Made by a program: the position numbers and the translations under genes. A DNA stretch of 64,000 bases from Acidimicrobiia bacterium (GTDB lineage Bacteria > Actinomycetota > Acidimicrobiia > Acidimicrobiales > Aldehydirespiratoraceae): positions 1 to 64,000 of the forward strand of contig JAJEEV010000010.1 of NCBI GenBank assembly GCA_022820805.1. Direction: 5' to 3'. Below the pieces are notes generated by a model that saw nothing but the letters and a program-made list of their open reading frames with translations, made no database searches and was not told the DNA's origin. Positions 1 through 64,000 of the stretch are shown here, piece by piece (position 1 is the stretch's first letter; each line of letters starts with the position of its first letter).

Positions 1-84
1 GCGAACCAGCCGCACCGCCTGGGCCTTCTCCTCCACCGAGTACCTCCTCGTCGAAGGACTCCCCGGCATCTTCTGTGTAGGCAT
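1..84 (-). CDS. IS3-family transposase OrfA, N-terminal fragment (runs off the window)
   Basis: The 28 visible codons start at an ATG at 84 and read leftward off the window. The peptide contains STRRYSVEEKAQAVRLVR, the typical start of the helix-turn-helix domain of IS3-family OrfA, which binds the element's terminal repeats. A purine-rich AGCGAGGA lies a few bases upstream. In intact elements OrfA is about 90-110 residues and is joined to the DDE integrase OrfB by programmed frameshifting; neither can be checked here. Confidence 0.75.
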   Translation of the reverse strand, partial: MPTQKMPGSPSTRRYSVEEKAQAVRLVR

Positions 85-140
85 AGCCACATCCTCGCTT
101 TCCCAAGGTCAAGATCCTCCGGGAAAGCCAGGGCGGTTCA
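1..140 (-). mobile_element. End of an IS3-family insertion sequence
   Basis: The stretch ends at 140 with a sequence whose reverse complement begins TGAACCGCCCTGGCTTTCCC and continues into CGGAGGATC. From memory, this closely resembles the ~28-bp terminal inverted repeats of IS6110-like IS3 elements (TGAACCGCCC..GG..CCGGAG). A transposase reading inward starts at 84, as expected for orfA next to the left terminal repeat. The rest of the element lies outside the window, so its length, second open reading frame and target duplication cannot be seen. Confidence 0.8.
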
Positions 141-756
141 CCTGTACACAGCGATCTCCAGCGAGCGGCTCGCAAGGTATCTCAAGCTTGCTGGAGGTGA
201 CAAGAGACGGGCCCTACAGCAGTATGCGCATAATGCTGCCCTTGGGAGCGCATTCCATGGGCCCCTTCAAGCACTTGAAGTGACGCTACGAAACGCGGTG
301 CACAACGTCATCACGAAGGAGCGCGGGGCGAATTGGTTCGATGGCCCGGGACTCGAACAGCCTCAGCAGGACGCGGTCCTCAACGCCAAGGAAGACCTCC
401 GCTGGGAGAAGGGGCCACAGGATCCCGAACGTATCGTGGCTGCACTGAGCTTCGGATTCTGGGTTGCCTTGTTCGCGAAGCGCTATGAGGAAGAACTCTG
501 GCGCCCAGTGCTACACCAGTGCTTCAACCCCCGGCAGGAGCGACGGCGACTTCACGATCGGCTAAACCGGCTTCGTCGACTTCGCAACCGCATCGTGCAC
601 CATGAGCCGATCTTGCACCGGGACCTTCGAGCGGACCATGACTTGATTCTCTGGGTTCTGGACCTGCTGTCGCCCGAGACGAGGAACTGGGTTGAGCACC
701 ACAGCCGCGTCCCAGGAACTCTAGACCAGCCAGCCCACCAGGTCAGGTACTTCTGA
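141..756 (+). pseudogene. Abi-family (HEPN) phage-exclusion-type protein, 5' end cut by the IS element
   Basis: From 142 the frame reads LYTAISSERLARYLKLAGGD and continues through 756 (about 204 residues). This matches the Abi-like family, which normally begins a few residues further upstream. The C-terminal part carries RNRIVHHEPI, the R-N-x(3)-H pattern of HEPN ribonucleases found in Abi proteins. No ATG or in-frame GTG/TTG exists between the IS end at 140 and the GTG at 280; only a CTG at 142 is available. The open frame runs into the IS terminal repeat, so the natural start was probably lost on insertion. A product from GTG 280 (158 residues) would lack the conserved N-terminal segment but keep the HEPN motif. 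Confidence 0.72.
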
Positions 757-768
757 AGTCCCCTTCGC

Positions 769-2220
769 CTAGTCGGCGAGGATCAGGGTCTTCAGGTCGC
801 TGTGGAAGTCGAGGGCGTGGTCTCCGCCCTCGCGGCCTATGCCGGAGAGGCCGCAGCCGCCGAACGGGGCGGACAGGTCGCGCACCAGGAAGGTGTTGGT
901 CCACACGATCCCGGCCCGCACCGCCCGGCCCACCCGCTCGGCGCGTTCGGCCGAGCCGGTGTAGACGATGGCGGACAGGCCGTAGCGGGTTGAGTTGGCC
1001 AGCTCGACGGCCTCAGCCTCGGTGGCGAACGTCTGGAGGGTGAGCACCGGTCCGAAGACCTCGCTCTGGACGATCTCGGAGTCGTTGGCGGCGGGCTCGA
1101 TCAGGGTGGGCTCGTAGTGCAGTGAGCCGGTCCGGCGCCGGCCGCCCCACACGATCGTGTCGCCTGCGGACCGGGCCCGGTCCACGAACGCCTCGACCCT
1201 GGCCAGATGGTCGGGATGGACCATCGGTGCGATGGTGGTGGCATCGTCGCGGCTGTCGCCCAGCACATGGGCCGCGGTGCGAGCCGCCAGAGCCTCCAGG
1301 AACTCGTCGCGGACCGCTGCCTCCACCAGCAGGCGGGTGCCGGCCAGGCACACCTGGCCCGAGTCCTCGTACTGGGCCGCGGCCTGTGCGGCCGCCGCCT
1401 CCAGGTCGCAGTCGGCGAACACGATCAGCGGGCCCTTGCCGCCCACCTCGGCGGTGAAGGGCACGATGTTGGCCGCCGCGGCGGCACCGATGCGGCGGGC
1501 CGTCTCGGGCGAGCCGGTGAAGCTGATGCGCCGCACCCTCGCGTCGGCGGTGAGGGCCGCGCCGACCTCGGAGCCGATGCCCTGCACCAGGTTGAAGACA
1601 CCCGCGGGCAGGCCTGCCTCCACCGTCAGGTCGGCCAGCACCGAAGCCGACAGCGGCGACCACTCGGCCGGCTTGAGCACCACGCTGTTGCCCGCGGCCA
1701 GCGCCGGGGCCACCTTCCAGGTGGCCAGCATGAACGGCGCGTTCCACGGCGTGATCACCACTGCCGGCCCGGCCGGCATGCGCTGCACGGTGTGGGTCGT
1801 GCCCCTCGCCGGCCAGCGGGGCTCGGCGTGGGCCTCGGCCATGTCCGCGTAGAACCGGAAGTTGAGCGCGCCCCGAGCCACCAGACGCTCCCGCATCGAG
1901 CGGTGCAGGAATCCCATGTCGAGCGTCTCGACCAGGGCGATGTCGTCGTTGCGCTCCTCTATCAGGTCGGCCACCCTCCGCAGGGCTGCAGCCCGCTCGC
2001 TCGCGTCTAGCTCGCTCCACACCCCGAAGCCGTCGACGGCCGCCCCGACGGCCCTCTCCGCGGCGGCCACGCCGCCCCGGGCGACATCGGCGAGCTTGCG
2101 GTCCCACTCCAGCGGCGAGCGGCACTCGAAGGTGTGCTCACCCGCGACCCGCTCACCACCGATCAGGTGGTCGACGCTGACCTCCACGCCACCGACCGCG
2201 GCCCGCGGCGACTCAGTCAT
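769..2220 (-). CDS. NAD(P)-dependent aldehyde dehydrogenase, probable carboxymethyl-hydroxymuconic semialdehyde dehydrogenase
   Basis: A 483-residue ALDH-superfamily enzyme that oxidises an aldehyde to the acid in the cytoplasm. The catalytic Glu lies in FTAEVGGKGP and the nucleophilic Cys in EDSGQVCLAGTR; ITPWNAPFM is the cofactor-binding strand. The ATG at 2220 is preferred over one at 2277 because the longer version would run through the hairpin element at 2245-2293. It is the last gene of a minus-strand block behind an HpaG-like hydrolase and a livKFHM importer. With the HpaD-like dioxygenase at 14078, this context suggests an HpaE-type role in homoprotocatechuate meta-cleavage. The substrate is inferred from context, since ALDH sequence alone does not fix it. 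Confidence 0.8.
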   Translation of the reverse strand: MTESPRAAVGGVEVSVDHLIGGERVAGEHTFECRSPLEWDRKLADVARGGVAAAERAVGAAVDGFGVWSELDASERAAALRRVADLIEERNDDIALVETLDMGFLHRSMRERLVARGALNFRFYADMAEAHAEPRWPARGTTHTVQRMPAGPAVVITPWNAPFMLATWKVAPALAAGNSVVLKPAEWSPLSASVLADLTVEAGLPAGVFNLVQGIGSEVGAALTADARVRRISFTGSPETARRIGAAAAANIVPFTAEVGGKGPLIVFADCDLEAAAAQAAAQYEDSGQVCLAGTRLLVEAAVRDEFLEALAARTAAHVLGDSRDDATTIAPMVHPDHLARVEAFVDRARSAGDTIVWGGRRRTGSLHYEPTLIEPAANDSEIVQSEVFGPVLTLQTFATEAEAVELANSTRYGLSAIVYTGSAERAERVGRAVRAGIVWTNTFLVRDLSAPFGGCGLSGIGREGGDHALDFHSDLKTLILAD

Positions 2221-2244
2221 CGCCACGCACTGCCGACGGCGTGG

Positions 2245-2293
2245 ATTCTCGGGAGAGTTCATGGGGCCATACGACACACAACTCTCCCGAGAT
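2245..2293. repeat. 49-bp hairpin element, copy 1
   Basis: Arms of 13 bases at 2247-2259 (TCTCGGGAGAGTT) and 2280-2292 (AACTCTCCCGAGA) are perfect reverse complements around a 20-base loop. The loop and right arm contain CATACGACAC and CTCCCGAGAT, shared with a second copy at 57152-57200 with identical spacing. The element lies between the hydrolase stop (2317) and the ALDH start (2220). It could act as a terminator or processing hairpin within the transcript. Confidence 0.7.
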
Positions 2294-2316
2294 TCTCAAG
2301 GGGGCGCGGGCGGTCA

Positions 2317-3204
2317 TCAGCCGCCGTCCTCCACCGCCGACTGGTAGTGGCGGGCGCCCGGGCCCCGGGGCGCCCGCTTGCCCCGGTGCTCCCAGTCGCC
2401 GCCCATGGCGGTGGAGACGACCTCCTCGCTGGCCGACGGCTGGGCGCCGACATCGGACCGCACCTCAGCCGGGCCGGACACGATCGTGTTGGTCAGGGCT
2501 CCGAGCCCCTCGACCTCCACCGTGACCACATCGCCGGGAACCACCGGACGAGAGTTGGCCGGCGTGCCCGACAGCACCAGGTCGCCCGGCACCAGCGTGA
2601 TCGTGCGGGCCAGGTCGGCCACCAGGTAGTGCATGTCCCACTCCATCTCGTCGGTGTTGCCGTCCTGGCGGACCTCGCCGTTGACCAGCGTCCGGACCTG
2701 CTTGCCGCGGAAGTCCCAGCCGGTGACCAGCGCAGGCCCGACCGGGCACAGGGTGTCGCCGCCCTTCACCCGCAGCATCGACCCGGCGTCGGTGTCGCGG
2801 AAGTCGTGCAGCCCGTAGTCGTTGGCCACGGAGTAGCCCGCGATGTAGTCGCCGGCCTCGCCGGGGGACACGTTGCGGCAGGTGCGGCCGATGACGATGG
2901 CGATCTCGCCCTCATAGTTGAGCCACCGGCACGGCTCGGGCCGCACCACGTCGGCGCCGTGGGAGTTGAGGGCCGTGATCGGCTTGTGGAAGTAGGTCGG
3001 GGCGGGTGGCAGCCGGGTCATGAACTCCGCGACGCGGCTCGAGTAGTTCAGGTGGACGCAGACGATCTTGGTCGGCTCGCACGGCGCCAGGTGCACCGCG
3101 TCGGCCACGGCCACCCGCCGGCCGTCGCGCGCCTCCAGCTCGTCGCCGTGCCGTTCGACCAGGGTGGGATACCCGTTGAGCAGGATGCGGCGGTACTCGG
3201 TCAC
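2317..3204 (-). CDS. Fumarylacetoacetate-hydrolase family protein, HpaG/HpcE-like isomerase or decarboxylase
   Basis: A 295-residue FAH-fold enzyme. The metal-binding acidic cluster is visible in LNYEGEIAIVIGR and in the downstream ANDYGLHDF; DLVLSGTPANS is the usual C-terminal FAH motif. Members act on 2-hydroxy-hepta-2,4-diene-dioates or related ring-cleavage products, as isomerases or decarboxylases. It follows the importer genes and precedes the aldehyde dehydrogenase, the pairing expected for the lower homoprotocatechuate pathway. E. coli HpaG is a double domain; this protein has a single one. The exact reaction cannot be read from the sequence. Confidence 0.82.
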   Translation of the reverse strand: MTEYRRILLNGYPTLVERHGDELEARDGRRVAVADAVHLAPCEPTKIVCVHLNYSSRVAEFMTRLPPAPTYFHKPITALNSHGADVVRPEPCRWLNYEGEIAIVIGRTCRNVSPGEAGDYIAGYSVANDYGLHDFRDTDAGSMLRVKGGDTLCPVGPALVTGWDFRGKQVRTLVNGEVRQDGNTDEMEWDMHYLVADLARTITLVPGDLVLSGTPANSRPVVPGDVVTVEVEGLGALTNTIVSGPAEVRSDVGAQPSASEEVVSTAMGGDWEHRGKRAPRGPGARHYQSAVEDGG

Positions 3205-3237
3205 AATCGAACTCCTTGCAGTGCTGTCGGGCGGGTT

Positions 3238-5109
3238 TCAGCCGGCCGGCCCGGCGGCGGCAGCCCCGAGATAGGCGGCCTGCACCTGCGGGTCGGCGTG
3301 GATCTCCTCGGGGGTGCCGGCCGCGATGACGCGGCCCTGGTCGAGGCAGTAGATCCGGTCGCATACCCCGGTGATGAAGGCCAGGTCGTGGTCGATCACC
3401 ACAACACCGGCACCCACCGCGGCGGCCAGGGCCCGCACCTCGTCGATCATGTCCACCGACTCCACGTTGCTCATGCCGCTGGTCGGCTCGTCGAGCAGGA
3501 TGTACACGGGCGACAGCGCGGCGGCTCGCACCAGTTCCAGGCGCCGGGCATTGCCGTAGTCCAGCTCGCGGGCCCGGCGGTCTCGCATCTCCCACAACCC
3601 GGCGTGAACGAGGAGTTGCTCGACGGAGGGGCGGTCGCCGCCGGGCCGGTGCCGGGATGCGACCAGCGCCGCGATGTTGACGTTCTCGCGCACGGTGAGG
3701 GCCGGGAACAGCCGCAGGTTCTGGAAGGTGCGGGCCAACCCGGCCCGGGCGACCTCGAAGGGCTGGGCGCCGGCGATGGGGCAGGCCTCGGGCCCTCCGG
3801 CGGACTGCTCGGTCAGCGTGGCCGAGCCCCCGGTGGCCTCCACCAGACCGGTCACCACGTTGAGCAGGGTCGTCTTGCCCGCGCCGTTGGGACCGATGAG
3901 GCCCACGACCTCCAGGTTGGACGCTTCCAGTCCGGCCTTCTCCAGGGCTCGGAAGCCCCCGAAGTCCACGGTTATGTCGACCACGCTGAGTTGGGCCTCC
4001 TCGGGGGTCGGCGCGGCCCGCAGGGGCTCGGGCACGGCTTCGGCCCGGCCGAAGCGCCGGCGCAGCCAGTGGTCGATCTCCCAGTCCTCGATCAGTCCCC
4101 TGGCCCTGAAGATCATGAAGCCCAGCATCGACCCGCCCAGCACGATGTCGGTGAGACCGGGCCGCAGCACGATGTCGAGGGCCTCCGCGGGGCCGCCGTC
4201 GATCTCGACATCGGCAAGATGGCGGGTGGTCTCGTCGACGACGGTCATGAGGGCCACACCGAGCACCGAGCCGGCGATGCTGTTGCGCCCGCCGACGATC
4301 AGCATCACCAGGGTGAGCAAGGTGTAGTCGAAGAAGAAGGTCGACGGGGCCACCGTCCCGAGTTGGAACACCCGCAGCGACGCGGCCACCGAGACGACCG
4401 CCACCGACAGGACCAGAGCCACCATCTGCCCCCGTGCCGGGCTGATGCCCATAGCCCGGGCGGCCAAATCGTCCTCGCGGGCCGCTTGGGCCAGGCGCCC
4501 GATGCGGCTGCTCTTGAACAGCCGGGCGACCACTATGGCCGCGATCAGGGCAACGTAGATCCAGAGGCGGCTGTCGAGCCCCCGCCCGACCGAGAAGGAG
4601 ATCCCGTTGCGGCCTCCGGTCAGGTCGGCGTATGCGCCGCCCACCTCGTGGACCATGAACAGCAGGGCGAGGGTGATGACCGTGGCCGCCACCGCGCCCG
4701 ACTTGGCCCCGGACCGGGCCAGGCCCAGCCCGACCACCAGACCCACGACCACCGTGACAACCACGGCGGTGGCCGCGGCGGCCAGCGGGTTGAGCGACAC
4801 GCTGTCGAGGCCCAGGGGCACATCGGGAACGATCCGGGCCTTGCGCTCGACGGTGGTGGCCAGCAGCGCGAACGCGTAGCCGCTGATGGCCGCGAACCCC
4901 ATGTGCCCGAACGACAACACGCCGGTGTTGCCGATGTAGATCTGCAAACCGATCACCATGATGGCGTTGATGAGCATCTGCGTGACCAGGATGTCGCGAG
5001 CCGGGGCGCCACCGGAGGCGTAGGCCAGCCCGCCCAGCACCAGCACTGCGAAGAGCACCCCCGAGCCGGCCAGTTGCGAGCCGACCCGGCTCGACAGCAG
5101 TGCCTGCAT
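3238..5109 (-). CDS. Fused branched-chain-type ABC permease and ATPase (LivM::LivG)
   Basis: About 623 residues. The N-terminal half is a LivM-like permease with many hydrophobic helices and the motif YIGNTGVLSFGHMGF. The C-terminal half, from about residue 365, is a LivG-like ATPase with Walker A LIGPNGAGKTTLL and Walker B ILLDEPTSGM; its signature is degenerate (LDYGNARRLE). The fusion is seen in some actinobacteria. The ATG at 5109 is preferred over a GTG at 5142. It forms an importer with livH, livF and livK just upstream in the same transcript. The substrate is not necessarily an amino acid, since Liv-type systems also import aromatic acids and amides. Confidence 0.88.
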   Translation of the reverse strand: MQALLSSRVGSQLAGSGVLFAVLVLGGLAYASGGAPARDILVTQMLINAIMVIGLQIYIGNTGVLSFGHMGFAAISGYAFALLATTVERKARIVPDVPLGLDSVSLNPLAAAATAVVVTVVVGLVVGLGLARSGAKSGAVAATVITLALLFMVHEVGGAYADLTGGRNGISFSVGRGLDSRLWIYVALIAAIVVARLFKSSRIGRLAQAAREDDLAARAMGISPARGQMVALVLSVAVVSVAASLRVFQLGTVAPSTFFFDYTLLTLVMLIVGGRNSIAGSVLGVALMTVVDETTRHLADVEIDGGPAEALDIVLRPGLTDIVLGGSMLGFMIFRARGLIEDWEIDHWLRRRFGRAEAVPEPLRAAPTPEEAQLSVVDITVDFGGFRALEKAGLEASNLEVVGLIGPNGAGKTTLLNVVTGLVEATGGSATLTEQSAGGPEACPIAGAQPFEVARAGLARTFQNLRLFPALTVRENVNIAALVASRHRPGGDRPSVEQLLVHAGLWEMRDRRARELDYGNARRLELVRAAALSPVYILLDEPTSGMSNVESVDMIDEVRALAAAVGAGVVVIDHDLAFITGVCDRIYCLDQGRVIAAGTPEEIHADPQVQAAYLGAAAAGPAG

Positions 5110-5152
5110 CACACCGGCCTCACCACGGCCGCGGACCCCCACATCATGACCG

Positions 5153-6043
5153 TCACACCCGCTCCGCGGATCTCACGTACACCAGTCCCTGGGGCCGGAA
5201 GATGAAGAACAGAGCGATCAGCGCGAACACCACGCCGTCGGTGATGCCGACCAGGTCCTCGGGCAGCCAGGATCTCAGAAGCACTTCGGACACCCCGAGC
5301 AGGAGGCCGCCGTACACGGCTCCCCGCATGTTGCCGAGACCGCCGATTATGGCGGCCAGGATGCCCTTGAGGAGTGGGCTGAGACCGGTGGTGGGGCGGG
5401 CCTGGCCGGTGCGCATCAGGAAGAAGATCGCCGCGATCCCGGCCAGGGCGCCGGCCAGGATGAACGCCCGGCGGATCACCTTGTTGCTGCGCACGCCCAT
5501 GAGCCGGGCCGCGTCGAAGTCCTCGGCCGCGGCCCGCAGCGAGATGCCGAACATGGTGCGCTGCAGCAGGTACACGGTCACCGCCAAAGTGGCCGCCGTG
5601 GCCCCGATCACAGCGACGTCTATGACCTGGATGTTGAGGTCGCCGACCGACCAGACCCGGTCGGCCCACTCCGGGCGGGGAAAGCTGCGCACGCTGGCGC
5701 CCATGGTCATGACGAAGATGGCCTGGACCAGGAAGTGCACCGCGAACGATGTCAGCAGCATGGTGAAGTCGGAGGATCCCCGGACCCAGCGGAAGGCGAT
5801 GAACTCGATGGCGACCGAGGTGCCCACCGCGGCGCAGAAGACCAGCGGCACCGCCGCCCACCAGCCCCACCCTGCGGTGACGCCCACCGCGAAGGCCACG
5901 TAGGCGCTGACCGTGATGAGCTCGCCGTGGGCGAAGTTGACCATGTGCATGACACCGAAGATGACCGCGATCCCCAGCGCCAGAAGGGCATAGATCGAGC
6001 CCCGGCCCAGACCGTCGATCAGGCTCTGGACGAGGTCGATCAT
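5153..6043 (-). CDS. Branched-chain-type ABC transporter permease (LivH family)
   Basis: A 296-residue integral membrane protein with about eight hydrophobic segments. The N-terminus, GLGRGSIYALLALGIAVIFG followed by HMVNFAHGE, is the LivH signature. It overlaps livF by four bases (ATGA), which implies translational coupling. It is expected to pair with the LivM half of the fusion downstream to form the membrane channel. Length and composition are normal for the family. Confidence 0.9.
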   Translation of the reverse strand: MIDLVQSLIDGLGRGSIYALLALGIAVIFGVMHMVNFAHGELITVSAYVAFAVGVTAGWGWWAAVPLVFCAAVGTSVAIEFIAFRWVRGSSDFTMLLTSFAVHFLVQAIFVMTMGASVRSFPRPEWADRVWSVGDLNIQVIDVAVIGATAATLAVTVYLLQRTMFGISLRAAAEDFDAARLMGVRSNKVIRRAFILAGALAGIAAIFFLMRTGQARPTTGLSPLLKGILAAIIGGLGNMRGAVYGGLLLGVSEVLLRSWLPEDLVGITDGVVFALIALFFIFRPQGLVYVRSAERV

Positions 6044-6777
6044 GCCTGCGGCAACGCTGACGAGTCCGGGCGGTCGGAGACGCCCACGAACGTGTCGAAG
6101 AGGTCTTCACGGGCGAGCAGGTCCGATGCCCGGCCCTGAGCCGCGATCTCGCCGGTGCGCAGCACGTAAGCCCGGTCGGCCACATCCAGCAGGCGGGTGG
6201 CGTTCTGCTCGACGACCAGCATGGTCCGTCCCTCGGTGCGCAGACGGCCGATGAGGTCGAACACGAAGTCGACCAGCACCGGTGCCAAACCCAGCGACGG
6301 CTCGTCCATCAACACGATGCGCGGGCTGCTCATGAGAGCCCGGGCGATGGCCAACTGCTGGGCCTCGCCGCCGGACAGGTACCCGGCTGCTGTGGCCCAC
6401 TTGTCCTTCAGAACCGGGAACAGCTCCACCATCTCGTCGAGGCGCTCGGCCCGCTCGTCGGCGGAGACGGTCACACCGCCGATGCGCAGGTTCTCGACCA
6501 CCGTCATCTGGGCGAACAGCCGGCGGTGCTCGGGCACCAGCGCCAGGCCGGACCTCAGCATCCGGTCGGGGCTGTAGCCGGTGACCGGCCTCCCGTCTAG
6601 GACCACCTCGCCCTGAGCGGGACGCAGCAGCCCGGCGACGGTGTTGAGCATCGTCGTCTTGCCCGCGCCGTTGGGCCCGATGAGGCCGACGACCTCATTG
6701 GCTCCAACGGAGAGGCTCACCCGGCGCAGCGCCGAGATAGCCCCGTAGCGGGTGGTGAGCCCGGATACCTCGAGCAT
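6040..6777 (-). CDS. Branched-chain-type ABC transporter ATP-binding protein (LivF family)
   Basis: A 245-residue ATPase with Walker A LIGPNGAGKTTM, signature YLSGGEAQQLAIARAL, Walker B IVLMDEPSLGLAP and the switch region LVVEQNA. It would drive import together with the fused LivG domain. It overlaps livH by four bases and starts about 50 bases after the livK stop, so the four transporter genes are co-transcribed on the minus strand. Confidence 0.9.
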   Translation of the reverse strand: MLEVSGLTTRYGAISALRRVSLSVGANEVVGLIGPNGAGKTTMLNTVAGLLRPAQGEVVLDGRPVTGYSPDRMLRSGLALVPEHRRLFAQMTVVENLRIGGVTVSADERAERLDEMVELFPVLKDKWATAAGYLSGGEAQQLAIARALMSSPRIVLMDEPSLGLAPVLVDFVFDLIGRLRTEGRTMLVVEQNATRLLDVADRAYVLRTGEIAAQGRASDLLAREDLFDTFVGVSDRPDSSALPQA

Positions 6778-6826
6778 CGCGGCACACTACCTGAGGGCCG
6801 GACGCCGGCCCCGGCGGGAAGCGCCT

Positions 6827-8173
6827 CTACTGCATCCTGGCGGCGAGGGCGGTCTGCCCGTCGACGATCTGCAGGATGTACACCGGCGTGTCGGGGGTGC
6901 CGTCGGTTCCGGCGTAGCCGATCGTGTCGGTGACCGCCTCGACGCCGCTCAGGCTCGCGATCGCCTCGGCGATGGCCAGCGGGTCGGTCGACCCGGCGTC
7001 GATGAATCCCTGGATGGCGACGGTGATTGCGTCGCCCGCGAGGGCCGCGAAGCCGGGGGCTTCGCTGGGCATTCCCGCGGCCGCCAGACCGTCGTTGAGA
7101 CGCTGGTACCGGTTGTTGTCGACACCGAAGCCGTGATCGGTCCAGTAGACGCCCTCGTTGTTGTCGATGACCGTGATGCCACTTACACCGAACGCGTCAG
7201 CGCCGAAGTAGACGATGCTGTCGATGCCGCGCTCCTCGATGGCACCGCGCAGAGCGTCGAGCTGGGGAGCGATCATGGCGGTGTAGAGGATCTCGGTGCC
7301 GTCGGCCGCGCCGGCCACCTCGTTGGCGTGGGAGGCGAAGTCGAAGTCCTCGAAGGGCACGTAGCTCACGTCGAGCACCAACTCGCCGCCGAGTTCTTCG
7401 AACTTGGCCGCGAACGTCTCGGGGTTGTACCCGAAATAGGGGCCCTCCGACGAGAACGTGATGGCCCGGGTGATGCCGTTGTCGATGGCGAACTGGGCCG
7501 CGGCCTCTGCCTGCTGGGTGTCGCTGAAGGTGGTCATGAACGAGTAGATCGACGGATCCGGCAGCACCGGCTCGGTCGAGGCCACGAAGATCACCGCCCG
7601 GCTGGCGTTGACGGTCTGGAGCACCGCGTCGCCGACATCGGCGAACGGCGGACCGAGGATCACGTGGGCGCCGGCGTCGAGCAGGTCGGCGGTGGCCCGC
7701 TGGGCGACCTCGGGGTTGCCCTGGACGTCCTCGATCACGAGCGCCACGGGGTGCCCGCCCACGCCGCCGGCGCAGTTGATCAATGACACGTAGTACCCCG
7801 CGGCCTCCGATATCGGGATGTCAGCGAAGCCGCCCACCTCGGACAGATCCGCCGCGAATCCGATGATGAACGGATCCCCTGTCGGTGCCGGGCCGCAGTT
7901 GTCCAGGTCGGCATCGAGCGCCGCGTCGACGTCGAAGCTCATCTCCATGGCCATGTCCTCTTCCTCGGCCATGGGCTCCTCGGCCATCTCCTCCTCTTCA
8001 GCCATCGGCTCCTCGGCCATCTCCTCCTCCTCGGCCATGGGCTCCTCGACGGCGGGAGCGGCCGTGGTGGTGGCGGCGGGGGCCTCAGCGGCGTCTTCCT
8101 CGTCGTCGCCGCAAGCGGCGGCCACAAGCGCCAGCACGGCGAGAGAAGCGACCAACAGTCTGTTCAGTCTCAT
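6827..8173 (-). CDS. Periplasmic-binding lipoprotein of the Liv-type importer (LivK family)
   Basis: A 448-residue type-1 periplasmic binding protein. The N-terminus is a lipoprotein signal peptide ending in the lipobox LVAAAC. Next comes an acidic, low-complexity stalk (about residues 42-75) built from three copies of EEPMAEEEEMA. The binding domain follows (PFIIGFAADLSEVGG, then ILGPPFADVGD). It is the first gene of the importer block and faces the MarR gene. Its start lies about 50 bases downstream of a likely promoter that overlaps the MarR palindrome at 8238-8257. The stalk probably spaces the domain from the membrane and varies between relatives. Confidence 0.9.
   Translation of the reverse strand: MRLNRLLVASLAVLALVAAACGDDEEDAAEAPAATTTAAPAVEEPMAEEEEMAEEPMAEEEEMAEEPMAEEEDMAMEMSFDVDAALDADLDNCGPAPTGDPFIIGFAADLSEVGGFADIPISEAAGYYVSLINCAGGVGGHPVALVIEDVQGNPEVAQRATADLLDAGAHVILGPPFADVGDAVLQTVNASRAVIFVASTEPVLPDPSIYSFMTTFSDTQQAEAAAQFAIDNGITRAITFSSEGPYFGYNPETFAAKFEELGGELVLDVSYVPFEDFDFASHANEVAGAADGTEILYTAMIAPQLDALRGAIEERGIDSIVYFGADAFGVSGITVIDNNEGVYWTDHGFGVDNNRYQRLNDGLAAAGMPSEAPGFAALAGDAITVAIQGFIDAGSTDPLAIAEAIASLSGVEAVTDTIGYAGTDGTPDTPVYILQIVDGQTALAARMQ
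7949..8047 (-). repeat. Three in-frame 33-bp repeats in livK
   Basis: Three consecutive 33-base units encode the 11-residue peptide EEPMAEEEEMA (the last ending EEDMA). The unit keeps the reading frame, so copy number could change by slippage and lengthen or shorten the acidic stalk without breaking the protein. Confidence 0.85.
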
Positions 8174-8192
8174 GGGGATCCTCCAGAGATCT

Positions 8193-8208
8193 CGCGGAAC
8201 GTTCCGCG
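8193..8208. promoter_or_regulatory. Perfect 16-bp palindrome in the livK leader
   Basis: CGCGGAACGTTCCGCG is a perfect palindrome lying 20 bases upstream of the livK start and downstream of the presumed promoter. It could be an operator for a second regulator or a short RNA hairpin over the 5' leader. It differs from the MarR-type palindrome. Confidence 0.55.
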
Positions 8209-8237
8209 TGGTGTGTTGCCAGACACTTAGCATAATA

Positions 8238-8257
8238 TCCGTTTGGTAGCAAACGAA
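8238..8257. promoter_or_regulatory. Probable MarR operator, livK/marR intergenic region
   Basis: TCCGTTTGGTAGCAAACGAA is an inverted repeat (arms TCCGTTTG and CAAACGAA, 7 of 8 pairing) between the divergent livK and marR genes. An AT-rich CATAATAT at 8231-8238 next to it supplies a -10-like box on both strands (TATTAT for livK). Binding would block both promoters. Related palindromes occur at 11953 and 21379. Confidence 0.7.
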
Positions 8258-8272
8258 ATAGGGGTCCCCGAA

Positions 8273-8776
8273 GTGCAGCAGCGAGCCGATCCGCGCCTGC
8301 TCGACGCCGAGCGCCTCACCCAGGAGCGCCTCGGCGACCGGCCTCTCGACTTCGACTCGATGCTGGCGGTGTCCAACATCTACCGGGCCGCGACCGCGGT
8401 GCGCCGCCGGGCCGAGAAGGGGGTGCTGTCGGAGTTCGGGCTCTCCTGGGGCGGGTTCACGACCCTGTGGGTCCTGTGGGTCTGGGGCGAGATGCAGTCC
8501 GCCGACCTCGCCGAGGAGTGCGACCTGTCCAAGGGAACGCTGACGGGTGTGGTGAAGACCCTGGAGAAGCGGGGCTTCGTCCAGCGCACCGCGGTCGAGG
8601 CGGACCGCCGGAAGGTCATCGTCTCGCTCACCGACGCGGGACGCGATGCCATCGAGCAGTTGTTCCCGCGCTTCAACCTCTACGAGGGAGAGATGGTGGG
8701 CGACCTCTCGACCGGCGAGAAGCAAGCCTTGGCCGAACTCCTGCGCCGGGTGATCGTGGCAGCCGGCTCGGACTGA
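8273..8776 (+). CDS. MarR-family transcriptional regulator
   Basis: A 167-residue winged-helix regulator. The DNA-binding part is seen in SADLAEECDLSKGTLTGVVKTLEKRGFVQR followed by the wing DRRKVIVSLTDAGRDA. MarR proteins are usually dimeric repressors released by aromatic ligands. The GTG at 8273 is preferred, with AGGGG eight bases before it; a TTG at 8243 would lie inside the palindrome at 8238-8257. It is divergent to the importer livK and convergent with the decarboxylase at 8811. It probably controls the three palindromes in this region, including its own promoter. Confidence 0.87.
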   Translation: MQQRADPRLLDAERLTQERLGDRPLDFDSMLAVSNIYRAATAVRRRAEKGVLSEFGLSWGGFTTLWVLWVWGEMQSADLAEECDLSKGTLTGVVKTLEKRGFVQRTAVEADRRKVIVSLTDAGRDAIEQLFPRFNLYEGEMVGDLSTGEKQALAELLRRVIVAAGSD

Positions 8777-8810
8777 GCGCCCCGCCTACTGGCTCGGCCT
8801 CTGGGCCCCG

Positions 8811-10211
8811 TCAGGCGGTGGCGTCGATCAAGTTCCACAGGGCGTCGACGTCGGCCTCGGTCGTCCAGGTGGAACCCACCGAGATGCGGGCGTAGCGCTT
8901 GCCGTCGACCTCGGATCCGGTGATGTGGAAGCGTCCGTCGCCGTTGATCCCCGCGACAAGCTCGTCGGTGGCCTCGTCGCCGTCGACATGGGCGAAGGAG
9001 ACCAGCGCGAAGGGCGTGGGGGCGATGGTCGCGAGCCTGCTGTGGGCGTCGATCCGCTCGACCAGCTTGCGGGCCCAGGCAACGTGAGTGCGGATCATCG
9101 AGCGCAGGCCCGCAGCGCCGTAGCAGCGAAGCACGAACCACAGCTTCAGCGCCCGGAACGGCCGGCCGAGGGGGCCGTGCCAGTCGCGGTAGTCGATCAC
9201 CTGTCCGGACTCGGACGCCTCGTTTCGCAGGTAGGGAGGCAGAACGCTCAGTGACTCGATCAAGGGGCGGCGGTCGGCCACCCACATCACCGAGCAGTCG
9301 AGGTTGGTGGCCAGCCACTTGTGGGGGTTGAACGTGTAACTGTCCACCAACTCCAGACCGTCCTGGTGGCGGCGGAACTCCTCGCAGATCATGGCCGAGC
9401 CGGCGTAGGCCGCGTCGACGTGGTGCCACATCTGCTCAACCCGGGCGATCTCGCCGAACCGTCGCACAGGATCGACCCCGGTGGTGCCGGTGGTGCCCAC
9501 GGCGGAGCAGACGAAGGCCGGGGCGAGGCCGTCCCGCCGGTCCTCGGCGACGGCCGCGGCCAGCGCCTCGGGCCGGGCCGCGAACTCGTGGTCGGTCTCC
9601 AGCAGCCTGATGTGGCCGAAGCCGGCCATCCGGGCGCCCTTCTCGATCGAGGAGTGGGCCTGGCTCGACGCGTAGGCGACCATGTCCTTGGGACCGGCCC
9701 CGGTCCGCAGCAGGCACTGCTCGCGGGCGACCACCAGCGCGGTGTGGGTCGATTGCGACGCACCCGACTGCAGCACCCCGCCGCCGGATGCGGTGGTCTT
9801 CCACTGCTGGGGCACGCCGAGGAGGTCGACGAGCCAGTCGAGCACGTGCGACTCGACCTCGGTCGCCGCCGGCGAGGTGGACCACAGCATCCCCTGCACG
9901 CCCAGGCCGGCCTGTGCCAACTCGCCCAGGATGGCGGGAGGCGAGGACTGGGCCGGGAAGTACGCGAACCACCCGGGGTGCTGCCAGTGGGTCAGCCCCG
10001 GGACGACCACCCGGTCGAGGTCGGCGAGAACCGCGTCGAAGCCCTCGGGTTCCTCCGGGGCCCGGTCGGGCAGCTTCGCCCGCACGTCGCCCGGTCGGAC
10101 CGGCTCGCACACCGGCCGACTCGCCAGTCCGCCGAGGTAGTCGACGATCCAGTCGACGAGGGCGTAGGCGTTCCGGCGGAACGCCTCGAGGTCGAGCGGG
10201 TCCGGCCCCAA
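8811..10211 (-). CDS. PLP-dependent aromatic-L-amino-acid decarboxylase
   Basis: A 466-residue group II decarboxylase. The PLP lysine lies in FNPHKWLATN and the cofactor-contacting aspartate in HHVDAAYAG; HWQHPGWFAYFPA near the N-terminus is typical of the aromatic amino acid decarboxylase/tyrosine decarboxylase branch. It removes CO2 from an amino acid such as tyrosine, DOPA or tryptophan to give an arylalkylamine. The start is a TTG at 10211, 13 bases after the LLM oxidoreductase, so it is the third gene of the SDR-LLM-decarboxylase operon. Substrate choice within the family is not determined. Confidence 0.88.
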   Translation of the reverse strand: MGPDPLDLEAFRRNAYALVDWIVDYLGGLASRPVCEPVRPGDVRAKLPDRAPEEPEGFDAVLADLDRVVVPGLTHWQHPGWFAYFPAQSSPPAILGELAQAGLGVQGMLWSTSPAATEVESHVLDWLVDLLGVPQQWKTTASGGGVLQSGASQSTHTALVVAREQCLLRTGAGPKDMVAYASSQAHSSIEKGARMAGFGHIRLLETDHEFAARPEALAAAVAEDRRDGLAPAFVCSAVGTTGTTGVDPVRRFGEIARVEQMWHHVDAAYAGSAMICEEFRRHQDGLELVDSYTFNPHKWLATNLDCSVMWVADRRPLIESLSVLPPYLRNEASESGQVIDYRDWHGPLGRPFRALKLWFVLRCYGAAGLRSMIRTHVAWARKLVERIDAHSRLATIAPTPFALVSFAHVDGDEATDELVAGINGDGRFHITGSEVDGKRYARISVGSTWTTEADVDALWNLIDATA

Positions 10212-10223
10212 GGCTCGACCCCG

Positions 10224-11159
10224 CTAGCCCTCGAAGCGGGCGCAGTAGTCGACCATGCGACGGCAGATGGAGGGCACCTCTCCGATGTTGTCGGTGTACT
10301 GCGACGGCTTCATGCAGAACAGCGTGTAGCCGGCCGCGACCTGCTCATCGATGGCGGCCATGGCCCCATCGACGTCCGCCACGGCGTCGGGGGAGGCGAA
10401 CGTGGCCCGCGTGCCACCGATCAGCTCGATCTCGGAGATGTCGCGCCCCGCGGCCGCGAGCCCGTGGGCCAGTTGGGCGAGATCGTCGGCGGTGGGCGCT
10501 CCGAACGGGTGGAATCCGGTGCCGTAGCGAGCCATGCGCCGGATGAGCGCGGGGTGCATCCACTCGCCCCCGAACCACATGCGGGGTCCGGCCGACCGCC
10601 ACGCCTTGGGCTCGCAGTACGCGTCCGAGAAGCTGAAGTAGCGGCCCTCGAAGCTGGCCGGCGACTCGGCCCACAGCCGCGACATGGCCTCCAGGTGCTC
10701 GTCGAGGATCCTGCCCCGCTCCGAGAACGGCACGCCGTGGGCCTCGTACTCGGCCCGCTGCCACGAGACGGTGGGCTGCACCACCAGCCGGCCCTCGCAC
10801 AGCAGATCGATGGTGGCCAGGTCCTTGGCCAGCAGCAGCGGGTGCCGCAACGGCGGGATGATGGCGCCGGCCACCACCCGCACCGTGCTGGTGGCCGAGG
10901 CCACCGCGGCCAGGGTGGCCACCGAGCTGGGCCACGGCGTCATCGGGTCCTGGTTGCCGATGGCGGCGTACATCCGGGGGTTGCTCATCAGACCGTCGCG
11001 GGCGGCGTCTGCGCCCAGCATGGTCTGCTCGCTCACCATCACCGAGTCGAACCCGCTGTCCTCGGCCATGCGGGCCAGCTCGACCAGCCCGCGCATGTCG
11101 CGGGGGTCGAGCATGGTGTGATTCTCGGTGAGGATCATCAGCATTCGCGGCGCGGCCAT
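10224..11159 (-). CDS. LLM-class (luciferase-like) flavin or F420-dependent oxidoreductase
   Basis: A 311-residue TIM-barrel protein of the luciferase-like monooxygenase superfamily. The family pattern is visible in GRLVVQPTVSWQRAEYEAHG and PRMWFGGEWMHPALI. It is a clear paralogue of the protein at 15641: the two share ILTENHT near the start and KPSQ-T-D near the end. It starts two bases after the SDR stop and is in the same operon. Whether it uses FMN or F420 and whether it is a monooxygenase or a dehydrogenase cannot be decided. Confidence 0.82.
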   Translation of the reverse strand: MAAPRMLMILTENHTMLDPRDMRGLVELARMAEDSGFDSVMVSEQTMLGADAARDGLMSNPRMYAAIGNQDPMTPWPSSVATLAAVASATSTVRVVAGAIIPPLRHPLLLAKDLATIDLLCEGRLVVQPTVSWQRAEYEAHGVPFSERGRILDEHLEAMSRLWAESPASFEGRYFSFSDAYCEPKAWRSAGPRMWFGGEWMHPALIRRMARYGTGFHPFGAPTADDLAQLAHGLAAAGRDISEIELIGGTRATFASPDAVADVDGAMAAIDEQVAAGYTLFCMKPSQYTDNIGEVPSICRRMVDYCARFEG

Positions 11160-11160
11160 G

Positions 11161-11919
11161 TCAGCCCTCGAGCATGTCGAAGGGGCCGAGGGCGACCGCG
11201 CCGCCGTCGAGGCGGAACGACACTCCGGTGGCGAAGCGGCCCGCGGGGGCCACCAGGTAGTGCACCAGGGCCGCGATCTCGTCGGGCTTCCCGGCCCGGC
11301 CCGCGATGTTGACGGACACGCCGGCCGCGTCGAGCTCGCGGATCACGTCGCTGGCCATGGGCGTGTCCACGATGCCCGGATCGACCTGGGTGACCCGGAT
11401 GCCGTCGGCCCGCCACTCCTTGGCCAGCGCCACGGTCACCGCGGCCAGACCGGCCTTGGTCGCCCCGTAGACGGCGCCCCCCGCGGAGGGACGCACCGCG
11501 TCGACCGAGCCGATCATCACCACCGCGGCATCGGTGGATGCGGCCAGGTGCGGATGGGCGAGCTGGCACAGGCGCAGGGGTGCCCACAGGTTGAGCCCGA
11601 CCAGCCCGTCGAAGTACCGGCGGTCGAGATCGTCCAGAGGGAGCCAGTCTCCCCGGCCCGCGTTGTTCACCAGGATGTCGAGCCCGCCCAGCTCGGCCAC
11701 AGCATCGTCGATCACCGCGTCGACGGCGTCGGCGTCGCTCAGGTCGGCAACGAGAGGCTGCACCGAACCCCCCGCCTCCGGGCCCCGTCCGGACCGCGAC
11801 ACTGCGACCACGCTGGCGCCGGCACCGGCGAGGCGGGATGCGATCGCGGCCCCGATGCCGGCCGACGCTCCGGTGACCACAGCACGGCGACCGGTCAGGT
11901 CGAAAGCAGCATCGGGCAC
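11161..11919 (-). CDS. Short-chain dehydrogenase/reductase
   Basis: A 252-residue classical SDR. The NAD(P)-binding motif is VVTGASAGIGAAIA, the structural motif NNAG is present, and the catalytic Tyr and Lys lie in VYGATKAG. It is the first gene of the minus-strand operon that continues into the LLM oxidoreductase and the decarboxylase. The GTG at 11919 follows a -10-like TGATTAT very closely, so the message may be leaderless. It could reduce or oxidise an alcohol or aldehyde intermediate of the pathway. Confidence 0.85.
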   Translation of the reverse strand: MPDAAFDLTGRRAVVTGASAGIGAAIASRLAGAGASVVAVSRSGRGPEAGGSVQPLVADLSDADAVDAVIDDAVAELGGLDILVNNAGRGDWLPLDDLDRRYFDGLVGLNLWAPLRLCQLAHPHLAASTDAAVVMIGSVDAVRPSAGGAVYGATKAGLAAVTVALAKEWRADGIRVTQVDPGIVDTPMASDVIRELDAAGVSVNIAGRAGKPDEIAALVHYLVAPAGRFATGVSFRLDGGAVALGPFDMLEG

Positions 11920-11952
11920 GGCGACACGATAATCACTCGGGCCGACGCCTTG

Positions 11953-11972
11953 ATCGTTCGGTGCCAAACTAA
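11953..11972. promoter_or_regulatory. Probable MarR operator between the two catabolic operons
   Basis: ATCGTTCGGTGCCAAACTAA lies between the divergent SDR and ADC-like genes. On the minus strand it reads TTAGTTTGGCACCGAACGAT. It matches the livK/marR palindrome at GTTTGG, at the C after the centre, and at AACGA. It overlaps a TAATAT -10-like box (11970-11975) for the plus-strand operon. Confidence 0.65.
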
Positions 11973-11985
11973 TATGCTCGACAGG

Positions 11986-12798
11986 ATGGCCGAGTTCCAG
12001 GGGTTCATGTACCCGCGGACGCCGTCCGGGATCGCCGGGATCGTGCCGGCTCCCCCTTGGCACTACTCCGGTGACATGCTCACCATCGAGTACCGGACCG
12101 ATCCGGACCGGGTGACCGACCTGCTGCCCGAACCCCTGGAGCCAGCCCCCGACGATCCCGGTGCGGTGGCCATGGTCTGGGCCGAATGGCAGAGCTGCGG
12201 CGACACCTTCGACGAGCTGCTCGACCCGGTGCGGGCCCAGTACCGGGAGGTGTTCGCGGTGGTCCGCTGCCAGTTCCGGGGCGAGACCTACAGCCGGGCC
12301 GCCTACATCTGGGTGGACAAGGACTTCGCGATGGCCAGAGGCCACTTCCAGGGCTATCCCAAGAAGATGGGCGAGATAGCCATGACCCGGCCGGTGACGG
12401 TGGGCCGGGCCGGACCCCGCCTGGAGCCGGGCGGCCGATTCGGAGCCACACTGAGCACCTGGGGCCGGCGCATCGCCGAGGCCCGATTCACCATCACCGG
12501 CACCGCTGAGGCCCCCGGCTTCGTGAACGGCCATCCGATGCTGCACAGCCGCCAGATGCCGGCCATGGAGGCCGACGGCACCGACTCGCTCGACGAGCTG
12601 GTGACCATGAGGGGCTACGACGCCGACCTCGGACCGGTGTACTCGGGCGACGCCGACCTGGTGCTGCCCGACTGCCCCACCGAGGAGCTGCATCACCTCC
12701 AGCCCGTCGAGATGATCGGCGGCTACTACCGTCAGGTCGGCCTGTCCATGGCCTCGGGCACCACCCTGTGGGCCGCCCCCAACCCCCGAGCCGGATGA
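11986..12798 (+). CDS. Acetoacetate-decarboxylase-family protein
   Basis: A 270-residue ADC-fold protein. GYPKKMGEI holds the conserved lysine that forms the Schiff base in acetoacetate decarboxylase; VPAPPWHYSG and VWAEWQSCGD are typical N-terminal segments. Family members decarboxylate or transform beta-keto or vinylogous acids, so it could act on a ring-cleavage product. The ATG at 11986 follows the -10-like TAATAT by about ten bases, suggesting a near-leaderless message; an ATG at 11974 lies inside that box. It overlaps the P450 by four bases. Confidence 0.8.
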   Translation: MAEFQGFMYPRTPSGIAGIVPAPPWHYSGDMLTIEYRTDPDRVTDLLPEPLEPAPDDPGAVAMVWAEWQSCGDTFDELLDPVRAQYREVFAVVRCQFRGETYSRAAYIWVDKDFAMARGHFQGYPKKMGEIAMTRPVTVGRAGPRLEPGGRFGATLSTWGRRIAEARFTITGTAEAPGFVNGHPMLHSRQMPAMEADGTDSLDELVTMRGYDADLGPVYSGDADLVLPDCPTEELHHLQPVEMIGGYYRQVGLSMASGTTLWAAPNPRAG

Positions 12799-14078
12799 CC
12801 AGCCCGGCTGCGGCCACCTTCGTCGACGGCTACCTGCTGGACCACGGCGACGACGACGCCGACCTGGCGTCGCACGACTCGTTCACCTCCGGTGTGCCCC
12901 ACGCCACCTTCACCCGCCTGCGCCGCGAGGACCCGGTCCACTGGACCCCCGAGGCTGACGGCTCCGGGTTCTGGTCGATCACCGGCTACCACGACGCCCT
13001 GGCCGTCAGCCGCGACGTGGAGACCTTCACCTCCTCCCAGGGCATCCGCCTGGAGGAGATGGACGCCGACGAACTCGAGGCCCGCCGCACGATGATGGAG
13101 CTGGACCCGCCCGAGCACACCCGCCTGCGCCGGCTCGTGAACCGGGGGTTCACCCGCCGCACCGTCGAGTCCTACGAGGACGCCATACGAGCCCTGGCCG
13201 CCGAGGTTCTCGACGAGGCCCTGGCCGCCGACGCCTTCGACTTCGTGACCGAGGTGGCTGCCAGGCTGCCGATGCGGATGCTGGGCCGGCTGCTCGGCAC
13301 CAGCGACGAGGACGGCCACCAGCTGGTGGAGTGGGGTGACGCCTTCCTGGGCAACAGCGACCCGGAGTTCACCACCCACGTGGTCGACATGGCCGACACC
13401 GAGGAGTTCCGGCTGATGCCGTTCCGCAGCCCGGCCGCGGCCGAGGTGTTCGAGTACGCCGAGCACCAGGCCGCCGAGCGCCGGGCCTGCCCCCGGGAGG
13501 ATGTCATCACCCAGCTGCTGGCCCCGACCCGCGACGGTGAGCCCTTGACTGACCTGGAGTTCAAGAACTTCTTCCTGCTGCTCATCGCGGCCGGCAACGA
13601 CACGACCCGCTACACCATGACCCACGGGCTGCGCACGATGATGCAGCATCCCGAGCTGTGGCGGGCCTGGCGGGCCGACCCGTCACTGACCGAAACCGCA
13701 GTCGAGGAGGTCCTGCGCACCAGCGCGGTGACAATGCACTTCCGCCGAACCGCCACCCGGGACGTGACCGTCGGCGGGAAGCGGATCGCAGCGGGCGACC
13801 GGGTGGTCATGTGGTTCTGCTCGGCCAACCACGACGACCGCGGCTTCGCCGACCCCTGGCGGTTCGACCTGGCCCGGAACCCCAACGACCACATGGCCTT
13901 CGGGCGCAACGGCCCCCACCTGTGCCTCGGCGCCTGGCTGGCCCGCATGGAGGCGCGTCTCGTGTACGAGGAGCTGATGAAGCGTGTCGACCGGCTCGAG
14001 CCCGACGGCGAGCCCCGGTACCTGCGCTCCAACTTCATCGCCGGCATCAAGCACCTGCCCGTTCGGGTGGTGGCCTGA
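12795..14078 (+). CDS. Cytochrome P450
   Basis: A 427-residue soluble bacterial P450. The oxygen-activating I helix is AAGNDTTRYTM, the ExxR motif is EEVLR and the heme-ligand loop is AFGRNGPHLCLGAWL. It lies between the ADC-like gene and the extradiol dioxygenase with four- and one-base overlaps, so it belongs to the same pathway. A plausible role is aromatic hydroxylation that supplies the catechol for the next enzyme. A redox partner is not encoded nearby. Confidence 0.9.
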   Translation: MTSPAAATFVDGYLLDHGDDDADLASHDSFTSGVPHATFTRLRREDPVHWTPEADGSGFWSITGYHDALAVSRDVETFTSSQGIRLEEMDADELEARRTMMELDPPEHTRLRRLVNRGFTRRTVESYEDAIRALAAEVLDEALAADAFDFVTEVAARLPMRMLGRLLGTSDEDGHQLVEWGDAFLGNSDPEFTTHVVDMADTEEFRLMPFRSPAAAEVFEYAEHQAAERRACPREDVITQLLAPTRDGEPLTDLEFKNFFLLLIAAGNDTTRYTMTHGLRTMMQHPELWRAWRADPSLTETAVEEVLRTSAVTMHFRRTATRDVTVGGKRIAAGDRVVMWFCSANHDDRGFADPWRFDLARNPNDHMAFGRNGPHLCLGAWLARMEARLVYEELMKRVDRLEPDGEPRYLRSNFIAGIKHLPVRVVA

Positions 14079-14938
14079 TGGGATCGATCGTCGGCGCCGC
14101 GGTCGTGTCGCACGTCCCGCCCCTGGTGATGCCCGAGCACGAGCGCCGGGCCCTGAACGGCGGGCAGGACACGTCGCTGTTCGCGGGCCTGCACGCGCTG
14201 CGGGCCGAACGGCTCGCTCCGGCCGCGGCCGACACCGTGGTGGTGGTCGACACCCACTGGTTCACCACCATCGAGCACATCGTCTCGGCCCACGAGCGCC
14301 GCAAGGGCCTCTACACCTCCGATGAGCTGCCCCGGGGCATGAGCGCCATGCCCTACGACATGGTTGGCGATCCCGAACTGGCCCATGCCTTCGCGGCCGC
14401 AGCCGACGGCAGGGACGACACCTGGGTGACCGCCGTCGACGATCCCCACTTGCCGGTGCACTACCCCACCATCAACCTGCTCGGCTTCCTGCAGGGCGAC
14501 GAGCGCTGGATCTCGATGGGCGTGTGCCAGACGGCCGAGCCCGACGACTTCCTGCTGGCCGGCGAGCTCCTGGCCTCCGCGGTGGCCGGACTGGACCGGC
14601 GGGTGGTGATCCTGGCCAGCGGCGGGCTCAGCCACCGGTTCTGGTCGCTGCGCCAGTTCCGCCACCATGAGGGCGCCGATCCCGACCTTCACATCCGCAC
14701 CCCCGAGGCCGCCGCGGCCGACCGCCGGGTGCTGGGCTGGATGGCCGCCGGCGACCACGCCGCCATCATCGACTTCCTGCCCGAGTACTCCCGCCACGCC
14801 CCCGAGGGGTACTTCGGGCACTACCTGACAATGGTGGGAGCGCTGGGGGGAGCGGCCTGCACCGCGAAGGGCACCCAGTTCGGTGAGTACGAGTCGGTGT
14901 CGGGCACGGGCCAGGCCCACGTATGGTTCGACCTGTGA
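14078..14938 (+). CDS. hpaD: Extradiol ring-cleavage dioxygenase, HpaD/HpcB-like (LigB fold)
   Basis: A 286-residue class III extradiol dioxygenase. It resembles E. coli homoprotocatechuate 2,3-dioxygenase along its length: the opening THVPS-like SHVPP, VVVDTHW, GLYTSDELPRGM, VILASGGLSHRFW, FLPEYSRHAPEG and the ending SGTGQAHVWFDL. The histidines of SHVPP and DTHW are expected iron ligands. It would open the ring of 3,4-dihydroxyphenylacetate or a similar catechol. Its stop overlaps the amidotransferase start (GTGA). The precise catechol is inferred by similarity and should be held loosely. Confidence 0.82.
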   Translation: MGSIVGAAVVSHVPPLVMPEHERRALNGGQDTSLFAGLHALRAERLAPAAADTVVVVDTHWFTTIEHIVSAHERRKGLYTSDELPRGMSAMPYDMVGDPELAHAFAAAADGRDDTWVTAVDDPHLPVHYPTINLLGFLQGDERWISMGVCQTAEPDDFLLAGELLASAVAGLDRRVVILASGGLSHRFWSLRQFRHHEGADPDLHIRTPEAAAADRRVLGWMAAGDHAAIIDFLPEYSRHAPEGYFGHYLTMVGALGGAACTAKGTQFGEYESVSGTGQAHVWFDL

Positions 14939-15651
14939 ACCTACCGAGGAGGGCCCTGGTGCTTGCCCACGAGCCGCAGGGCACCAGCGCTCTGGTGGGT
15001 GAGCGCCTGCAGCAGCGCGGCTACGACGTGCACGACCACGTGGTCACAACCGACCTGGACCGCCCCAACGACGCGGCGCCCTTCCCCGACTTCGCCGACT
15101 ACGACATGGTCGTGCCGATGGGCTCGGTCCGGTCGCTCACCAACACCGGCGAGATCGACAGCTGGATCTTCGACGAGATCGAGCGGGTCCGGGCCGCCCA
15201 CGCCCGGGGCACACCGATGCTCGGCGTCTGCTTCGGGGGGCAGCTGCTGGCCGCGGCCCTCGGCGGCGAGGTCGAGCAGGCTCCGGCGCCCGAGATCGGC
15301 TGGTACGACGTGTCCGCGGTGGACGGCACGCCCAATCCGGCCGGGCCGGGGCCCTGGTTCCAGTGGCACCACGACCGCTTCACGCCGCCGCCCGGCGCCG
15401 ACGTCCTGGCCGTCAACGACAACGCCGTTCAGCTCTTCCGGCTGGGCCGCTGCGTGGGCACGCAGTTCCATCCTGAGGTGACGTACGAACACGTCGAGAG
15501 CTTCCTGACGGGGGCCGACGACGAGTACCTGGCCGAGCACGGGTTGAGCCGGGAGGGCCTCCTCGCGGGCATCCGCCGTCATGAGGACCGCAACGCCCGC
15601 CAGTGCTTCGCCCTGGTCGACTGGTTCCTCGACGAGGTGGTTACCTCCTAG
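14935..15651 (+). CDS. Class I glutamine amidotransferase-like protein
   Basis: A 238-residue GATase-fold protein with the nucleophile Cys in MLGVCFGGQLLAAALGG and the His-Glu pair in GTQFHPEVTYEHV. No synthetase domain is attached. Stand-alone homologues next to glutamine-synthetase-like ligases, such as AtdA2 of aniline degradation, are known to hydrolyse gamma-glutamylated amines. The GTG at 14935 overlaps the hpaD stop; an ATG at 14923 is possible. It is the last gene of the plus-strand catabolic operon and overlaps the end of the convergent LLM gene by 11 bases. Confidence 0.8.
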   Translation: MNLPRRALVLAHEPQGTSALVGERLQQRGYDVHDHVVTTDLDRPNDAAPFPDFADYDMVVPMGSVRSLTNTGEIDSWIFDEIERVRAAHARGTPMLGVCFGGQLLAAALGGEVEQAPAPEIGWYDVSAVDGTPNPAGPGPWFQWHHDRFTPPPGADVLAVNDNAVQLFRLGRCVGTQFHPEVTYEHVESFLTGADDEYLAEHGLSREGLLAGIRRHEDRNARQCFALVDWFLDEVVTS

Positions 15652-16582
15652 ACGCCCGGGACACGATGTGCTCGCAGAGGGCCCGGACCTCTGACGGGTC
15701 GTCGGTGTGCTGGGAGGGCTTCACGCAGAAGGTGGTGAAGCCGGCCGCGATCTGCTGGCCGAAGTCGGCCATGGCCCGGTCGATGTCGGCGGTGTCGTCG
15801 GTCCCCTCGAAGGCCGCCCGGGTTCCGCCCACCATCTCGATGCTGTGCGGGTCGCGGCCCGCCGCAGCCAGCCCCGACCGCAGCGCGGCCAGGTCCGCCG
15901 CGCTGGCCGTTCCGAAGGGGTGGAAGCCGTCCCCGTAGCGCACCAGCCGCCTCAGCAGCCGCGGGTGCATCGACTGGCCCCCGAACCACATCTTGGGCCG
16001 GGCCGGGCCGGTGCGCCACGGCTTGGGGACGCAGTACACATCCTCGAAGGCGAAGCGCGGGCCCCGATGCGACGCCGGTGTGTGCTCCCACAACGCCGAC
16101 ATGGCCTCAAGCTGCTCGTCGAGGATGCCGCCCCGCTCCGCGAACGGCACGCCAAGGGCGTCGTACTCCTCGCGGTGCCACGACACGGTGGGCTGCACCA
16201 CCAGCCGGCCCTCGCTGAGCCGGTCCAGGGTGGCCAACTCCTTGGCCAGCAGCACCGGATGGCGCAGCGGCGCTATGAGCGCTCCCATCACGAGGCGCAC
16301 CCGGCTGGTGGCGGCGGCCACCGCGGCCAGCAACACGTTGGAGCTCGGCCAGCACGTGGCCGGATCCTGGTTGCCGGGCGCGGCGTAGGCCCGGGGATTG
16401 ACCGGCCTCCCGAGCGCGCCCGCGGAAGGACCCAGGACGATGTGCTCGCTGGCCATCACCGCATCGAAACCGGCCGCCTCGGCGTCGACGGCCATTTGCA
16501 CCAGCCCGACCAGGTCGTCGGGATCGACCAGCGTGTGGTTCTCGGTGAGGATCAGCAGCAGCCGGGGCCGCCCCTCAGTCAT
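15641..16582 (-). CDS. LLM-class flavin or F420-dependent oxidoreductase, paralogue of the protein at 10224
   Basis: About 313 residues of the luciferase-like superfamily, with GRLVVQPTVSWHREEYDALG and KMWFGGQSMHPRLLRRLVRY. It shares most motifs and length with the enzyme at 10224, so the two arose by duplication and now flank the dioxygenase operon on opposite sides. A GTG two codons upstream of the chosen start is an alternative. It is transcribed alone from the region shared with the proW leader. Confidence 0.8.
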   Translation of the reverse strand: MTEGRPRLLLILTENHTLVDPDDLVGLVQMAVDAEAAGFDAVMASEHIVLGPSAGALGRPVNPRAYAAPGNQDPATCWPSSNVLLAAVAAATSRVRLVMGALIAPLRHPVLLAKELATLDRLSEGRLVVQPTVSWHREEYDALGVPFAERGGILDEQLEAMSALWEHTPASHRGPRFAFEDVYCVPKPWRTGPARPKMWFGGQSMHPRLLRRLVRYGDGFHPFGTASAADLAALRSGLAAAGRDPHSIEMVGGTRAAFEGTDDTADIDRAMADFGQQIAAGFTTFCVKPSQHTDDPSEVRALCEHIVSRASRR

Positions 16583-16662
16583 GGCCACCGCCGCGATCGC
16601 AGGGAACCTCGGACCATCGGCCGGCAGAAAGTAGTTTTCTGAACTGATAGAAGGGGCAGCCC

Positions 16663-16713
16663 ATGGCGACCAAGATACGGCTCGCGAGCATCATCAAGCC
16701 GGCGAGAGCGTGA
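16663..16713 (+). CDS. Short 16-codon open frame ahead of proW, possible remnant of the ATPase gene
   Basis: An ATG at 16663 is preceded by AGAAGGGG at good ribosome-binding distance and encodes MATKIRLASIIKPARA before a TGA. The first residues (KIRL..I.K) resemble the first strand of ABC ATPases, where ProV would normally stand before ProW. It may be the scar of a deleted proV or a leader peptide. The evidence is thin. Confidence 0.35.
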   Translation: MATKIRLASIIKPARA

Positions 16714-16723
16714 AGGGCCCGCT

Positions 16724-18709
16724 GTGAGGTCCGCGCTGCTCGCCACCGGCTTCTGGGACAAAGCCACCCTCGACTCGTGGGAGATCCCGTTCGGCCTGTG
16801 GATCGAGGAGATCGTCTTCTGGCTGACCACCCACGTCAGGGGACTCCTCGATGCCGTTGAGTGGCCGGTCGACAGGCTGCTCGAGCTCATCATCGACAAC
16901 CTCTTGCAGGACTGGCTCCCGTGGCCGGTCGTGCTGCTGCTGTTCCTCCTGCTGGGACTGGTCACCAGGAACTTCCTGGTGGGCCTCGGCAGTGCGGCCG
17001 GTCTGTTGTGCTGCGGCCTGCTCGGGACCGCCTACTGGGACCTCACCATGGAGACGGTCGGCATGATCATCGTGGCCGTGCTCATCTGCACCGTGATCGG
17101 CATCCCGCTCGGAATCCTCGCCGCCCGCGTCGACTCGTTCTGGAGCCGCTTGCGTCCCGTGCTCGACGGCATGCAGGTGATCCACCCCTTCGTCTACCTC
17201 CTCCCCGTCATCTTCCTGTTCGGGGTCCGGCGGACTCCGGGCGTTCTGGCCACGCTGGTGTTCGCCCTTCCCCCGATCGTTCGCCTCACCAACCTGGGAA
17301 TCCGTCAAGTACCCGCTGACGTGGTCGAGGCGGCCAGGGCCTACGGAGCGTCCGAGACCCGGGTGATGCTCGACGTCCAGCTGCCGCTGGCCCGACCCTC
17401 GGTCATGGCGGGGCTCAACCAGACCCTCCTGCTGTCGCTTTCGATGGTGGGGATCGTGGCGATCATCGCGGGCGGCGGGCTCGGAAAGCCGATCCTCAGC
17501 GCGCTCAACACGGCCGACATCCCGCTGGGTGCATCCGCGGGTGCCGGCCTCTACTTCGTCGGCGTGCTCCTCGACCGCATCTCACAGCCCGAGGACAGTG
17601 ACAAGCGCCTCAACCTTCTGGCGCGGATGCGCGACGCCTGGATGACGCGAGCCGACCCCGTAGTCCCACCCACAGCCGGCGTCGAAGCCCCGACCGCGGC
17701 AGGGATCCAGCCACCGGCAGCGCCCCCGCCGCAACTGATCTGGTCGCACGTGATCGGAGCGCTGGCCGCCCTGACCGGCGGCCTCGTGGCATCGTTGTCG
17801 ACGCTGCTGACCTGGGGCCGCGGCGCCGGCCTCATATCCGGCTACGCCCGGTTCGACGACACCGACCTCCCCGGAGCCCACAGCGGCCTCGACGCCACCG
17901 GCGGCTCGTGGTTCGGGATCACGCTGGCACTCGTCGGTTTTGCCGCAGCCTTCGGCGGCGCCTCGGCGCTGTGGCGCCCCAGGAGCCGCGACCGGTTCAT
18001 TGCCAGCCCCAGCGCGTTCCTCGCCGCCGGGCTCGTGCTGGCGTCACTCGCGGGCGCCTACCTGACCGTCTCGCCGCGGGGCGACAACTACAGCCACGGT
18101 CCCGGGGCGTGGCTGGCGATGGTCGGCGCCGCCGTGGTCCTCGCCGGGGGCCTGTGGGCGACCCTCGGGGCGAGATCCGGCCATGAGCCGACCCGTGTGA
18201 AGGCACGGGAGGTGGCCGCCGTCCTGATGCTCGCGCTGTTCCTCGGGTTCGCCGGGGCGTCGGGATCGTGGATCCTCGACCAGCGCAGCGACGCGGCCGA
18301 ACTGGCGGCCGAGCTCGCCGCCGAGGCCGAGGGCGTCAACCAGGGCGGCCTGGCGGCCGAGCTCCTGGCCGAGGCCCTGGCCGAGACGCGCCGTGTGACC
18401 GTGCGCGGCCTGGCCGGCGACGGTCCGGGAATCGGCTACGTCGTCCTGGTCCTCACCGTGGCCGGCACCGTGGCCGCGCTCGGCCGTCTGGTTCGCCATC
18501 GCCCGGCCCAGAATGTCCTGGGCTCGGTGGTGTTCGGGGCGGGATGCGCCATCACGGCTGTCGGCCTGGCGTGGATCGCGACCTTCGTCCGCCTGGCGAC
18601 ACCGGCACTCTCGGCCGGTGCCGGCGCCTTCATCGTCGTCGCGGGCGGTCTGGTCCTTGCCGCCCAGGGGTGGCGCGGCAGCCGCTCGCCCAGTGGCACG
18701 ACCGGCTGA
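16724..18709 (+). CDS. Glycine betaine/proline-type ABC permease (ProW family) with a long C-terminal membrane extension
   Basis: 661 residues, starting at a GTG. Residues 1-290 are a ProW/OpuAB permease, with the coupling motif EAARAYGASETRVMLDVQLP that contacts the ATPase. After a proline-rich linker (about 295-335) there are about eight further hydrophobic segments up to the C-terminus, which is unusual because family members end near 280-350. No ATPase gene is adjacent. The binding protein follows at 18832, so together they form most of a compatible-solute or quaternary-amine importer. The extension's function is unknown. Confidence 0.8.
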   Translation: MRSALLATGFWDKATLDSWEIPFGLWIEEIVFWLTTHVRGLLDAVEWPVDRLLELIIDNLLQDWLPWPVVLLLFLLLGLVTRNFLVGLGSAAGLLCCGLLGTAYWDLTMETVGMIIVAVLICTVIGIPLGILAARVDSFWSRLRPVLDGMQVIHPFVYLLPVIFLFGVRRTPGVLATLVFALPPIVRLTNLGIRQVPADVVEAARAYGASETRVMLDVQLPLARPSVMAGLNQTLLLSLSMVGIVAIIAGGGLGKPILSALNTADIPLGASAGAGLYFVGVLLDRISQPEDSDKRLNLLARMRDAWMTRADPVVPPTAGVEAPTAAGIQPPAAPPPQLIWSHVIGALAALTGGLVASLSTLLTWGRGAGLISGYARFDDTDLPGAHSGLDATGGSWFGITLALVGFAAAFGGASALWRPRSRDRFIASPSAFLAAGLVLASLAGAYLTVSPRGDNYSHGPGAWLAMVGAAVVLAGGLWATLGARSGHEPTRVKAREVAAVLMLALFLGFAGASGSWILDQRSDAAELAAELAAEAEGVNQGGLAAELLAEALAETRRVTVRGLAGDGPGIGYVVLVLTVAGTVAALGRLVRHRPAQNVLGSVVFGAGCAITAVGLAWIATFVRLATPALSAGAGAFIVVAGGLVLAAQGWRGSRSPSGTTG

Positions 18710-18831
18710 CAGGCCGAGCCGGAAGGTCGCCCGCACTCCTCAACACCACCGCAACAGTCTCAACTAGGATCGCGTTCAGCAGTCGACCCGAGCTCGTGAG
18801 GCCGGCGGCTTGACACAGCGGGAGAAGTGCC

Positions 18832-19953
18832 ATGCTGTCCATCCACAGGAGAGTCCTGTTCGCCGTCCTTGTCTTGTTGACGCTGGTGGCGGCTGCCTGC
18901 GGCAGTGACAGCGAACCGGCGACGGGCACTGAGAGCCCGCCGGCCCCGGCCGAATCCGAGCCGTCGGGACCCGCGGAGGCTGAGCCGGAGGCGGCGCTGC
19001 CCGGCCAGGGCGTCACGGTCGCAATGGGCCGGGGAAACTGGGTCGAGACGAACTTCCAGAACTTCGTGGTCCAGCTGCTGCTCGAGGAACTCGGTTACGA
19101 CGTCTCCGACCCCGAGGAGATCGCGCCGGCGACCTTCTACCCGGCGGCCGCCCAGGGCGACTTCGACTTGTGGGCATCGGCGTGGCCCTTCAACCACACT
19201 CCGTTCCTGGAGAGCGAGAGCCCCGGCGGAGGCACGCTCGGCGACAGCGTCGGGTATATCGGCACGATGCTGGCCTCGGGGGCCCTGCAGGGCCTCCTCG
19301 TCGACATTCCCAGCGTCGAGCAGTTCGGCTTCAGCACCCTCGGAGAGCTGCTCGACAATCCGGATGCGGTCGCCCATTTCGACAGCGACGGCGACGGCAA
19401 GGCCGACATCAACGGCTGCGACGACGGCTGGGGCTGCCAGAAGGTCATCGACGACACGCTCGCCAAGAACGGGTGGGACGACCGCGCTGCGCAGATCTCG
19501 GCCACCCATTCGGCGTTGTTCGCAGAGTCGCAGGCCAGCTTCGCCGGAGGCGGGCCCGTCCTGCAGTACGTCTGGACGCCGACCGCCTTCGTCGGGAAGC
19601 TCGTCCCGGGAAGGGACGTGCTGTGGCTCGCAATCGAGCCGGAGGAGACCCTCGATGGCCAGGACGGCGTCTCCGACGTCGGCGACGCCTGCACCAACGA
19701 TCCGTGCACAACGATGTTCACCCCGTCCGACATCGTGGTCGCGGCCAACAAGGAGTTCCTGGCCGCCAACCCGGCCGCGGCCTCGTTGCTCAGGGACTTC
19801 GAACTCGACCCGCTGGCGGTGGCCGTTCAGGCGGTCGCCATCGACGCCGGGGCCAACACCGACGCAGAGATAAAGGCTGCGGCCGCCGAATGGATCGCGG
19901 CCAACCGCGCCCGCATCGACCCGTGGATCGAAGCCGCTCTGGCGGCGGGGTGA
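18832..19953 (+). CDS. Glycine betaine/proline-type substrate-binding lipoprotein (ProX/OpuAC family)
   Basis: 373 residues. A lipoprotein signal ends in LVAAAC and is followed by an Ala/Glu/Pro linker. The OpuAC domain starts VTVAMGRGNWVETNFQNF and contains DFDLWASAWPFN, the tryptophan-rich region that forms the quaternary-amine cage in relatives. It follows proW by 122 bases in the same direction. It would deliver glycine betaine, proline betaine or a similar compound to the permease. The homocysteine methyltransferase at 28279 could use betaine, but it is not adjacent. Confidence 0.85.
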   Translation: MLSIHRRVLFAVLVLLTLVAAACGSDSEPATGTESPPAPAESEPSGPAEAEPEAALPGQGVTVAMGRGNWVETNFQNFVVQLLLEELGYDVSDPEEIAPATFYPAAAQGDFDLWASAWPFNHTPFLESESPGGGTLGDSVGYIGTMLASGALQGLLVDIPSVEQFGFSTLGELLDNPDAVAHFDSDGDGKADINGCDDGWGCQKVIDDTLAKNGWDDRAAQISATHSALFAESQASFAGGGPVLQYVWTPTAFVGKLVPGRDVLWLAIEPEETLDGQDGVSDVGDACTNDPCTTMFTPSDIVVAANKEFLAANPAAASLLRDFELDPLAVAVQAVAIDAGANTDAEIKAAAAEWIAANRARIDPWIEAALAAG

Positions 19954-19992
19954 GCCCGTCCGGGCGCTGCGGACGGTGGCGCCCGGCCCAGC

Positions 19993-21351
19993 TCAGTGGT
20001 AGGGCAGGTACTGCCCCAACTCCCATGCGGTCAGGGGCTCGTCGCCGGTGATTGCATCCCAGTCGCTCACGGCCTCGTCGCCCACACCGGCGGTGTAGCG
20101 GTCCCATTCGGCCCGCTTGTTGTACACGAAGTTGGCGCACAGCTCCGAGCCGACCGCCCCGCAGAGGGCGTCGTCGGCCTCCATGTCGTCGAGGGCGGCG
20201 CTGAGGCTGTGGGCGCAGTGGACGTCGGTGTTGATCTCGTCGAAGCCGTCGGTGGTCATGGGACCCGGGCACTCCAGCCCGCCCGCGACGCCTAGCCGGG
20301 CCGCCTGCAGCACGGTGGCCACCAGGGTGTGGACGTTGGCCGCGCCGTCGCCGATGCGGCTCTCGATGCGCATGTGGGATCCGGCGCCCCGCGGCACGCG
20401 GTTGCCGGCGCAGCGGTGCTCCACACCCCAGTTGGCCCAGTAGCCGTTGAGCTGTCCGTGGCGCAGGCGGCGGTAGGCGTTGACGGTCGGAGCGGAGAGC
20501 GCCGTCATCCCCCTGTGATGGTGGATGAGGCCCGCCATGCATCCCCGGGCCAGGTCGGACATGCCGTGGTCGCCGGACGCATCCGACATGGCGTTGTTGC
20601 CCTCGGCGTCGGCCAGGGAGAAGTTCACATGGACGCCGGTGCCGGAGATGCCCGGGAACGGCTTGCCCAGGAAGGTCAGGTCGAGGCCGAGGGGCCGGCC
20701 TGCCGCGTCGGTGGCGGTCATCACCGTCTCGCGGGCCAGCAGCCGGAACAGGAAGGCGTTGTCGGCGGCCCACATGGCGTCGCCGTACTCGAGGGTCAGC
20801 TCGAACTGGCCCTCGTCGTACTCGGCGTTGACCGACTCCATGGCGATGCCCGACGCCTCGGCCCGCCGCACGAGCTTGGTGATCACGCCGCCGGGATCGG
20901 AGGCGACGCCGGTGCCGTAGACCATCGCACCGGGCGTGTCGTAGGGCCGGGGATCGCTCAGGCCGCCGCTGAACACGTAGGCCTCCAGCTCGATCCCGAC
21001 CTTGGGCGTGTACCCGAGGGCCTCCCAGTCGGCAACGGCCCGGCGCAGCGCCTCCCGGGGCGACACCGGCAGGGACTCGCCGTGCATGGACAGGTCTCCG
21101 ATGACCACGCCGGTGGCGTCGTCGTCCCAGCCCTGCCGTATGTCGCCGGTGTCGAAGCTGATCTGGGTGTCGGGCAGACCGTCGAGCAGGTAGGCACCCG
21201 GCGCGGGCACCATGCTGCGGTCATAGCCCAGCGCGAAGACGCACACGCAGTGGCTGGTGCCCTTGTGGGCCAGCCGGGCCGGCAGGTACTTGCCCCGGGC
21301 CAGCCCGAGGTGGTCGGGCCACAGCACCCTTACGCGATCCCAGTCCGTCAT
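19993..21351 (-). CDS. Glutamine-synthetase-like gamma-glutamyl amide ligase
   Basis: A 452-residue protein of the GlnA fold. The glutamate- and metal-binding motif is GIELEAYVF, the beta-sheet motif is GTGVHVNFSL, and the C-terminal active-site stretch is SHMRIESRIGDGAANVH. The N-terminal part starts WDRVRVLWPDHLGLARGKYLP, as in GlnA-like amine ligases (PuuA, IpuC, GlnT) rather than housekeeping GlnA. It would ligate glutamate to an amine with ATP. GGGAG stands seven bases before the ATG. A palindrome like the MarR sites lies just upstream at 21379. A class I amidotransferase (14935) and a PuuD-like hydrolase (23598) could remove the glutamyl group. Confidence 0.8.
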   Translation of the reverse strand: MTDWDRVRVLWPDHLGLARGKYLPARLAHKGTSHCVCVFALGYDRSMVPAPGAYLLDGLPDTQISFDTGDIRQGWDDDATGVVIGDLSMHGESLPVSPREALRRAVADWEALGYTPKVGIELEAYVFSGGLSDPRPYDTPGAMVYGTGVASDPGGVITKLVRRAEASGIAMESVNAEYDEGQFELTLEYGDAMWAADNAFLFRLLARETVMTATDAAGRPLGLDLTFLGKPFPGISGTGVHVNFSLADAEGNNAMSDASGDHGMSDLARGCMAGLIHHHRGMTALSAPTVNAYRRLRHGQLNGYWANWGVEHRCAGNRVPRGAGSHMRIESRIGDGAANVHTLVATVLQAARLGVAGGLECPGPMTTDGFDEINTDVHCAHSLSAALDDMEADDALCGAVGSELCANFVYNKRAEWDRYTAGVGDEAVSDWDAITGDEPLTAWELGQYLPYH

Positions 21352-21378
21352 GAGAGCTCTCCCGGTTGCAGGACGGTG

Positions 21379-21398
21379 AACGTTCGGCCCCAAACGGT
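21379..21398. promoter_or_regulatory. Possible third MarR operator, upstream of the glutamine-synthetase-like gene
   Basis: AACGTTCGGCCCCAAACGGT, read on the minus strand as ACCGTTTGGGGCCGAACGTT, shares CCGTTTGG, the following C and AACG with the site at 8238, and GTTTGG..CCGAACG with the site at 11953. It ends 28 bases before the ligase start. It is weaker than the other two because the outer positions differ. Confidence 0.5.
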
Positions 21399-21418
21399 AG
21401 TCCGCGCCGCGCCGGCGG

Positions 21419-22642
21419 TCACACCGGAGCCTCGTCGTGTTCGGGGTAGAGGCCGGTACGGCCCAGGCGGTCCAGGCACACCTCCACGCTCCAGGGAAGC
21501 ATGGCGGCCCCGCAACGGGCGTCGCGGTAGGCCTGCTCGAGGTAGGACGGTCTCAGCATGCTGCGGCCCCCGCACACCTGAAGGGCCACCGACGCCATCG
21601 CCGGCGCTCCCTCCATGACGGTCACAACCGAGGACCACGCCCGCCGCACCTGCTCGGCGCTGGGATCGACACCGCACTCGCCGAGCACCCGGTAGGTCAG
21701 CGACTGGGCCCGGTCGTAGGTCAGGTTCATCTGGGCCCAGCCCTGCTGCTTGATGGGGTGGTCCCGGCGGGCCGGTCCCCCGCCGCCCTCGCCGCGCAGG
21801 TAGGCGCCGGTGGCGTCGAGGATCCCCCGCATGAGGCCCAGGTAGGCGAACGACAGCGTCATGTAGAAGTAGGGCCACCGGGTCGCGGCCTGATCGAAGA
21901 CGCCCGGCGGGAGCCACTCGTTTCCGGCCGGCACGAGGGCTCCGTCCATCACCAGGTTGCGGGAGTCGGTGCCTCTCATTCCCAACGGGTCCCAGTCCCC
22001 CTCGATGGTCGCCCCCTCCGCGTCGGCGGGAACGCCCATGAAGCGGATCCGGTCGTCGCCGGGCACCAGGCAGACGACGTTGTGGATGTGGGCCGCGCCC
22101 GACAGCGAGGCGAAGATCTTTCGACCCGTCACGCGGTAGCCGCCGCCTGCGCCGTCGACGGGGACGGCCCGGGTGGAGTAGCCCGCAGTGGCTCCTGCCG
22201 CCGCCCCCTCCGAGAAGGGCTGGCTGTGGATGCTGCCGTCCTCGACGATGCCTCGCCGCAGCTCGGACCGTCGCTCGGCCAGCAGCGACCTCTCGGCCGC
22301 GTCGAGGTCCAGGTCGTCGGCGATCTGGCCCACCAGGATCGTGGTGGCCGTGTGCATGTTGAAGGTGAGCGCGGTGGTGGCGCAGTGCCGGCCCAGCTCC
22401 TCGGCCACCAGGGCGTAGCCCACGAAGTCCCCACCGAGCCCGCCGTCGGAGGTGGGGATGCACAGCCCGAGCAGTCCGGCATCGCGCAGGTCGGCCCAGT
22501 TCTGGGTGGGGAAGGTGGCGTCACGGTCGTGCGAGGTGGAGCGCTCGGCGAAGCTGGGCCCCAGCAGGGCCATGCGCTCCACCAATGCGGCCCGCTCGGG
22601 CGTGACGATGTCTGCTGCTAGTCCCACGCGCCGATCACTCAC
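21419..22642 (-). CDS. Acyl-CoA dehydrogenase family protein
   Basis: 407 residues with the ACAD layout: N-terminal helices with LGLCIPTSDGGLGGDFVGYALVAEELG, a central beta domain (KIFASLSGAAHIH) and a C-terminal helical domain ending QVCGGRSMLRPSYLEQAYRD. The usual catalytic glutamate position is not clear to me. The family includes flavin-dependent N- and C-hydroxylases that do not act on CoA esters. The start chosen is a GTG (VSDRR). It shares the minus strand with the ligase at 19993, with a 67-base gap holding the palindrome. Confidence 0.82.
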   Translation of the reverse strand: MSDRRVGLAADIVTPERAALVERMALLGPSFAERSTSHDRDATFPTQNWADLRDAGLLGLCIPTSDGGLGGDFVGYALVAEELGRHCATTALTFNMHTATTILVGQIADDLDLDAAERSLLAERRSELRRGIVEDGSIHSQPFSEGAAAGATAGYSTRAVPVDGAGGGYRVTGRKIFASLSGAAHIHNVVCLVPGDDRIRFMGVPADAEGATIEGDWDPLGMRGTDSRNLVMDGALVPAGNEWLPPGVFDQAATRWPYFYMTLSFAYLGLMRGILDATGAYLRGEGGGGPARRDHPIKQQGWAQMNLTYDRAQSLTYRVLGECGVDPSAEQVRRAWSSVVTVMEGAPAMASVALQVCGGRSMLRPSYLEQAYRDARCGAAMLPWSVEVCLDRLGRTGLYPEHDEAPV

Positions 22643-22725
22643 TCGCCAAATGTACCGATCGCGCCCTGCTGTGGCCCAAACAAGCCGCCTACGGCCCACC
22701 TGGAGGGCGCGCAGATAGGGGCAAC

Positions 22726-23589
22726 TCAGATGGCCCACCTGGGGGCGGAGGGGGCCAAGTCCGGAGGGCCGGCGAGGAAGTCCCGCACGATGCGGTTGAA
22801 CGTTTGCGGGGCCTCCGAGGCGGCCAGGTGGCCTATCCCGTCGAGCACCACCAGCTCGGCTCGCGGCAGTCCGTCGGCGAGGACGCGGGAATAGGTCACG
22901 GGAGTCTCGGCGTCGAGTTCCCCGGCTATGACGAGCGCAGGCGAGCCGATCTCGCCCAGCCGCTCCCGCACGTCGTGGGACGGGAGGCAGTCGACCGCAG
23001 CTCGCAGTCCGTCCGCCGGGATGCGAGCGAAGCCGGCGACCCTCATGCCCAGCGCCTCGCGGCTGAGTCCCGGCCCGGCAATGGCAGTCAGGACGTCCTC
23101 GGCCATGTCGGCCGGAGCGAGGCCGGCGTCCAGGGGGTCTAGACGAGTGGCGCGCCACTCGCCGGGGTCGGTGCCGTCGAGGCCGAAGGCCGGGCTGGTG
23201 TTGGCCAGCACGAGCCGGCCGACCCGGTCGGGATGGCGCAGGGCGACATGCAGGGCGTGCATGCCTCCGAAGGACTCGCCGACCAGATGGGCCCGCCTCA
23301 CCCTCGCCGCGTCAAGGAGCCGAGCCACCGCGTCAGCGATGGCGGTGAACGTCAGCGGCTGCACCGGGGCGGATGCGCCGTAGCCCGGCATGTCCCAGGC
23401 GATGCACCGGAACGCGCCGCCCAGGCCGTTGAGTTGCGGCTCCCACGATGTCCGGCTGCCGCCCAGTCCGTGCAGGAAGAGCACCGGGTCGCCGGCGCCG
23501 CGCTCGCGCCAAGCCAGCGGGCCGTCAACGTCGGAGGCACCGGGCACGGCAGCAGGGTCTGACGGCTCGGCCACGACCGGAACGTACAC
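22726..23589 (-). CDS. Alpha/beta hydrolase, 3-oxoadipate enol-lactonase-like
   Basis: About 287 residues. The oxyanion motif is LFLHGLGGSRTSW, the nucleophile elbow is GESFGGMHAL, and the catalytic Asp and His are in GELDAETPVTYS and LDGIGHLAASEAP. Relatives hydrolyse lactones, esters or ring-fission products, which fits the aromatic-degradation context, but the substrate is unassigned. Possible GTG starts are at 23589 and 23574. The start is only eight bases from that of the divergent hydrolase gene at 23598, so the two promoters must overlap the opposite coding regions. Confidence 0.8.
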   Translation of the reverse strand: MYVPVVAEPSDPAAVPGASDVDGPLAWRERGAGDPVLFLHGLGGSRTSWEPQLNGLGGAFRCIAWDMPGYGASAPVQPLTFTAIADAVARLLDAARVRRAHLVGESFGGMHALHVALRHPDRVGRLVLANTSPAFGLDGTDPGEWRATRLDPLDAGLAPADMAEDVLTAIAGPGLSREALGMRVAGFARIPADGLRAAVDCLPSHDVRERLGEIGSPALVIAGELDAETPVTYSRVLADGLPRAELVVLDGIGHLAASEAPQTFNRIVRDFLAGPPDLAPSAPRWAI

Positions 23590-23597
23590 TCTCGCCC

Positions 23598-24308
23598 ATG
23601 TCAAGCGCACCGCTCATCGGCATCACGGGCCGGACCAAGACCGCAGGCGAGCTCAACATGAAGCCCGAGACGTTTCGAGACCTGCACCTGGACGTGTACT
23701 ACTGCGACTACGCCCGCGCGGTGATCTCCGCGGGGGGCTTGCCGGTCTTTCTTCCCGTCAGCGCGGACCCTGCCCGGTACGCGGACCGCCTCGACGGGCT
23801 GCTGCTGAGCGGCGGCACCGACATCGAGCCGGAGCGCTACGGCCAGGCGCCCTCCGCCGAGCTGTACACCCGTGAACCGGAACGGGACGCCTTCGAGCTG
23901 GCCCTGCTCGACGGCGCGGCCGACGCCGGGAAGCCCGTGCTCGGCATCTGCCGGGGCATCCAGGTGCTGAACGTGCACGGTGGAGGCACGCTGCACCAGC
24001 ACATCGCCCCCCACGCCTGCCACGACCAGCCGCCCGACTCGATCGTGCACCGGGTCGATCTCACCGAGGGGTCGCTGGCCGCGTCGCTGTACGGTCCGTC
24101 GATCCGGGTCAACTCGCTGCACCACCAGACCATCGACGATCTCGCCGACGGCTACTCGGCGACCGGGCGCAGCGACGACGGCGCCGTCGAGGTCATCGAG
24201 GCCCACCGCCGGCCGTGGATGGGGGTGCAGTGGCACCCCGAACTCATGGGCTCCCGCGACTCCGACCCCGTCTTCGACTGGCTGGTGCAGGCGGCCGCGA
24301 CAGGCTGA
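23598..24308 (+). CDS. Gamma-glutamyl hydrolase, PuuD-like (peptidase C26)
   Basis: A 236-residue class I amidotransferase-fold hydrolase. The nucleophile is in LGICRGIQVLNVHGGGTLHQHI, characteristic of PuuD, and the His-Glu pair is in GVQWHPELMG; VNSLHHQTID is also typical. PuuD removes glutamate from gamma-glutamyl-GABA in the glutamylated putrescine pathway. Here it stands near a PuuA-like ligase (19993), so it may release the product of a glutamylated amine pathway. It is followed by a convergent P450 14 bases away. Confidence 0.85.
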   Translation: MSSAPLIGITGRTKTAGELNMKPETFRDLHLDVYYCDYARAVISAGGLPVFLPVSADPARYADRLDGLLLSGGTDIEPERYGQAPSAELYTREPERDAFELALLDGAADAGKPVLGICRGIQVLNVHGGGTLHQHIAPHACHDQPPDSIVHRVDLTEGSLAASLYGPSIRVNSLHHQTIDDLADGYSATGRSDDGAVEVIEAHRRPWMGVQWHPELMGSRDSDPVFDWLVQAAATG

Positions 24309-24321
24309 GAGAGTCGGCCTG

Positions 24322-25701
24322 TCAGGAGGCGGCGCGCTCGACGTGACCGCCGTAGCCGACGGTGCCGGACACGCCCGCCGCGGAGCCGAGGCGTTGTAGC
24401 GGCACGGTGTTGCGCGACGGCGAGGGCGTGTAGGCCACCGGCAGGCGCTTCACCCCGCCGATGAAGTTGGAGCGCAGGTAGTCGGGCTGGCCGTCGAGGC
24501 GGATGTCGGGCATCCGCCGGGCGATCTCGCGGAACATCAGGCGGATCTCCATGCGGGCCAGGCTGGCTCCCAGGCAGTAGTGGGGGCCTCCCCCGCCGAA
24601 GCCGATGTGGTCGTTGGGGGTGCGCTCGATGTCGAAACGCCACGGGTCCTCGAAGGCCCGCGGGTCGCGGTTGGCGGCCACGTGCCATATGAGCACCTTG
24701 TCGCCCGCGGCGATCTTGACCCCGCCGATCTCGTAGTCGGAGAGGGCCTGGCGGCGGAAGTACATCACCGGGGTGGCCCAGCGCACGATCTCCTCCACCG
24801 CGGTCTCCATGTAGCGGTCGGGATCCGACACGAACTTCTCCCACTGGTCACCGAACTCGAAGAAGGCCATCATCCCCCGGGTGATCGAGTTGCGGGTGGT
24901 CTCGTTGCCGGCCACGCACAGCAGCATGAAGAACATGTCGAACTCGAGCTCGCTGAGGGCCTGGCCGTCGAGGTCGGCCGACAGCAGCGTGGTGACGATG
25001 TCGTCCGACGGCGTGTCGCGGCGATCCATCTGGAGCTGGTGGGAGTAGCCGAAGAGCTCGGCCGCGGCCTGGAGGATGTCGTCGCGGCTCTTGATGAACT
25101 CGGGGTCGTCGCCACCCACCATGGCGTTGGTCCAGTCGAAGACCTTGGAGCGGTCCTCGATCGGGATGCCCATCATCTCGGCGATGGCCTGAAGGGGCAG
25201 CTCGGCCGAGATGTCCCGCACGAAGTCGCAGCGGCCCGCCTCCACCACCCGGTCGAGGATGATGTCGGTGCGGTTCTGGAGGTAGTCCTCGAGCAGGTTG
25301 ATCATGCGGGGGGTGAAGCCCCGGTTGACGAGCTTGCGATAGCGGGTGTGTCGGGGCGGGTCCATGTCGATCAGCGTGAGGTCGTTGGCGATGCCCGACG
25401 CCCACTTCCGCTGTTCGGGGTCGCGCATCTGCGTGCCGCTGTGGCCGGACGAGAACACGTCGGCGCGGCGGTTCACCTCCTTGAGGTGGGCCTGGCGGGT
25501 GACGGCCCAGTAGCCAGTGCCCTGGTCTCCCTCGTCCACCCAGTGGATGCCGGGATCGGTCTCACGCAGCCGACCCAGGACCTCGTGATGGTCCTGGCGC
25601 TGGAACATGTCGATGTCCCAGAAGTCAGCGTCGGCGGCTGGGCAGGACTGCCCGCTGTGGTTCACGGGACAGCTTGCCGGTTGCTCATCGACGATCGACA
25701 T
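24322..25701 (-). CDS. Cytochrome P450, CYP125/142-like
   Basis: 459 residues. The N-terminus has CPVNHSGQSC. The I helix is VAGNETTRNSITRG, the ExxR motif is EEIVR, and the heme loop GFGGGGPHYCLGASLARMEI closely resembles actinobacterial steroid/fatty-acid P450s. The ATG at 25701 is preferred over an upstream in-frame ATG at 25707. Two tandem palindromes at 25751-25778 lie upstream. Unlike the first P450, it is not in an operon with aromatic genes, and its substrate is unknown. Confidence 0.88.
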   Translation of the reverse strand: MSIVDEQPASCPVNHSGQSCPAADADFWDIDMFQRQDHHEVLGRLRETDPGIHWVDEGDQGTGYWAVTRQAHLKEVNRRADVFSSGHSGTQMRDPEQRKWASGIANDLTLIDMDPPRHTRYRKLVNRGFTPRMINLLEDYLQNRTDIILDRVVEAGRCDFVRDISAELPLQAIAEMMGIPIEDRSKVFDWTNAMVGGDDPEFIKSRDDILQAAAELFGYSHQLQMDRRDTPSDDIVTTLLSADLDGQALSELEFDMFFMLLCVAGNETTRNSITRGMMAFFEFGDQWEKFVSDPDRYMETAVEEIVRWATPVMYFRRQALSDYEIGGVKIAAGDKVLIWHVAANRDPRAFEDPWRFDIERTPNDHIGFGGGGPHYCLGASLARMEIRLMFREIARRMPDIRLDGQPDYLRSNFIGGVKRLPVAYTPSPSRNTVPLQRLGSAAGVSGTVGYGGHVERAAS

Positions 25702-25750
25702 GATCACACCTTCCGTCCGTCGCGCACGGACTCGCCTCCCCAGAAATTAC

Positions 25751-25778
25751 CTTCCCAGGAAGATTGCTTCCTAGGAAG
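25751..25778. promoter_or_regulatory. Tandem palindromic operator upstream of the P450
   Basis: Two 12-base palindromes, CTTCCCAGGAAG (25751-25762) and CTTCCTAGGAAG (25767-25778), have centres 16 bases apart, about 1.5 helical turns. The second is perfect. They lie 50-77 bases before the P450 start, where a TetR-type repressor commonly binds as a pair of dimers. No TetR gene is in the window. Confidence 0.65.
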
Positions 25779-25818
25779 ATACATCGCTGGGCATTCGCGT
25801 GCAACCTCACATCGAGCC

Positions 25819-27066
25819 TCAGCTGATGGGGCTGGAGGGGACGGTGGCCTGGGCGACGGAGGCCTCCACCACGGGCACCTCATGGCGTTCCAGGGGGCGC
25901 ATCCACTCCTTGCGGGCCAGCGCCTTCTCGATGTAGGGGGCCAGCTCCTCGGCCTTGGCCGCGTCGCGCTCTGAGCGTCCGGCTGTGAACTCGCCCAGCA
26001 CGTCGGACCCGAACAGGCGCAGGCTGTCGCAGATGTCGCTGTGGCGGTTCTTGCCGCCCTGCTGGAGGAATATCACGTGGTCGATGCCGGCCCGCTCGGT
26101 CTCCTTGAGCCACCGGATGGCGTCAGCGGGGGTGCCGATGGTGTCGGCGTAGTCATCGCCCGCGTCGAGCGCGGCGGCCACCGCGTCCTCGAGGGCCGAG
26201 CCCCGCTGGGCCTCGTAGCGGTCCCAGATGTCGGAGTGGCCCGGGACGGTGTCATGCACCACCAACTGGCGCAGCGCGTAGGCGAAGAAATGGAACCCGT
26301 CGAAGCCCCTGCGGATGGCCTCGGCCCGATCCTCGTGCAGCGAGAAGCCCGTGACCACCGCGATGTTGGCGTTGATGCTGTGGCCCAGGGGCACGCACTC
26401 GTCGCTGCGGATGATGTCGTAGTAGATGTCGGCCCAGTGCCGGGCCTCGGCCGGGTCCACGAAGGCGAACGCCAGCGCGCCCAGGCCCCGGCGGGCGGCC
26501 AGCTCGATGGTGGTGCGGTTGGTGCAGGCGATCCACATCGGCGGATGGGGCTTCTGCACCGGCTTGGGGATCACGTCGCGGCACGGCATCGAGAAGAACT
26601 CGCCCTCGAAGCCGGGGTAGGGCGACATGGCCATCATGTTGGCCATCTGCTCGCCCGCCTCGAGGCTCATGGCCCGCTTCTGCTTGGCCGGGATGCCGAA
26701 CCCGCCGAGCTCCAGGCGGGTGGCACCCTCACCGATCCCGAACTCGACCCTCCCGCCGGAGATCAGGTCCAGCGTGGAGACGCACTCGGCGGTGCGGGCC
26801 GGATGGTTGTAGGCGGGAGGGGCCTGGCGGATGCCGTGGCCGAGACGGATGTTGGTGGTGCGGGCCGCGCAGGCCGACAGGAACACCTCCGGGGCGGAGC
26901 AGTGCGAGTACTCCTCCAGGAAGTGGTGCTCGACGGCCCAGGCCACGTCGATGCCGACCTCGTCGGCCACCTCCACCTGCTCGATCGCCTCGGCCAGCAG
27001 CCGCTCCTCGGAGTCCGCGCCCCAGGGGCGGGGCATCTGCAGCTCGTAGAAGACTCCGAATCGCAC
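25819..27066 (-). CDS. LLM-class flavin-dependent monooxygenase
   Basis: A 415-residue luciferase-like protein opening MRFGVFYELQMPRPWG with DVAWAVEHHFLEEYSHCSAPEV, a pattern of FMN-using alkanal or alkanesulfonate monooxygenase relatives. It includes PHPPMWIACTNRTTIELAARRGLG. It is longer than the two paralogues at 10224 and 15641 and belongs to another subgroup. It lies upstream of the P450, with an intervening operator, and has repeat copy A immediately before its start. A flavin reductase is not nearby. Confidence 0.83.
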   Translation of the reverse strand: MRFGVFYELQMPRPWGADSEERLLAEAIEQVEVADEVGIDVAWAVEHHFLEEYSHCSAPEVFLSACAARTTNIRLGHGIRQAPPAYNHPARTAECVSTLDLISGGRVEFGIGEGATRLELGGFGIPAKQKRAMSLEAGEQMANMMAMSPYPGFEGEFFSMPCRDVIPKPVQKPHPPMWIACTNRTTIELAARRGLGALAFAFVDPAEARHWADIYYDIIRSDECVPLGHSINANIAVVTGFSLHEDRAEAIRRGFDGFHFFAYALRQLVVHDTVPGHSDIWDRYEAQRGSALEDAVAAALDAGDDYADTIGTPADAIRWLKETERAGIDHVIFLQQGGKNRHSDICDSLRLFGSDVLGEFTAGRSERDAAKAEELAPYIEKALARKEWMRPLERHEVPVVEASVAQATVPSSPIS

Positions 27067-27093
27067 GGTGGCTCAACCTACCGGCGGGCCAAA

Positions 27094-27226
27094 AGGCCGA
27101 GCGAATAGGCGGCACAACGCGGCCCATACGGCGCGAGGCCGTGGCCCGAGCGGCCCGTGAGCGCAGCGAACAAGAGCGGGAATGACCCCACTGCGACGCG
27201 ACAGGCTCTCACCCATTTGCGGGCGC
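27094..27226 (+). repeat. Dispersed intergenic repeat, copy A
   Basis: It opens AGGCCGAGCGAATAG, continues CATACGGCGCGAGGCCGTGG, and has a core GCGGCCCGTGAGCGCAGCGA followed by ACAAGAGCGGGAATGAC. It ends in CTCACCCATTTGCGGGC. Three other copies lie at 33691, 49305 and 53439. It fills most of the gap between two minus-strand genes. Confidence 0.9.
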
Positions 27227-27253
27227 CGGAACTCGCGAGGCCGAGAGTCGGGA

Positions 27254-28153
27254 TCAGAACTCGAATCCGGCCACGCCGTAGTAGCCGCTGGCCGCGGTCT
27301 TGTCGCTGCGGTGCCGGTCCCACACCGGCACGTCGACCGGTGGCTGGGGGTCGTCGCCCAGCACTGTGACCCGGTGAAGGATCCGGGTGCCGTCGTCGTT
27401 GCCGATGTCGTCCACGATGGAGTGCAGCGTCACCCGCTCGTCCCACAGGGCCACGTCGCCGGGCGACCAGCGCCAGCGACAGCTGAACTTGACCTGCTCC
27501 TGCCAGCGGTACAGGAAGCCGAGCAGGGCCTGGCTCTCGGGTCGCGACAGCTGCGGGATGCGCCGCCCGTGCTGCTTGTTGACGTACAGGCTGCGGCGGC
27601 CGGTGCCGGGGTGGACCCGCACCACCGGGTGCTCGGCCCGCAGCGACCCCTGCTTGCCGTCGTCGTGGATGCAGGTCAGCCCGGCCAGAAAGGCCTGCAT
27701 CGGCTCCGACAGCGAGTCGTGCACCTCGTAGCAGTTGGCCCACATGGTGTCGCCGCCCGCGGGCGGGCACTGGACCATGTGCAGCAGCGCGGCGATGGGC
27801 GGGTGCTCGCTGTAGGTGACGTCGGTGTGCCAGATGTCGGCCTTGGGGGTGGCCGACGTGTCGAGCACGCACACCTCGGGAGTGTTCTCGTCGACCTTCT
27901 CGATGTAGGGGTGCACTTCCAGCTCGCCGAACAGCGCGCCGATGTCGCGCAGCTGCTTCACGCTGGGGTTCAGGCCGGGCAGGAAGAGCACGAGGTGGGT
28001 GTCGAGGGCATCGCGCAGCGCGGCCGCGACGCGGGTGTCGAGGCTGTCGGGATCGAGTCCCCGGACCTCGGCGCCCAGCGCCCCCGCGATCGGGGCGATG
28101 TCGAGCGCCAGCTCGGAGTCGGGACCGGAGGACTTGACAGGAGCGAGAGTCAT
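27254..28153 (-). CDS. TauD/TfdA-family Fe(II)/2-oxoglutarate dioxygenase
   Basis: 299 residues. The iron ligands are HTD in ADIWHTDVTYSEHPP and the distal His in ILHRVTV, whose Arg binds 2-oxoglutarate; GGDTMWANCYEVHDSLSE is the usual central motif. Such enzymes hydroxylate taurine, aryloxyalkanoates, sulfonates or quaternary amines. It starts from ATG 28153 and is divergent from the methyltransferase at 28279. The substrate is not apparent. Confidence 0.87.
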   Translation of the reverse strand: MTLAPVKSSGPDSELALDIAPIAGALGAEVRGLDPDSLDTRVAAALRDALDTHLVLFLPGLNPSVKQLRDIGALFGELEVHPYIEKVDENTPEVCVLDTSATPKADIWHTDVTYSEHPPIAALLHMVQCPPAGGDTMWANCYEVHDSLSEPMQAFLAGLTCIHDDGKQGSLRAEHPVVRVHPGTGRRSLYVNKQHGRRIPQLSRPESQALLGFLYRWQEQVKFSCRWRWSPGDVALWDERVTLHSIVDDIGNDDGTRILHRVTVLGDDPQPPVDVPVWDRHRSDKTAASGYYGVAGFEF

Positions 28154-28278
28154 GGCTCTCAGGGTACCGGCGGCGGGGAAGCCGAGCCGAGCGGACCGGC
28201 CGCTACGGTGGGCGGCAGCCGGCCAGTCCCTGGACCGGGCCACGACGAGGGAACACCAAAGATGCCGGACCGGAGTCG

Positions 28279-29262
28279 ATGACCGCGTCGATCGGCGACC
28301 TCCTGGAGACCAGGGGCCATGTGGTAGCCGACGGGGCCATGGGCACGCAGCTCTTCGCGGTCGGCCTGAGCGCCGGCGATCCACCGGAGGCTTGGAACGT
28401 GCACCACGCTGCGGAGGTGCGGGCGATCCACCGGGCCTACCTGCAGGCCGGAGCCGACGTGGTGGTGACCAACAGCTTCGGCGGTACCCACTTCCGCCTG
28501 GCCCTGCACGACTGCCAGGACCGGGTGGTCGAGTTGAACGAGGCCGCGGCCCGCAACGCCCGCACCGAGGCCAACGCCGAGTCCGAGCGGACGGGCCGGA
28601 CGGTGCTGGTGGCCGGATCGATGGGGCCCACCGGCGAGCTGCTCGAGCCGATGGGAACCATGTCGGCGGCGGCCTGTGAGGCCGCGTTCGCGGAGCAGGC
28701 CTCCGGCCTTGCTGCGGGCGGAGCTGACGTGCTGTGGGTGGAGACCATGAGCGACCTCGATGAGGTGGAGGCCGCCGTGCGGGGGGCCCGTTCGGTGTGC
28801 GATCTTCCGGTGACCGCGACCATGAGCTTCGACACCGCGGGGCGCACCATGATGGGCGTGACCGGCACGGAGCTGGCCGAACGGCTGGGCGGGCTGGGCC
28901 TGGCGGCGATGGGCGCCAACTGCGGCAACAACATCGCCGACACCGAGGCCGCGGTGGCCGCGATCGCGGCCGCGTCGCCGGGCACGCCGGTGATCTCCAA
29001 GCCCAACGCGGGCGTGCCGGTGTGGAGCGGCGACAGCCTGGTCTACGACGGCACCCCCGAGGTGCTGGCCGCCCACGCCCACCGGGCCAGGACTGCGGGC
29101 GTGACCGTCATCGGCAGTTGCTGTGGCAGCACCCCGGTCCACACCGCCAAGATCGCGGCCGTGCTGCGGGGCGACGAGCCCCCGCCCGACATCGAGGCGA
29201 CCCCACCGGCGACCCCGCCCACCGAGGACCGCCTGGCCCGCCGCCGCACCCGCCGCCGCTAG
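28279..29262 (+). CDS. Homocysteine S-methyltransferase family protein, betaine-homocysteine methyltransferase-like
   Basis: A 327-residue Hcy-binding TIM barrel. The zinc-binding cysteines are in MGANCGNN and in GSCCGSTP; VADGAMGTQLF and TNSFGGTHFRL are conserved N-terminal motifs. It would transfer a methyl group to homocysteine, forming methionine. The donor could be glycine betaine, S-methylmethionine or another methylated amine, since stand-alone members vary. No cobalamin domain is present. It may use methyl donors brought in by the ProW/ProX system at 16724-19953, but that is inference. Confidence 0.83.
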   Translation: MTASIGDLLETRGHVVADGAMGTQLFAVGLSAGDPPEAWNVHHAAEVRAIHRAYLQAGADVVVTNSFGGTHFRLALHDCQDRVVELNEAAARNARTEANAESERTGRTVLVAGSMGPTGELLEPMGTMSAAACEAAFAEQASGLAAGGADVLWVETMSDLDEVEAAVRGARSVCDLPVTATMSFDTAGRTMMGVTGTELAERLGGLGLAAMGANCGNNIADTEAAVAAIAAASPGTPVISKPNAGVPVWSGDSLVYDGTPEVLAAHAHRARTAGVTVIGSCCGSTPVHTAKIAAVLRGDEPPPDIEATPPATPPTEDRLARRRTRRR

Positions 29263-29277
29263 CACCGGCCGTCGGGC

Positions 29278-29601
29278 CTAATAGATGATGTCCAGGGCGT
29301 AGCGGAGGGCTCGATCGAGTTCAGCCCGACCGGCTACGTCCAAGCGCCCGACGGGTCGAGGATCGAGACTCTTGACGGGGACGGTGACGAGACTGTCGCA
29401 ATTGATGGCACAGGGATCGTCAAGTCCGTCGGCTGGTCCGAGGCCGACCTCGGATCTGATCCCCCTGACGGTGCGGGTGATGGGAGCACAGACGATTGCG
29501 GTCAAGACGGCCGCAGCTGCGTCCCTAGTGACCACACAGACCGGTCGACGGCCCGCGGGCGGACCGAGATCGGTCCAGTAGATCTCGCCGCGAGCTACCA
29601 C
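29278..29601 (-). CDS. MazF/PemK-family toxin endoribonuclease
   Basis: A 107-residue MazF fold. The pattern is EIYWTDLGPPAGRRPVCVVTRD at the start, IVCAPITRTVRGIRSEVGL in the middle and DSLVTVPVKSLDPRPVGRL near the end. It would cleave mRNA when free of its antitoxin. It overlaps the antitoxin gene by seven bases, so the pair is co-translated. Confidence 0.9.
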   Translation of the reverse strand: MVARGEIYWTDLGPPAGRRPVCVVTRDAAAAVLTAIVCAPITRTVRGIRSEVGLGPADGLDDPCAINCDSLVTVPVKSLDPRPVGRLDVAGRAELDRALRYALDIIY

Positions 29602-29858
29602 TCGGGGATAGTCAGGGAAGCAAGACGGGCAGCGGACTGGACCAGTTCAGGGTCGAGTGGATGGCGGCGGTACGCGGCGACCAGCTCCTCGTCGGCAGTG
29701 CGAAGCGAGTCCGCCTCGATCACTGCCCTGGCCCCGCGCCGGAGCAACTCCGAGCGGCTGGTTCCCAGAGCCTTGGCGATCTGGTCCAGACGGCCGACCA
29801 GCTCGTCGTCAAGTTGCACGAGCACCTCTCGGCGGGACATGGCCATATGGTACACCAT
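29595..29858 (-). CDS. Ribbon-helix-helix antitoxin of the MazF module
   Basis: Up to 87 residues. The core REVLVQLDDELVGRLDQIAKALGTSRSELLRRGARAVIE is a CopG/MetJ-type ribbon-helix-helix DNA-binding fold; the C-terminal tail would wrap the toxin. ATG codons at 29858, 29846 and 29840 are all possible, and all lie within the operator palindrome at 29840-29865. No ribosome-binding site is visible, so the transcript may be leaderless. It probably represses its own promoter with MazF. Confidence 0.85.
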   Translation of the reverse strand: MVYHMAMSRREVLVQLDDELVGRLDQIAKALGTSRSELLRRGARAVIEADSLRTADEELVAAYRRHPLDPELVQSAARLASLTIPEW

Positions 29859-29865
29859 ATGGCCA
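29840..29865. promoter_or_regulatory. Autoregulatory palindrome over the antitoxin start
   Basis: Two perfect 12-base arms, TGGCCATATGGT and ACCATATGGCCA, are separated by AC. They cover the candidate start codons of the antitoxin gene, so the bound antitoxin would cover both the promoter and the start of its own gene. AT-rich cores (CATATG) may also serve as the -10 box. Confidence 0.75.
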
Positions 29866-29887
29866 CTCGTTCACTGAATGACCCTCC

Positions 29888-31528
29888 TCAGTGGCGGAAC
29901 TGGCGTTCTCCGGTTAGGAGCATGGCTAGGTTGCGCTCGTTGGCGGCGGCTATGACTGCAGCGTCGTTGACTGAGCCGCCGGGCTGGACCACCACGGCGA
30001 CGCCGGCGTCGGCAGCAGCACCGATGCCGTCGGGGAACGGGTAGAAGCCGTCGCTGGCGCAGGCCCCGCCGGCGGCCCGGCCGGCGGCCTTGGCCGCGGC
30101 CAGCTCGCCGGCCTCCACCCGGTTCTGCTGGCCAGCTCCTATCCCCCAGGCGGTGCGGTCGCGGGCCAGCACCACCGCGTTGGAGCTGGTGTGAGCGCAC
30201 ACTCGCCAGGCGAAGACCGCGTCGGCCCACTCGGATCCGCTCGGCTCCCGGGCGGTGACCAACTGCCAGGCGGAGGGGTCGACCTCCAGCGCTCGGGGGG
30301 TCTGCACCAGGAAGTCGTCTCCCGAACCGCCGAGCGTCCGCAGCTCCCATTCGGGCTCGCCGGAGCGGTGCCAGGGCGCTTCAAGCAGACGGGTGTTGGC
30401 CCGGCGGGCGGCCAGACGCTCGATCACGCCGTCCGCGTAGCCGGGGGCGATCACTACGTCAGCCTGGGCGGCGGCGACCATGGCGTCGGTGGTGGCCTCG
30501 TCGATCACCGAGTTGACGGCCACCACTCCCCCGAAGGCGCTGCGAGGGTCGCAGTCGAATGCCCGCGAGTACGCGGTGGCCAGATCACCGGCTACGGCAG
30601 CCCCGCACGGGTTGGCGTGCTTGACGATGACCGCGGCGGGACCGTCGCCCAGGCCGTGGGCCAGGCGCCAGGCCGCCTCGGCGTCCATCAGGTTCAGGTA
30701 ACTCAATGCCGGTCCGCCGTGCTGGACGACACCGTCGAAGAACCCTGCGGCGCCTCGGGCGCGGTATCGGGCGCCCTGCTGGTGGGGATTCTCGCCGTAG
30801 CGCAGCACCTCGGCTCGCTCCAGTTCCAGCCGGATCGCAGCAGGCAGGTCCGCCCCGTCCGGCACGTCGTCCGCCCGCACATCCTCGGCTGACACCTTCT
30901 CCGCCGGCACATCCTCTTCGGCCGGCTGATTGTCGTCGACCGCCGGGGCAGGGCCGGCATGGCCGGGCTCATCCCCGTCCAACCAACTCAAGATGGCAGA
31001 CTCGTAGGCCGCGGTGTGGGCGAACGCCTTGCGGGCCAGGCCGCGCCGGGTGGCCGCCGACAAGTTCCCGTCCGAGCGGATCTCGGCCAGGACGGGCTCA
31101 TAGTCGGCCGGGTCGACCACCACGCCCACATGGGCGTGGTTCTTTGCCGCCGCCCGCACCATCGTCGGGCCGCCGATGTCGATCATCTCGATGCCGGGCG
31201 ACGCCTCGAACGGGTACAGGTTCGACACCACCAGATCGATCGGGTCGATGCCGTTGGCCTCCAGGTCAGCTCGGTGCGAGGGGTCGTCGCGGTCGGCCAG
31301 GATCCCGCCGTGGATGCGGGGATGCAGGGTCACGACGCGATGCCCCAGCATGGCCGGCGAGCCCGTGTAGTCGGCCACGTCGGTGACGGGCAGGCCCGCC
31401 TCCCCGAGCACTCGGGCCGTTCCCACGCTGGCGATCAGCTCCCACCCCAATTCGTGCAGCCCCGCGGCCAGCTCGACGGCGCCCGTCTTGTCGTACAGGG
31501 CCATCAGCGCCCGCGGCGGTGCATCCAT
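29888..31528 (-). CDS. purH: Bifunctional AICAR formyltransferase / IMP cyclohydrolase
   Basis: 546 residues that catalyse the last two steps of purine synthesis. The N-terminal IMP cyclohydrolase domain has LYDKTGAVELAAGL and LHPRIHGGILADRD. The C-terminal transformylase domain has RYGENPHQQGARY, VKHANPCGAAVAGDL and SDGFYPFPDGI. An acidic, valine-rich insertion of about 40 residues (EEDVPAEKVSAEDVRADDVP) lies between them, absent in most PurH. The ATG at 31528 is preferred. It lies downstream of sucCD, and the usual purN neighbour is absent. Confidence 0.96.
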   Translation of the reverse strand: MDAPPRALMALYDKTGAVELAAGLHELGWELIASVGTARVLGEAGLPVTDVADYTGSPAMLGHRVVTLHPRIHGGILADRDDPSHRADLEANGIDPIDLVVSNLYPFEASPGIEMIDIGGPTMVRAAAKNHAHVGVVVDPADYEPVLAEIRSDGNLSAATRRGLARKAFAHTAAYESAILSWLDGDEPGHAGPAPAVDDNQPAEEDVPAEKVSAEDVRADDVPDGADLPAAIRLELERAEVLRYGENPHQQGARYRARGAAGFFDGVVQHGGPALSYLNLMDAEAAWRLAHGLGDGPAAVIVKHANPCGAAVAGDLATAYSRAFDCDPRSAFGGVVAVNSVIDEATTDAMVAAAQADVVIAPGYADGVIERLAARRANTRLLEAPWHRSGEPEWELRTLGGSGDDFLVQTPRALEVDPSAWQLVTAREPSGSEWADAVFAWRVCAHTSSNAVVLARDRTAWGIGAGQQNRVEAGELAAAKAAGRAAGGACASDGFYPFPDGIGAAADAGVAVVVQPGGSVNDAAVIAAANERNLAMLLTGERQFRH

Positions 31529-31612
31529 CGAGACCAATCCTTGCCGAACATCAAGGAGTTAACCACCTCACGGGTGGCTAACTGATTGAAGTTGGACGAG
31601 CCGCCCAATGCA

Positions 31613-32493
<881 letters not shown>

Positions 32494-32497
<4 letters not shown>

Positions 32498-33651
32498 GGC
32501 TGGCTCCCCCCTGCTCCGGCCAGCGCGACGGCCCGGCGGGCCGCGTCGAGCATGGTGGGCTCCATCATCAGGGCATCGCTCAGGTGGGGCTCCAGCAGCT
32601 CGCGGCCCTCGGCTGCGTTGGTGCCGTCGAGGCGGATCACGATGGGAGAGTCGATGGCGACCCGGCCGGTCGCCTCGACGATGCCGTTGGCTATCTCCTC
32701 GCCCCGGGTGATGCCGCCGAAGATGTTGATCAGGATGGACCGCACCGCGGGATCGTTGTTGATCACCTCGAGCGCGTTGGACATGACCTCGGCGTTGGCG
32801 CCGCCGCCGATGTCGAGGAAGTTGGCCGGCCGGCCCCCGACCTGGTTCACCACGTCCACCGTGCTCATGGCCAGACCCGCGCCGTTGGCGATCACCCCCA
32901 CCGAGCCCTCCAGGCCCACGTACTGCAGCCCCTTGGCGTGGGCGGCCTGCTCCCGCTCGTCGCGGGTCTGGGTGGCGTCGTACTGGGCGTAGTCGTCGTG
33001 GCGGAACGTGCTGTTGGCGTCCAGGGTGACCTTGGAGTCGAGCAGGACCACGTCACCGGCGGAGGTGACGATGAGCGGGTTGACCTCCACCAGGTCGGCG
33101 TCGGCGTCCACGTAGGCCCGGTAGAGGGTCGCGAGGGCGTCGGCCACCGCGCCGGCGACGGCTTCGGGGATGCGGGCGGCCTGCACCCACTGCCGGCACG
33201 CCTGCTGCGACAGCCCGTCGGTGGGATCGATGTGGATGCGGGCGATGGCGCCGGGATCGCGGGCGGCCACCGTCTCGATGTCCACGCCTCCCTCGGCTGA
33301 CAGCATCCCGAGGTGCTGGCGGGCGGAGCGGTCGAGGGTGAAGCTGGCGTAGTACTCCTCGGCGATGTCCGAGGCCTCCTCGATCCAGAGGCGCCGAACG
33401 ATGTGGCCGGAGATGTCGAGGCCCAGGATGTCGGCGGCATGGCTGCGCACCTCGTCGAGGTCGGCGGCCAGCTTCACGCCCCCGGCCTTGCCCCGTCCCC
33501 CGGTGTGGACCTGGGCCTTGACCACCACCGGCAACCCGATCCGGGCCGCCGCGGCCACAGCCTCTTCGGGCGATAGCGCCACCTCGCCTGAGGGCACCGG
33601 GAGCCCGAATCGGGCGAACAACTCCTTGCCCTGGTGTTCGAACAAATCCAC
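32494..33651 (-). CDS. sucC: Succinyl-CoA ligase, beta subunit
   Basis: 385 residues. The ATP-grasp domain begins DLFEHQGKELFARFGLPVP and has VVVKAQVHTGGRGKAGGVKL; the C-terminal ligase domain holds NGAGLAMSTVDVVNQVGGRPANF and LINIFGGITRGEEIA. The GTG at 33651 gives the usual N-terminus. No clear ribosome-binding site precedes it. Repeat copy B occupies the upstream gap, so the sucCD promoter must lie within or near it. Confidence 0.96.
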
Positions 33652-33690
33652 GGGAGGCGATACTAGGAACGTGCTGGGACTTATGCCACG

Positions 33691-33820
33691 CCTGTCACGT
33701 CGCAGCGGCGTCATTCCCGCTCTTGTTCGCTGCGCTCACGGGCCGCCCAGAGCCAGGGAACAGCGCCCACGGCCTCGCCCGTATGAGCCGGACTCGCCTA
33801 CCTACCCGCTCGGCCTCTAG
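33691..33820 (-). repeat. Dispersed intergenic repeat, copy B
   Basis: On the minus strand it opens TAGAGGCCGAGCGGGTAG, includes CATACGGGCGAGGCCGTGGG and the core GCGGCCCGTGAGCGCAGCGA. It ends ATGACGCCGCTGCGACGTGA. It has the longer middle section seen in copy D. It lies between the divergent sucC and the membrane protein at 33827. Confidence 0.9.
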
Positions 33821-33826
33821 GCCGCG

Positions 33827-34294
33827 ATGCCTGTTTCCAGTGGACCCCGGCCGAGCTTGCGGGCCGCCGTCCTGGTCGGCCTGGCCGGCGTGGTGGTGGC
33901 GCTGGGCCTGGTGGGGGCGGTGCTGCTGCTGACCCGCACCGGGACCGGCGTGGAGATCCGCCTCGGCGACCACGACTTCAGGGACATGGAGGTCGGACGG
34001 ATCAGCACCGAGATAGACGACCGGGGACCGATCCTGTTCGGCGACGTTGCCGACGGCAGCCTCGACATCATCCTTCAGCACATCGGCGACGACCCCGAGA
34101 CGGGGTGGCTTGCCTTCGAGGCCCGCCGGGCCGGCCAGAGCCGCGACTGTTACTTCCGGTGGCGGCCCGAAGAGGCCGATTTCGTCAACACCTGCGACCC
34201 CGACGACATCGTCGACGCAGCCGGAACCGGCCTGCGCCACTTCGAGGTGGCTGTGGTGGACGGCGATGTCCGGGTAGACATCAACCCACCCTGA
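33827..34294 (+). CDS. Membrane-anchored protein of unknown function
   Basis: 155 residues. A single hydrophobic helix spans about residues 13-35 (AAVLVGLAGVVVALGLVGAV), followed by an acidic extracytoplasmic domain rich in Asp. Two cysteines (SRDCYFRW and VNTCDPDD) could form a disulfide. I do not recognise a family. It starts just after repeat copy B and is followed by alaX 19 bases later, so the two may share a transcript. Confidence 0.6.
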   Translation: MPVSSGPRPSLRAAVLVGLAGVVVALGLVGAVLLLTRTGTGVEIRLGDHDFRDMEVGRISTEIDDRGPILFGDVADGSLDIILQHIGDDPETGWLAFEARRAGQSRDCYFRWRPEEADFVNTCDPDDIVDAAGTGLRHFEVAVVDGDVRVDINPP

Positions 34295-34313
34295 GGAGCC
34301 CCAGGAGGCCCGC

Positions 34314-35042
34314 ATGGCTGACGTGAACCCCACCGATCGCATATTCCTGCGCGACGCCCAGTGCCGGGCCTTCGACGCGACCGTCGTCGCCGTCGACGGC
34401 GATGGGCGGGTAGCGCTGGACGCCACCGCCTTCTACGCCACCAGCGGGGGACAGCCCCACGACACCGGCACGCTGAGCTGGGGCGGCGGCTCGGCGTCGG
34501 TGACCGACGTTCGGGGCCACGACGTGGTGTGGCACACCCTCGACGGCGATGCTCCGGCCGCCGGCACGGCCGTGCACGCAGAACTCGACTGGGAGCGCCG
34601 CCACGCGCTCATGCGGACCCACACCGCGCTGCACATCCTGTGCGGGGTGATCTACAACACCTGGGGCGTGTCGGTGACCGGCGGCAATATGGCGCCGCTG
34701 TCGGCCCGCATGGACTTCGAGTTCGACCCGCTGCCCGAGGGGTTCGCGGCCCAGGTCACCGAGCTCGTGAACGCCGAGATCGCGGCCGACCGCCCCATCG
34801 AGATCTCGTTCCTCCCCCGGGCCGAGGCCCTCGCCGACGACGACCTGATCCGCACCAAGGTCAACCTCATTCCCGAGTCGGTCACCGAGATCCGGGTTGT
34901 CGACATCGTCGGGCTCGACAAGCAGGCCGACGGGGGCACCCACCTGCGCTCCACCGGCGAGGTGGGCCGCTTCGAGGTGGTCAAGACCGAGTCGAAGGGC
35001 AAGGCCAACAAGCGCCTCCGCATCGCGGTCCACGACGCGTAA
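34314..35042 (+). CDS. Stand-alone alanyl-tRNA editing protein (AlaX family)
   Basis: A 242-residue homologue of the AlaRS editing domain. The zinc-site motif is HTALHIL (HxxxH) and the second half lies in DKQADGGTHLRST; YATSGGQPHDTG is the conserved glycine-rich N-terminal loop. It removes Ser or Gly wrongly attached to tRNA-Ala. The expected Cys in the second zinc motif appears replaced by Gln (KQADGGTH), as in some AlaX groups. It is convergent with pcrA. Confidence 0.87.
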   Translation: MADVNPTDRIFLRDAQCRAFDATVVAVDGDGRVALDATAFYATSGGQPHDTGTLSWGGGSASVTDVRGHDVVWHTLDGDAPAAGTAVHAELDWERRHALMRTHTALHILCGVIYNTWGVSVTGGNMAPLSARMDFEFDPLPEGFAAQVTELVNAEIAADRPIEISFLPRAEALADDDLIRTKVNLIPESVTEIRVVDIVGLDKQADGGTHLRSTGEVGRFEVVKTESKGKANKRLRIAVHDA

Positions 35043-35080
35043 CGCGGGCAGGCCCGCGGCTGCGGGGAGACCCGACGGTC

Positions 35081-37303
35081 TCAGAGCTTCTCGAGGGGGG
35101 CCCAGGAGAGGAGCAGGCGCTTCTCGCCGACGTTCGGGAAGCGCACCGACGCCTCGGGCTCGCCACCAGCCTCGTCGATGTCGACGATCACACCCTCGCC
35201 CCACTTCGCGTGGCGGACGTCGTCGCCCACCTTGAGGCCGAGACGGTCGGCACCCGAGGGCGACGGCCGGGCCTGCCGGCCCGCCTCCAGGGCCCGGTCG
35301 ACGATCTCGTCGCGGTTGGCCGACGCCCGGTCGAGGCTGCGCTCGCGCCGGCTGCGGCGGTAGTAGCGGCTGCGGGCCATCCGGGAGCCGTCCACCGTCT
35401 CAACGAGCTCCTCGGGGATCTCCTTGAGGAAGCGGCTGGGCGGGTTGTACTGGCGGCTTCCGTACAGCAGCCGGCTCCAGGCGTGGGTCACGGTGAGCTG
35501 GCGCATGGCCCGGGTGATCCCGACGTAGGCGAGGCGGCGCTCCTCCTCCAGCTCGTGGGGCTCGGTCAATGCCCGGATGTGGGGGAACACGCCGTCCTCC
35601 AACCCGATGATGTACACGTCGGGATACTCCAGGCCCTTGGCCGAGTGCAGGGTCATCAGGGTGACCGCGGACTCGTCGGATCCCGGGTCGGCGAGGTCGT
35701 CGGTGTCGGCCACCAGCGCCACCGCCTCCAGGAAGTCGTCCATGGTGTCGTGCTCGCCGGCCACGCCCACCAGCTCGGCCAGGTTCTCAAGCCGCCCGTC
35801 GGCCTCGACGGACTTCTCCGAGCGCAGCTCGTCGAGGTAGCCGGAGCGCTCCAGCAGCTCCTGGAGCACTGCGGCCGGCGACGCCTGCAAGGAGGCGATG
35901 TCGTCGATCAGCGCGCAGAACTGGCCGGCGCCTACCGCGGACCGGCCACTGACGCCGGCGGAACCGCAATGGCGGAGGGCCTCGTAGAAGGTGAGGCCGC
36001 CGGCCGCGGCGTAGGCGTCGATCTTGGCCACCGACGTGGCGCCCACGCCCCGCTTGGGCACCCCGAGAGCCCGCTTCACGCTCACCTCGTCGCCCGGGTT
36101 CGTCACCGCCTTCAGGTAGGCCATGGCGTCGCGCACCTCCCGGCGGTCATAGAAGCGGGTGCCGCCCACCAGCCGGTAGGGAACCTCGGCCTTGATCAGC
36201 TGCTCCTCCATCGCCCGTGACTGCGCGTTGGTGCGGTAGAAGACCGCCATCTCGTCCAGGGCCATGTGCTCGTCCTGGCGTCGCCGCACGATCTCGCTGG
36301 CGACGTAGCGGGCCTCGTCGGTCTCGTCGTCGGCGTGGTAGCGGACGATGGCGAGTCCCGACCCCTGATCGGTCCACAGGTCCTTGGGCTTGCGCCCGGT
36401 GTTGTTGACGATCACCGAGTTGGCGGCGTCGAGGATGTTCTGGGTGCTGCGGTAGTTCTGCTCCAGCACCACGATTCGCACGTCGTCGAAGGCCCGCTCG
36501 AACTCGAGGATGTTGCGGATGTCGGCGCCGCGGAAGGCGTAGATCGACTGGTCGGCGTCGCCGACCGCGGTCACCTGGCGGCTCTCGGCGCCCAGGCTGA
36601 TCACCAGCTCGTTCTGGACCGGGTTGGTGTCCTGGTACTCGTCCACCAGCACATGCGAGAACCGCTGCCGCCACCGCTCGAGGACCTCCGGGTTGTTCCG
36701 GAACAGCTCGACGGTGCGCAGCAGCAGGTCGTCGAAGTCCATGGCCGCGGCCGAGGCCAGCCGGCGCTGATAGGTGGAGAACACCTCCGCGATGCGCCGC
36801 TCGTGGATGTTGGAGGCCCGCTCGGCGTACTCCTCCGCGCCGATGTTGTCGTTCTTGGCTGCGGAGATGACGGCGTGGACCGAACGGGGCGGGAAGCGCT
36901 TGTGGTCGAGGTTGAGGTCCCTCAGCACGTAGCCGCAGAGCCGCACGGCGTCGCCCTGGTCGTAGATGGTGAACCGGGTCGGGTAGTCGATGTAGGCCGC
37001 GTCCCGGCGCAGGATGCGGACGCAGGCGGCGTGGAACGTGGACACCCACATGCTCTCGGCCACCGGGCCCACCAGCCAGCCGACCCGGTGGCGCATCTCG
37101 CCGGCGGCCTTGTTGGTGAACGTGATGGCCAGGATCTCGAACGGCGACAGGCCGTGGTCCTCGATGAGGTGGGCGATGCGGTGGGTGAGCACCCTGGTCT
37201 TGCCCGACCCGGCCCCGGCCACCACCAGAAGCGGTCCGCCCTCGTGGGTGACCGCCTCATACTGGGCCGGGTTCAGGCCCTCCAGAATCGCCGACTCCAC
37301 CAT
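35081..37303 (-). CDS. pcrA: ATP-dependent DNA helicase, UvrD/PcrA type
   Basis: A 740-residue superfamily 1A helicase. It has Walker A VVAGAGSGKTRVL, motif Ia TFTNKAAGEMRHRV, Walker B VDEYQDTN, QNYRSTQNIL and TLMTLHSAKGLEYPDVYI. A C-terminal tail of about 60 residues, VGDDVRHAKWGEGVIVDID, is the Tudor-like RNA-polymerase-binding domain of PcrA. It acts in nucleotide-excision repair and replication-fork handling. It lies between guaA and sucC as in other actinobacteria. Confidence 0.95.
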   Translation of the reverse strand: MVESAILEGLNPAQYEAVTHEGGPLLVVAGAGSGKTRVLTHRIAHLIEDHGLSPFEILAITFTNKAAGEMRHRVGWLVGPVAESMWVSTFHAACVRILRRDAAYIDYPTRFTIYDQGDAVRLCGYVLRDLNLDHKRFPPRSVHAVISAAKNDNIGAEEYAERASNIHERRIAEVFSTYQRRLASAAAMDFDDLLLRTVELFRNNPEVLERWRQRFSHVLVDEYQDTNPVQNELVISLGAESRQVTAVGDADQSIYAFRGADIRNILEFERAFDDVRIVVLEQNYRSTQNILDAANSVIVNNTGRKPKDLWTDQGSGLAIVRYHADDETDEARYVASEIVRRRQDEHMALDEMAVFYRTNAQSRAMEEQLIKAEVPYRLVGGTRFYDRREVRDAMAYLKAVTNPGDEVSVKRALGVPKRGVGATSVAKIDAYAAAGGLTFYEALRHCGSAGVSGRSAVGAGQFCALIDDIASLQASPAAVLQELLERSGYLDELRSEKSVEADGRLENLAELVGVAGEHDTMDDFLEAVALVADTDDLADPGSDESAVTLMTLHSAKGLEYPDVYIIGLEDGVFPHIRALTEPHELEEERRLAYVGITRAMRQLTVTHAWSRLLYGSRQYNPPSRFLKEIPEELVETVDGSRMARSRYYRRSRRERSLDRASANRDEIVDRALEAGRQARPSPSGADRLGLKVGDDVRHAKWGEGVIVDIDEAGGEPEASVRFPNVGEKRLLLSWAPLEKL

Positions 37304-37362
37304 CGCCGGCCACCCTACTGCCGGTGCGCGACAGCCCTTACCGACAGCGCGTGGGGCAGCGT

Positions 37363-38511
37363 TCAGGCGGAGTCGGAATCATCGGCGAGCACGTCCAAGA
37401 ACGGCGAGTACCGGTAGACGCGACTGCGCCGGCGTCCGGTGACTTCGTCAACGATGCCCAGCGAGACCAGTTCGTCGAGCATGCGTCCCACCGTCGCAGG
37501 CGTCGAACTCAGTCGCGCCGTCGCGTACTTGATGGTGACGACGGGCTGCTGAGCCAGCAGGTCGATCAGCGGCCAGCCGTAGCGCCCCAGGTTCTGGTCG
37601 GTGGCGATGCGGCGATGCATGTCCGTCAACGCCGTCAACTCGGCTGCCACCCGCACCGCGTCATTCGCCGTGGACTTCACGGCGGTCAGGAAGAACCTGA
37701 GCCAGCCCTCCCAGTCGCCCCGGGTGCGGATGGCGGCGAGGCGGTCGTAGTACTCGCTGCGGTTCTGCTTCAGGAAGAGGCTTAGGTACAGCAGCGGGCG
37801 GGCAAGCACTCGACGCTGCACCAGCAGCAACGTGACGAGGAGTCGTCCCACACGACCGTTGCCGTCCAGGAACGGGTGAATGGTCTCGAACTGGGCGTGG
37901 GCCAGGGCTGCGAGCACCAGCGGAGGGTCGTCGCTCTCGTTGAGGTAGACCTCGAAGTCCCGGATCGTGCTGGGAAGGTCGTCAGGCGCTGGCGGCACGA
38001 ACGTCGCAGACTCCAGGGTGCAGCCAGCAGAGCCGATCCAGTTCTGGGTCTTGCGGAACTCCCCCGGGTCGCGCTCCTGGCCCCGGACGCCCTCCATCAA
38101 CTCGCCGTGGACTCTGCGGATCAGGCGACCCGACAGCGGTAGCTCATCGAGGAGGCGCAGTCCCAGGCTCATAGCGCGCACGTAGTTGACCGTCTCGGCG
38201 ATGTCATCGGGCGGTGTAGCCACTCTGGCTTGCACCTCGTGGGCCAGCACATCGTCGAGACTGGATTGAGTGCCCTCGATCTGGGAGCTGAGCACCGCCT
38301 CGCGGCGAACGTACGACGCCACGAACAGATCGGGGTTCGGCAGGGTGCCCGCCGTCCCGTCGAGTCGGCCCACTGCGGCGGTGGCGTCCGACAGCAACCC
38401 GAGCAGACCGGTGTCCCACCGCAGGGGCGGGTCAGGTGGCAGTGGCTTCGGCACGAACGCCTCGTACCCGGTCTGCTGTCGACGGAACTGCCCGGCTCGC
38501 GTGCTTTCCAA
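37363..38511 (-). CDS. Fic-domain protein, probable self-inhibited AMP transferase, with C-terminal winged helix
   Basis: 382 residues. The Fic active-site loop is HPFLDGNGRVGR (about residues 211-222). Near residue 77, LSSQIEGT matches the inhibitory helix motif (S/T)xxxE(G/N), so regulation is internal. The C-terminal segment TIKYATARLSSTPATVGRMLDEL looks like a winged-helix DNA-binding domain. Such class II Fic proteins AMPylate unknown targets. The stretch upstream is strongly AT-rich and differs from the surroundings, suggesting acquisition or rearrangement next to the gene. Confidence 0.87.
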   Translation of the reverse strand: MESTRAGQFRRQQTGYEAFVPKPLPPDPPLRWDTGLLGLLSDATAAVGRLDGTAGTLPNPDLFVASYVRREAVLSSQIEGTQSSLDDVLAHEVQARVATPPDDIAETVNYVRAMSLGLRLLDELPLSGRLIRRVHGELMEGVRGQERDPGEFRKTQNWIGSAGCTLESATFVPPAPDDLPSTIRDFEVYLNESDDPPLVLAALAHAQFETIHPFLDGNGRVGRLLVTLLLVQRRVLARPLLYLSLFLKQNRSEYYDRLAAIRTRGDWEGWLRFFLTAVKSTANDAVRVAAELTALTDMHRRIATDQNLGRYGWPLIDLLAQQPVVTIKYATARLSSTPATVGRMLDELVSLGIVDEVTGRRRSRVYRYSPFLDVLADDSDSA

Positions 38512-38820
38512 CTGTGCTCCTTGTTGCGCTCGCTTGAATATCGAGCCCGATTGGAATGTTATTCTAATATGTGGCTATTTGCTAAAACAACAGTGCAGTC
38601 GTGGGTGCGCTTATTTGCGCGACTGGAATAGCAACAGTCAAATCCAGATCTTATTCTTGCAAATCACTGATCACTAAAATAAGAGCCGAACCCAGGGCTG
38701 GCATTTTGAACGACTGGAATAAAGGGCACCAATAATGGAAGCTTGTTCCACTAAAGACCTATTGACTAAAATAACATGCAGTTCTGGGACCCGGCTAGCC
38801 GGGGGTAGCGTGCGGCGGAT
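38512..38820. other. AT-rich non-coding stretch with degenerate repeats
   Basis: About 300 bases between Fic and the LLM pseudogene, visibly poorer in G+C than the rest of the window and with no convincing gene. The motif CTAAAAYAA occurs three times with about 92-base spacing, and GACTGGAATA follows the first two by 40-41 bases. A 14-base palindrome CCCGGCTAGCCGGG closes the stretch at 38790-38803. It may hold the fic promoter or be an old mobile-element remnant. Confidence 0.5.
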
Positions 38821-38847
38821 GTTCACCAGCGCCGGGTTGCAGCCGTC

Positions 38848-39470
38848 GTGAGCAGGCCGTTCCGGTTCGGGTTCAGCCTCGACGGGCTCGACGATCCCGA
38901 TGAGATCGCGCGACGGGTCCGCTGGGCCGAGGAAGCCGGGTACTCGTCGGTGGTGATGACCGACCACTTCGACGAACGGCACGGTCCGCTGGTGGCACTC
39001 ACCGCCGCCGCTCTGGCCACCGAGTCGCTGAAGGTGGGCACCCTGGTGCTAGCCAACGACTACCGTCACCCGGCCGTGCTGGCCAAGGAGTTGGCCTCCC
39101 TCGACTTGGTCTCGGGCGGGCGCCTTGAGATCGGCATCGGCGCGGGGTGGATGGCCTCGGACTACGAGCAGGCCGGCATCGGATACGACCGGCCCCGGGT
39201 GCGCATCGACCGTCTCGATGAGGCGATCTCAGTGCTGGAGGGCTGCTTCGGCGATGGCCCGTTCGACTTCGACGGCGACCACTACCGGAGCTTTCGGCAT
39301 CACCGCCGAGGAGGCGCTGGGCTCACCCCACGCCCTGGTCGGCACCGTGGACGAGTGCGTGGACAGGATCGAGCGTTGGCGGGAGCGCTGGGGGCATCTC
39401 CTACATCTCCTTCATGGGAAGCTCCGCAGAGGAGATGGCCCCCGTGGTCGAGCGTCTAGCCGGCCACTAA
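38848..39470 (+). pseudogene. Decayed F420-dependent LLM oxidoreductase
   Basis: The first 150 codons from GTG 38848 encode a normal N-terminus (FGFSLDGLDDPDEIARRVRW through FDFDGDHYR). At about 39300 the reading continues one frame over with FGITAEEALGSPHALVGTVDE, then shifts again to ISYISFMGSSAEEMAPVVER and ends at TAA 39470. The family is about 290-300 residues; here roughly 90-100 residues between DHYR and FGITAEEAL are missing. One deletion and two frameshifts mean that it is not functional. Confidence 0.85.
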
Positions 39471-39508
39471 CCGGGGACTAGCCAGCAACGGTCTAGAGCC
39501 GTAGCCGG

Positions 39509-41077
39509 TTACTCCCATTCGATGGTGGCTGGGGGTTTGGAGGTGATGTCGTAGACCACCCGGTTCACGCCGGGAACCTCGGCGATCACCCGGCTGCTCA
39601 TCGCCTCCAGCACGTCGTGGGGCAGCCGGGCCCAGTCGGCGGTCATGGCGTCGGAGCTGGTCACCGCCCGGATCACCACCGGGCGCCCGTAGGTGCGCTC
39701 GTCGCCCATCACCCCGACCGTGCGGATGTCGGGCAGCACCGCGAACGACTGCCAGATCTCGCGCTCCAGTCCGGCGGTGCGCAGCTCCTCCCGCACGATG
39801 GCGTCGGCGTGGCGCAGGGTGGCGGCCGCCTCGGGCGTGACCTCCCCGATGATCCGCACCGCCAGGCCGGGGCCCGGGAACGGCTGGCGGTGCACGATCT
39901 CGTCGGGCAGGCCCAGCTCGGCGCCCACCGCCCGGACCTCGTCCTTGAACAGCAGCCGCAGCGGCTCGACCAGCTCGAAGTCCAGGTCGTCGGGCAGCCC
40001 GCCCACGTTGTGGTGGCTCTTGATGGTGGACGAGTGGGTGGTGGCCCCCGACTCGATCACGTCGGGGTACAGCGTGCCCTGCACCAGGAAGCCGGCGTCG
40101 GGCACCTGGTGGCGGGCCCGCTCGAAGGCCCTTATGAACTGCTCGCCCACGACCTTGCGCTTGGTCTCGGGCTCGGTGATCCCCGCCAGCGCACCGAAGA
40201 ACTCGGTGGCTGCGTCGACACGCACGAAGTCCATCCCGAAGTGACGACCGAAGGTCTCCTGCACCTGGTCGGCCTCGTCGAGGCGCAGCAGGCCGGTGTC
40301 GACCAGCACGCATGTGAGCTGGTCGCCGATGGCCCGATGCACCAGGGCGGCGGCCACCGCGGAGTCCACGCCCCCCGACAGCCCGCAGATGGCCCGGCCC
40401 CTGCCGACCTGGTCGCGGACCGAGGCCACCGAGGCATCGATGATCGAGTCCATCGACCAGCTCGGCCGGGCCCCGCAGCCCCGACGCAGGAACCGCTCGA
40501 TCACCTGGAGCCCGTGGAGCGTGTGCTCGACCTCGGGATGGAACTGCACGCCGTACAGGCCGCGGTCGGGGTCCTCGAAGGCGGCCACCGGCGACGCCGC
40601 CGTGGACGCGGTGACGGTCGCTCCGGGCGGCGGCTCGACGATGGCGTCGAAGTGGCTCATCCACACCGGCTGGGACGCCGGCAGGCCCTCGAGCAGCGAG
40701 CCGCCCGTGCCGGCCACGGTCATCTCGGCCCGGCCGTACTCGCCCCGCGCGTTGGGGCCCACCGAGCCGCCCAGTTGCTCGGCGATCAGCTGGGCGCCGT
40801 AGCAGATGCCGAGAACCGGCACTTCGAGGCCGTAGATCTCGGGGTCCAGGATGGGCGCACCCTCGACATGCACCGAGGCGGGCCCGCCGCTGAGGATCAC
40901 GCCCGCGGGCCGGCGGGCCGCGATCTCGTCCGCGGTGATCGATGCCGGCACGATCTCGCTGTACACCTCGCACTCACGCACCCGCCGGGCGATCAGCTGC
41001 GCGTACTGGGCGCCGAAGTCGACCACCAGAACGGTGTCGAACCCGCGGCCGGTGACCGCCGCGGCCCCGGCGGTCAC
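39509..41077 (-). CDS. guaA: GMP synthase (glutamine-hydrolysing)
   Basis: 522 residues. The N-terminal amidotransferase has [17 protein letters not shown] and [11 protein letters not shown]. The ATP-pyrophosphatase P-loop is [14 protein letters not shown], and the C-terminal dimerisation domain ends ATIEWE, as is usual. It converts XMP to GMP. The GTG at 41077 overlaps the guaB3 stop by four bases. Confidence 0.96.
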
Positions 41078-42183
41078 GGCGAGACGATTGCGACCGCGGC
41101 CCGCTGGAAGTCCTTGACGTCGGTGTAGCCGCACTTGGCCAGCGACGTCCGCAGCCCGCCCATCATGTTGGTAGTGCCCTCGGGCCCGAGGGCGGGGCCG
41201 TGGAGGACCTCCGCCAGCGTGCCCCGGGGCTCGACCTCGGTGATGCGGCCCCGCGGCAGAGTCGGATGGCCTGACGAAAGGTCCCAGTGCCGGCCCGGGC
41301 AAGGCGAATCGGAGGCCGATGCCAGCGGCAGGCCCAGCATCACGGCGTCGGCGCCGCACACGATGGCCTTGGCGATGTCGCCCGCGGTGCGCATGGCCCC
41401 GTCGGCGATGACATGGCAGTACACGCCGGTCTCGTCGAGGTGGCGCATGCGGGCGGCGCGGGCATCGGCTATGGCGGTGGCCTGCGGGGCGTCGAGTCCC
41501 AGCACATGGCGGCTGGTGCCGACATGGCCCGAGCCGGCCCCGACCAGCACCCCGGCCGCACCCGTGCGCATCAGGTGCAGGGCCGCCTGGTAGCTCACGC
41601 AGCCGCCGACGATGACCGGCGTCTGCATGCGCCGGATGAACGTCTTGAGGTTGAGCGGGTCCACCGATGACGAGACGTGCTCGGCCGACACGATCGTGCC
41701 CGAGATGACCAGCAGATCGATCTCGGCACCGGTGGCGTGAGGGGCGAGCTCCACCGCCCGCTGGGGACGGACCCGGCCCGCGGTGCGGACACCGGTCTCG
41801 GCGATCTCCGAGATGCGTGCGGACACCAGCTCGGGCTGGATCGGGAGCGAGTACAGCTCGCGCAACCGGCGGGCCGCGGTCTCCGGCGGCATGCCGGCCA
41901 GTTCGGCCAGCTCGGAGACGGGATCCTCGCAGCGGGTCCATACACCCTCGAGGTCGAGCACCCCGACCCCTCCGAGCTCGCCCATCTGCACCGCGGTGGC
42001 CGGGCTGGTGACGCTGTCGGTGGAGGCCGCCAGCACGGGGATGTCGAAACGGTACGCGTCGATCTGCCAGGAGATGTCCACGTCCTCGGGGTCCCGGGTG
42101 CGCCGGCTCGGGATGATGGCGATCTCGTCCAGCCGGTAGGCGCGGCGACCCGACTTGCCCAACCCGATCTCTGTGTCAGCCAT
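41074..42183 (-). CDS. guaB3: GuaB3-family IMP dehydrogenase-related protein
   Basis: A 369-residue TIM-barrel protein of the actinobacterial GuaB3 family, opening [21 protein letters not shown]. It has no CBS insertion and a changed active-site loop ([11 protein letters not shown] instead of the IMPDH Cys loop), so true IMPDH activity is doubtful; related GuaB3 may act as GMP reductase. It sits before guaA. The catalytic guaB, which normally precedes it, is not present here; the gap holds a NUDIX gene. Confidence 0.9.
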
Positions 42184-42223
42184 GGCAGCGCCTCGAGTGC
42201 CGGAATCCAGGCACCGGGTGAGC

Positions 42224-42946
42224 CTATCCGGTGCCCACCCCCGGGATCGTGATCGTGAGCAGCCGCCGCAGCACGGCCGCAGTGGCCCCCCATACCGTGT
42301 CGCCCGGCAGTTCGAAGAAGGTCATGGCACGCTTGCCTCCGAGTTGCTCGCCCAGCGACCAGACCTCCTCCCGCCACGTGTCGGGGTGCGTCAGCTCCGA
42401 CAGCGGGACGTGCAGCACCCGCTCCACCTCGGCGGGGTCGGGCGCCAGCTCGGGGCGCCGCTCGACGGTGGCCACGTACGGGCACACTAGCGAACGCGAC
42501 CCGACGGTGACGAAGCTGTCGAGCCGCCCGACAAGCCGGGCCGTGCCGGGATCGAGGCTGATCTCCTCGGAGGCCTCCCGCACCGCGGTGGCCCACAGGT
42601 CGGCGTCGCCCGGCTCGCGCCTGCCGCCGGGGAATGACACCTCGCCGGCGTGGTGTCGCAGGTGCCAGGCGCGACGGGTGAGCACCACCCACGGCTCGCC
42701 GCAGTGCTCATAGAGCAGGACCAGGACCCCCGACGGCGCCGACCCCGGTGGCACCGTCGCCCGCGACGCGATGTGGGTCGGCACGGTGGTCTCGACTGCG
42801 TGGCGCACCTGATCCAGGCTCGGGCAGCGCTGGTCGTCCGGCACTGCCGCCCACGGCGCCGGCCCGCCCATGTGCACGTCCGCCGGACGGGGGATGTGCT
42901 GGGACCCGCCCCGGCCGGCCGGAGGAAGCGGCGGCTCGAAGACCAC
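42224..42946 (-). CDS. NUDIX hydrolase, CoA-pyrophosphatase-like
   Basis: Up to 240 residues. The NUDIX box is read in GEVSFPGGRREPGDADLWATAVREASEEISL, as GxxxPGGxxExxD, then REAxEE; the preceding LTRRAWHLRHHAG is the NudL/CoA-diphosphatase pattern. It would hydrolyse CoA or another nucleotide diphosphate derivative. The start is uncertain; ATG 42946 or the ATG of MGGPAPW nearby. It occupies the place where guaB is normally found upstream of guaB3. Confidence 0.8.
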   Translation of the reverse strand: MVFEPPLPPAGRGGSQHIPRPADVHMGGPAPWAAVPDDQRCPSLDQVRHAVETTVPTHIASRATVPPGSAPSGVLVLLYEHCGEPWVVLTRRAWHLRHHAGEVSFPGGRREPGDADLWATAVREASEEISLDPGTARLVGRLDSFVTVGSRSLVCPYVATVERRPELAPDPAEVERVLHVPLSELTHPDTWREEVWSLGEQLGGKRAMTFFELPGDTVWGATAAVLRRLLTITIPGVGTG

Positions 42947-42969
42947 CGTCGTCGATGCAGCCGGCTCGA

Positions 42970-43134
42970 TCAGGACTCGTCCCCGCCGCCGGCGGCCCCG
43001 GCGAGGTCCCGGAGGAGGTCACGCAGCCCACCGGTCTTGAGATCGCTCATCACCCGGCCCGGCGGGGTCTCGCCCCGCTCCCACTCCTCCCAGTGGTCCA
43101 GCAGCTTGCGCGGGTCCGGCGCCGGGCGATCCAT
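42970..43134 (-). CDS. Small conserved actinobacterial protein
   Basis: 54 residues from an ATG at 43134: DPRKLLDHWEEWERGETPPG, then RVMSDLKTGGLRDLLRDL. The pattern (D-x-LLDHWxEWERGE, GxxxxDLKTGGLRDLL) matches a small uncharacterised protein I associate with actinobacteria. An upstream start at 43203 would add 23 unlike residues. Its function is unknown; it precedes the NUDIX gene by 23 bases, so the two are probably co-transcribed. Confidence 0.7.
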   Translation of the reverse strand: MDRPAPDPRKLLDHWEEWERGETPPGRVMSDLKTGGLRDLLRDLAGAAGGGDES

Positions 43135-43243
43135 CCCGGTGAGGCTACCGGCGACCGCCCGAGTCGAGAGTTGCCCATCGGCGCCGGCGCAGAATGCCAC
43201 CATGCCCGACAGCCACCGGGGCAGGGCTCCCCGGGGCGGGGCG

Positions 43244-44851
43244 TCAGCGGCGCGTGATGGTCAAGGTGTAGGAGCCAGCGCCGAAGCCGCCCACCTCCAC
43301 ATACAGAGGACCCGAGTCCGCCGCCTCCCATAACAGCAGCGGCGCCAGCGACCCTCCAGAGTCGTCGTCGAAGTCCAACTGCCAGACACCGGCGTCATAC
43401 AGCGCCAGCGTCGGATCCTCCAACGTCCCCGGAGCGACCGCTATCCCGTAGGACTCGCCGCTCACAGCCTCGAATACGAAGAAGTCGACTTCACCGGCAT
43501 AGTGCAGCACCCCCGCAGCCGGCTCGCCCACTGTCACCGCCGTCGCATCCTCGGGTGAGTCGGCATGGTCGTCGACGAGGTCGGAGACCGCGACCGTCAG
43601 GGTGTAGGACCCGGCGCCGAAGCCTCCCACCTCCACATACAGAGGACCCGAGTCCGCCGCGTCCCGGAACAGCAGCGGCGCGAGGTCTCCTCCGGAGTCG
43701 TCATCACTGTCCAGCCAATAGCCGTCGGCGTCATAGAGCGCCAGCGTCGGGTCCTCCAACGTCCCGGGCGCCACCGCGATCTCGTAGGACTCGCCCTCCA
43801 CAGCCTCGAACACGAAGACCTCGGTGGCGTAGGCAGAGTCGAGGTCGCCCTCGACCGGCTCCCCCACCGGCACCGGCTTCGCTCCCTCCGTTGAGAACTC
43901 TCCTTGCGAGAACTCCTCCGGGGCCGGTGCCGGCTGTCCCTCGGCCAGGTCGGGCACGCAGCCGAGCAGGCCGAAGGAGAGGGAGAAGAGCGCCTCGTAG
44001 GCGGCTTCCACATCGTCCTCCGAGCCGTCGAGCCCGTCCCAGTCCACCTCGGCCAGCAACTCCCGCGCGCAGGTCCTCTCGTCCTCGTCCAGTTCGTCGA
44101 GGCGCACCCCCGTCTCCTGGAGGAACAGCGAGATGAGACCATCCGGGACGCAGGCCGCCATGCTGCCCAGGAACGCCAGGCCGGCTTCCGCATCGTCGGC
44201 GGCCGTGCCGGTCGACTGCACCAGCGCGACCAGGTCGATGCGGTCCAACCAGTCTCGGAGGCAGGCCCTCTCGGCGTCGCTGACTGCCACACCCAGCTCC
44301 GGCTCGATGGCCGCCACCATGGAGGCGACGAATACGTCGGCGGCCGTACCGGCGGCCAGGCACGCGAACATGGTCGCGTCCTCAGCCGTCGGGAAGTCGT
44401 TGGAGAACAGTCGCCGGCTCATGGCCGACTCCCGGCCTGCCTGGTCCAGCCCCGCCTCGTCCAGCACGCCGCGGATGCAGGACTGCTCGGACGCGCTCAG
44501 ACGGTCCAGGATCTCCGACCAGCTGGGCTCGCTGGCCAGCCCAGCCACCTCGGGGCCGTCCGACCGCTCGGGTGCTGGACTCGGCCCGGCATCGTTCGAC
44601 TGATCCGTTCCGGGTCTCGTCTCAGCCGTCGCCGCAGTGCCGGCCGGGGGCGCTTCGGTGGTCTCGGGCCCCGCCGGAGTGGTCGCCTCCCCGGCAGACC
44701 CCGCCGCCGAGGTCGTGGTCGCCTCCGCGGCGGGCTCGGTGATCGGGTCGTCAGCGCCGCAGGCCGAGACCGCCAGAGCAAGGACAATGGCCGTTGCAGC
44801 AGCCCGCTGTCGGGTGGCGCGACGACGGCTGCAGCACGAAGTTCCGAACAT
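43244..44851 (-). CDS. Secreted lipoprotein with two C-terminal pre-peptidase-like (PPC) beta domains
   Basis: 535 residues. The signal ends ALAVSACG, giving a lipobox, followed by a long Thr/Ala/Pro-rich linker. The middle (about 90-320) has repeated Cys-x(3-5)-Leu helical units such as EDERTCARELLAEVDWD and DAERACLRDWLDRIDL. Two C-terminal domains share FVFEAVEGESYEIAVAPGT / FVFEAVSGESYGIAVAPGT and EVGGFGAGSYTLT, with nearly identical DNA about 340 bases apart. It is probably a cell-surface binding protein; no enzymatic motif is seen. Confidence 0.75.
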   Translation of the reverse strand: MFGTSCCSRRRATRQRAAATAIVLALAVSACGADDPITEPAAEATTTSAAGSAGEATTPAGPETTEAPPAGTAATAETRPGTDQSNDAGPSPAPERSDGPEVAGLASEPSWSEILDRLSASEQSCIRGVLDEAGLDQAGRESAMSRRLFSNDFPTAEDATMFACLAAGTAADVFVASMVAAIEPELGVAVSDAERACLRDWLDRIDLVALVQSTGTAADDAEAGLAFLGSMAACVPDGLISLFLQETGVRLDELDEDERTCARELLAEVDWDGLDGSEDDVEAAYEALFSLSFGLLGCVPDLAEGQPAPAPEEFSQGEFSTEGAKPVPVGEPVEGDLDSAYATEVFVFEAVEGESYEIAVAPGTLEDPTLALYDADGYWLDSDDDSGGDLAPLLFRDAADSGPLYVEVGGFGAGSYTLTVAVSDLVDDHADSPEDATAVTVGEPAAGVLHYAGEVDFFVFEAVSGESYGIAVAPGTLEDPTLALYDAGVWQLDFDDDSGGSLAPLLLWEAADSGPLYVEVGGFGAGSYTLTITRR

Positions 44852-44913
44852 ATGTCGATGTCCTTTCTGCGGACTTCGACACCGTAGCGGTTGAGGACCG
44901 CGCCGGACGCGAA

Positions 44914-44940
44914 GGAGCCCGAGCTCACCGCTCGGGCTCC
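44914..44940 (-). terminator. Hairpin terminator after groEL
   Basis: GGAGCCCGAG and CTCGGGCTCC pair over ten bases with a seven-base loop, 28 bases after the groEL stop and before the lipoprotein gene. There is no clear T-tract, which is common in GC-rich actinobacteria. Confidence 0.7.
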
Positions 44941-44967
44941 CTTGGGGGGTTCGCTGGGGGCGAACGG

Positions 44968-46617
<1,650 letters not shown>

Positions 46618-46622
46618 CTACC

Positions 46623-46913
46623 TCAGCCGACCTTGGCGAGCACGTCGCGGGCGTTGAGGATCAGCAGGTCCTCACCGTCGACGGTGATCTCGGTGCCGCC
46701 GTACTTCGAGTAGACGACGGTGTCGCCCACCGCTACGTCCATGGGGATGAGCTCGCCGCTGTCGTCGGATCGGCGACCGGGGCCTACCGCCAGTACGTCG
46801 CCCTGCTGGGGCTTCTCTTTGGCGGTGTCGGGGATGACGAGACCACTGGCTGTGGTCTCCTCGGCGTCGCCGGGCCGCACAACGATGCGATCCTCGAGTG
46901 GCTGCAGGTTCAT
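46623..46913 (-). CDS. groES: 10-kDa co-chaperonin GroES
   Basis: 96 residues: [31 protein letters not shown], and a C-terminus ending DVLAKVG. The GGAGG ribosome-binding site lies just upstream of the ATG at 46913. It caps the GroEL cavity. The CIRCE operator lies 51 bases upstream. Confidence 0.97.
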
Positions 46914-46963
46914 GTGTCCTCCCGGACTCGGTGTTCTTGGTGTTTCTTGGACTGAACACGGGC

Positions 46964-46992
46964 GTTGGCACTCTCCCGTGACGAGTGCCAAC
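46964..46992. promoter_or_regulatory. CIRCE element (HrcA operator) for groES-groEL
   Basis: GTTGGCACTC and GAGTGCCAAC form a perfect 10-base inverted repeat with a nine-base spacer, matching the CIRCE consensus (GCACTC-N9-GAGTGC core). It lies upstream of groES, so HrcA repression of the operon is expected. The hrcA gene is not in this window. Confidence 0.93.
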
Positions 46993-47036
46993 GATAGGGC
47001 GCGTCGGTGGGCGCCACAACGCGCGAACTGGGCCTT

Positions 47037-48065
47037 CTAGCCCTCCGGGAGTCCGAGCGACGGGTCGGCGCCCACCGTGAGCGGTGACGGCCCATCGGCC
47101 TCCAGCCTCCACCACGCCGCCGCGGCCACCATGGCCGCGTTGTCGGTGCACATGGCCCGGCTCGGCAGGTAGGCGGCCAGCCCGTCAGCCGTGCAGGCGT
47201 CGAGTGTCATCTCCCGCAGCCGGCTGTTGGCGGCGACCCCTCCCGCCAGGCACAGGCCCTTCGCCCCCTGCTCGGCCGCGGCCCGCCGGGCCTTGGCCAC
47301 CAGCACGTCGGCCACCGCCTCCTGGAACGACGCGGCCACATCGGCGGCCGGCGCGTCCGGCTGGCGGCGCAGGTAGTTGATGACCGCGGTCTTGAGTCCG
47401 CTGAAGGAGAAGTTCCAGCCGTCGTGCAGCATCGCCCTGGGAAAGGCGATCGCGTCCCGGTCTCCCTGCTCGCTCAGCCGGTCGATTGCGGGTCCGCCCG
47501 GATAGCCGAGGCCCATGTAGCGGGCGACCTTGTCGAAGGCCTCCCCGGCGGCATCGTCGACGGTGGCGCCCAGGACCCGGTAGCGCAGCCGGTCCTCCAT
47601 AAGCACCAGCATGGTGTGGCCTCCCGAGACCAGCACCACGACCACCGGCAGCTCCAGGGTGGGCTCATCGAGGAAGGCGGCGTGGAGGTGGGCTTCGAGG
47701 TGGTTGACGGCCACGAACGGCACGTCCCACACCAGTGCCAGCGCCTTGGCCGCCGACACGCCGACCAGCAGCGCCCCCACCAGGCCCGGTCCCGTGGTCG
47801 CGCCCACCGCCGCGATGGCGGAGTCATCGACCGCGGACTCGACCAGGGCCTGCGACACCACCGGGATCATGCGCTCGACGTGGGCCCGGCCGGCGACCTC
47901 GGGCACGACGCCCCCGTAGCGGGCGTGCAGGTCGATCTGGCTGGAGACCACCGACGACAGCACCTGGTGCCCGCCGGCGACCACCGCCGCGGCCGTCTCG
48001 TCGCAGGAGGTCTCGATGCCCAGGATCGGCGCGTCGGCGGCCGCGGGCATTCCGGACCCGGTCAC
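47037..48065 (-). CDS. tsaD: tRNA N6-adenosine threonylcarbamoyltransferase
   Basis: 342 residues. The metal-binding motif is VNHLEAHLHA, and ILGIETSCDETAAAVV is the conserved N-terminus; CLAGGVAANSRLRE is near the C-terminus. It transfers the threonylcarbamoyl group to A37 of ANN-decoding tRNAs together with TsaB and TsaE, encoded just upstream. It overlaps tsaB by four bases; the rimI gene often found between them is missing. Confidence 0.96.
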   Translation of the reverse strand: MTGSGMPAAADAPILGIETSCDETAAAVVAGGHQVLSSVVSSQIDLHARYGGVVPEVAGRAHVERMIPVVSQALVESAVDDSAIAAVGATTGPGLVGALLVGVSAAKALALVWDVPFVAVNHLEAHLHAAFLDEPTLELPVVVVLVSGGHTMLVLMEDRLRYRVLGATVDDAAGEAFDKVARYMGLGYPGGPAIDRLSEQGDRDAIAFPRAMLHDGWNFSFSGLKTAVINYLRRQPDAPAADVAASFQEAVADVLVAKARRAAAEQGAKGLCLAGGVAANSRLREMTLDACTADGLAAYLPSRAMCTDNAAMVAAAAWWRLEADGPSPLTVGADPSLGLPEG

Positions 48066-48769
48066 GGCGCGCTCCGCGGCCTCTGGGGCTGCGCGTCGGG
48101 GCGGCGGAGGTAGAGGGGCTCGATCTCGTCGGGCCGCACGAACTCCTCTCGCACCGCCAGCGCGTGCGCCAGCAGCACCAGGGACTCCGCCGAGGGATGG
48201 GCGAAGCCGGGATCAGCCAACTCCACGCCCCGCAGGCCCTCGAACATCGAGGCGTACCGCACCGCGCCGTCGCCCACCACCAGAGTCTCGCCCGTGGCGG
48301 CCAGCAACTGCGACACCACATGGTCCGGTAGGCCGACCTTGGGCTCGCTCAGGCGCTGCACCCCTCCGGGCAGGCACCCGTACCGGGCGTGGAACACCTC
48401 GCCGCGGCGAGCGTCTATCGCCACCGCGATGGTGCGGCCGGTGTGGCGCAGCGGGTAGGCGAGCAGGTCGAGGCTGCTGACCGCCACCATGGGCACCCGC
48501 AGGGCGTGGGCCATGGTGATCGCGGTGGACACCCCCACCCGCAGACCGGTATAGAGCCCCGGGCCCACATCGACCGCCACCGCGCCCAGATCGCTCAGGG
48601 CGACGCCGGCATGGGCGCAGGCGGCCTGGATCTGGGGAGCCAGCAGTTCGGCGTGGCGACGCTCGCGGGTGGTCTGGACCGAGGCCCGCACGCCCTCGTG
48701 GCCCCCGATGGCGCAGCCCACCCGGCCGGTGGCCGACTCAATCCCGAGTATCAGCACGGCACGGTCCAC
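48062..48769 (-). CDS. tsaB: tRNA threonylcarbamoyladenosine modification protein TsaB
   Basis: A 235-residue ASKHA-fold paralogue of TsaD that dimerises with it. ILGIESATGRVGCAIGG opens the protein, and VDVGPGLYTGLRVGVSTA is the family motif. The start overlaps the tsaE stop by 19 bases. No acetyltransferase domain is fused to its end, so ribosomal S18 acetylation by RimI is not encoded here. Confidence 0.92.
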   Translation of the reverse strand: MDRAVLILGIESATGRVGCAIGGHEGVRASVQTTRERRHAELLAPQIQAACAHAGVALSDLGAVAVDVGPGLYTGLRVGVSTAITMAHALRVPMVAVSSLDLLAYPLRHTGRTIAVAIDARRGEVFHARYGCLPGGVQRLSEPKVGLPDHVVSQLLAATGETLVVGDGAVRYASMFEGLRGVELADPGFAHPSAESLVLLAHALAVREEFVRPDEIEPLYLRRPDAQPQRPRSAP

Positions 48770-49233
48770 CGGCCGAGCACGGCCCGCAGCCGGTCGGCGC
48801 GGCTCCTCCAGGCCTCTCCGTGGGTCCGCAGCTCGAAGCTGCGGTCGTCATCTCCGTCGCCGAAGCGGATCCGCACCGACAGATGCTCGGCCGGGAGCGC
48901 CGACGCGATGGTGTCGCCCCACTCCACGAGCGTGACCCCATCGTCGAGGAGCTCGGGCAGGGCCAGGTCGCTCACCTCTTCGGGGCAGTCGAAGCGATAG
49001 ACGTCGAGGTGGTTCACGATCAGGCGCCCCTCGTAGCGGTTGGCCAGCGTGAAGGTGGGGCTGGTGACGGGGGCGGTCACGCCCAGCGAGGCTGCGAACC
49101 CCTGCACGAAGGCGGTCTTGCCCGCGCCCAGGTCGCCCACCAGCACCACCACGTCGCCGGCATCCGCGATCGTGGCGACCGCGCCGCCCAGCGCCCGCGT
49201 CTCGTCGACGCCGGCGGTCCTACACGCGAGCAT
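48751..49233 (-). CDS. tsaE: tRNA threonylcarbamoyladenosine modification ATPase TsaE
   Basis: 160 residues. The P-loop is VGDLGAGKTAFVQGFA, followed by the switch motif SPTFTLANRYEG and the conserved HLDVYRFDCPEE; LVEWGDTIASALP is the C-terminal motif. It supports turnover of the TsaBD complex. The ATG at 49233 is chosen because earlier in-frame starts lie in the intergenic repeat copy C. Confidence 0.93.
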   Translation of the reverse strand: MLACRTAGVDETRALGGAVATIADAGDVVVLVGDLGAGKTAFVQGFAASLGVTAPVTSPTFTLANRYEGRLIVNHLDVYRFDCPEEVSDLALPELLDDGVTLVEWGDTIASALPAEHLSVRIRFGDGDDDRSFELRTHGEAWRSRADRLRAVLGRWTVPC

Positions 49234-49304
49234 CCACGCCTCTCGCGGGCCGCTGTGCGGGCTCCTGGTGCACGCTTCGAGCGTACCGAGGCGCGGTGCG
49301 GCCC

Positions 49305-49438
49305 AGAGGCCGAGCGGAGGGTTGAGCAAATCCGGCACAGACGGGCGAGGCCGTGGCCCGAGCGGCCCGTGAGCGAAGCGAACAAGAGCGGGAATGACAC
49401 CGCTGCGCCGCGTCAAGCGCTCGCCCGTCCGCGGTGCG
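49305..49438 (+). repeat. Dispersed intergenic repeat, copy C
   Basis: It opens AGAGGCCGAGCGGAGG, contains GGGCGAGGCCGTGGCCCGAG and the core GCGGCCCGTGAGCGAAGCGA, and ends CGCTCGCCCGTCCGCGGTGC. It is shorter in the middle than copies B and D and more diverged at its right end. It lies between tsaE and the P1 peptidase gene. Confidence 0.88.
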
Positions 49439-49465
49439 CCCCCAAGAGGGCGCCCGGCGCCGGTG

Positions 49466-50347
49466 TCACCCGTCGACGGTTGCCGCGGCGCTTCGAACGG
49501 CCTCGGCCACTGCGGCCACGGCCAGCAGCCGGACGTCGTCGACCTCCGCAGGCACTTCGCCGGTGGCGGCGGCGACCACCGCGTCGCCGTCGCTGCGGGT
49601 GTGGGCCGGGACCAGTTCGCGGGCCAGGCCGTCGTGGCCGCCCTGGGCCACCCAGAAGCAGTCGAGCTTCGACAGGGCGGCGTTGGTGACGATCGCGGCC
49701 AGCGTGGTGTTGGTGAACGGGTCGGCGCGGTCCGGCCACCGCTCGAACGACCCGTCGGCGACCTGCTCGAGCACGTGCTGCCCGGCGAGCGGCGGGCTGC
49801 CGGCCGCGTTGAGCGCCACCACCGCGCTGACCGTCAGCTCGTCGCGCTGCACGGTTGCGACACCGAGCCCGCCCGGCTCGGCGTTGTCGGCACCCAGCCA
49901 CTTGGACACCGTGGCCCCAGTGCCGGCCCCCACCGGCCCGACGTCGGAGGAGGCGGCCCGGTTGGTGGCCGCGTGGCGGCCGGCGGCGGCACCGGGGCGC
50001 ACGGCCGGATCGCCCACACCGAGGTCGTAGAGGGCCATGCCCACCACGATCGGCACGTTCCCGTGGGCCGTCTCGAAGCCCCGACCCTCGGCCTCCATGA
50101 CCTCCATCACGCCGTCGGCTGCGGCCAGGCCGAAGGCTGAACCCCCGGCGAGCACGATGGCGTCCACATGCTCGACCATGCGCTCGGGTGCCAGCAGGGC
50201 GAAGTCGCGGGTGGCCGGCGCGCCGCCGCGCACCTCCCCCGAGGCGACCGTTCCCGGCGGCAGCACGATCACGCTGCAGCCCGTGCGTGCGACCGGATCG
50301 GTCCAGTGGCCGATCTCGACGCCCGGAATCAGCAGGTCAACAGGCAC
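49466..50347 (-). CDS. P1-family (DmpA-like) N-terminal-nucleophile aminopeptidase
   Basis: 293 residues. The cleavage and nucleophile region is PFTNTTLAAIVTNAALSK; earlier motifs GHWTDPVARTGCSVI and LAGGSAFGLAAADGV are the family's N-terminal blocks. Members are self-processing D- or beta-aminopeptidases. It is co-directional with alr and its start lies eight bases after the alr stop, so it shares that transcript. Confidence 0.85.
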   Translation of the reverse strand: MPVDLLIPGVEIGHWTDPVARTGCSVIVLPPGTVASGEVRGGAPATRDFALLAPERMVEHVDAIVLAGGSAFGLAAADGVMEVMEAEGRGFETAHGNVPIVVGMALYDLGVGDPAVRPGAAAGRHAATNRAASSDVGPVGAGTGATVSKWLGADNAEPGGLGVATVQRDELTVSAVVALNAAGSPPLAGQHVLEQVADGSFERWPDRADPFTNTTLAAIVTNAALSKLDCFWVAQGGHDGLARELVPAHTRSDGDAVVAAATGEVPAEVDDVRLLAVAAVAEAVRSAAATVDG

Positions 50348-50355
50348 GAGACCTC

Positions 50356-51492
50356 CTAGACCAGCACCCGGGGCACACGGGCCGAGATGGAGGTGAGCAC
50401 CTCGTAGGCGATGGTGCCGAGCCTCTGGGCGACCTCGGTCGCGGTTATCTCCTCCGCGCCCTGACGCCCGATGAGCACCACCTCGTCACCCGCCGCGACC
50501 TCCTCTGCGATGGTCGGATCCAGTGCGACCATGAGCTGGTCCATCGTCACCGCGCCCACGATCCGGCACCGGCGGCCCCGCACCAGCACCTCCACCCCAG
50601 CCTCGCCGCTGTCTCGCCGGATGCCGTCGGCATAGCCGATGGCGACGGTGGCAACCCGGGTGGGCTCGGTGGCCCACCAGTGCCGGCCGTACGACACGCT
50701 CTCGCCGGGGGCCACCGCACGCACCGCGGTGACCCGCGACGCCACCTCCATCGCCGGCTCCAATGCGACCAGGCCGTCGAGCTCGGGGGACGGCGGGACG
50801 CCGTAGACGGCGATGCCGCACCGGACGGCGTCGCGGCGGGCGGCGGGATGGGCCAGCAGACCCGCAGAGTTGGCGGCATGGACTGCACCGGTGGGCAGGC
50901 CGAGGCCCCGCAGTCCGGCCAGCACCTGATCGAACCTTCGCAACTGCTCGGCGGTGAAGGGATCGCCGGGGGAGTCGGCCACAGCCAGATGGGTCCACAC
51001 GCCCTCGAGGCGCAGCCGCCCGCGGGCCGCTCGAAGGGCCTCGGCGACCGGGTTGATCTCGGCGGGCAGGGCGCCCATCCGGTGCATGCCGGTGTCCACC
51101 TTGAGATGGACGGCCCGCTCGGGTCCCGCCCCGGCGGCCAGCGCCCGGACGCCCTCCACCGACGCCACCGTGAACCGGATCCGCTCCGGGCAATCGCCGG
51201 CCGCTTCGACCGCCAGCGCGGGTGCGGCCTCCGAGAGAATCAACACCGGTACCTCGCGACCGATGCTGTCGGCCACCTCCAGAGCCTCTGCGATGGTGGC
51301 CACAGCCAGCCACGATGCGCCGCCCGCGAGGGCGGCTCCGGCCGCGGTGGCCACACCGTGGCCGTATCCGTCGGCCTTCACCACCGCGCAGACATCGGCC
51401 TCCCCGGCCAGCGCGGCCAACCGTCGCACGTTCGACTCGATGGCCGACGGGCGCACCCGCGCCACTCTGGCCGACCGCACCTGAGCACTCAC
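50356..51492 (-). CDS. alr: Alanine racemase
   Basis: 378 residues. The PLP-lysine segment is VCAVVKADGYGHGVAT, and the catalytic tyrosine region is VSYGRHWWATEPTRVATVAIGYADG. It makes D-alanine for peptidoglycan. The GTG at 51492 starts within a consistent N-terminus (VRSARVARVRPSAIESNV). It precedes the P1 peptidase and follows nnr, the order seen in other actinobacteria. Confidence 0.94.
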   Translation of the reverse strand: MSAQVRSARVARVRPSAIESNVRRLAALAGEADVCAVVKADGYGHGVATAAGAALAGGASWLAVATIAEALEVADSIGREVPVLILSEAAPALAVEAAGDCPERIRFTVASVEGVRALAAGAGPERAVHLKVDTGMHRMGALPAEINPVAEALRAARGRLRLEGVWTHLAVADSPGDPFTAEQLRRFDQVLAGLRGLGLPTGAVHAANSAGLLAHPAARRDAVRCGIAVYGVPPSPELDGLVALEPAMEVASRVTAVRAVAPGESVSYGRHWWATEPTRVATVAIGYADGIRRDSGEAGVEVLVRGRRCRIVGAVTMDQLMVALDPTIAEEVAAGDEVVLIGRQGAEEITATEVAQRLGTIAYEVLTSISARVPRVLV

Positions 51493-51604
51493 GTGACGCC
51501 CTCGCTCTCGGCAGGCCGCCAACGGACGGACCGGCCGAACTGGCGGCCCAACGCGCCCGAACCGGCCCCCACAGCTGCCAATCCGCCAGGTGCTTCGGAG
51601 TTGC

Positions 51605-52954
51605 TCACGACGTGACCGTGCGCAGGGCGTCGACGAGGTCGCCGGCCGTGATGCGGGCACCCTCCACAGCCGACGCGGCCCTTCCGTGCAGGTGCGCGGC
51701 CTCGGCGACCCGGTCGAGGAGGCGCTCGGGGCCGAAGGCGGCCAGGCGGCCCGCGACCATGCCGGTGAGGACATCGCCGGTGCCGGCCGTGGCCAGGCGG
51801 GCGTCGCCGCTGGAGACGATCCTGGTGCGCCCCTGCGGGTCGGCCACCACCGTGGGACCGCCCTTGAGCAGCACGACCGCGTCCAGCCCCGCTGCCGCGG
51901 CTCGGGCTGCGGCGATGCGGTCGGGACCCGGCCGGGCTGAGACGAGAGCCTCCAATTCGGCGTCGTGCGGGGTCAGCACCAGTGGGGCGGCGTCGCGGCG
52001 ACGCTGGTCGAGAACCGAGACCACCGCGGGGTCTTTCAGCAGCCGCAGGCCATCGGCGTCGATCACCGTCGGCAGGCCGAGCCCGAGCGCGCCGGCCAAG
52101 CGGGCCGCGGCCTGCTCGTCGGTGCCAAGCCCCGGCCCGGCCGCGCACACCGCGAAGCGGCCGGCGTCCACGGCCGGCGGCGGCTCGGATCGCACCGCCT
52201 CGATGGGCGAGACCACTCCGGCGGAGGCCGGCGCACTCAGATGCAACATGCGGGCCCCGCTGCGCAGCGCGGCCGAGCAGGCCAGCGAAGCCGCGCCGCC
52301 CATCCCCGGCGAGCCGGCCACTACAAGTGCGGCGGCATGCCACTTGTGGGTGGCGCCCGTGCCGGTGGGCAACGCCTCGACATCGGCGTCGGTGAACAGG
52401 GCGCATGCGGCGCCGTCGTCACCAGCGACAGCAAGACCGATGTCGGCGACGGTCGTGGTGCCGCAGGCGGCCGGTCCCCCGCCGAACAGCAGGCCCGGCT
52501 TGAGCGCCGCGAACGTGACCGTGCGCCGCGCCGTCCACACCGGCCCACCCAGCACCTCGCCGGTGAGCCCGTCGAGTCCGCTGGGAATGTCCACCGCAAG
52601 CACCGGAGCATCCGGGCGGCCTCTGCGGGGCGGGGTGTATGGCCGGGACAGCCCGGTGCCGAAAGCCGCGTCGATGTACAGGTCGGCTGCGGGCAGCACC
52701 TCGGGGGCGTCGGCGACCGGCCACACACCGGCCCGCCCGCCCGCGCGCCGCAGGCGGCGGGCCGCGGCCCGCCCGTCGGCGCCGTTGTTGCCGGGACCGG
52801 CCAGCACAACCACCCGTCGCCCGTACCTTCCTCCCATCATCTCCACCGCGGCTCGGGCCACGGCCCCGCCGGCCCGCTCGATCAGTAGCGCGGTGGACTC
52901 GGGACCGGCCGCGTCGATCTCGGCCATCCGGGCCGGTGTGACGACCGGGATCAT
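51605..52954 (-). CDS. nnr: Bifunctional NAD(P)H-hydrate epimerase/dehydratase
   Basis: 449 residues. The N-terminal YjeF epimerase domain has VLAGPGNNGADGRAAARRL. The C-terminal ribokinase-like dehydratase domain has VVAGSPGMGGAASL, LTPHDAELEALV and the motif GTGDVLTGMVAG. It repairs hydrated NADH and NADPH. It overlaps acpS by four bases (ATGA). Confidence 0.93.
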   Translation of the reverse strand: MIPVVTPARMAEIDAAGPESTALLIERAGGAVARAAVEMMGGRYGRRVVVLAGPGNNGADGRAAARRLRRAGGRAGVWPVADAPEVLPAADLYIDAAFGTGLSRPYTPPRRGRPDAPVLAVDIPSGLDGLTGEVLGGPVWTARRTVTFAALKPGLLFGGGPAACGTTTVADIGLAVAGDDGAACALFTDADVEALPTGTGATHKWHAAALVVAGSPGMGGAASLACSAALRSGARMLHLSAPASAGVVSPIEAVRSEPPPAVDAGRFAVCAAGPGLGTDEQAAARLAGALGLGLPTVIDADGLRLLKDPAVVSVLDQRRRDAAPLVLTPHDAELEALVSARPGPDRIAAARAAAAGLDAVVLLKGGPTVVADPQGRTRIVSSGDARLATAGTGDVLTGMVAGRLAAFGPERLLDRVAEAAHLHGRAASAVEGARITAGDLVDALRTVTS

Positions 52955-53358
52955 CGCACCAGCGCTACGACGGTGGCTTGAGCGAGGTGATCGGTGTGGG
53001 ACAGCGACACCAGCCAGCGGCCCACGCCGTGCTCGGCCGCCTTGGACCGCGCCGCGCCGTGGAGCAGGATCTCGGGTCGGCCGTCGCCGTCCCTGACGAC
53101 CTCGATGTCGGCCATCCGCATGCCGCCCAAGCCGTAGCCGAGGGCCTTGAGAGAAGCCTCCTTGGCCGCGAACCGGGCGGCGAGCCGGGCCGCCGGGTCG
53201 ACAGCCGCATGCGCATAGGAGAGCTCGCCTGCGGTGAACAGCCGGTCGGCCACCGAGGGCCGCCGCCGCAGCACCGCGCGGAACCGGTCGATGTCGACCA
53301 GGTCGGTGCCGATCCCCACGACCCCGCAGCCGGGCAGGTCGCCAACGTCGTGAGCCAC
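52951..53358 (-). CDS. acpS: Holo-[acyl-carrier-protein] synthase
   Basis: 135 residues with GIGTDLVDIDRFR, the metal-binding segment ARFAAKEASLKALGYGLGG and the end HTDHLAQATVVAL, all typical. It attaches phosphopantetheine to ACP. The GTG at 53358 is the likely start. Its upstream gap holds repeat copy D. Confidence 0.93.
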   Translation of the reverse strand: MAHDVGDLPGCGVVGIGTDLVDIDRFRAVLRRRPSVADRLFTAGELSYAHAAVDPAARLAARFAAKEASLKALGYGLGGMRMADIEVVRDGDGRPEILLHGAARSKAAEHGVGRWLVSLSHTDHLAQATVVALVR

Positions 53359-53438
53359 CTTGGCAACGATACCCAGCGGCCGGCGGGCTCCTGCCGTCGG
53401 CGGAACTGGCAGCACAACGCACGCCTACCGTGCAAAGA

Positions 53439-53589
53439 GCGCCCGCAAACGGGTGAGAGCCGGTCGCGTCGCAGCGGTGTCATTCCCGCTCTTGTTCGCT
53501 GCGCTCACGGGCCGCCCAATTCATAGCAACAGCGCCCACGGCCTCGCGCCGTATGCGCCGGATTCGAGTGGCTATTCGCTCGGCCTCTA
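53439..53589 (-). repeat. Dispersed intergenic repeat, copy D
   Basis: On the minus strand it opens AGAGGCCGAGCGAATAGCC, includes CATACGGCGCGAGGCCGTGG and the core GCGGCCCGTGAGCGCAGCGA. It ends CTCTCACCCGTTTGCGGGC, the same end as copy A. It is the longest copy (about 150 bases), and with copy B shares an extra middle segment. It lies between acpS and the GlmS-like gene. Confidence 0.9.
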
Positions 53590-53622
53590 AACGCTGCCAA
53601 TCCCGGTGGAGGGGGCGGGCGG

Positions 53623-56600
53623 TCAGGTGCGCCAGTGGTCGGCTAGATCACCGATGGGCGCGGTGAGCAGGTCAACAGGCGCGATCCGGGCCAGGCGTTC
53701 TTCGTCGAAGTCGGGCTCGGTCTCGGTGACGGCGTCGCGCATCTCCGAGTAGCGGTTGCGGTACCCCTGGAGCACGCCCCGAGCGGCGGTCACCGTCAGC
53801 GACTCCGCGAAGCGCACGTGCAGCAGGGTGATGCCAACGGTGGAGCCCGCGGCGACCTCGGGCACGAACACGACCGTGCGGCCGTCGTGGCGGCCCCGCG
53901 CCGCCAGGACCCGGCGGTCAGCCGCGACCCGGTGCTTGCTGCCGGTCAGCGCGCGCGAGGCGGCCGTGCGCGACATGATGCCGGCCGCGATGCCGCCCTG
54001 GTCCACCACCGCGATGGTGTCCAGCCCATCGACGTGGTAGCGGGTGTGGCCCAGGACCTCGGCCACCGCCGGGCTCAGATCGGCCAGCGCCCGCAGCGTC
54101 GAGTAGGAGAGGCGGTCCCGGGGCGCTCCCGCGGCGAGCACGGCCTGAATGAGCGGCGCCTCCAGCAGGGTCTGATCCGATCGGGAGATCCCCACCGTGA
54201 CCGTCTTGGCCTGATGCCGGATGGCGTCGATCGGGCGGGTCAGCTCGTCGATCCCGACGCTGAGCGCCCCGGCCAGATCGTCGACCACGGCCTCGGGCGT
54301 TCCGACCCGGCCCAACTCGAGCTCGTATCCGTCGAGCGGCGCCGACCCCACCGCGTAGCGCATCAGCGTGGTGATCCGCACCGCGGTGGACGCCTCCAGA
54401 TGACCGTCGTAGTCGCCGCGGCGGAGTCCGGCCGAGAAGGCGGCCGCGCCGGCTGCCAGCGCCGGCCCCGCCAGGCTCAGGACCTCCTCGGCGGTGGTGT
54501 CCGAGCGGGCCGCGGCGGCCTCGATGGCGGCCCGGGCCTCTCGCAGCGGCCGGGCTCCGGCGTCGATGGCCAGGGCCGCCTCGTAGCCGAACAGGTGACC
54601 GACCATGGTTGCGGGCAGGAACGCCAGCCGCGGGTCGACCGGGGGCACGCCGAGCACCGCCGACGCGCCGTTGAAGCGGGCGTCCTCGTCGTCGGCCACC
54701 ACTACCGGCGCGGCCTGATGGGCACCGAAGATGGCGACCTCCTTGGCCACGTCGTCGGCCACCGATCCCGACAGGCCCGCTGCGCACACCAGGACCAGCG
54801 GCTCGGCCGACAGGTCGATGTGCTTCTTGTCCTCGGTTACGTCGCTGGAGATCGACATGTAGCACAGCTCCGAGAGCTTGATGCGCACCTCGCGGGCCGC
54901 CACCTGGTTGGGGCCGTTGCCCACCACCGCCCAGTGTCGGCGGCTCAGGGCCAGGCTCCGGGCGGCCTCACCGATGGCGGGCCGCCGTTCGAGCACCTGC
55001 TCCAGGACGCCGGGCATGGCCCGGAGCGCCCCGAGCAGGCTGCGCCGCGAGGCGATCCGGCGGTCGCCGGCCACTTCGCCGGCGATGGCGACGGCCAGCA
55101 GGCAGCCGGCCGCCACCTGGGAGTAGAACGCCTTGGTCGAGGCCACGCTCATCTCAACGTCGCGGCCGTCGGAAGTGTAGAGCACCCCGTCGGCCCGATC
55201 GGTGAGGTCGCTGTCGCGGCGGTTGACCACGGCCACCACCGACGCGCCCCTGGCCTTCGCCAGCTCCACCGTGCGGTTGGTGTCGGTGGTCGTGCCCGAC
55301 TGCGAGATGGCTACCACCAGCGTGTCGGACATGTCGGGCCGGAGACCGAACGCGGACAGCTCCGTGGCCGGCAGCGCCTTCACGTCGAGCACGGCCTCGC
55401 CGGCGGCCTCGGCGAGCAGGGTCCTGAGACTCAGCGCGAAGCTCTCCCCCGCCACTGCGGCGGTGCCCTGGCCGATTGCCAGCACCGTCGACACCGTCCC
55501 GTCCCGCAGGCCCGACCGGACGTTTCCGGGCAGCGTCTCGGGTCCGATCGACAGGTCCAGGCCTGCCGGCGTGTCGATGATCCTGCCCCGCAGCGTCTTG
55601 CGGAACGACGACGGAGCCTCGCTGATCTCCTTGAGCAGGTAGTGGCGGTGGTCGCCGCGGTCGACGTCGCGGGTGGTAATGGAGGCGGTCGAGATCTCGG
55701 TTGACGCCACCGGCAGGCTCGTGCCGTCGTAGGCGTGCCGGGCCACGCCCTCGAGCAGCCCGGCCCGGGACGCGTCCAGCTCGACGATCTGACCGCGGCC
55801 GGTGCTGGGATTGGCGCCGGCCGCCACCGCCTCGCCGTCCATGCGCAGGTAGCGAGAGGTGTCCTCGACCACGCCGTAAGGCTCGCTGGCCACGATGAAG
55901 GCATCGTCGGCGAACCCGACGTAGAGAGCCTGCCCGCTGCCCCTCAACGCCAGCTGCAGGCGATCCGGCGTCTGCGCGGCGCAGACGGCCACCGCCACCG
56001 AACCCTCGCACTCGGCCACCGTGCGCCTGAACGCCTCGCCCGGCTCCAGGCCCTCGGCCGTGCGCCGGCCCATCAGGGCGGGGACCGTCTTGGAGTCGGT
56101 GGTGATCGCGGTCGGTACCTGCACCCCGGCCCCGTCGAGCAGTTCTGCGTAGTTGTCGACGTCGCCGTTGATGGCGCCGACGACATACGGCGTCTGCTCG
56201 CCGAGCAGTTCGCTGTTGAGCGGATGGGCGTTCGCCTCGGAGATGATGCCGACCGAGGCCCAGCGGGTGTGGCCCAGCACCAGCACCCGCGCGTCGCTGG
56301 AGGCCAGCGCGGCCGCCAGCAGACCGTCGGAGGCGATCGCGGCCCTCAGAGCCGCGGTGTTGTCGCCCAGCTCGCCGATCTCGGCCGCGGTCTTGTGGAC
56401 GATGCTGAGCACGCCGTCGACCAGGCGGGCCGAGCCCGAGCCGAAGGTCTCGTCGCAGGCCCGGCGCTCCAGGGCCCCGGCGACGGCGGGATCGTCGGGG
56501 TCGAGTCCGTGTCCGGTGACCTGCAGGTGCAGTCCGGCCGAGTCGCGGCCCCGCACCTCGAGCCGGTCCAGCGCGGAGAGGGCCTGATGGACCGACAGGT

Positions 56601-57090
56601 ACGCCTCGGCTGCTGCCGTTGGAGCCGAGGCGGGACTCAGACCCGCGGCCGCCAGCAGGTCCGACACGGCCCGGGCCGCCCGCAGGCGGTCCCGCCCGAT
56701 CGCCCACATGCCGTCGCGGATCCGCACCAGCTGCTTGTTGAAGTGCTCGAGCTCGCCCGGGTCGAGTGAGGTGTCGTCGTCCAGGCGGGACTCCATCGCG
56801 GCGACCGCCGCGGTGGCCGTCCCGATGAGGCCCTCCAGGGCGTGGACCGTCGCCGGCGACGCCAGCATGAGCCGCAGGCCGGGCACGCCGCTCAGCAGCC
56901 GGTTGGCCGCCAGGAGGCGGTCGGCCGCCTCCACCAGAGTGCGGGCCACACCCTCGAGCGCGCCGCCGGACGCAGCGGCCGCGCCCTCTGCAAGCGCGGC
57001 CGCTGCCGCCTCCACCAGGCCAGTGACCTCTGCGGCCTCCGGGACGGGCCGCGTCGCCGGACGGCGCACTATGGCGATGATCCCGCACAT
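53623..57090 (-). CDS. Giant GlmS-like glutamine amidotransferase with two SIS domains and a novel C-terminal extension
   Basis: 1155 residues, against about 610 for GlmS. The N-terminus has the nucleophile Cys2 (MCGIIAIVR). A helical insertion of about 150 residues separates it from the GATase motif LEVRGRDSAG (near 182), then HTRWASVG (272) and INGDVDNYAEL (305). SIS1 carries SQSGTTTDTNRTVELAKARG and SVASTKAFYSQVAAG; SIS2 has VGNGPNQVAAREVRIKLSEL. About 295 C-terminal residues (from roughly 860) match nothing I know. Next to glmM and with no other GlmS in view, it is probably the glucosamine-6-phosphate synthase, but it could act on another sugar. Confidence 0.8.
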   Translation of the reverse strand: MCGIIAIVRRPATRPVPEAAEVTGLVEAAAAALAEGAAAASGGALEGVARTLVEAADRLLAANRLLSGVPGLRLMLASPATVHALEGLIGTATAAVAAMESRLDDDTSLDPGELEHFNKQLVRIRDGMWAIGRDRLRAARAVSDLLAAAGLSPASAPTAAAEAYLSVHQALSALDRLEVRGRDSAGLHLQVTGHGLDPDDPAVAGALERRACDETFGSGSARLVDGVLSIVHKTAAEIGELGDNTAALRAAIASDGLLAAALASSDARVLVLGHTRWASVGIISEANAHPLNSELLGEQTPYVVGAINGDVDNYAELLDGAGVQVPTAITTDSKTVPALMGRRTAEGLEPGEAFRRTVAECEGSVAVAVCAAQTPDRLQLALRGSGQALYVGFADDAFIVASEPYGVVEDTSRYLRMDGEAVAAGANPSTGRGQIVELDASRAGLLEGVARHAYDGTSLPVASTEISTASITTRDVDRGDHRHYLLKEISEAPSSFRKTLRGRIIDTPAGLDLSIGPETLPGNVRSGLRDGTVSTVLAIGQGTAAVAGESFALSLRTLLAEAAGEAVLDVKALPATELSAFGLRPDMSDTLVVAISQSGTTTDTNRTVELAKARGASVVAVVNRRDSDLTDRADGVLYTSDGRDVEMSVASTKAFYSQVAAGCLLAVAIAGEVAGDRRIASRRSLLGALRAMPGVLEQVLERRPAIGEAARSLALSRRHWAVVGNGPNQVAAREVRIKLSELCYMSISSDVTEDKKHIDLSAEPLVLVCAAGLSGSVADDVAKEVAIFGAHQAAPVVVADDEDARFNGASAVLGVPPVDPRLAFLPATMVGHLFGYEAALAIDAGARPLREARAAIEAAAARSDTTAEEVLSLAGPALAAGAAAFSAGLRRGDYDGHLEASTAVRITTLMRYAVGSAPLDGYELELGRVGTPEAVVDDLAGALSVGIDELTRPIDAIRHQAKTVTVGISRSDQTLLEAPLIQAVLAAGAPRDRLSYSTLRALADLSPAVAEVLGHTRYHVDGLDTIAVVDQGGIAAGIMSRTAASRALTGSKHRVAADRRVLAARGRHDGRTVVFVPEVAAGSTVGITLLHVRFAESLTVTAARGVLQGYRNRYSEMRDAVTETEPDFDEERLARIAPVDLLTAPIGDLADHWRT

Positions 57091-57151
57091 GTCAGAGTCC
57101 CATCGCCGCGACGCTCGCCGCGAGAACCGGCCGGCGAGCGGACCCGCTCAC

Positions 57152-57200
57152 ATTCTCGGGTCGATTTCCCCGTGCATACGACACCCAACACTCCCGAGAT
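57152..57200. repeat. 49-bp hairpin element, copy 2
   Basis: ATTCTCGGG, then 14 bases, then CATACGACACCCAACACTCC followed by CGAGAT, the same layout as copy 1 at 2245. The arms pair less perfectly here (TCTCGGG with CCCGAGA). It lies between the GlmS-like gene and the glmM stop, eight bases from that stop. Confidence 0.7.
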
Positions 57201-57207
57201 CCCACAG

Positions 57208-58632
57208 TCACGACAGTGCCTCTTTGATCCGGGATGAGAGGTGATCGGCCTCGGCCTGGGCGGTCTCCAAGTCGGCGGCCTCGACCATCACCCGCACGAG
57301 CGGCTCGGTGCCCGACGGGCGCACCAGCACCCGGCCCGAATCGCCGAGGCGGGCCGCGGCCTCGGACGAGATCGCGCCGAGCGCCTCGTTGAGGTCGGGC
57401 GGCCGCGTCGAGGCGGGCATGGGAACGCCCACGAGCACCTGCGGCAGCCGGGTCATGGCCCCGGCCGCGAGGTCTCTCAGGCTGCTGCCGGAGCGCTTCA
57501 CCGCGTCCAGCAGGTGCACCGCGGTCAGCAGCCCGTCACCGGTGGTCGCCAGATCTCGGAAGATCAGGTGGCCCGACTGCTCGCCGCCGAGCACCAGACC
57601 CCGCTCCTCGAGCGCGCCGAGCACGAAACGGTCGCCCACCGGGGTCTCGACGACGCCTATGCCACGCGCGGCCATGGCCTGACGAAGACCGAGATTGGCC
57701 ATGACGGTGACCGCCACCGCGTCCCCGGCGAGCCGCCCGCGCTGGGCACGATCGATGGCGCACACGGCGAGGATCTGGTCCCCGTCGACGAGCGCTCCGC
57801 GGCCGTCGACGGCCAGCACCCGGTCGGCGTCCCCGTCGAAGGCGAGCCCGGCATCGGCGCCGGAGGCGACCACCGCGGCCTGCAGGCTCTCGGGATGAAG
57901 CGATCCGCAGCCATCGTTGATGTTGTAGCCGTCCGGCGCGGCGTGAATCACTTCCACGTCCGCACCCAGGCCGCGCAGGCACTCGGGAGCGGAACGGTAG
58001 GCGGCTCCATTGGCCGCATCGACGACGACGCGCAGGCCTGACAGGTCGCGCCCTTCGAGGCTCGCGGCCACGTCCTCGATGTGGCGACGCCGGGCCAGAT
58101 CTCCGGCAGCGCCGCCGGCCGAAACGACGTGCCCGCTCGGGTCGTGCATCCGCCCGCCGTCCTGGCCGGGCGGGGTGCGGCGGGGCCCACCCGACTCGAG
58201 GTCCGCGCCGGCACCCGCCGCAGCCGCGCCTCCGCCGCCGGCGAGCAGCCCATCGAGGTGCCGCTCGACCTCGTGCTGGGCCTCATCGCTCAATTTGCGG
58301 CCTCCGGGCGCGAAGAGCTTGACGCCGTTGTCGTGCCAGGGATTGTGCGAGGCCGAGACCACCGCGCCGGCGACCTGCTCGTCATGGCACCAGCGTGCCA
58401 CTGCAGGAGTGGGGGCGACGCCCAGGTCGACGGCCGATCCTCCGGCCCGACGGATCCCGGTGAGCAGGGCTGCGACCAGGATCGGCCCGGAGACCCTGGT
58501 GTCGCGCCCGACCGCGAACCGATCGGCGCCCAGGACACGGCCCGCGGCCTCGCCCACCGCACCCACCAGATGGGCGGTCAGCGGGCCTCGGGTGTCGCCC
58601 CGCACCCCGTCGGTACCGAAGGCCGGCGTCAT
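57208..58632 (-). CDS. glmM: Phosphoglucosamine mutase
   Basis: 474 residues. FGTDGVRGDTRGPL opens the protein, and the phosphoserine loop is SASHNPWHDNGVKLF. The metal-binding motif is DGDADRVL, and the C-terminal phosphate-binding segment is RPSGTEPLVRVMVE. It converts glucosamine-6-P to glucosamine-1-P. A glycine/alanine-rich insertion of roughly 50 residues follows the LDGLL segment, making it longer than the usual ~445. It follows rpsI, as in most actinobacteria. Confidence 0.95.
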   Translation of the reverse strand: MTPAFGTDGVRGDTRGPLTAHLVGAVGEAAGRVLGADRFAVGRDTRVSGPILVAALLTGIRRAGGSAVDLGVAPTPAVARWCHDEQVAGAVVSASHNPWHDNGVKLFAPGGRKLSDEAQHEVERHLDGLLAGGGGAAAAGAGADLESGGPRRTPPGQDGGRMHDPSGHVVSAGGAAGDLARRRHIEDVAASLEGRDLSGLRVVVDAANGAAYRSAPECLRGLGADVEVIHAAPDGYNINDGCGSLHPESLQAAVVASGADAGLAFDGDADRVLAVDGRGALVDGDQILAVCAIDRAQRGRLAGDAVAVTVMANLGLRQAMAARGIGVVETPVGDRFVLGALEERGLVLGGEQSGHLIFRDLATTGDGLLTAVHLLDAVKRSGSSLRDLAAGAMTRLPQVLVGVPMPASTRPPDLNEALGAISSEAAARLGDSGRVLVRPSGTEPLVRVMVEAADLETAQAEADHLSSRIKEALS

Positions 58633-58757
58633 GAGGAAGTCCCGGCCGCACGGACCGACGCCACCATCACGGCATTCTCGTCGCGCTGCCCGATCCCGGC
58701 AAAGGGCCCGGCAACCGGTGCGCCCACAGGACGGGGCCTCCCGTTAGCGCGTGGCTG

Positions 58758-59150
58758 TCAGCGCTTGCTGTACTGGGGCGCCTTGCGAGCCTTCTTGAGG
58801 CCGTACTTCTTCGATTCCTTCTTGCGCGGGTCGCGGGTGAGGTAGCCGCCCTTCTTGAGCGCGTCCCGCAGTTCGGGCTCCACCTCCACCAGCCCCCTGG
58901 AGATGCCCAGGCGCAGGGCGCCGGCCTGGCCGCTGGAGCCGCCGCCGCCGATGGTGGCATCGATGTCGTAGCGGCCCTCGGTGGCGGTGACCGTCAGCGG
59001 CTCGAGTATCTGCATCCGGTGGGTACGCGACGGGAAGTAGTCCTCGACCGGCCGGCCGTTGACGACGATCTTGCCGACGCCGGCACGGAGCCGGACGCGG
59101 GCGACGGACCGCTTGCGCCGTCCGGTGGCTTGCACGAGTGGAGCGCTCAT
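58758..59150 (-). CDS. rpsI: 30S ribosomal protein S9
   Basis: 130 residues, with [28 protein letters not shown] and the basic C-terminal [12 protein letters not shown], which reaches the decoding centre. It lies 28 bases after rplM and follows the standard L13-S9 pairing. Confidence 0.97.
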
Positions 59151-59178
59151 CGTTCGATCACCTCGATCGTTCCGTCGC

Positions 59179-59625
59179 CTATCGGGCCCGTGCGTGGTCG
59201 ATGGCGTAGGGCTGGGGCTGCTGGGCGGCGTGGGGATGGGTAGGGCCCGCGTAGACCTTGAGCTTGCGGATCTGCGCCCGCCCCAGGCGGGTCTTGGGCA
59301 GCATGCCCCGGATCGTGTCCCTCACAGCCTGGTCGGGCTGGCGGGCCATCTTGGAGCCGTACGTCTCGGTGCGCAGACCGCCCGGGTAGCCGGAGTGGCG
59401 GTGCACCAGCTTGGTGTCGGCCTTGTTGGAGGTCAGCACGACCTTGTCGGCGTTGACGACAATCACGTGGTCGCCGGTGTCGATATGGGGGGCGAAGGTG
59501 GGCTTGTGCTTGCCTCGCAGCAGCCCGGCCACCTCGGTGGCCAGCCGCCCGAGCACCATGCCCTCGGCGTCGACGAGGTGCCAGCTGCGCTCGATCTCTG
59601 AGGCTTTGGGGCTGTAGGTCGCCAC
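59179..59625 (-). CDS. rplM: 50S ribosomal protein L13
   Basis: 148 residues: [30 protein letters not shown] is the diagnostic block, and [13 protein letters not shown] is the C-terminal end. It binds 23S rRNA early in 50S assembly. It is co-transcribed with rpsI. Confidence 0.97.
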
Positions 59626-59722
59626 GGTCGCTCCCGTTGGTCTCTTCGCTCGGCGGACGGCCTCTCAGGCTACGGCCGACCCCGCCAAACGACACCCGCC
59701 CCGCCCTTGGAACATGCGCTGG

Positions 59723-60508
59723 TCAGCGGTCGTATAGGGCGGCCCAGAGCACCAGGCCCTGGGGCGGTGCCGGGCTGGGCGAGGCGCTGCGGTCGCGGGC
59801 CGCGATTATGGCCCCCACGTCGGAGGGCTTGTGCCGGCCCAGGCCCACCGACACCAGCAGCGCCACCAGCGAGCGCACCATCTGGTGGCAGAAGGAACGG
59901 GCCTCGATCTCGAAGACGGCGACGTCTCCTTCAAGCCACCACACGGCCCGCCGCACGCTGCGAACCATCGACTGGTCCGGACGGGACGGGTTGCGGCGGC
60001 AGAACGAGCTGAAGTCGTGGTCGCCCAGGAGCCGGTCGGCCGCAGTGCGCATGGCTCGCAGGTCCAGCGGGCGCTCGACGTGCCAGCACAGTCCGGCCGC
60101 CAGGGGGTTCGGCACCGGCGAGTTCAGCACCCGGTAGCGGTAGACCCGGCCGGTGCACGAGTGTCGGGCGTCGAAGCCGGGGGACTCGATGCTGGCCCTC
60201 GACGCGGAGATGCGTGGACCGCACATGCGGTTGATGGCCCGTACCAGCCGCACCGGGTCGGCCCTCTCCATGTCGGCGTCGAAGGAGATCACCTGGGCCC
60301 GGGCGTGCACGCCGCGGTCGGTCCGTCCGGCGCACACGATGTCGACGCGATGGCCCAGAACGCTGGCCAGAGCGTCGCCGAGGGCTCCGGCCACCGTCGG
60401 CACTCCCTCGTTCAGGGCGAATCCGTGGAACTCGGAGCCGTCGTATGCGACCGTCATCCGGACCCGGACGACTCCGACAGGCTCACCAGTGTCGGGAATG
60501 GAAGCCAA
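59723..60508 (-). CDS. truA: tRNA pseudouridine synthase TruA
   Basis: Up to 261 residues. The catalytic aspartate lies in CAGRTDRGVHARAQVISF, and VAYDGSEFHGFA is the N-terminal motif. It modifies U38-40 of tRNAs. The longest frame starts with TTG at 60508, directly after the rplQ stop; the ATG at 60457 (MTVAYDG) would give a 244-residue protein with the usual N-terminus and may be the true start. Confidence 0.93.
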   Translation of the reverse strand: MASIPDTGEPVGVVRVRMTVAYDGSEFHGFALNEGVPTVAGALGDALASVLGHRVDIVCAGRTDRGVHARAQVISFDADMERADPVRLVRAINRMCGPRISASRASIESPGFDARHSCTGRVYRYRVLNSPVPNPLAAGLCWHVERPLDLRAMRTAADRLLGDHDFSSFCRRNPSRPDQSMVRSVRRAVWWLEGDVAVFEIEARSFCHQMVRSLVALLVSVGLGRHKPSDVGAIIAARDRSASPSPAPPQGLVLWAALYDR

Positions 60509-60862
60509 TCAGACGAGTTCGATGCGGGCCATCGGGGCGTTGTCGCCGTGGCGGGGTCCCAGCTTGACGATGCGGGTGTAGCCGCCGGGACGGTCGACGT
60601 AGCGGGGGCCGATCTCGTCGAAGAGCTTCGAGGCCATCTCCCGATCGCCCAGGAACCGGACGACCTGGCGGTGGTTGTGCACCCCGCCGTAACGGGCCTT
60701 CGTGATCATCTTCTCCGCGATGGGCCGCATCGCCTTGGCCTTCGCCTCGGTCGTGGTTATGCCCTCGGCCGCGATGAGCGAAGCCACCAGGTTGGCCATC
60801 ATCAGCTTCTGGTGGCGGCTGCTGCCCCCGAAACGGCGCCCTTTGCGGGGACGGGCGGGCAT
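60509..60862 (-). CDS. rplQ: 50S ribosomal protein L17
   Basis: 117 residues, opening PARPRKGRRFGGSSRHQKLMMANL and ending with GPRHGDNAPMARIELV, as in bacterial L17. It starts one base after the rpoA stop. Confidence 0.97.
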   Translation of the reverse strand: MPARPRKGRRFGGSSRHQKLMMANLVASLIAAEGITTTEAKAKAMRPIAEKMITKARYGGVHNHRQVVRFLGDREMASKLFDEIGPRYVDRPGGYTRIVKLGPRHGDNAPMARIELV

Positions 60863-60863
60863 G

Positions 60864-61805
60864 TCAGCCTGCCCCCCGCAACGACAGGCCCCGCTCGTCG
60901 AGCTTGGCGACGACCTCGTCGAGGCTCTTCTCGCCGAAGTTGGTGATGGCCAGCAGGTCGTCGGAGGTCTTCTCCAGCAACTCGCTGAGCGTGTTGATCT
61001 GGGCCCGCTTGAGGCAGTTGCGGGGACGCTCGGTCAGCTCGAGGTCGTCCACCATGAGCTCGGCCTCGGCGTCCGCCTGGGGGGTGGCGGCTATCTCGCC
61101 GAGCTCGAGGCCGCGGGGATCCTCGCTGAGATCCTCGACGAGCTCGATGAGGCTGCGCAGCGTGGCACCGGCCGAGGCCACCGCCTCGGTCGGTGAGATC
61201 GACCCGTCGGTCTCGACATCGAGCACCAGAAGGTCGTAGTCGGTCGACTGCTCGACGCGGGTGGCCTCCACGTTGAACGCGACCCTCCGCACCGGGGAGT
61301 AGATCGAGTCGACCGGTATCACGCCGATGGCCGCGGCCAACTCCTTGTTCTCCTCCGCGGACACGTAGCCGCGGCCCCGGGCGACGGTGATGTCGACCGC
61401 GAGGCGGCCGGCCTGGTTGAGAGTGGCGATGGGAGCCTCCGGGTTGAGGATCTCGACATCGGGATGGCGTTGGATGTCGGCCGCGGTGACGTCGGCCGGA
61501 CCCCTGGCATCGAGCCGCAGCGTCACGGGCTCCTCGCACAGGACGACCAGCACCAGATCCTTGAGGTTCAGGATGATGTCGGTGACGTCCTCGGCCGCGC
61601 CGGGGATGGTCGCGAACTCGTGGAGGGCGCTGTCGAAGCGAACCTGGGTGACGGCGGCTCCGGGGATCGACGACAGCAGCGTGCGCCGCAGCGAGTTGCC
61701 GATCGTGTGCCCGAAACCGGGCTCGAGCGGGCCGATCTCGAATTGCTGCCGGTTGCCTTGGGCCGGCTCACGGATCTCGACCGTCGGGCGCTGCATTACA
61801 AGCAT
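60864..61805 (-). CDS. rpoA: DNA-directed RNA polymerase alpha subunit
   Basis: 313 residues. The N-terminal domain includes EPLEPGFGHTIGNSLRRTLL and SIPGAAVTQVRFD. The C-terminal DNA-binding domain is ERPRNCLKRAQINTLSELLE to EKSLDEVVAKLDERG. An upstream ATG in the same frame would add a long unlike N-terminus, so the ATG at 61805 is chosen. It follows rpsD as is standard. Confidence 0.97.
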   Translation of the reverse strand: MLVMQRPTVEIREPAQGNRQQFEIGPLEPGFGHTIGNSLRRTLLSSIPGAAVTQVRFDSALHEFATIPGAAEDVTDIILNLKDLVLVVLCEEPVTLRLDARGPADVTAADIQRHPDVEILNPEAPIATLNQAGRLAVDITVARGRGYVSAEENKELAAAIGVIPVDSIYSPVRRVAFNVEATRVEQSTDYDLLVLDVETDGSISPTEAVASAGATLRSLIELVEDLSEDPRGLELGEIAATPQADAEAELMVDDLELTERPRNCLKRAQINTLSELLEKTSDDLLAITNFGEKSLDEVVAKLDERGLSLRGAG

Positions 61806-61879
61806 GGGACTCCTCGACTCTGCTGCGTCGGGCAGGACTCGGACCGCGCCGAGTGCTTCCCGGTGGGTAGGTGATCCAA

Positions 61880-62497
61880 CTACTTCGAGTACAGCTCGAC
61901 AATGAGCTGCTCTCGGATCGGCACGTCGATCTGCTCGCGGATTGGCAGGTCGCGCACCGTGGCCGTGAAGGCATCCTCGCCACCGTCGATCCAGGCGGGC
62001 GGGTTGCGATCGAGCACGTCCACGTTCCACTGGATCGTGGCCGAGTCGCGGATCTTGGCCCGCAACTCGACGACGTCGCCCTTGCGCAGCCGGTAGCTGG
62101 GGATCGTCACTCGGGAGCCGTTCACGTTCACATGGCCGTGGTTGACCATCTGGCGGGCCTGGGGGCGGGTGGCGCCCCAGCCCATGCGGTAGACGAAATT
62201 GTCGAGGCGCAGCTCCAGGAAGCGCAGCATGTTCTCGCCGGTCACGCCCTGGCGCCGGCTGGCCTCTGCGAACAGGTTGCGGAACTGGCGCTCGGTGAGG
62301 CCGTAGGTGTGGCGGGCCTTCTGCTTCTCCTGCATCTGCACCAGGAACTCCGAGGCGGTGTTGCGCCGCCGGGAGCGGCCCCGCTCCCCGGGGGGGTACG
62401 GTCGCCGGTCGAGGGCTATCGCCTCTCCCTTGGTGCCCCAGATGTTGGTGTTGAGGCGGCGCGACACCCGCGCCTTGGGTCCCGTGTAGCGCGACAT
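61880..62497 (-). CDS. rpsD: 30S ribosomal protein S4
   Basis: 205 residues: LDNFVYRMGWGATRPQARQM and NHGHVNVNGSRVTIPSYRL form the S4 RNA-binding domain. YTGPKARVSRRLNTNIWG is near the N-terminus. No zinc-binding cysteine cluster is visible, so it is the zinc-free form. Confidence 0.97.
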   Translation of the reverse strand: MSRYTGPKARVSRRLNTNIWGTKGEAIALDRRPYPPGERGRSRRRNTASEFLVQMQEKQKARHTYGLTERQFRNLFAEASRRQGVTGENMLRFLELRLDNFVYRMGWGATRPQARQMVNHGHVNVNGSRVTIPSYRLRKGDVVELRAKIRDSATIQWNVDVLDRNPPAWIDGGEDAFTATVRDLPIREQIDVPIREQLIVELYSK

Positions 62498-62498
62498 G

Positions 62499-62897
62499 TC
62501 AGACCCTTCTGCGCTTGGGCTGCCGGCAGCCGTTGTGGGGAACGGGCGTCACATCAGTGATGCCGGTCACGTCTATGCCGACGTTCTGCAGTGAGCGGAT
62601 GGCGGTCTCGCGGCCCGAGCCGGGACCCTTGACCTGCACGTCGACCTTGCGCAGTCCGTGCTCCATGGCCTTGCGGGCGGCCTGCTCGGCGGCCATCTGC
62701 GCCGCGAAGGGCGTGGACTTGCGGGAGCCCTTGAAGCCCACGTTGCCTGCTGACGCCCACGACACCACGTTGCCCTGGAGGTCGGTGATGGTGATGATCG
62801 TGTTGTTGAACGAGCTCTTGATGTGGGCCACGCCGTGGGTCACGTTCTTGCGCTCGCGCTTGCGGGTGCGCCGCCGGTCCGAGGATGGTTTCGCCAT
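62499..62897 (-). CDS. rpsK: 30S ribosomal protein S11
   Basis: 132 residues: [37 protein letters not shown] and the end [19 protein letters not shown] are all typical. It lines the platform near the mRNA exit. Its stop adjoins the rpsD start with one base between. Confidence 0.97.
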
Positions 62898-62909
62898 GCT
62901 GCCAGCCGC

Positions 62910-63287
62910 CTACTTCTTGACCTTCTTCTTGCCCGCCACGGTCCGCTTCGGGCCCTTGCGGGTGCGGGCGTTGGTATGGGTCCGCTGGCCCCGGACGGGA
63001 AGCCCGCGGCGGTGCCGCAGCCCCTGGTAGCAGCCGATCTCCATCTTGCGCTTGATGTCCTGGGAGACCTCGCGCCGCAGGTCGCCCTCCACCTGGACGT
63101 TGGCGTCGATGAAGCCTCGCAGCCGCGCCACCTCGTCGTCGGTGAGGTTGCGCACCCGCGTGTCCGGATTGATCTCGGTCGCCTGGCAGATCTGCTGGGC
63201 GACGCTGCGCCCGATGCCGTAGATGTAGGTCAATGAGATCTCCACCCGCTTCTCGCGGGGGATGTCCACACCGGAGATACGGGCCAT
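62910..63287 (-). CDS. rpsM: 30S ribosomal protein S13
   Basis: 125 residues: [20 protein letters not shown], a central helix-turn region and [20 protein letters not shown], which contacts the P-site tRNA. It ends with the Lys-rich KKKVKK. It follows rpmJ. Confidence 0.97.
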
Positions 63288-63324
63288 CTAGCCGTGCTCC
63301 CCTGCTGCGAAGATGAGCATCGTC

Positions 63325-63438
63325 TCAGCCCTGCCTCTGCTTGTGGCGAGCATTGTCGCAGATCACCATGACGCGGCCGCGCCGGCGGATCACCTTGCAG
63401 CGGTCGCAGATCTTCTTGACGCTCGGTCGGACCTTCAT
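63325..63438 (-). CDS. rpmJ: 50S ribosomal protein L36
   Basis: 37 residues: [20 protein letters not shown], then [17 protein letters not shown]. Three of the zinc ligands (two Cys in CDRC and one in VICD) and the His of ARHKQ are visible, so it is the zinc-binding form. It lies 13 bases after infA. Confidence 0.95.
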
Positions 63439-63451
63439 GGATGTTCGATGC

Positions 63452-63676
63452 TCACTTGTATCGGTAGGTGATTCGCCCCCGCTGGAGGTCGTAGGGCGTG
63501 ACCTCAACCTGGACGCGGTCTCCGGGGAGTATCCGGATGTAGTGCATCCGCATCTTGCCCGAGATGTGGGCCAGCACATAGTGGCCATTCTCGAGCTCCA
63601 CGCGGAACATCGCGTTGGGAAGGGACTCCGTGACGGTTCCCTCCAATACGATTGCGTCCTCTTTGGGTTTCGGCAG
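63452..63676 (-). CDS. infA: Translation initiation factor IF-1, probable CTG start
   Basis: The full protein is 74 residues and reads [20 protein letters not shown], then [20 protein letters not shown] and ends GRITYRYK. Homologues begin at this position with Met-Pro-Lys. The codon there is CTG (63676-63674), and a strong GGAGG lies seven bases upstream. No ATG, GTG or TTG exists at the expected place; the next candidate is TTG at 63646, which would lack ten conserved residues and has no ribosome-binding site. Confidence 0.9.
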
Positions 63677-63788
63677 TGTCTGGCCTCCTGTGGGGTGAGC
63701 CCCGGTTCGCGCGCGTCGGCACCGGCCCGAGGCCGAAAGGCAACGCTACCTGCGGCGCCGCGTCCATCCAACCCCAACCAGGCCCCTA

Positions 63789-64000
63789 CTAGGCCGGTTG
63801 GGGGCGGGTGCGCTCGACGGCGGACACGATGCGCTCGAACACCTCGTCGGGGGTGCCCACGCCGTCGACCGTCGCCAGCAGCCCGCGGGCATCGAACCAG
63901 TCCAGAAGGGGTGCGGTCTGCTCCTCGTAGAGTTCAAGGCGGCGCTGGATCGCCTCCAGCGTGTCGTCCGAGCGCCCCCGGTCCACCATCCGGGCCGTCA
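63789..64000 (-). CDS. adk: Adenylate kinase, C-terminal part (runs off the window)
   Basis: The visible 69 residues read [20 protein letters not shown], then [20 protein letters not shown] and [19 protein letters not shown]. This is the C-terminal helix region of adenylate kinase, including the RxDD motif of the lid/core junction. The N-terminus lies beyond the window. It is followed by infA 112 bases away; map, which usually lies between them in actinobacteria, is not present. Confidence 0.9.

Follow-up and report, generated by a model that had tools for sequence, protein, structure and literature searches.

Known pathways and the gene cluster in the window

The gene cluster analyzed here resembles parts of four described systems. 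In the Ipu system of Paenarthrobacter aurescens TC1 (plasmid pTC1, CP000475), a GS-like ligase is combined with a P450 acting on the gamma-glutamyl amide and with an amidotransferase-type hydrolase. In the aniline and 1-naphthylamine systems (AtdA1-A2, TdnQT, NpaA1), a GoaS-type ligase is encoded beside a class I amidotransferase and ring oxygenation follows, according to excerpts of PMC11335346. The other two are the meta-cleavage of the HPA pathway and the Puu pathway. The cluster spans positions 769-24308 of a window of 64,000 nt from an Acidimicrobiia bacterium (Aldehydirespiratoraceae; GCA_022820805.1, contig JAJEEV010000010.1, positions 1-64,000, forward strand), by which we mean the whole stretch of DNA that was analyzed.

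All three Ipu elements have likenesses in the cluster, and an ALDH and an SDR are found nearby in both systems. The C26 hydrolase of the window is 40% identical to the amidotransferase of the pTC1 Ipu cluster, as compared to 33% to PuuD. However, the pTC1 stretch that was fetched contains no ring-cleavage genes, IpuC is 29% identical to the window ligase, and a ferredoxin and a reductase adjoin in the Ipu cluster. Our ORF caller, which works from GC content by codon position and can miss small genes, detected no ORF of ferredoxin size in the region. The aniline and 1-naphthylamine systems employ a Rieske-type dioxygenase, whereas the window cluster has a P450 and HpaD/E/G-like enzymes; none of the window proteins that were compared with Pfam has a Rieske domain, and the aniline ligase belongs to another clade.

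The cluster shares HpaD-, HpaE-, HpaG- and HpaR-like proteins with the HPA pathway, but adds an ADC-fold protein, the ligase and the hydrolases. The Pfam scans of window proteins revealed no HpaB domain, and a 485-aa gene at locus L120 that was considered as HpaB proved to be an amino acid permease. With Puu it shares a GS-like ligase, a PuuD-like hydrolase and an ALDH, although ligase and hydrolase score far below the equivalog cut-offs of PuuA (179 bits, cut-off 650) and PuuD (82.1 bits, cut-off 266). PuuB was found in none of 88 stretches and a PuuE-like gene in one. No description of this gene combination was found in the titles or abstract openings of the open PMC papers that were matched.

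The original prediction was a pathway of gamma-glutamylated aromatic amines feeding meta ring cleavage. Profile scans of the window proteins identified open frames for every enzyme class that it named: PLP decarboxylase, ligase, hydrolases, P450, LLM, LigB, FAH, ADC, ALDH and Liv importer (Table 1). Of its two P450s, P450 a lies inside the region and P450 b starts just outside; the amidotransferase that it placed at 14935 exists, with an ORF starting at 14923. The LLM enzymes and the transporters are present in the window and variable among loci. Its list held neither the HpaR-like MarR protein, the acyl-CoA-dehydrogenase-fold protein, the alpha/beta hydrolase nor the ProWX-type transporter. 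The Cys/His of both amidohydrolases, the heme Cys, the ALDH Glu/Cys and the PLP Lys, motifs that we take to be catalytic, are intact.

With a probability of roughly one half, we read the locus as a catabolic cluster in which HPA-type meta-cleavage is run on a gamma-glutamyl-protected aromatic alkylamine.

Table 1. Features of the region in the window (columns: feature, position, strand, evidence or occurrence)
ALDH, HpaE-like; proposed ring-cleavage semialdehyde dehydrogenase, possibly for the terminal aldehyde too	769..2220	-	TIGR02299 best
FAH-fold decarboxylase/isomerase, HpaG-like	2317..3204	-	PF01557
Liv-type importer, whole	3238..6777	-	profile matches
LivM-LivG fusion	3238-5109	-	part of Liv-type importer
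LivH	5153-6043	-	part of Liv-type importer
LivF	6040-6777	-	part of Liv-type importer
Liv-type substrate-binding lipoprotein	6827..8173	-	
MarR regulator, HpaR-like	8243..8776	+	PF01047; 51% to L131_9
Group II PLP decarboxylase, aromatic amino acid type, accessory	8811..10211	-	PDB matches
LLM oxidoreductase 1, variable	10224..11159	-	TIGR03619 F420 family, above cut-off
SDR oxidoreductase, variable	11161..11925	-	
ADC-fold protein, MppR-like; proposed hydratase/retro-aldolase	11974..12798	+	PDB relatives
P450 a; proposed glutamyl-amine oxygenase (ring hydroxylase or O-demethylase)	12795..14078	+	
LigB-family extradiol dioxygenase, HpaD_Fe-like	14078..14938	+	TIGR02298
Class I amidotransferase-fold hydrolase (GATase), aniline-plasmid-like	14923..15651	+	28% to pLME1 GATase
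LLM oxidoreductase 2, variable	15641..16588	-	TIGR03619, above cut-off
ProWX-type transporter, accessory	16724..19953	+	in 4 loci including the window (ORF-caller count)
ProW-like permease	16724-18709	+	part of ProWX-type transporter
ProX-like binding protein	18832-19953	+	part of ProWX-type transporter
GS-like ligase, GoaS type, own clade; predicted to act on amines (gamma-glutamyl-amine ligase)	19993..21351	-	PF00120, alignment, tree
Acyl-CoA-dehydrogenase-fold flavoprotein, possible monooxygenase	21419..22642	-	37/80 loci (best 80 of 314)
Alpha/beta hydrolase; NCBIfam best PcaDC/PcaD, below cut-off	22726..23610	-	38/80 loci (best 80 of 314)
Peptidase_C26 (C26) putative gamma-glutamyl hydrolase, PuuD / Ipu-amidotransferase-like	23598..24308	+	40% to pTC1 protein
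P450 b, just beyond 769-24308	24322..25707	-	conserved in genus

The ligase has lost the ammonium site

The window ligase matched PF00120 with 219.7 bits. According to the alignment, the ammonium-site residues are replaced (D50->P, Y179->V, E327->L), and the residues of the metal, ATP and glutamate sites are retained (E129, E131, E212, E220, H269, R321, R339, R344, R355, E357 and R359). According to PMC11335346, the glutamyl organic amide synthetases (GoaS) lack two residues, Asp50' and that of the Glu flap. The flap residue is printed there as Glu357; here E357 is kept in 20 of 20 aligned rows and E327 is lost.

In the tree, the ligase belongs to a clade of its own with 12 rows (support 100/100). 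This clade sits within a 17-row set (96/95) that also includes PuuA, IpuC and the aniline ligase, the latter represented by the pLME1 protein instead of AtdA1 itself, and that excludes GlnA. In this tree, E. coli GlnA and PuuA form long branches. The window ligase falls outside the IpuC branch. Housekeeping GS identity was rejected, since the ammonium site is lost and the ligase lies apart from GlnA in the tree. As for the housekeeping or polyamine-only GlnA grouping against which the original prediction was to be checked, the ligase groups neither with GlnA nor with PuuA alone. Thus, the ligase fits GoaS by its residues and its grouping, and is predicted from sequence to glutamylate an amine.

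Conservation and linkage of the genes

Among 61 relatives, 21 genomes encode both the ligase and LigB, two the ligase only, none LigB only (>=54% identity) and 38 neither, with mixed presence and absence within four genera. The presence and absence of ligase, LigB and ADC agree almost one to one; two weak matches are omitted from these counts (LigB 34% in genome G024, ADC 36% in genome G048), and the Fisher values ignore kinship.

Neighbors were also scored in the fetched flanks of the best 80 of 314 ligase relatives, using identity thresholds set by hand prior to the control. These counts were redone with tblastn and replace those of the ORF caller, except for the ProWX figure. Twelve of the 80 loci (L057-L067, L078) are from the genus of the window, on the same contigs as in the set of 61 relatives, and several more are from family genomes also in that set. 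An HpaD-like dioxygenase was found in the flanks of 39 of the 80 loci, accompanied by ADC in 35, P450 a in 37, C26 in 28, FAH in 18 and ALDH in 16. Without the 12 own-genus loci, the dioxygenase remained in 29 of 68, with ADC in 26, P450 a in 27, C26 in 18, FAH in 15 and ALDH in 13. FAH and ALDH are close to the dioxygenase in less than half of the loci, for which contig ends are partly responsible. LigB was located elsewhere in 23 of the remaining 41 genomes, 21 of which also have FAH, and 16 of the 80 genomes lack both LigB and FAH; the whole-genome searches covered the LigB type, and the VOC type was scored at loci only.

The gene set was found across several phyla, and in the Chloroflexota and Deinococcota loci a VOC dioxygenase takes the place of LigB. 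As controls, 25 stretches of 15-20 kb were used, 20 from a single contig of one relative and five from the own genome that were originally fetched for other purposes. By the same criteria as for the loci, all 17 scored genes gave zero matches in the controls; one own-genome stretch (L163) contains an HPA-like ALDH (44%) and FAH (32%), both below the thresholds. A chance neighborhood was rejected based on the conserved linkage in relatives and the absence of matches in the 25 controls. The co-occurrence that the original prediction had proposed as a check is thus observed in relatives as well as in other phyla. The family identities, the loss of the ammonium site, the intact motifs and the conserved linkage are established.

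The exceptions to this linkage bear on a rival explanation that we consider unlikely, although it survives best among the alternatives: two neighboring pathways, namely an HPA-like operon whose substrate is a phenol without an amine group, which may be ordinary homoprotocatechuate, and an Ipu-like system of GS, P450 and hydrolase for an alkylamine. The ligase and LigB modules are on different contigs in genomes G016, G025 and G021; C26, relatives of which are common (51 of 61 genomes), accompanies LigB in the first two and the ligase, away from LigB, in G021. That C26 is more similar to the Ipu amidotransferase than to PuuD also counts against the preferred reading. Eleven loci (L100 to L128) are from genomes with no LigB or FAH, and still contain relatives of P450 a (10 of 11) and GATase (9 of 11). 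On two Roseobacter plasmids, the genes for GATase, P450 and ligase adjoin phenylacetate paa genes, and around the ligase no relatives of LigB, ADC or FAH passed the thresholds (locus L139 searched). Both types of loci suggest that P450 a does not necessarily work in ring cleavage. The own genome has a single LigB match, and the substrate of LigB could therefore just be free homoprotocatechuate. Its contig C3 contains a separate group of ALDH, HpaF-like (52.6 of 215 bits), HpaG-C-like and HpaH genes, only HpaH being above cut-off, and no LigB relative was found among these. Against two separate pathways are the nearly one-to-one presence of ligase, LigB and ADC in the 61 genomes, the position of P450 a, which is a direct neighbor of LigB with the same orientation in 29 of 32 loci, and the gene order in Novosphingobium and Anaerolineales, where the ligase gene stands among those for ADC, FAH and dioxygenase.

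The original prediction did not foresee a group of loci that has lost LigB or never had it but retains ligase, P450 and GATase.

The putative ring-cleavage module

TIGR02298 (HpaD_Fe) was the sole NCBIfam match of LigB at E<=1e-20 (125.9 bits, cut-off 315.95). For the ALDH, HpaE (TIGR02299) was best (478.4 bits, cut-off 638.35); the protein is 66% identical to a ligase-adjacent ALDH of Novosphingobium, 44% to that on contig C3 and 39% to PuuC. The FAH protein matched the generic NF009399 best (223.5 of 444 bits) and TIGR02303 (HpaG-C) second (193.3 of 276.4 bits); it is 75% identical to its Novosphingobium relative, and its presence follows that of LigB across genomes. The window MarR protein gave no NCBIfam match at E<=1e-20, and its relative L131_9 matched HpaR best (53.9 bits, cut-off 121.2). 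The VOC dioxygenases at loci L120 and L132 also match HpaD below cut-off. That the HpaD, HpaE, HpaG and HpaR likenesses are all below the family cut-offs suggests HPA-like chemistry on a different substrate.

The closest solved structure to the ADC-fold protein is MppR, and its Lys130 aligns with the Lys of the GxPK motif in all four PDB relatives. Relatives of HpaF and HpaH were absent from the 88 stretches (queried with the own-genome HpaH and HpaF-like protein) and HpaI-like genes were found in three, so the lower steps would depend on the putative role of ADC or on genes elsewhere.

A substrate with the amine directly on the ring, such as aniline or aminophenol, is improbable to a still greater degree than two separate pathways. 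It would undergo glutamylation and meta-cleavage with a P450 in place of the Rieske oxygenase, and the decarboxylases would be unrelated neighbors. The aniline plasmid encodes the same pair of ligase and class I amidotransferase, each about 28% identical (the GATase over 160 aa), E327 is replaced by L in both ligases, and LigB matches 2-aminophenol dioxygenases too. However, HpaD outscores these (73.8 vs 43.6 bits) and is the top score, the likeness to HpaE, HpaG, HpaR and HpaD implies that the side chain is of CH2 type, the cluster repeatedly includes PLP decarboxylases, and the PuuD/Ipu-type hydrolase is outside the aniline set. A biosynthetic cluster with L-DOPA-type extradiol cleavage, as for lincosamide or pyrrolobenzodiazepine precursors, is very improbable: it agrees with the MppR-like ADC protein, the P450s and the LLM enzymes, but no NRPS or PKS domain was found among the window proteins scanned with profiles, the HpaR-, HpaE- and HpaG-like genes and the importers indicate catabolism, and the genes are distributed over several phyla.

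P450 a shows its greatest similarity to the CYP125/124 group, which is known for steroids and branched lipids; this observation speaks against the preferred reading.

Proposed pathway

Returning to the preferred reading, cleavage of a glutamyl-protected arylalkylamine, the cluster common to several bacterial groups probably serves to couple an aromatic amine to glutamate, to open the ring and then to remove the glutamate. We infer the substrate, all reactions, their order and the ADC role as follows. The amine would be imported, or produced from an aromatic amino acid where the PLP decarboxylase is present, and the ligase would couple its amino group to glutamate. The P450 would convert the ring to a catechol, a step that the acyl-CoA-dehydrogenase-fold flavoprotein might carry out in some genomes, and the catechol would be opened by LigB or, in the Chloroflexota and Deinococcota loci, by the VOC dioxygenase. 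The HpaE-like ALDH would oxidize the semialdehyde, the HpaG-like FAH protein may carry out decarboxylation and isomerization, and the ADC-fold protein may hydrate the product and cleave it by retro-aldol reaction to release pyruvate. The glutamylated aldehyde would then be oxidized, and C26 and/or the class I hydrolase would free the glutamate. The tag would keep the free amine from cyclizing onto the ring-cleavage aldehydes.

A more specific version is tentative: tyramine or phenethylamine would pass as the gamma-glutamyl amide through hydroxylation and HPA-type meta-cleavage and leave by a Puu exit. If carbons are counted as in the HPA pathway, the products of gamma-glutamyl-dopamine would be pyruvate and gamma-glutamyl-4-aminobutyraldehyde; the latter is a Puu intermediate and would explain the PuuD-like hydrolase. 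The HpaE-like ALDH would act again to form gamma-glutamyl-GABA, and C26 would split this into GABA and glutamate. Glutamate would be the single protecting group of the entire route, and the ADC-fold protein the joint hydratase/retro-aldolase in place of HpaH and HpaI. The CHMSD of the HPA pathway oxidizes succinic semialdehyde too, according to excerpts of PMC12718150.

If true, this would be an undescribed way of degrading aromatic amines, such as those derived from tyrosine. Arylalkylamines would join simple amines and anilines as targets of glutamate tagging, and the opening of a catechol with a free-amine side chain without self-cyclization would be explained. The HPA and Puu pathways would be joined via one common intermediate, and a new role would be predicted for ADC-fold proteins.

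Link to aromatic amino acid decarboxylation

The analysis supports the proposed link of aromatic amino acid decarboxylation to the cluster, as an accessory step. The best PDB matches of the window PLP decarboxylase are tyrosine and DOPA decarboxylases (420.5 bits), and its best NCBIfam match is DABA decarboxylase (142.9 of 900 bits). The Anaerolineales cluster contains a 41% relative of this protein and a tyrosine-decarboxylase-like gene, and the PLP decarboxylase of the Nitriliruptoraceae cluster is near the aromatic ones. The link is less clear in Deinococcales, where two decarboxylases have DABA/PanP decarboxylases as top scores. The window adds Acidimicrobiia to these groups. On two Roseobacter plasmids, the paa genes for phenylacetate beside GATase, P450 and ligase also agree with an aromatic amine. 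The link is limited in extent, as a decarboxylase is present in 7 of the best 80 of 314 loci. Of the 14 genus genomes with the ligase, four have it inside the cluster or no more than ~8 kb away; the genome counts were made at E<=1e-30 and include relatives of 28-45% identity.

Many uncultured Acidimicrobiia have these genes. Judging by record names, some of the carriers are presumably from sponges, and the pathway, if the reading is right, may contribute to the turnover of aromatic amines there.

A NicX-like module was an unforeseen observation outside the best explanation, and a NicX-type pyridine branch was considered as a further reading. The NicX-like protein had no Pfam or NCBIfam matches and was recognized by the PDB search.

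Gene content of the cluster

Of the components of the original prediction, the decarboxylase, ligase, two hydrolases, dioxygenase, FAH protein, ADC protein, ALDH, LLM enzymes and Liv importer are all present in the cluster. The genome is GC-rich, with 3.40 Mb in 53 contigs, and 94.8% complete. Two P450s had been placed within the same range; one lies inside and the second begins just beyond it. The original observation is borne out, and more strongly than could be seen when it was made. Judged from sequence comparison, a GoaS ligase and gamma-glutamyl hydrolases are joined to a homoprotocatechuate (HPA)-type ring-opening module, in a set conserved in several phyla.

Features of the cluster, its surroundings and related loci (G000, source genome; C, contigs of that genome; L, fetched DNA stretches)
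Feature	Setting and proposed role	Coordinates
Whole cluster	window	769-24308
HpaE-like ALDH	cluster, ring/side-chain enzyme	
HpaG-like FAH protein	cluster, ring/side-chain enzyme	
ADC protein	cluster, ring/side-chain run	11974-12798
P450 a	cluster, ring/side-chain run	12795-14078
LigB (HpaD_Fe-like dioxygenase)	cluster, ring/side-chain run	14078-14938
GATase (class I amidotransferase-fold hydrolase)	cluster, ring/side-chain run	14923-15651
Aromatic-type PLP decarboxylase	cluster, amine side	
GS-like ligase	cluster, amine side	19993-21351
C26 (Peptidase_C26 hydrolase)	cluster, amine side	23598-24308
Liv importer	cluster, transport	
ProW-like permease and ProX-like binding protein	cluster, transport	16724-19953
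HpaR-like MarR regulator	cluster, regulation	
LLM enzymes	cluster, remaining enzymes	
SDR	cluster, remaining enzyme	
ACAD (acyl-CoA-dehydrogenase-fold protein)	cluster, remaining enzyme	
Alpha/beta hydrolase	cluster, remaining enzyme	
P450 b	window, first gene of adjoining block	24322-25707
P450 b - LLM3 - TauD dioxygenase - homocysteine S-methyltransferase	window, adjoining block	24322-29262
Fic-domain protein	window	37363-38511
ALDH - HpaF-like - HpaG-C-like FAH - HpaH	source genome (L163)	G000:C3:90-4947
NicX-like gene	ligase loci	L072:16289-17371; L048; L054; L121; L124
NicX-like gene	source genome	G000:C17:16939-17958
DUF3156-type gene	Chloroflexota clusters	L120:5413-5985; L123:8538-9122; L116

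The ProW/ProX pair has no ATPase gene between its members; an ABC ATPase-like stretch adjoins the ProW homologue in three relatives (G006, G008 and G010). The block beginning with P450 b adjoins the cluster in many genus members.

The ligase is set apart from GlnA

Aligned with E. coli GlnA, the ligase retains all eleven listed metal, ATP and glutamate residues and carries changes at the ammonium site (D50 to P, Y179 to V and E327 to L). In a 20-row tree it falls into a 12-row clade (support 100/100) including Acidimicrobiia, Nitriliruptoraceae, Kineosporia, Anaerolineales, Deinococcales, Novosphingobium and Ruegeria. This clade groups with PuuA, IpuC and the ligase of the aniline plasmid, away from GlnA, with GlnA and PuuA as long branches. 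The grouping with housekeeping or polyamine-only GlnA that would have counted against the original suggestion was not seen. By these sequence features the enzyme is a predicted GoaS in the sense of PMC11335346. That paper gives Glu357 as the flap residue lost in GoaS, whereas E357 is present in every row of our alignment and the residue lost is E327. In the source genome no glutamine synthetase reaches the NCBIfam cut-off for the GlnA type (best 252.4 of 429.15 bits); the other GS genes are on contigs C14 and C38.

Ligase, LigB and ADC travel together

Among 61 relatives, the ligase was present in 23 genomes (E<=1e-60), a LigB match in 22 (identity at least 54% in 21) and an ADC match in 23 (at least 62% in 22). 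These 21 LigB and 22 ADC genomes all fall within the 23 ligase genomes (Fisher p = 2e-14 for ligase-LigB and 1e-15 for ligase-ADC, p values that ignore kinship), the exceptions among the 23 being G003, with ligase and ADC without LigB, and G033, with the ligase alone. In the family minus the genus, LigB was found in 7 of 8 ligase genomes versus 0 of 13 others (p = 7e-5, ignoring kinship), and four genera (g1, g2, g3 and g8) each mix members with both genes and members with neither. The co-occurrence looked for in other genomes is thus evident in the relatives, and the set recurs in several phyla. C26 relatives are widespread (51/61 genomes); where the modules are split, C26 goes with the ADC-P450-LigB-GATase run in G016 and G025, and with the ligase in G021.

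The ligase loci analyzed further out (L057-L136) are the best 80 of 314 relatives from a scan of species genomes, taken with flanks of at most 10 kb, many shortened by contig ends. An HpaD-like dioxygenase was found in the flanks of 39 loci (LigB 34, VOC 5), together with P450 a (37), ADC (35), C26 (28), alpha/beta hydrolase (27), ACAD (25), GATase (22), FAH (18), ALDH (16) and the HpaR-like regulator (16). The other 41 loci held P450 a (18), GATase (18), C26 (15), ALDH (5), FAH (3) and ADC (2). Leaving aside the 12 loci of the window's genus, the dioxygenase was present in 29 of 68, accompanied by P450 a (27), ADC (26), C26 (18), FAH (15) and ALDH (13). Twenty-five control stretches, judged by the same criteria, gave no match for any gene scored. 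P450 a adjoins LigB on the same strand in 29 of the 32 loci holding both. On a Novosphingobium plasmid the order is dioxygenase, P450, ligase, ALDH, (cytochrome b), ADC, FAH, ALDH and 2Fe-2S protein. The dioxygenase of this set carries the annotation catechol 1,2-dioxygenase and is related to HpaD_Fe (130.1 bits). In the Chloroflexota clusters the DUF3156-type gene has the ligase and an amino acid/ethanolamine-type permease as neighbors.

Of the 41 genomes whose ligase locus lacks a dioxygenase, 23 encode LigB elsewhere and 23 encode FAH (both 21, LigB only 2, FAH only 2, neither 16; p = 4e-7, ignoring kinship). Eleven loci from LigB- and FAH-free genomes (L100, L101, L103, L104, L107, L108, L109, L113, L114, L122 and L128) retain the ligase, accompanied in 10 cases by a P450 a relative and another GS-like gene and in 9 by GATase. 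They possibly represent a different amine pathway using the same glutamate tag.

Proposed homoprotocatechuate-type chemistry on a modified substrate

For the window LigB, HpaD_Fe was the sole family match at E<=1e-20, well below the equivalog cut-off. HpaE was the best family for the ALDH, HpaR for a 51% relative of the MarR regulator and HpaD for the VOC dioxygenases of loci L120 and L132, all well under their equivalog cut-offs; for the FAH protein, HpaG-C ranked second behind a generic FAH model, also well under cut-off. The presence of sister families of HPA enzymes next to a ligase suggests that HPA chemistry is applied here to a modified substrate.

LigB could alternatively serve a plain HPA pathway, because the source genome has a single LigB match. 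The lower HPA-type steps may be shared in trans, since a separate group on contig C3 carries HpaH over the cut-off, beside HpaF-like (52.6 of 215 bits) and HpaG-C-like (151.4 of 276.4) genes. HpaH was found near the cluster in none of the 88 stretches searched, and HpaI-like genes in three (L079, L084 and L085, near 13.3-14.1 kb; 57-58% to the source-genome copy; 153.1 of 368.8 bits to TIGR02311 in L084), which also carry HpaE-like ALDH or ADC. The ADC protein, nearest to MppR and with its Lys130 aligned to the GxPK-motif lysine of each of the four solved relatives, would stand in for HpaH and HpaI.

In the HPA pathway the opened ring is oxidised, decarboxylated, hydrated and split by a retro-aldol step into pyruvate and succinic semialdehyde, and CHMSD can also oxidise the succinic semialdehyde (PMC12718150). 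By analogy, the same steps on a CH2-CH2-NH-glutamyl side chain would yield pyruvate and gamma-glutamyl-4-aminobutyraldehyde, whose oxidation would give gamma-glutamyl-GABA, the PuuD substrate. If true, this route would account for a set that unites a ligase, one ALDH and a PuuD-fold hydrolase. SSADH-like genes, under cut-off, lie close to the ligase in L093 and in L082/L045, the latter two being one contig, and are consistent with it. The isopropylamine pathway offers a precedent for P450 action on a glutamylated amine (PMC6776027). HPA-type meta-cleavage of a gamma-glutamyl arylalkylamine is given a probability of roughly 0.52; the exact route from tyramine or dopamine, drawn by analogy, is less likely than not.

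Several points do not fit. P450 a is closest to the CYP125/CYP124 group, and a relative of it persists in 10 of the 11 LigB-free loci (GATase in 9), so that it need not serve ring cleavage. C26 resembles PuuD (33%) less than it does the Ipu-cluster amidotransferase (40%), and a GABA transaminase-like gene is close by in 1 of 88 stretches.

Evidence for an aromatic amine

The closest PDB matches of the window decarboxylase are tyrosine/DOPA decarboxylases; in NCBIfam, DABA decarboxylase ranks top for it and for the L120 enzyme, at lower scores than for the Deinococcales PLP decarboxylases (L111 and L132; best families DABA and PanP decarboxylases). In two Anaerolineales loci (L120 and L123) a 41% relative is accompanied by a tyrosine-decarboxylase-like gene (TIGR03811) and by an amino acid permease. 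Three Nitriliruptoraceae loci (L115, L119 and L127) have one PLP decarboxylase, the L115 enzyme being closest to 4obu and then to tyrosine decarboxylase. The proposed link to aromatic amino acid decarboxylation is supported by decarboxylases at or close to the cluster in several lineages, yet in only 7 of 80 ligase loci. Among the 61 relatives the PLP decarboxylase is more widespread (39 genomes at E<=1e-30; 22 of 23 with ligase, 17 of 38 others). Of the 14 genus genomes with ligase, 4 have it inside the cluster or close by: the window genome, G006, G010 and G008, the last at a distance of about 8 kb.

In Ruegeria sp. TM1040 (NC_008043, L139) and Tritonibacter mobilis (NZ_CP110385, L195), counted as one observation because the loci are 86-98% identical, a GATase-P450-ligase run adjoins the paaABCD phenylacetate genes. 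This hints at a phenethylamine route ending in phenylacetate, and suggests that the P450 a relative there may release arylacetaldehyde instead of building a catechol. Taken at the sequence level, the evidence for an aromatic amine as substrate is suggestive, not decisive.

A possible NicX-like branch and a further window gene

A further feature that the proposed route does not accommodate is a NicX-type dioxygenase (2,5-dihydroxypyridine dioxygenase family; PDB match 7cn3, E 4e-54), which occurs with the ligase in 24 of the 80 loci, commonly next to ACAD and alpha/beta hydrolase. The window cluster retains these two genes, and the source-genome NicX is on another contig (59% identity). NicX may open rings on a second branch or belong to a route for a pyridine by-product. 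Farther along the window, the gene for the Fic-domain protein lies close to UvrD helicase and GMP synthase genes.
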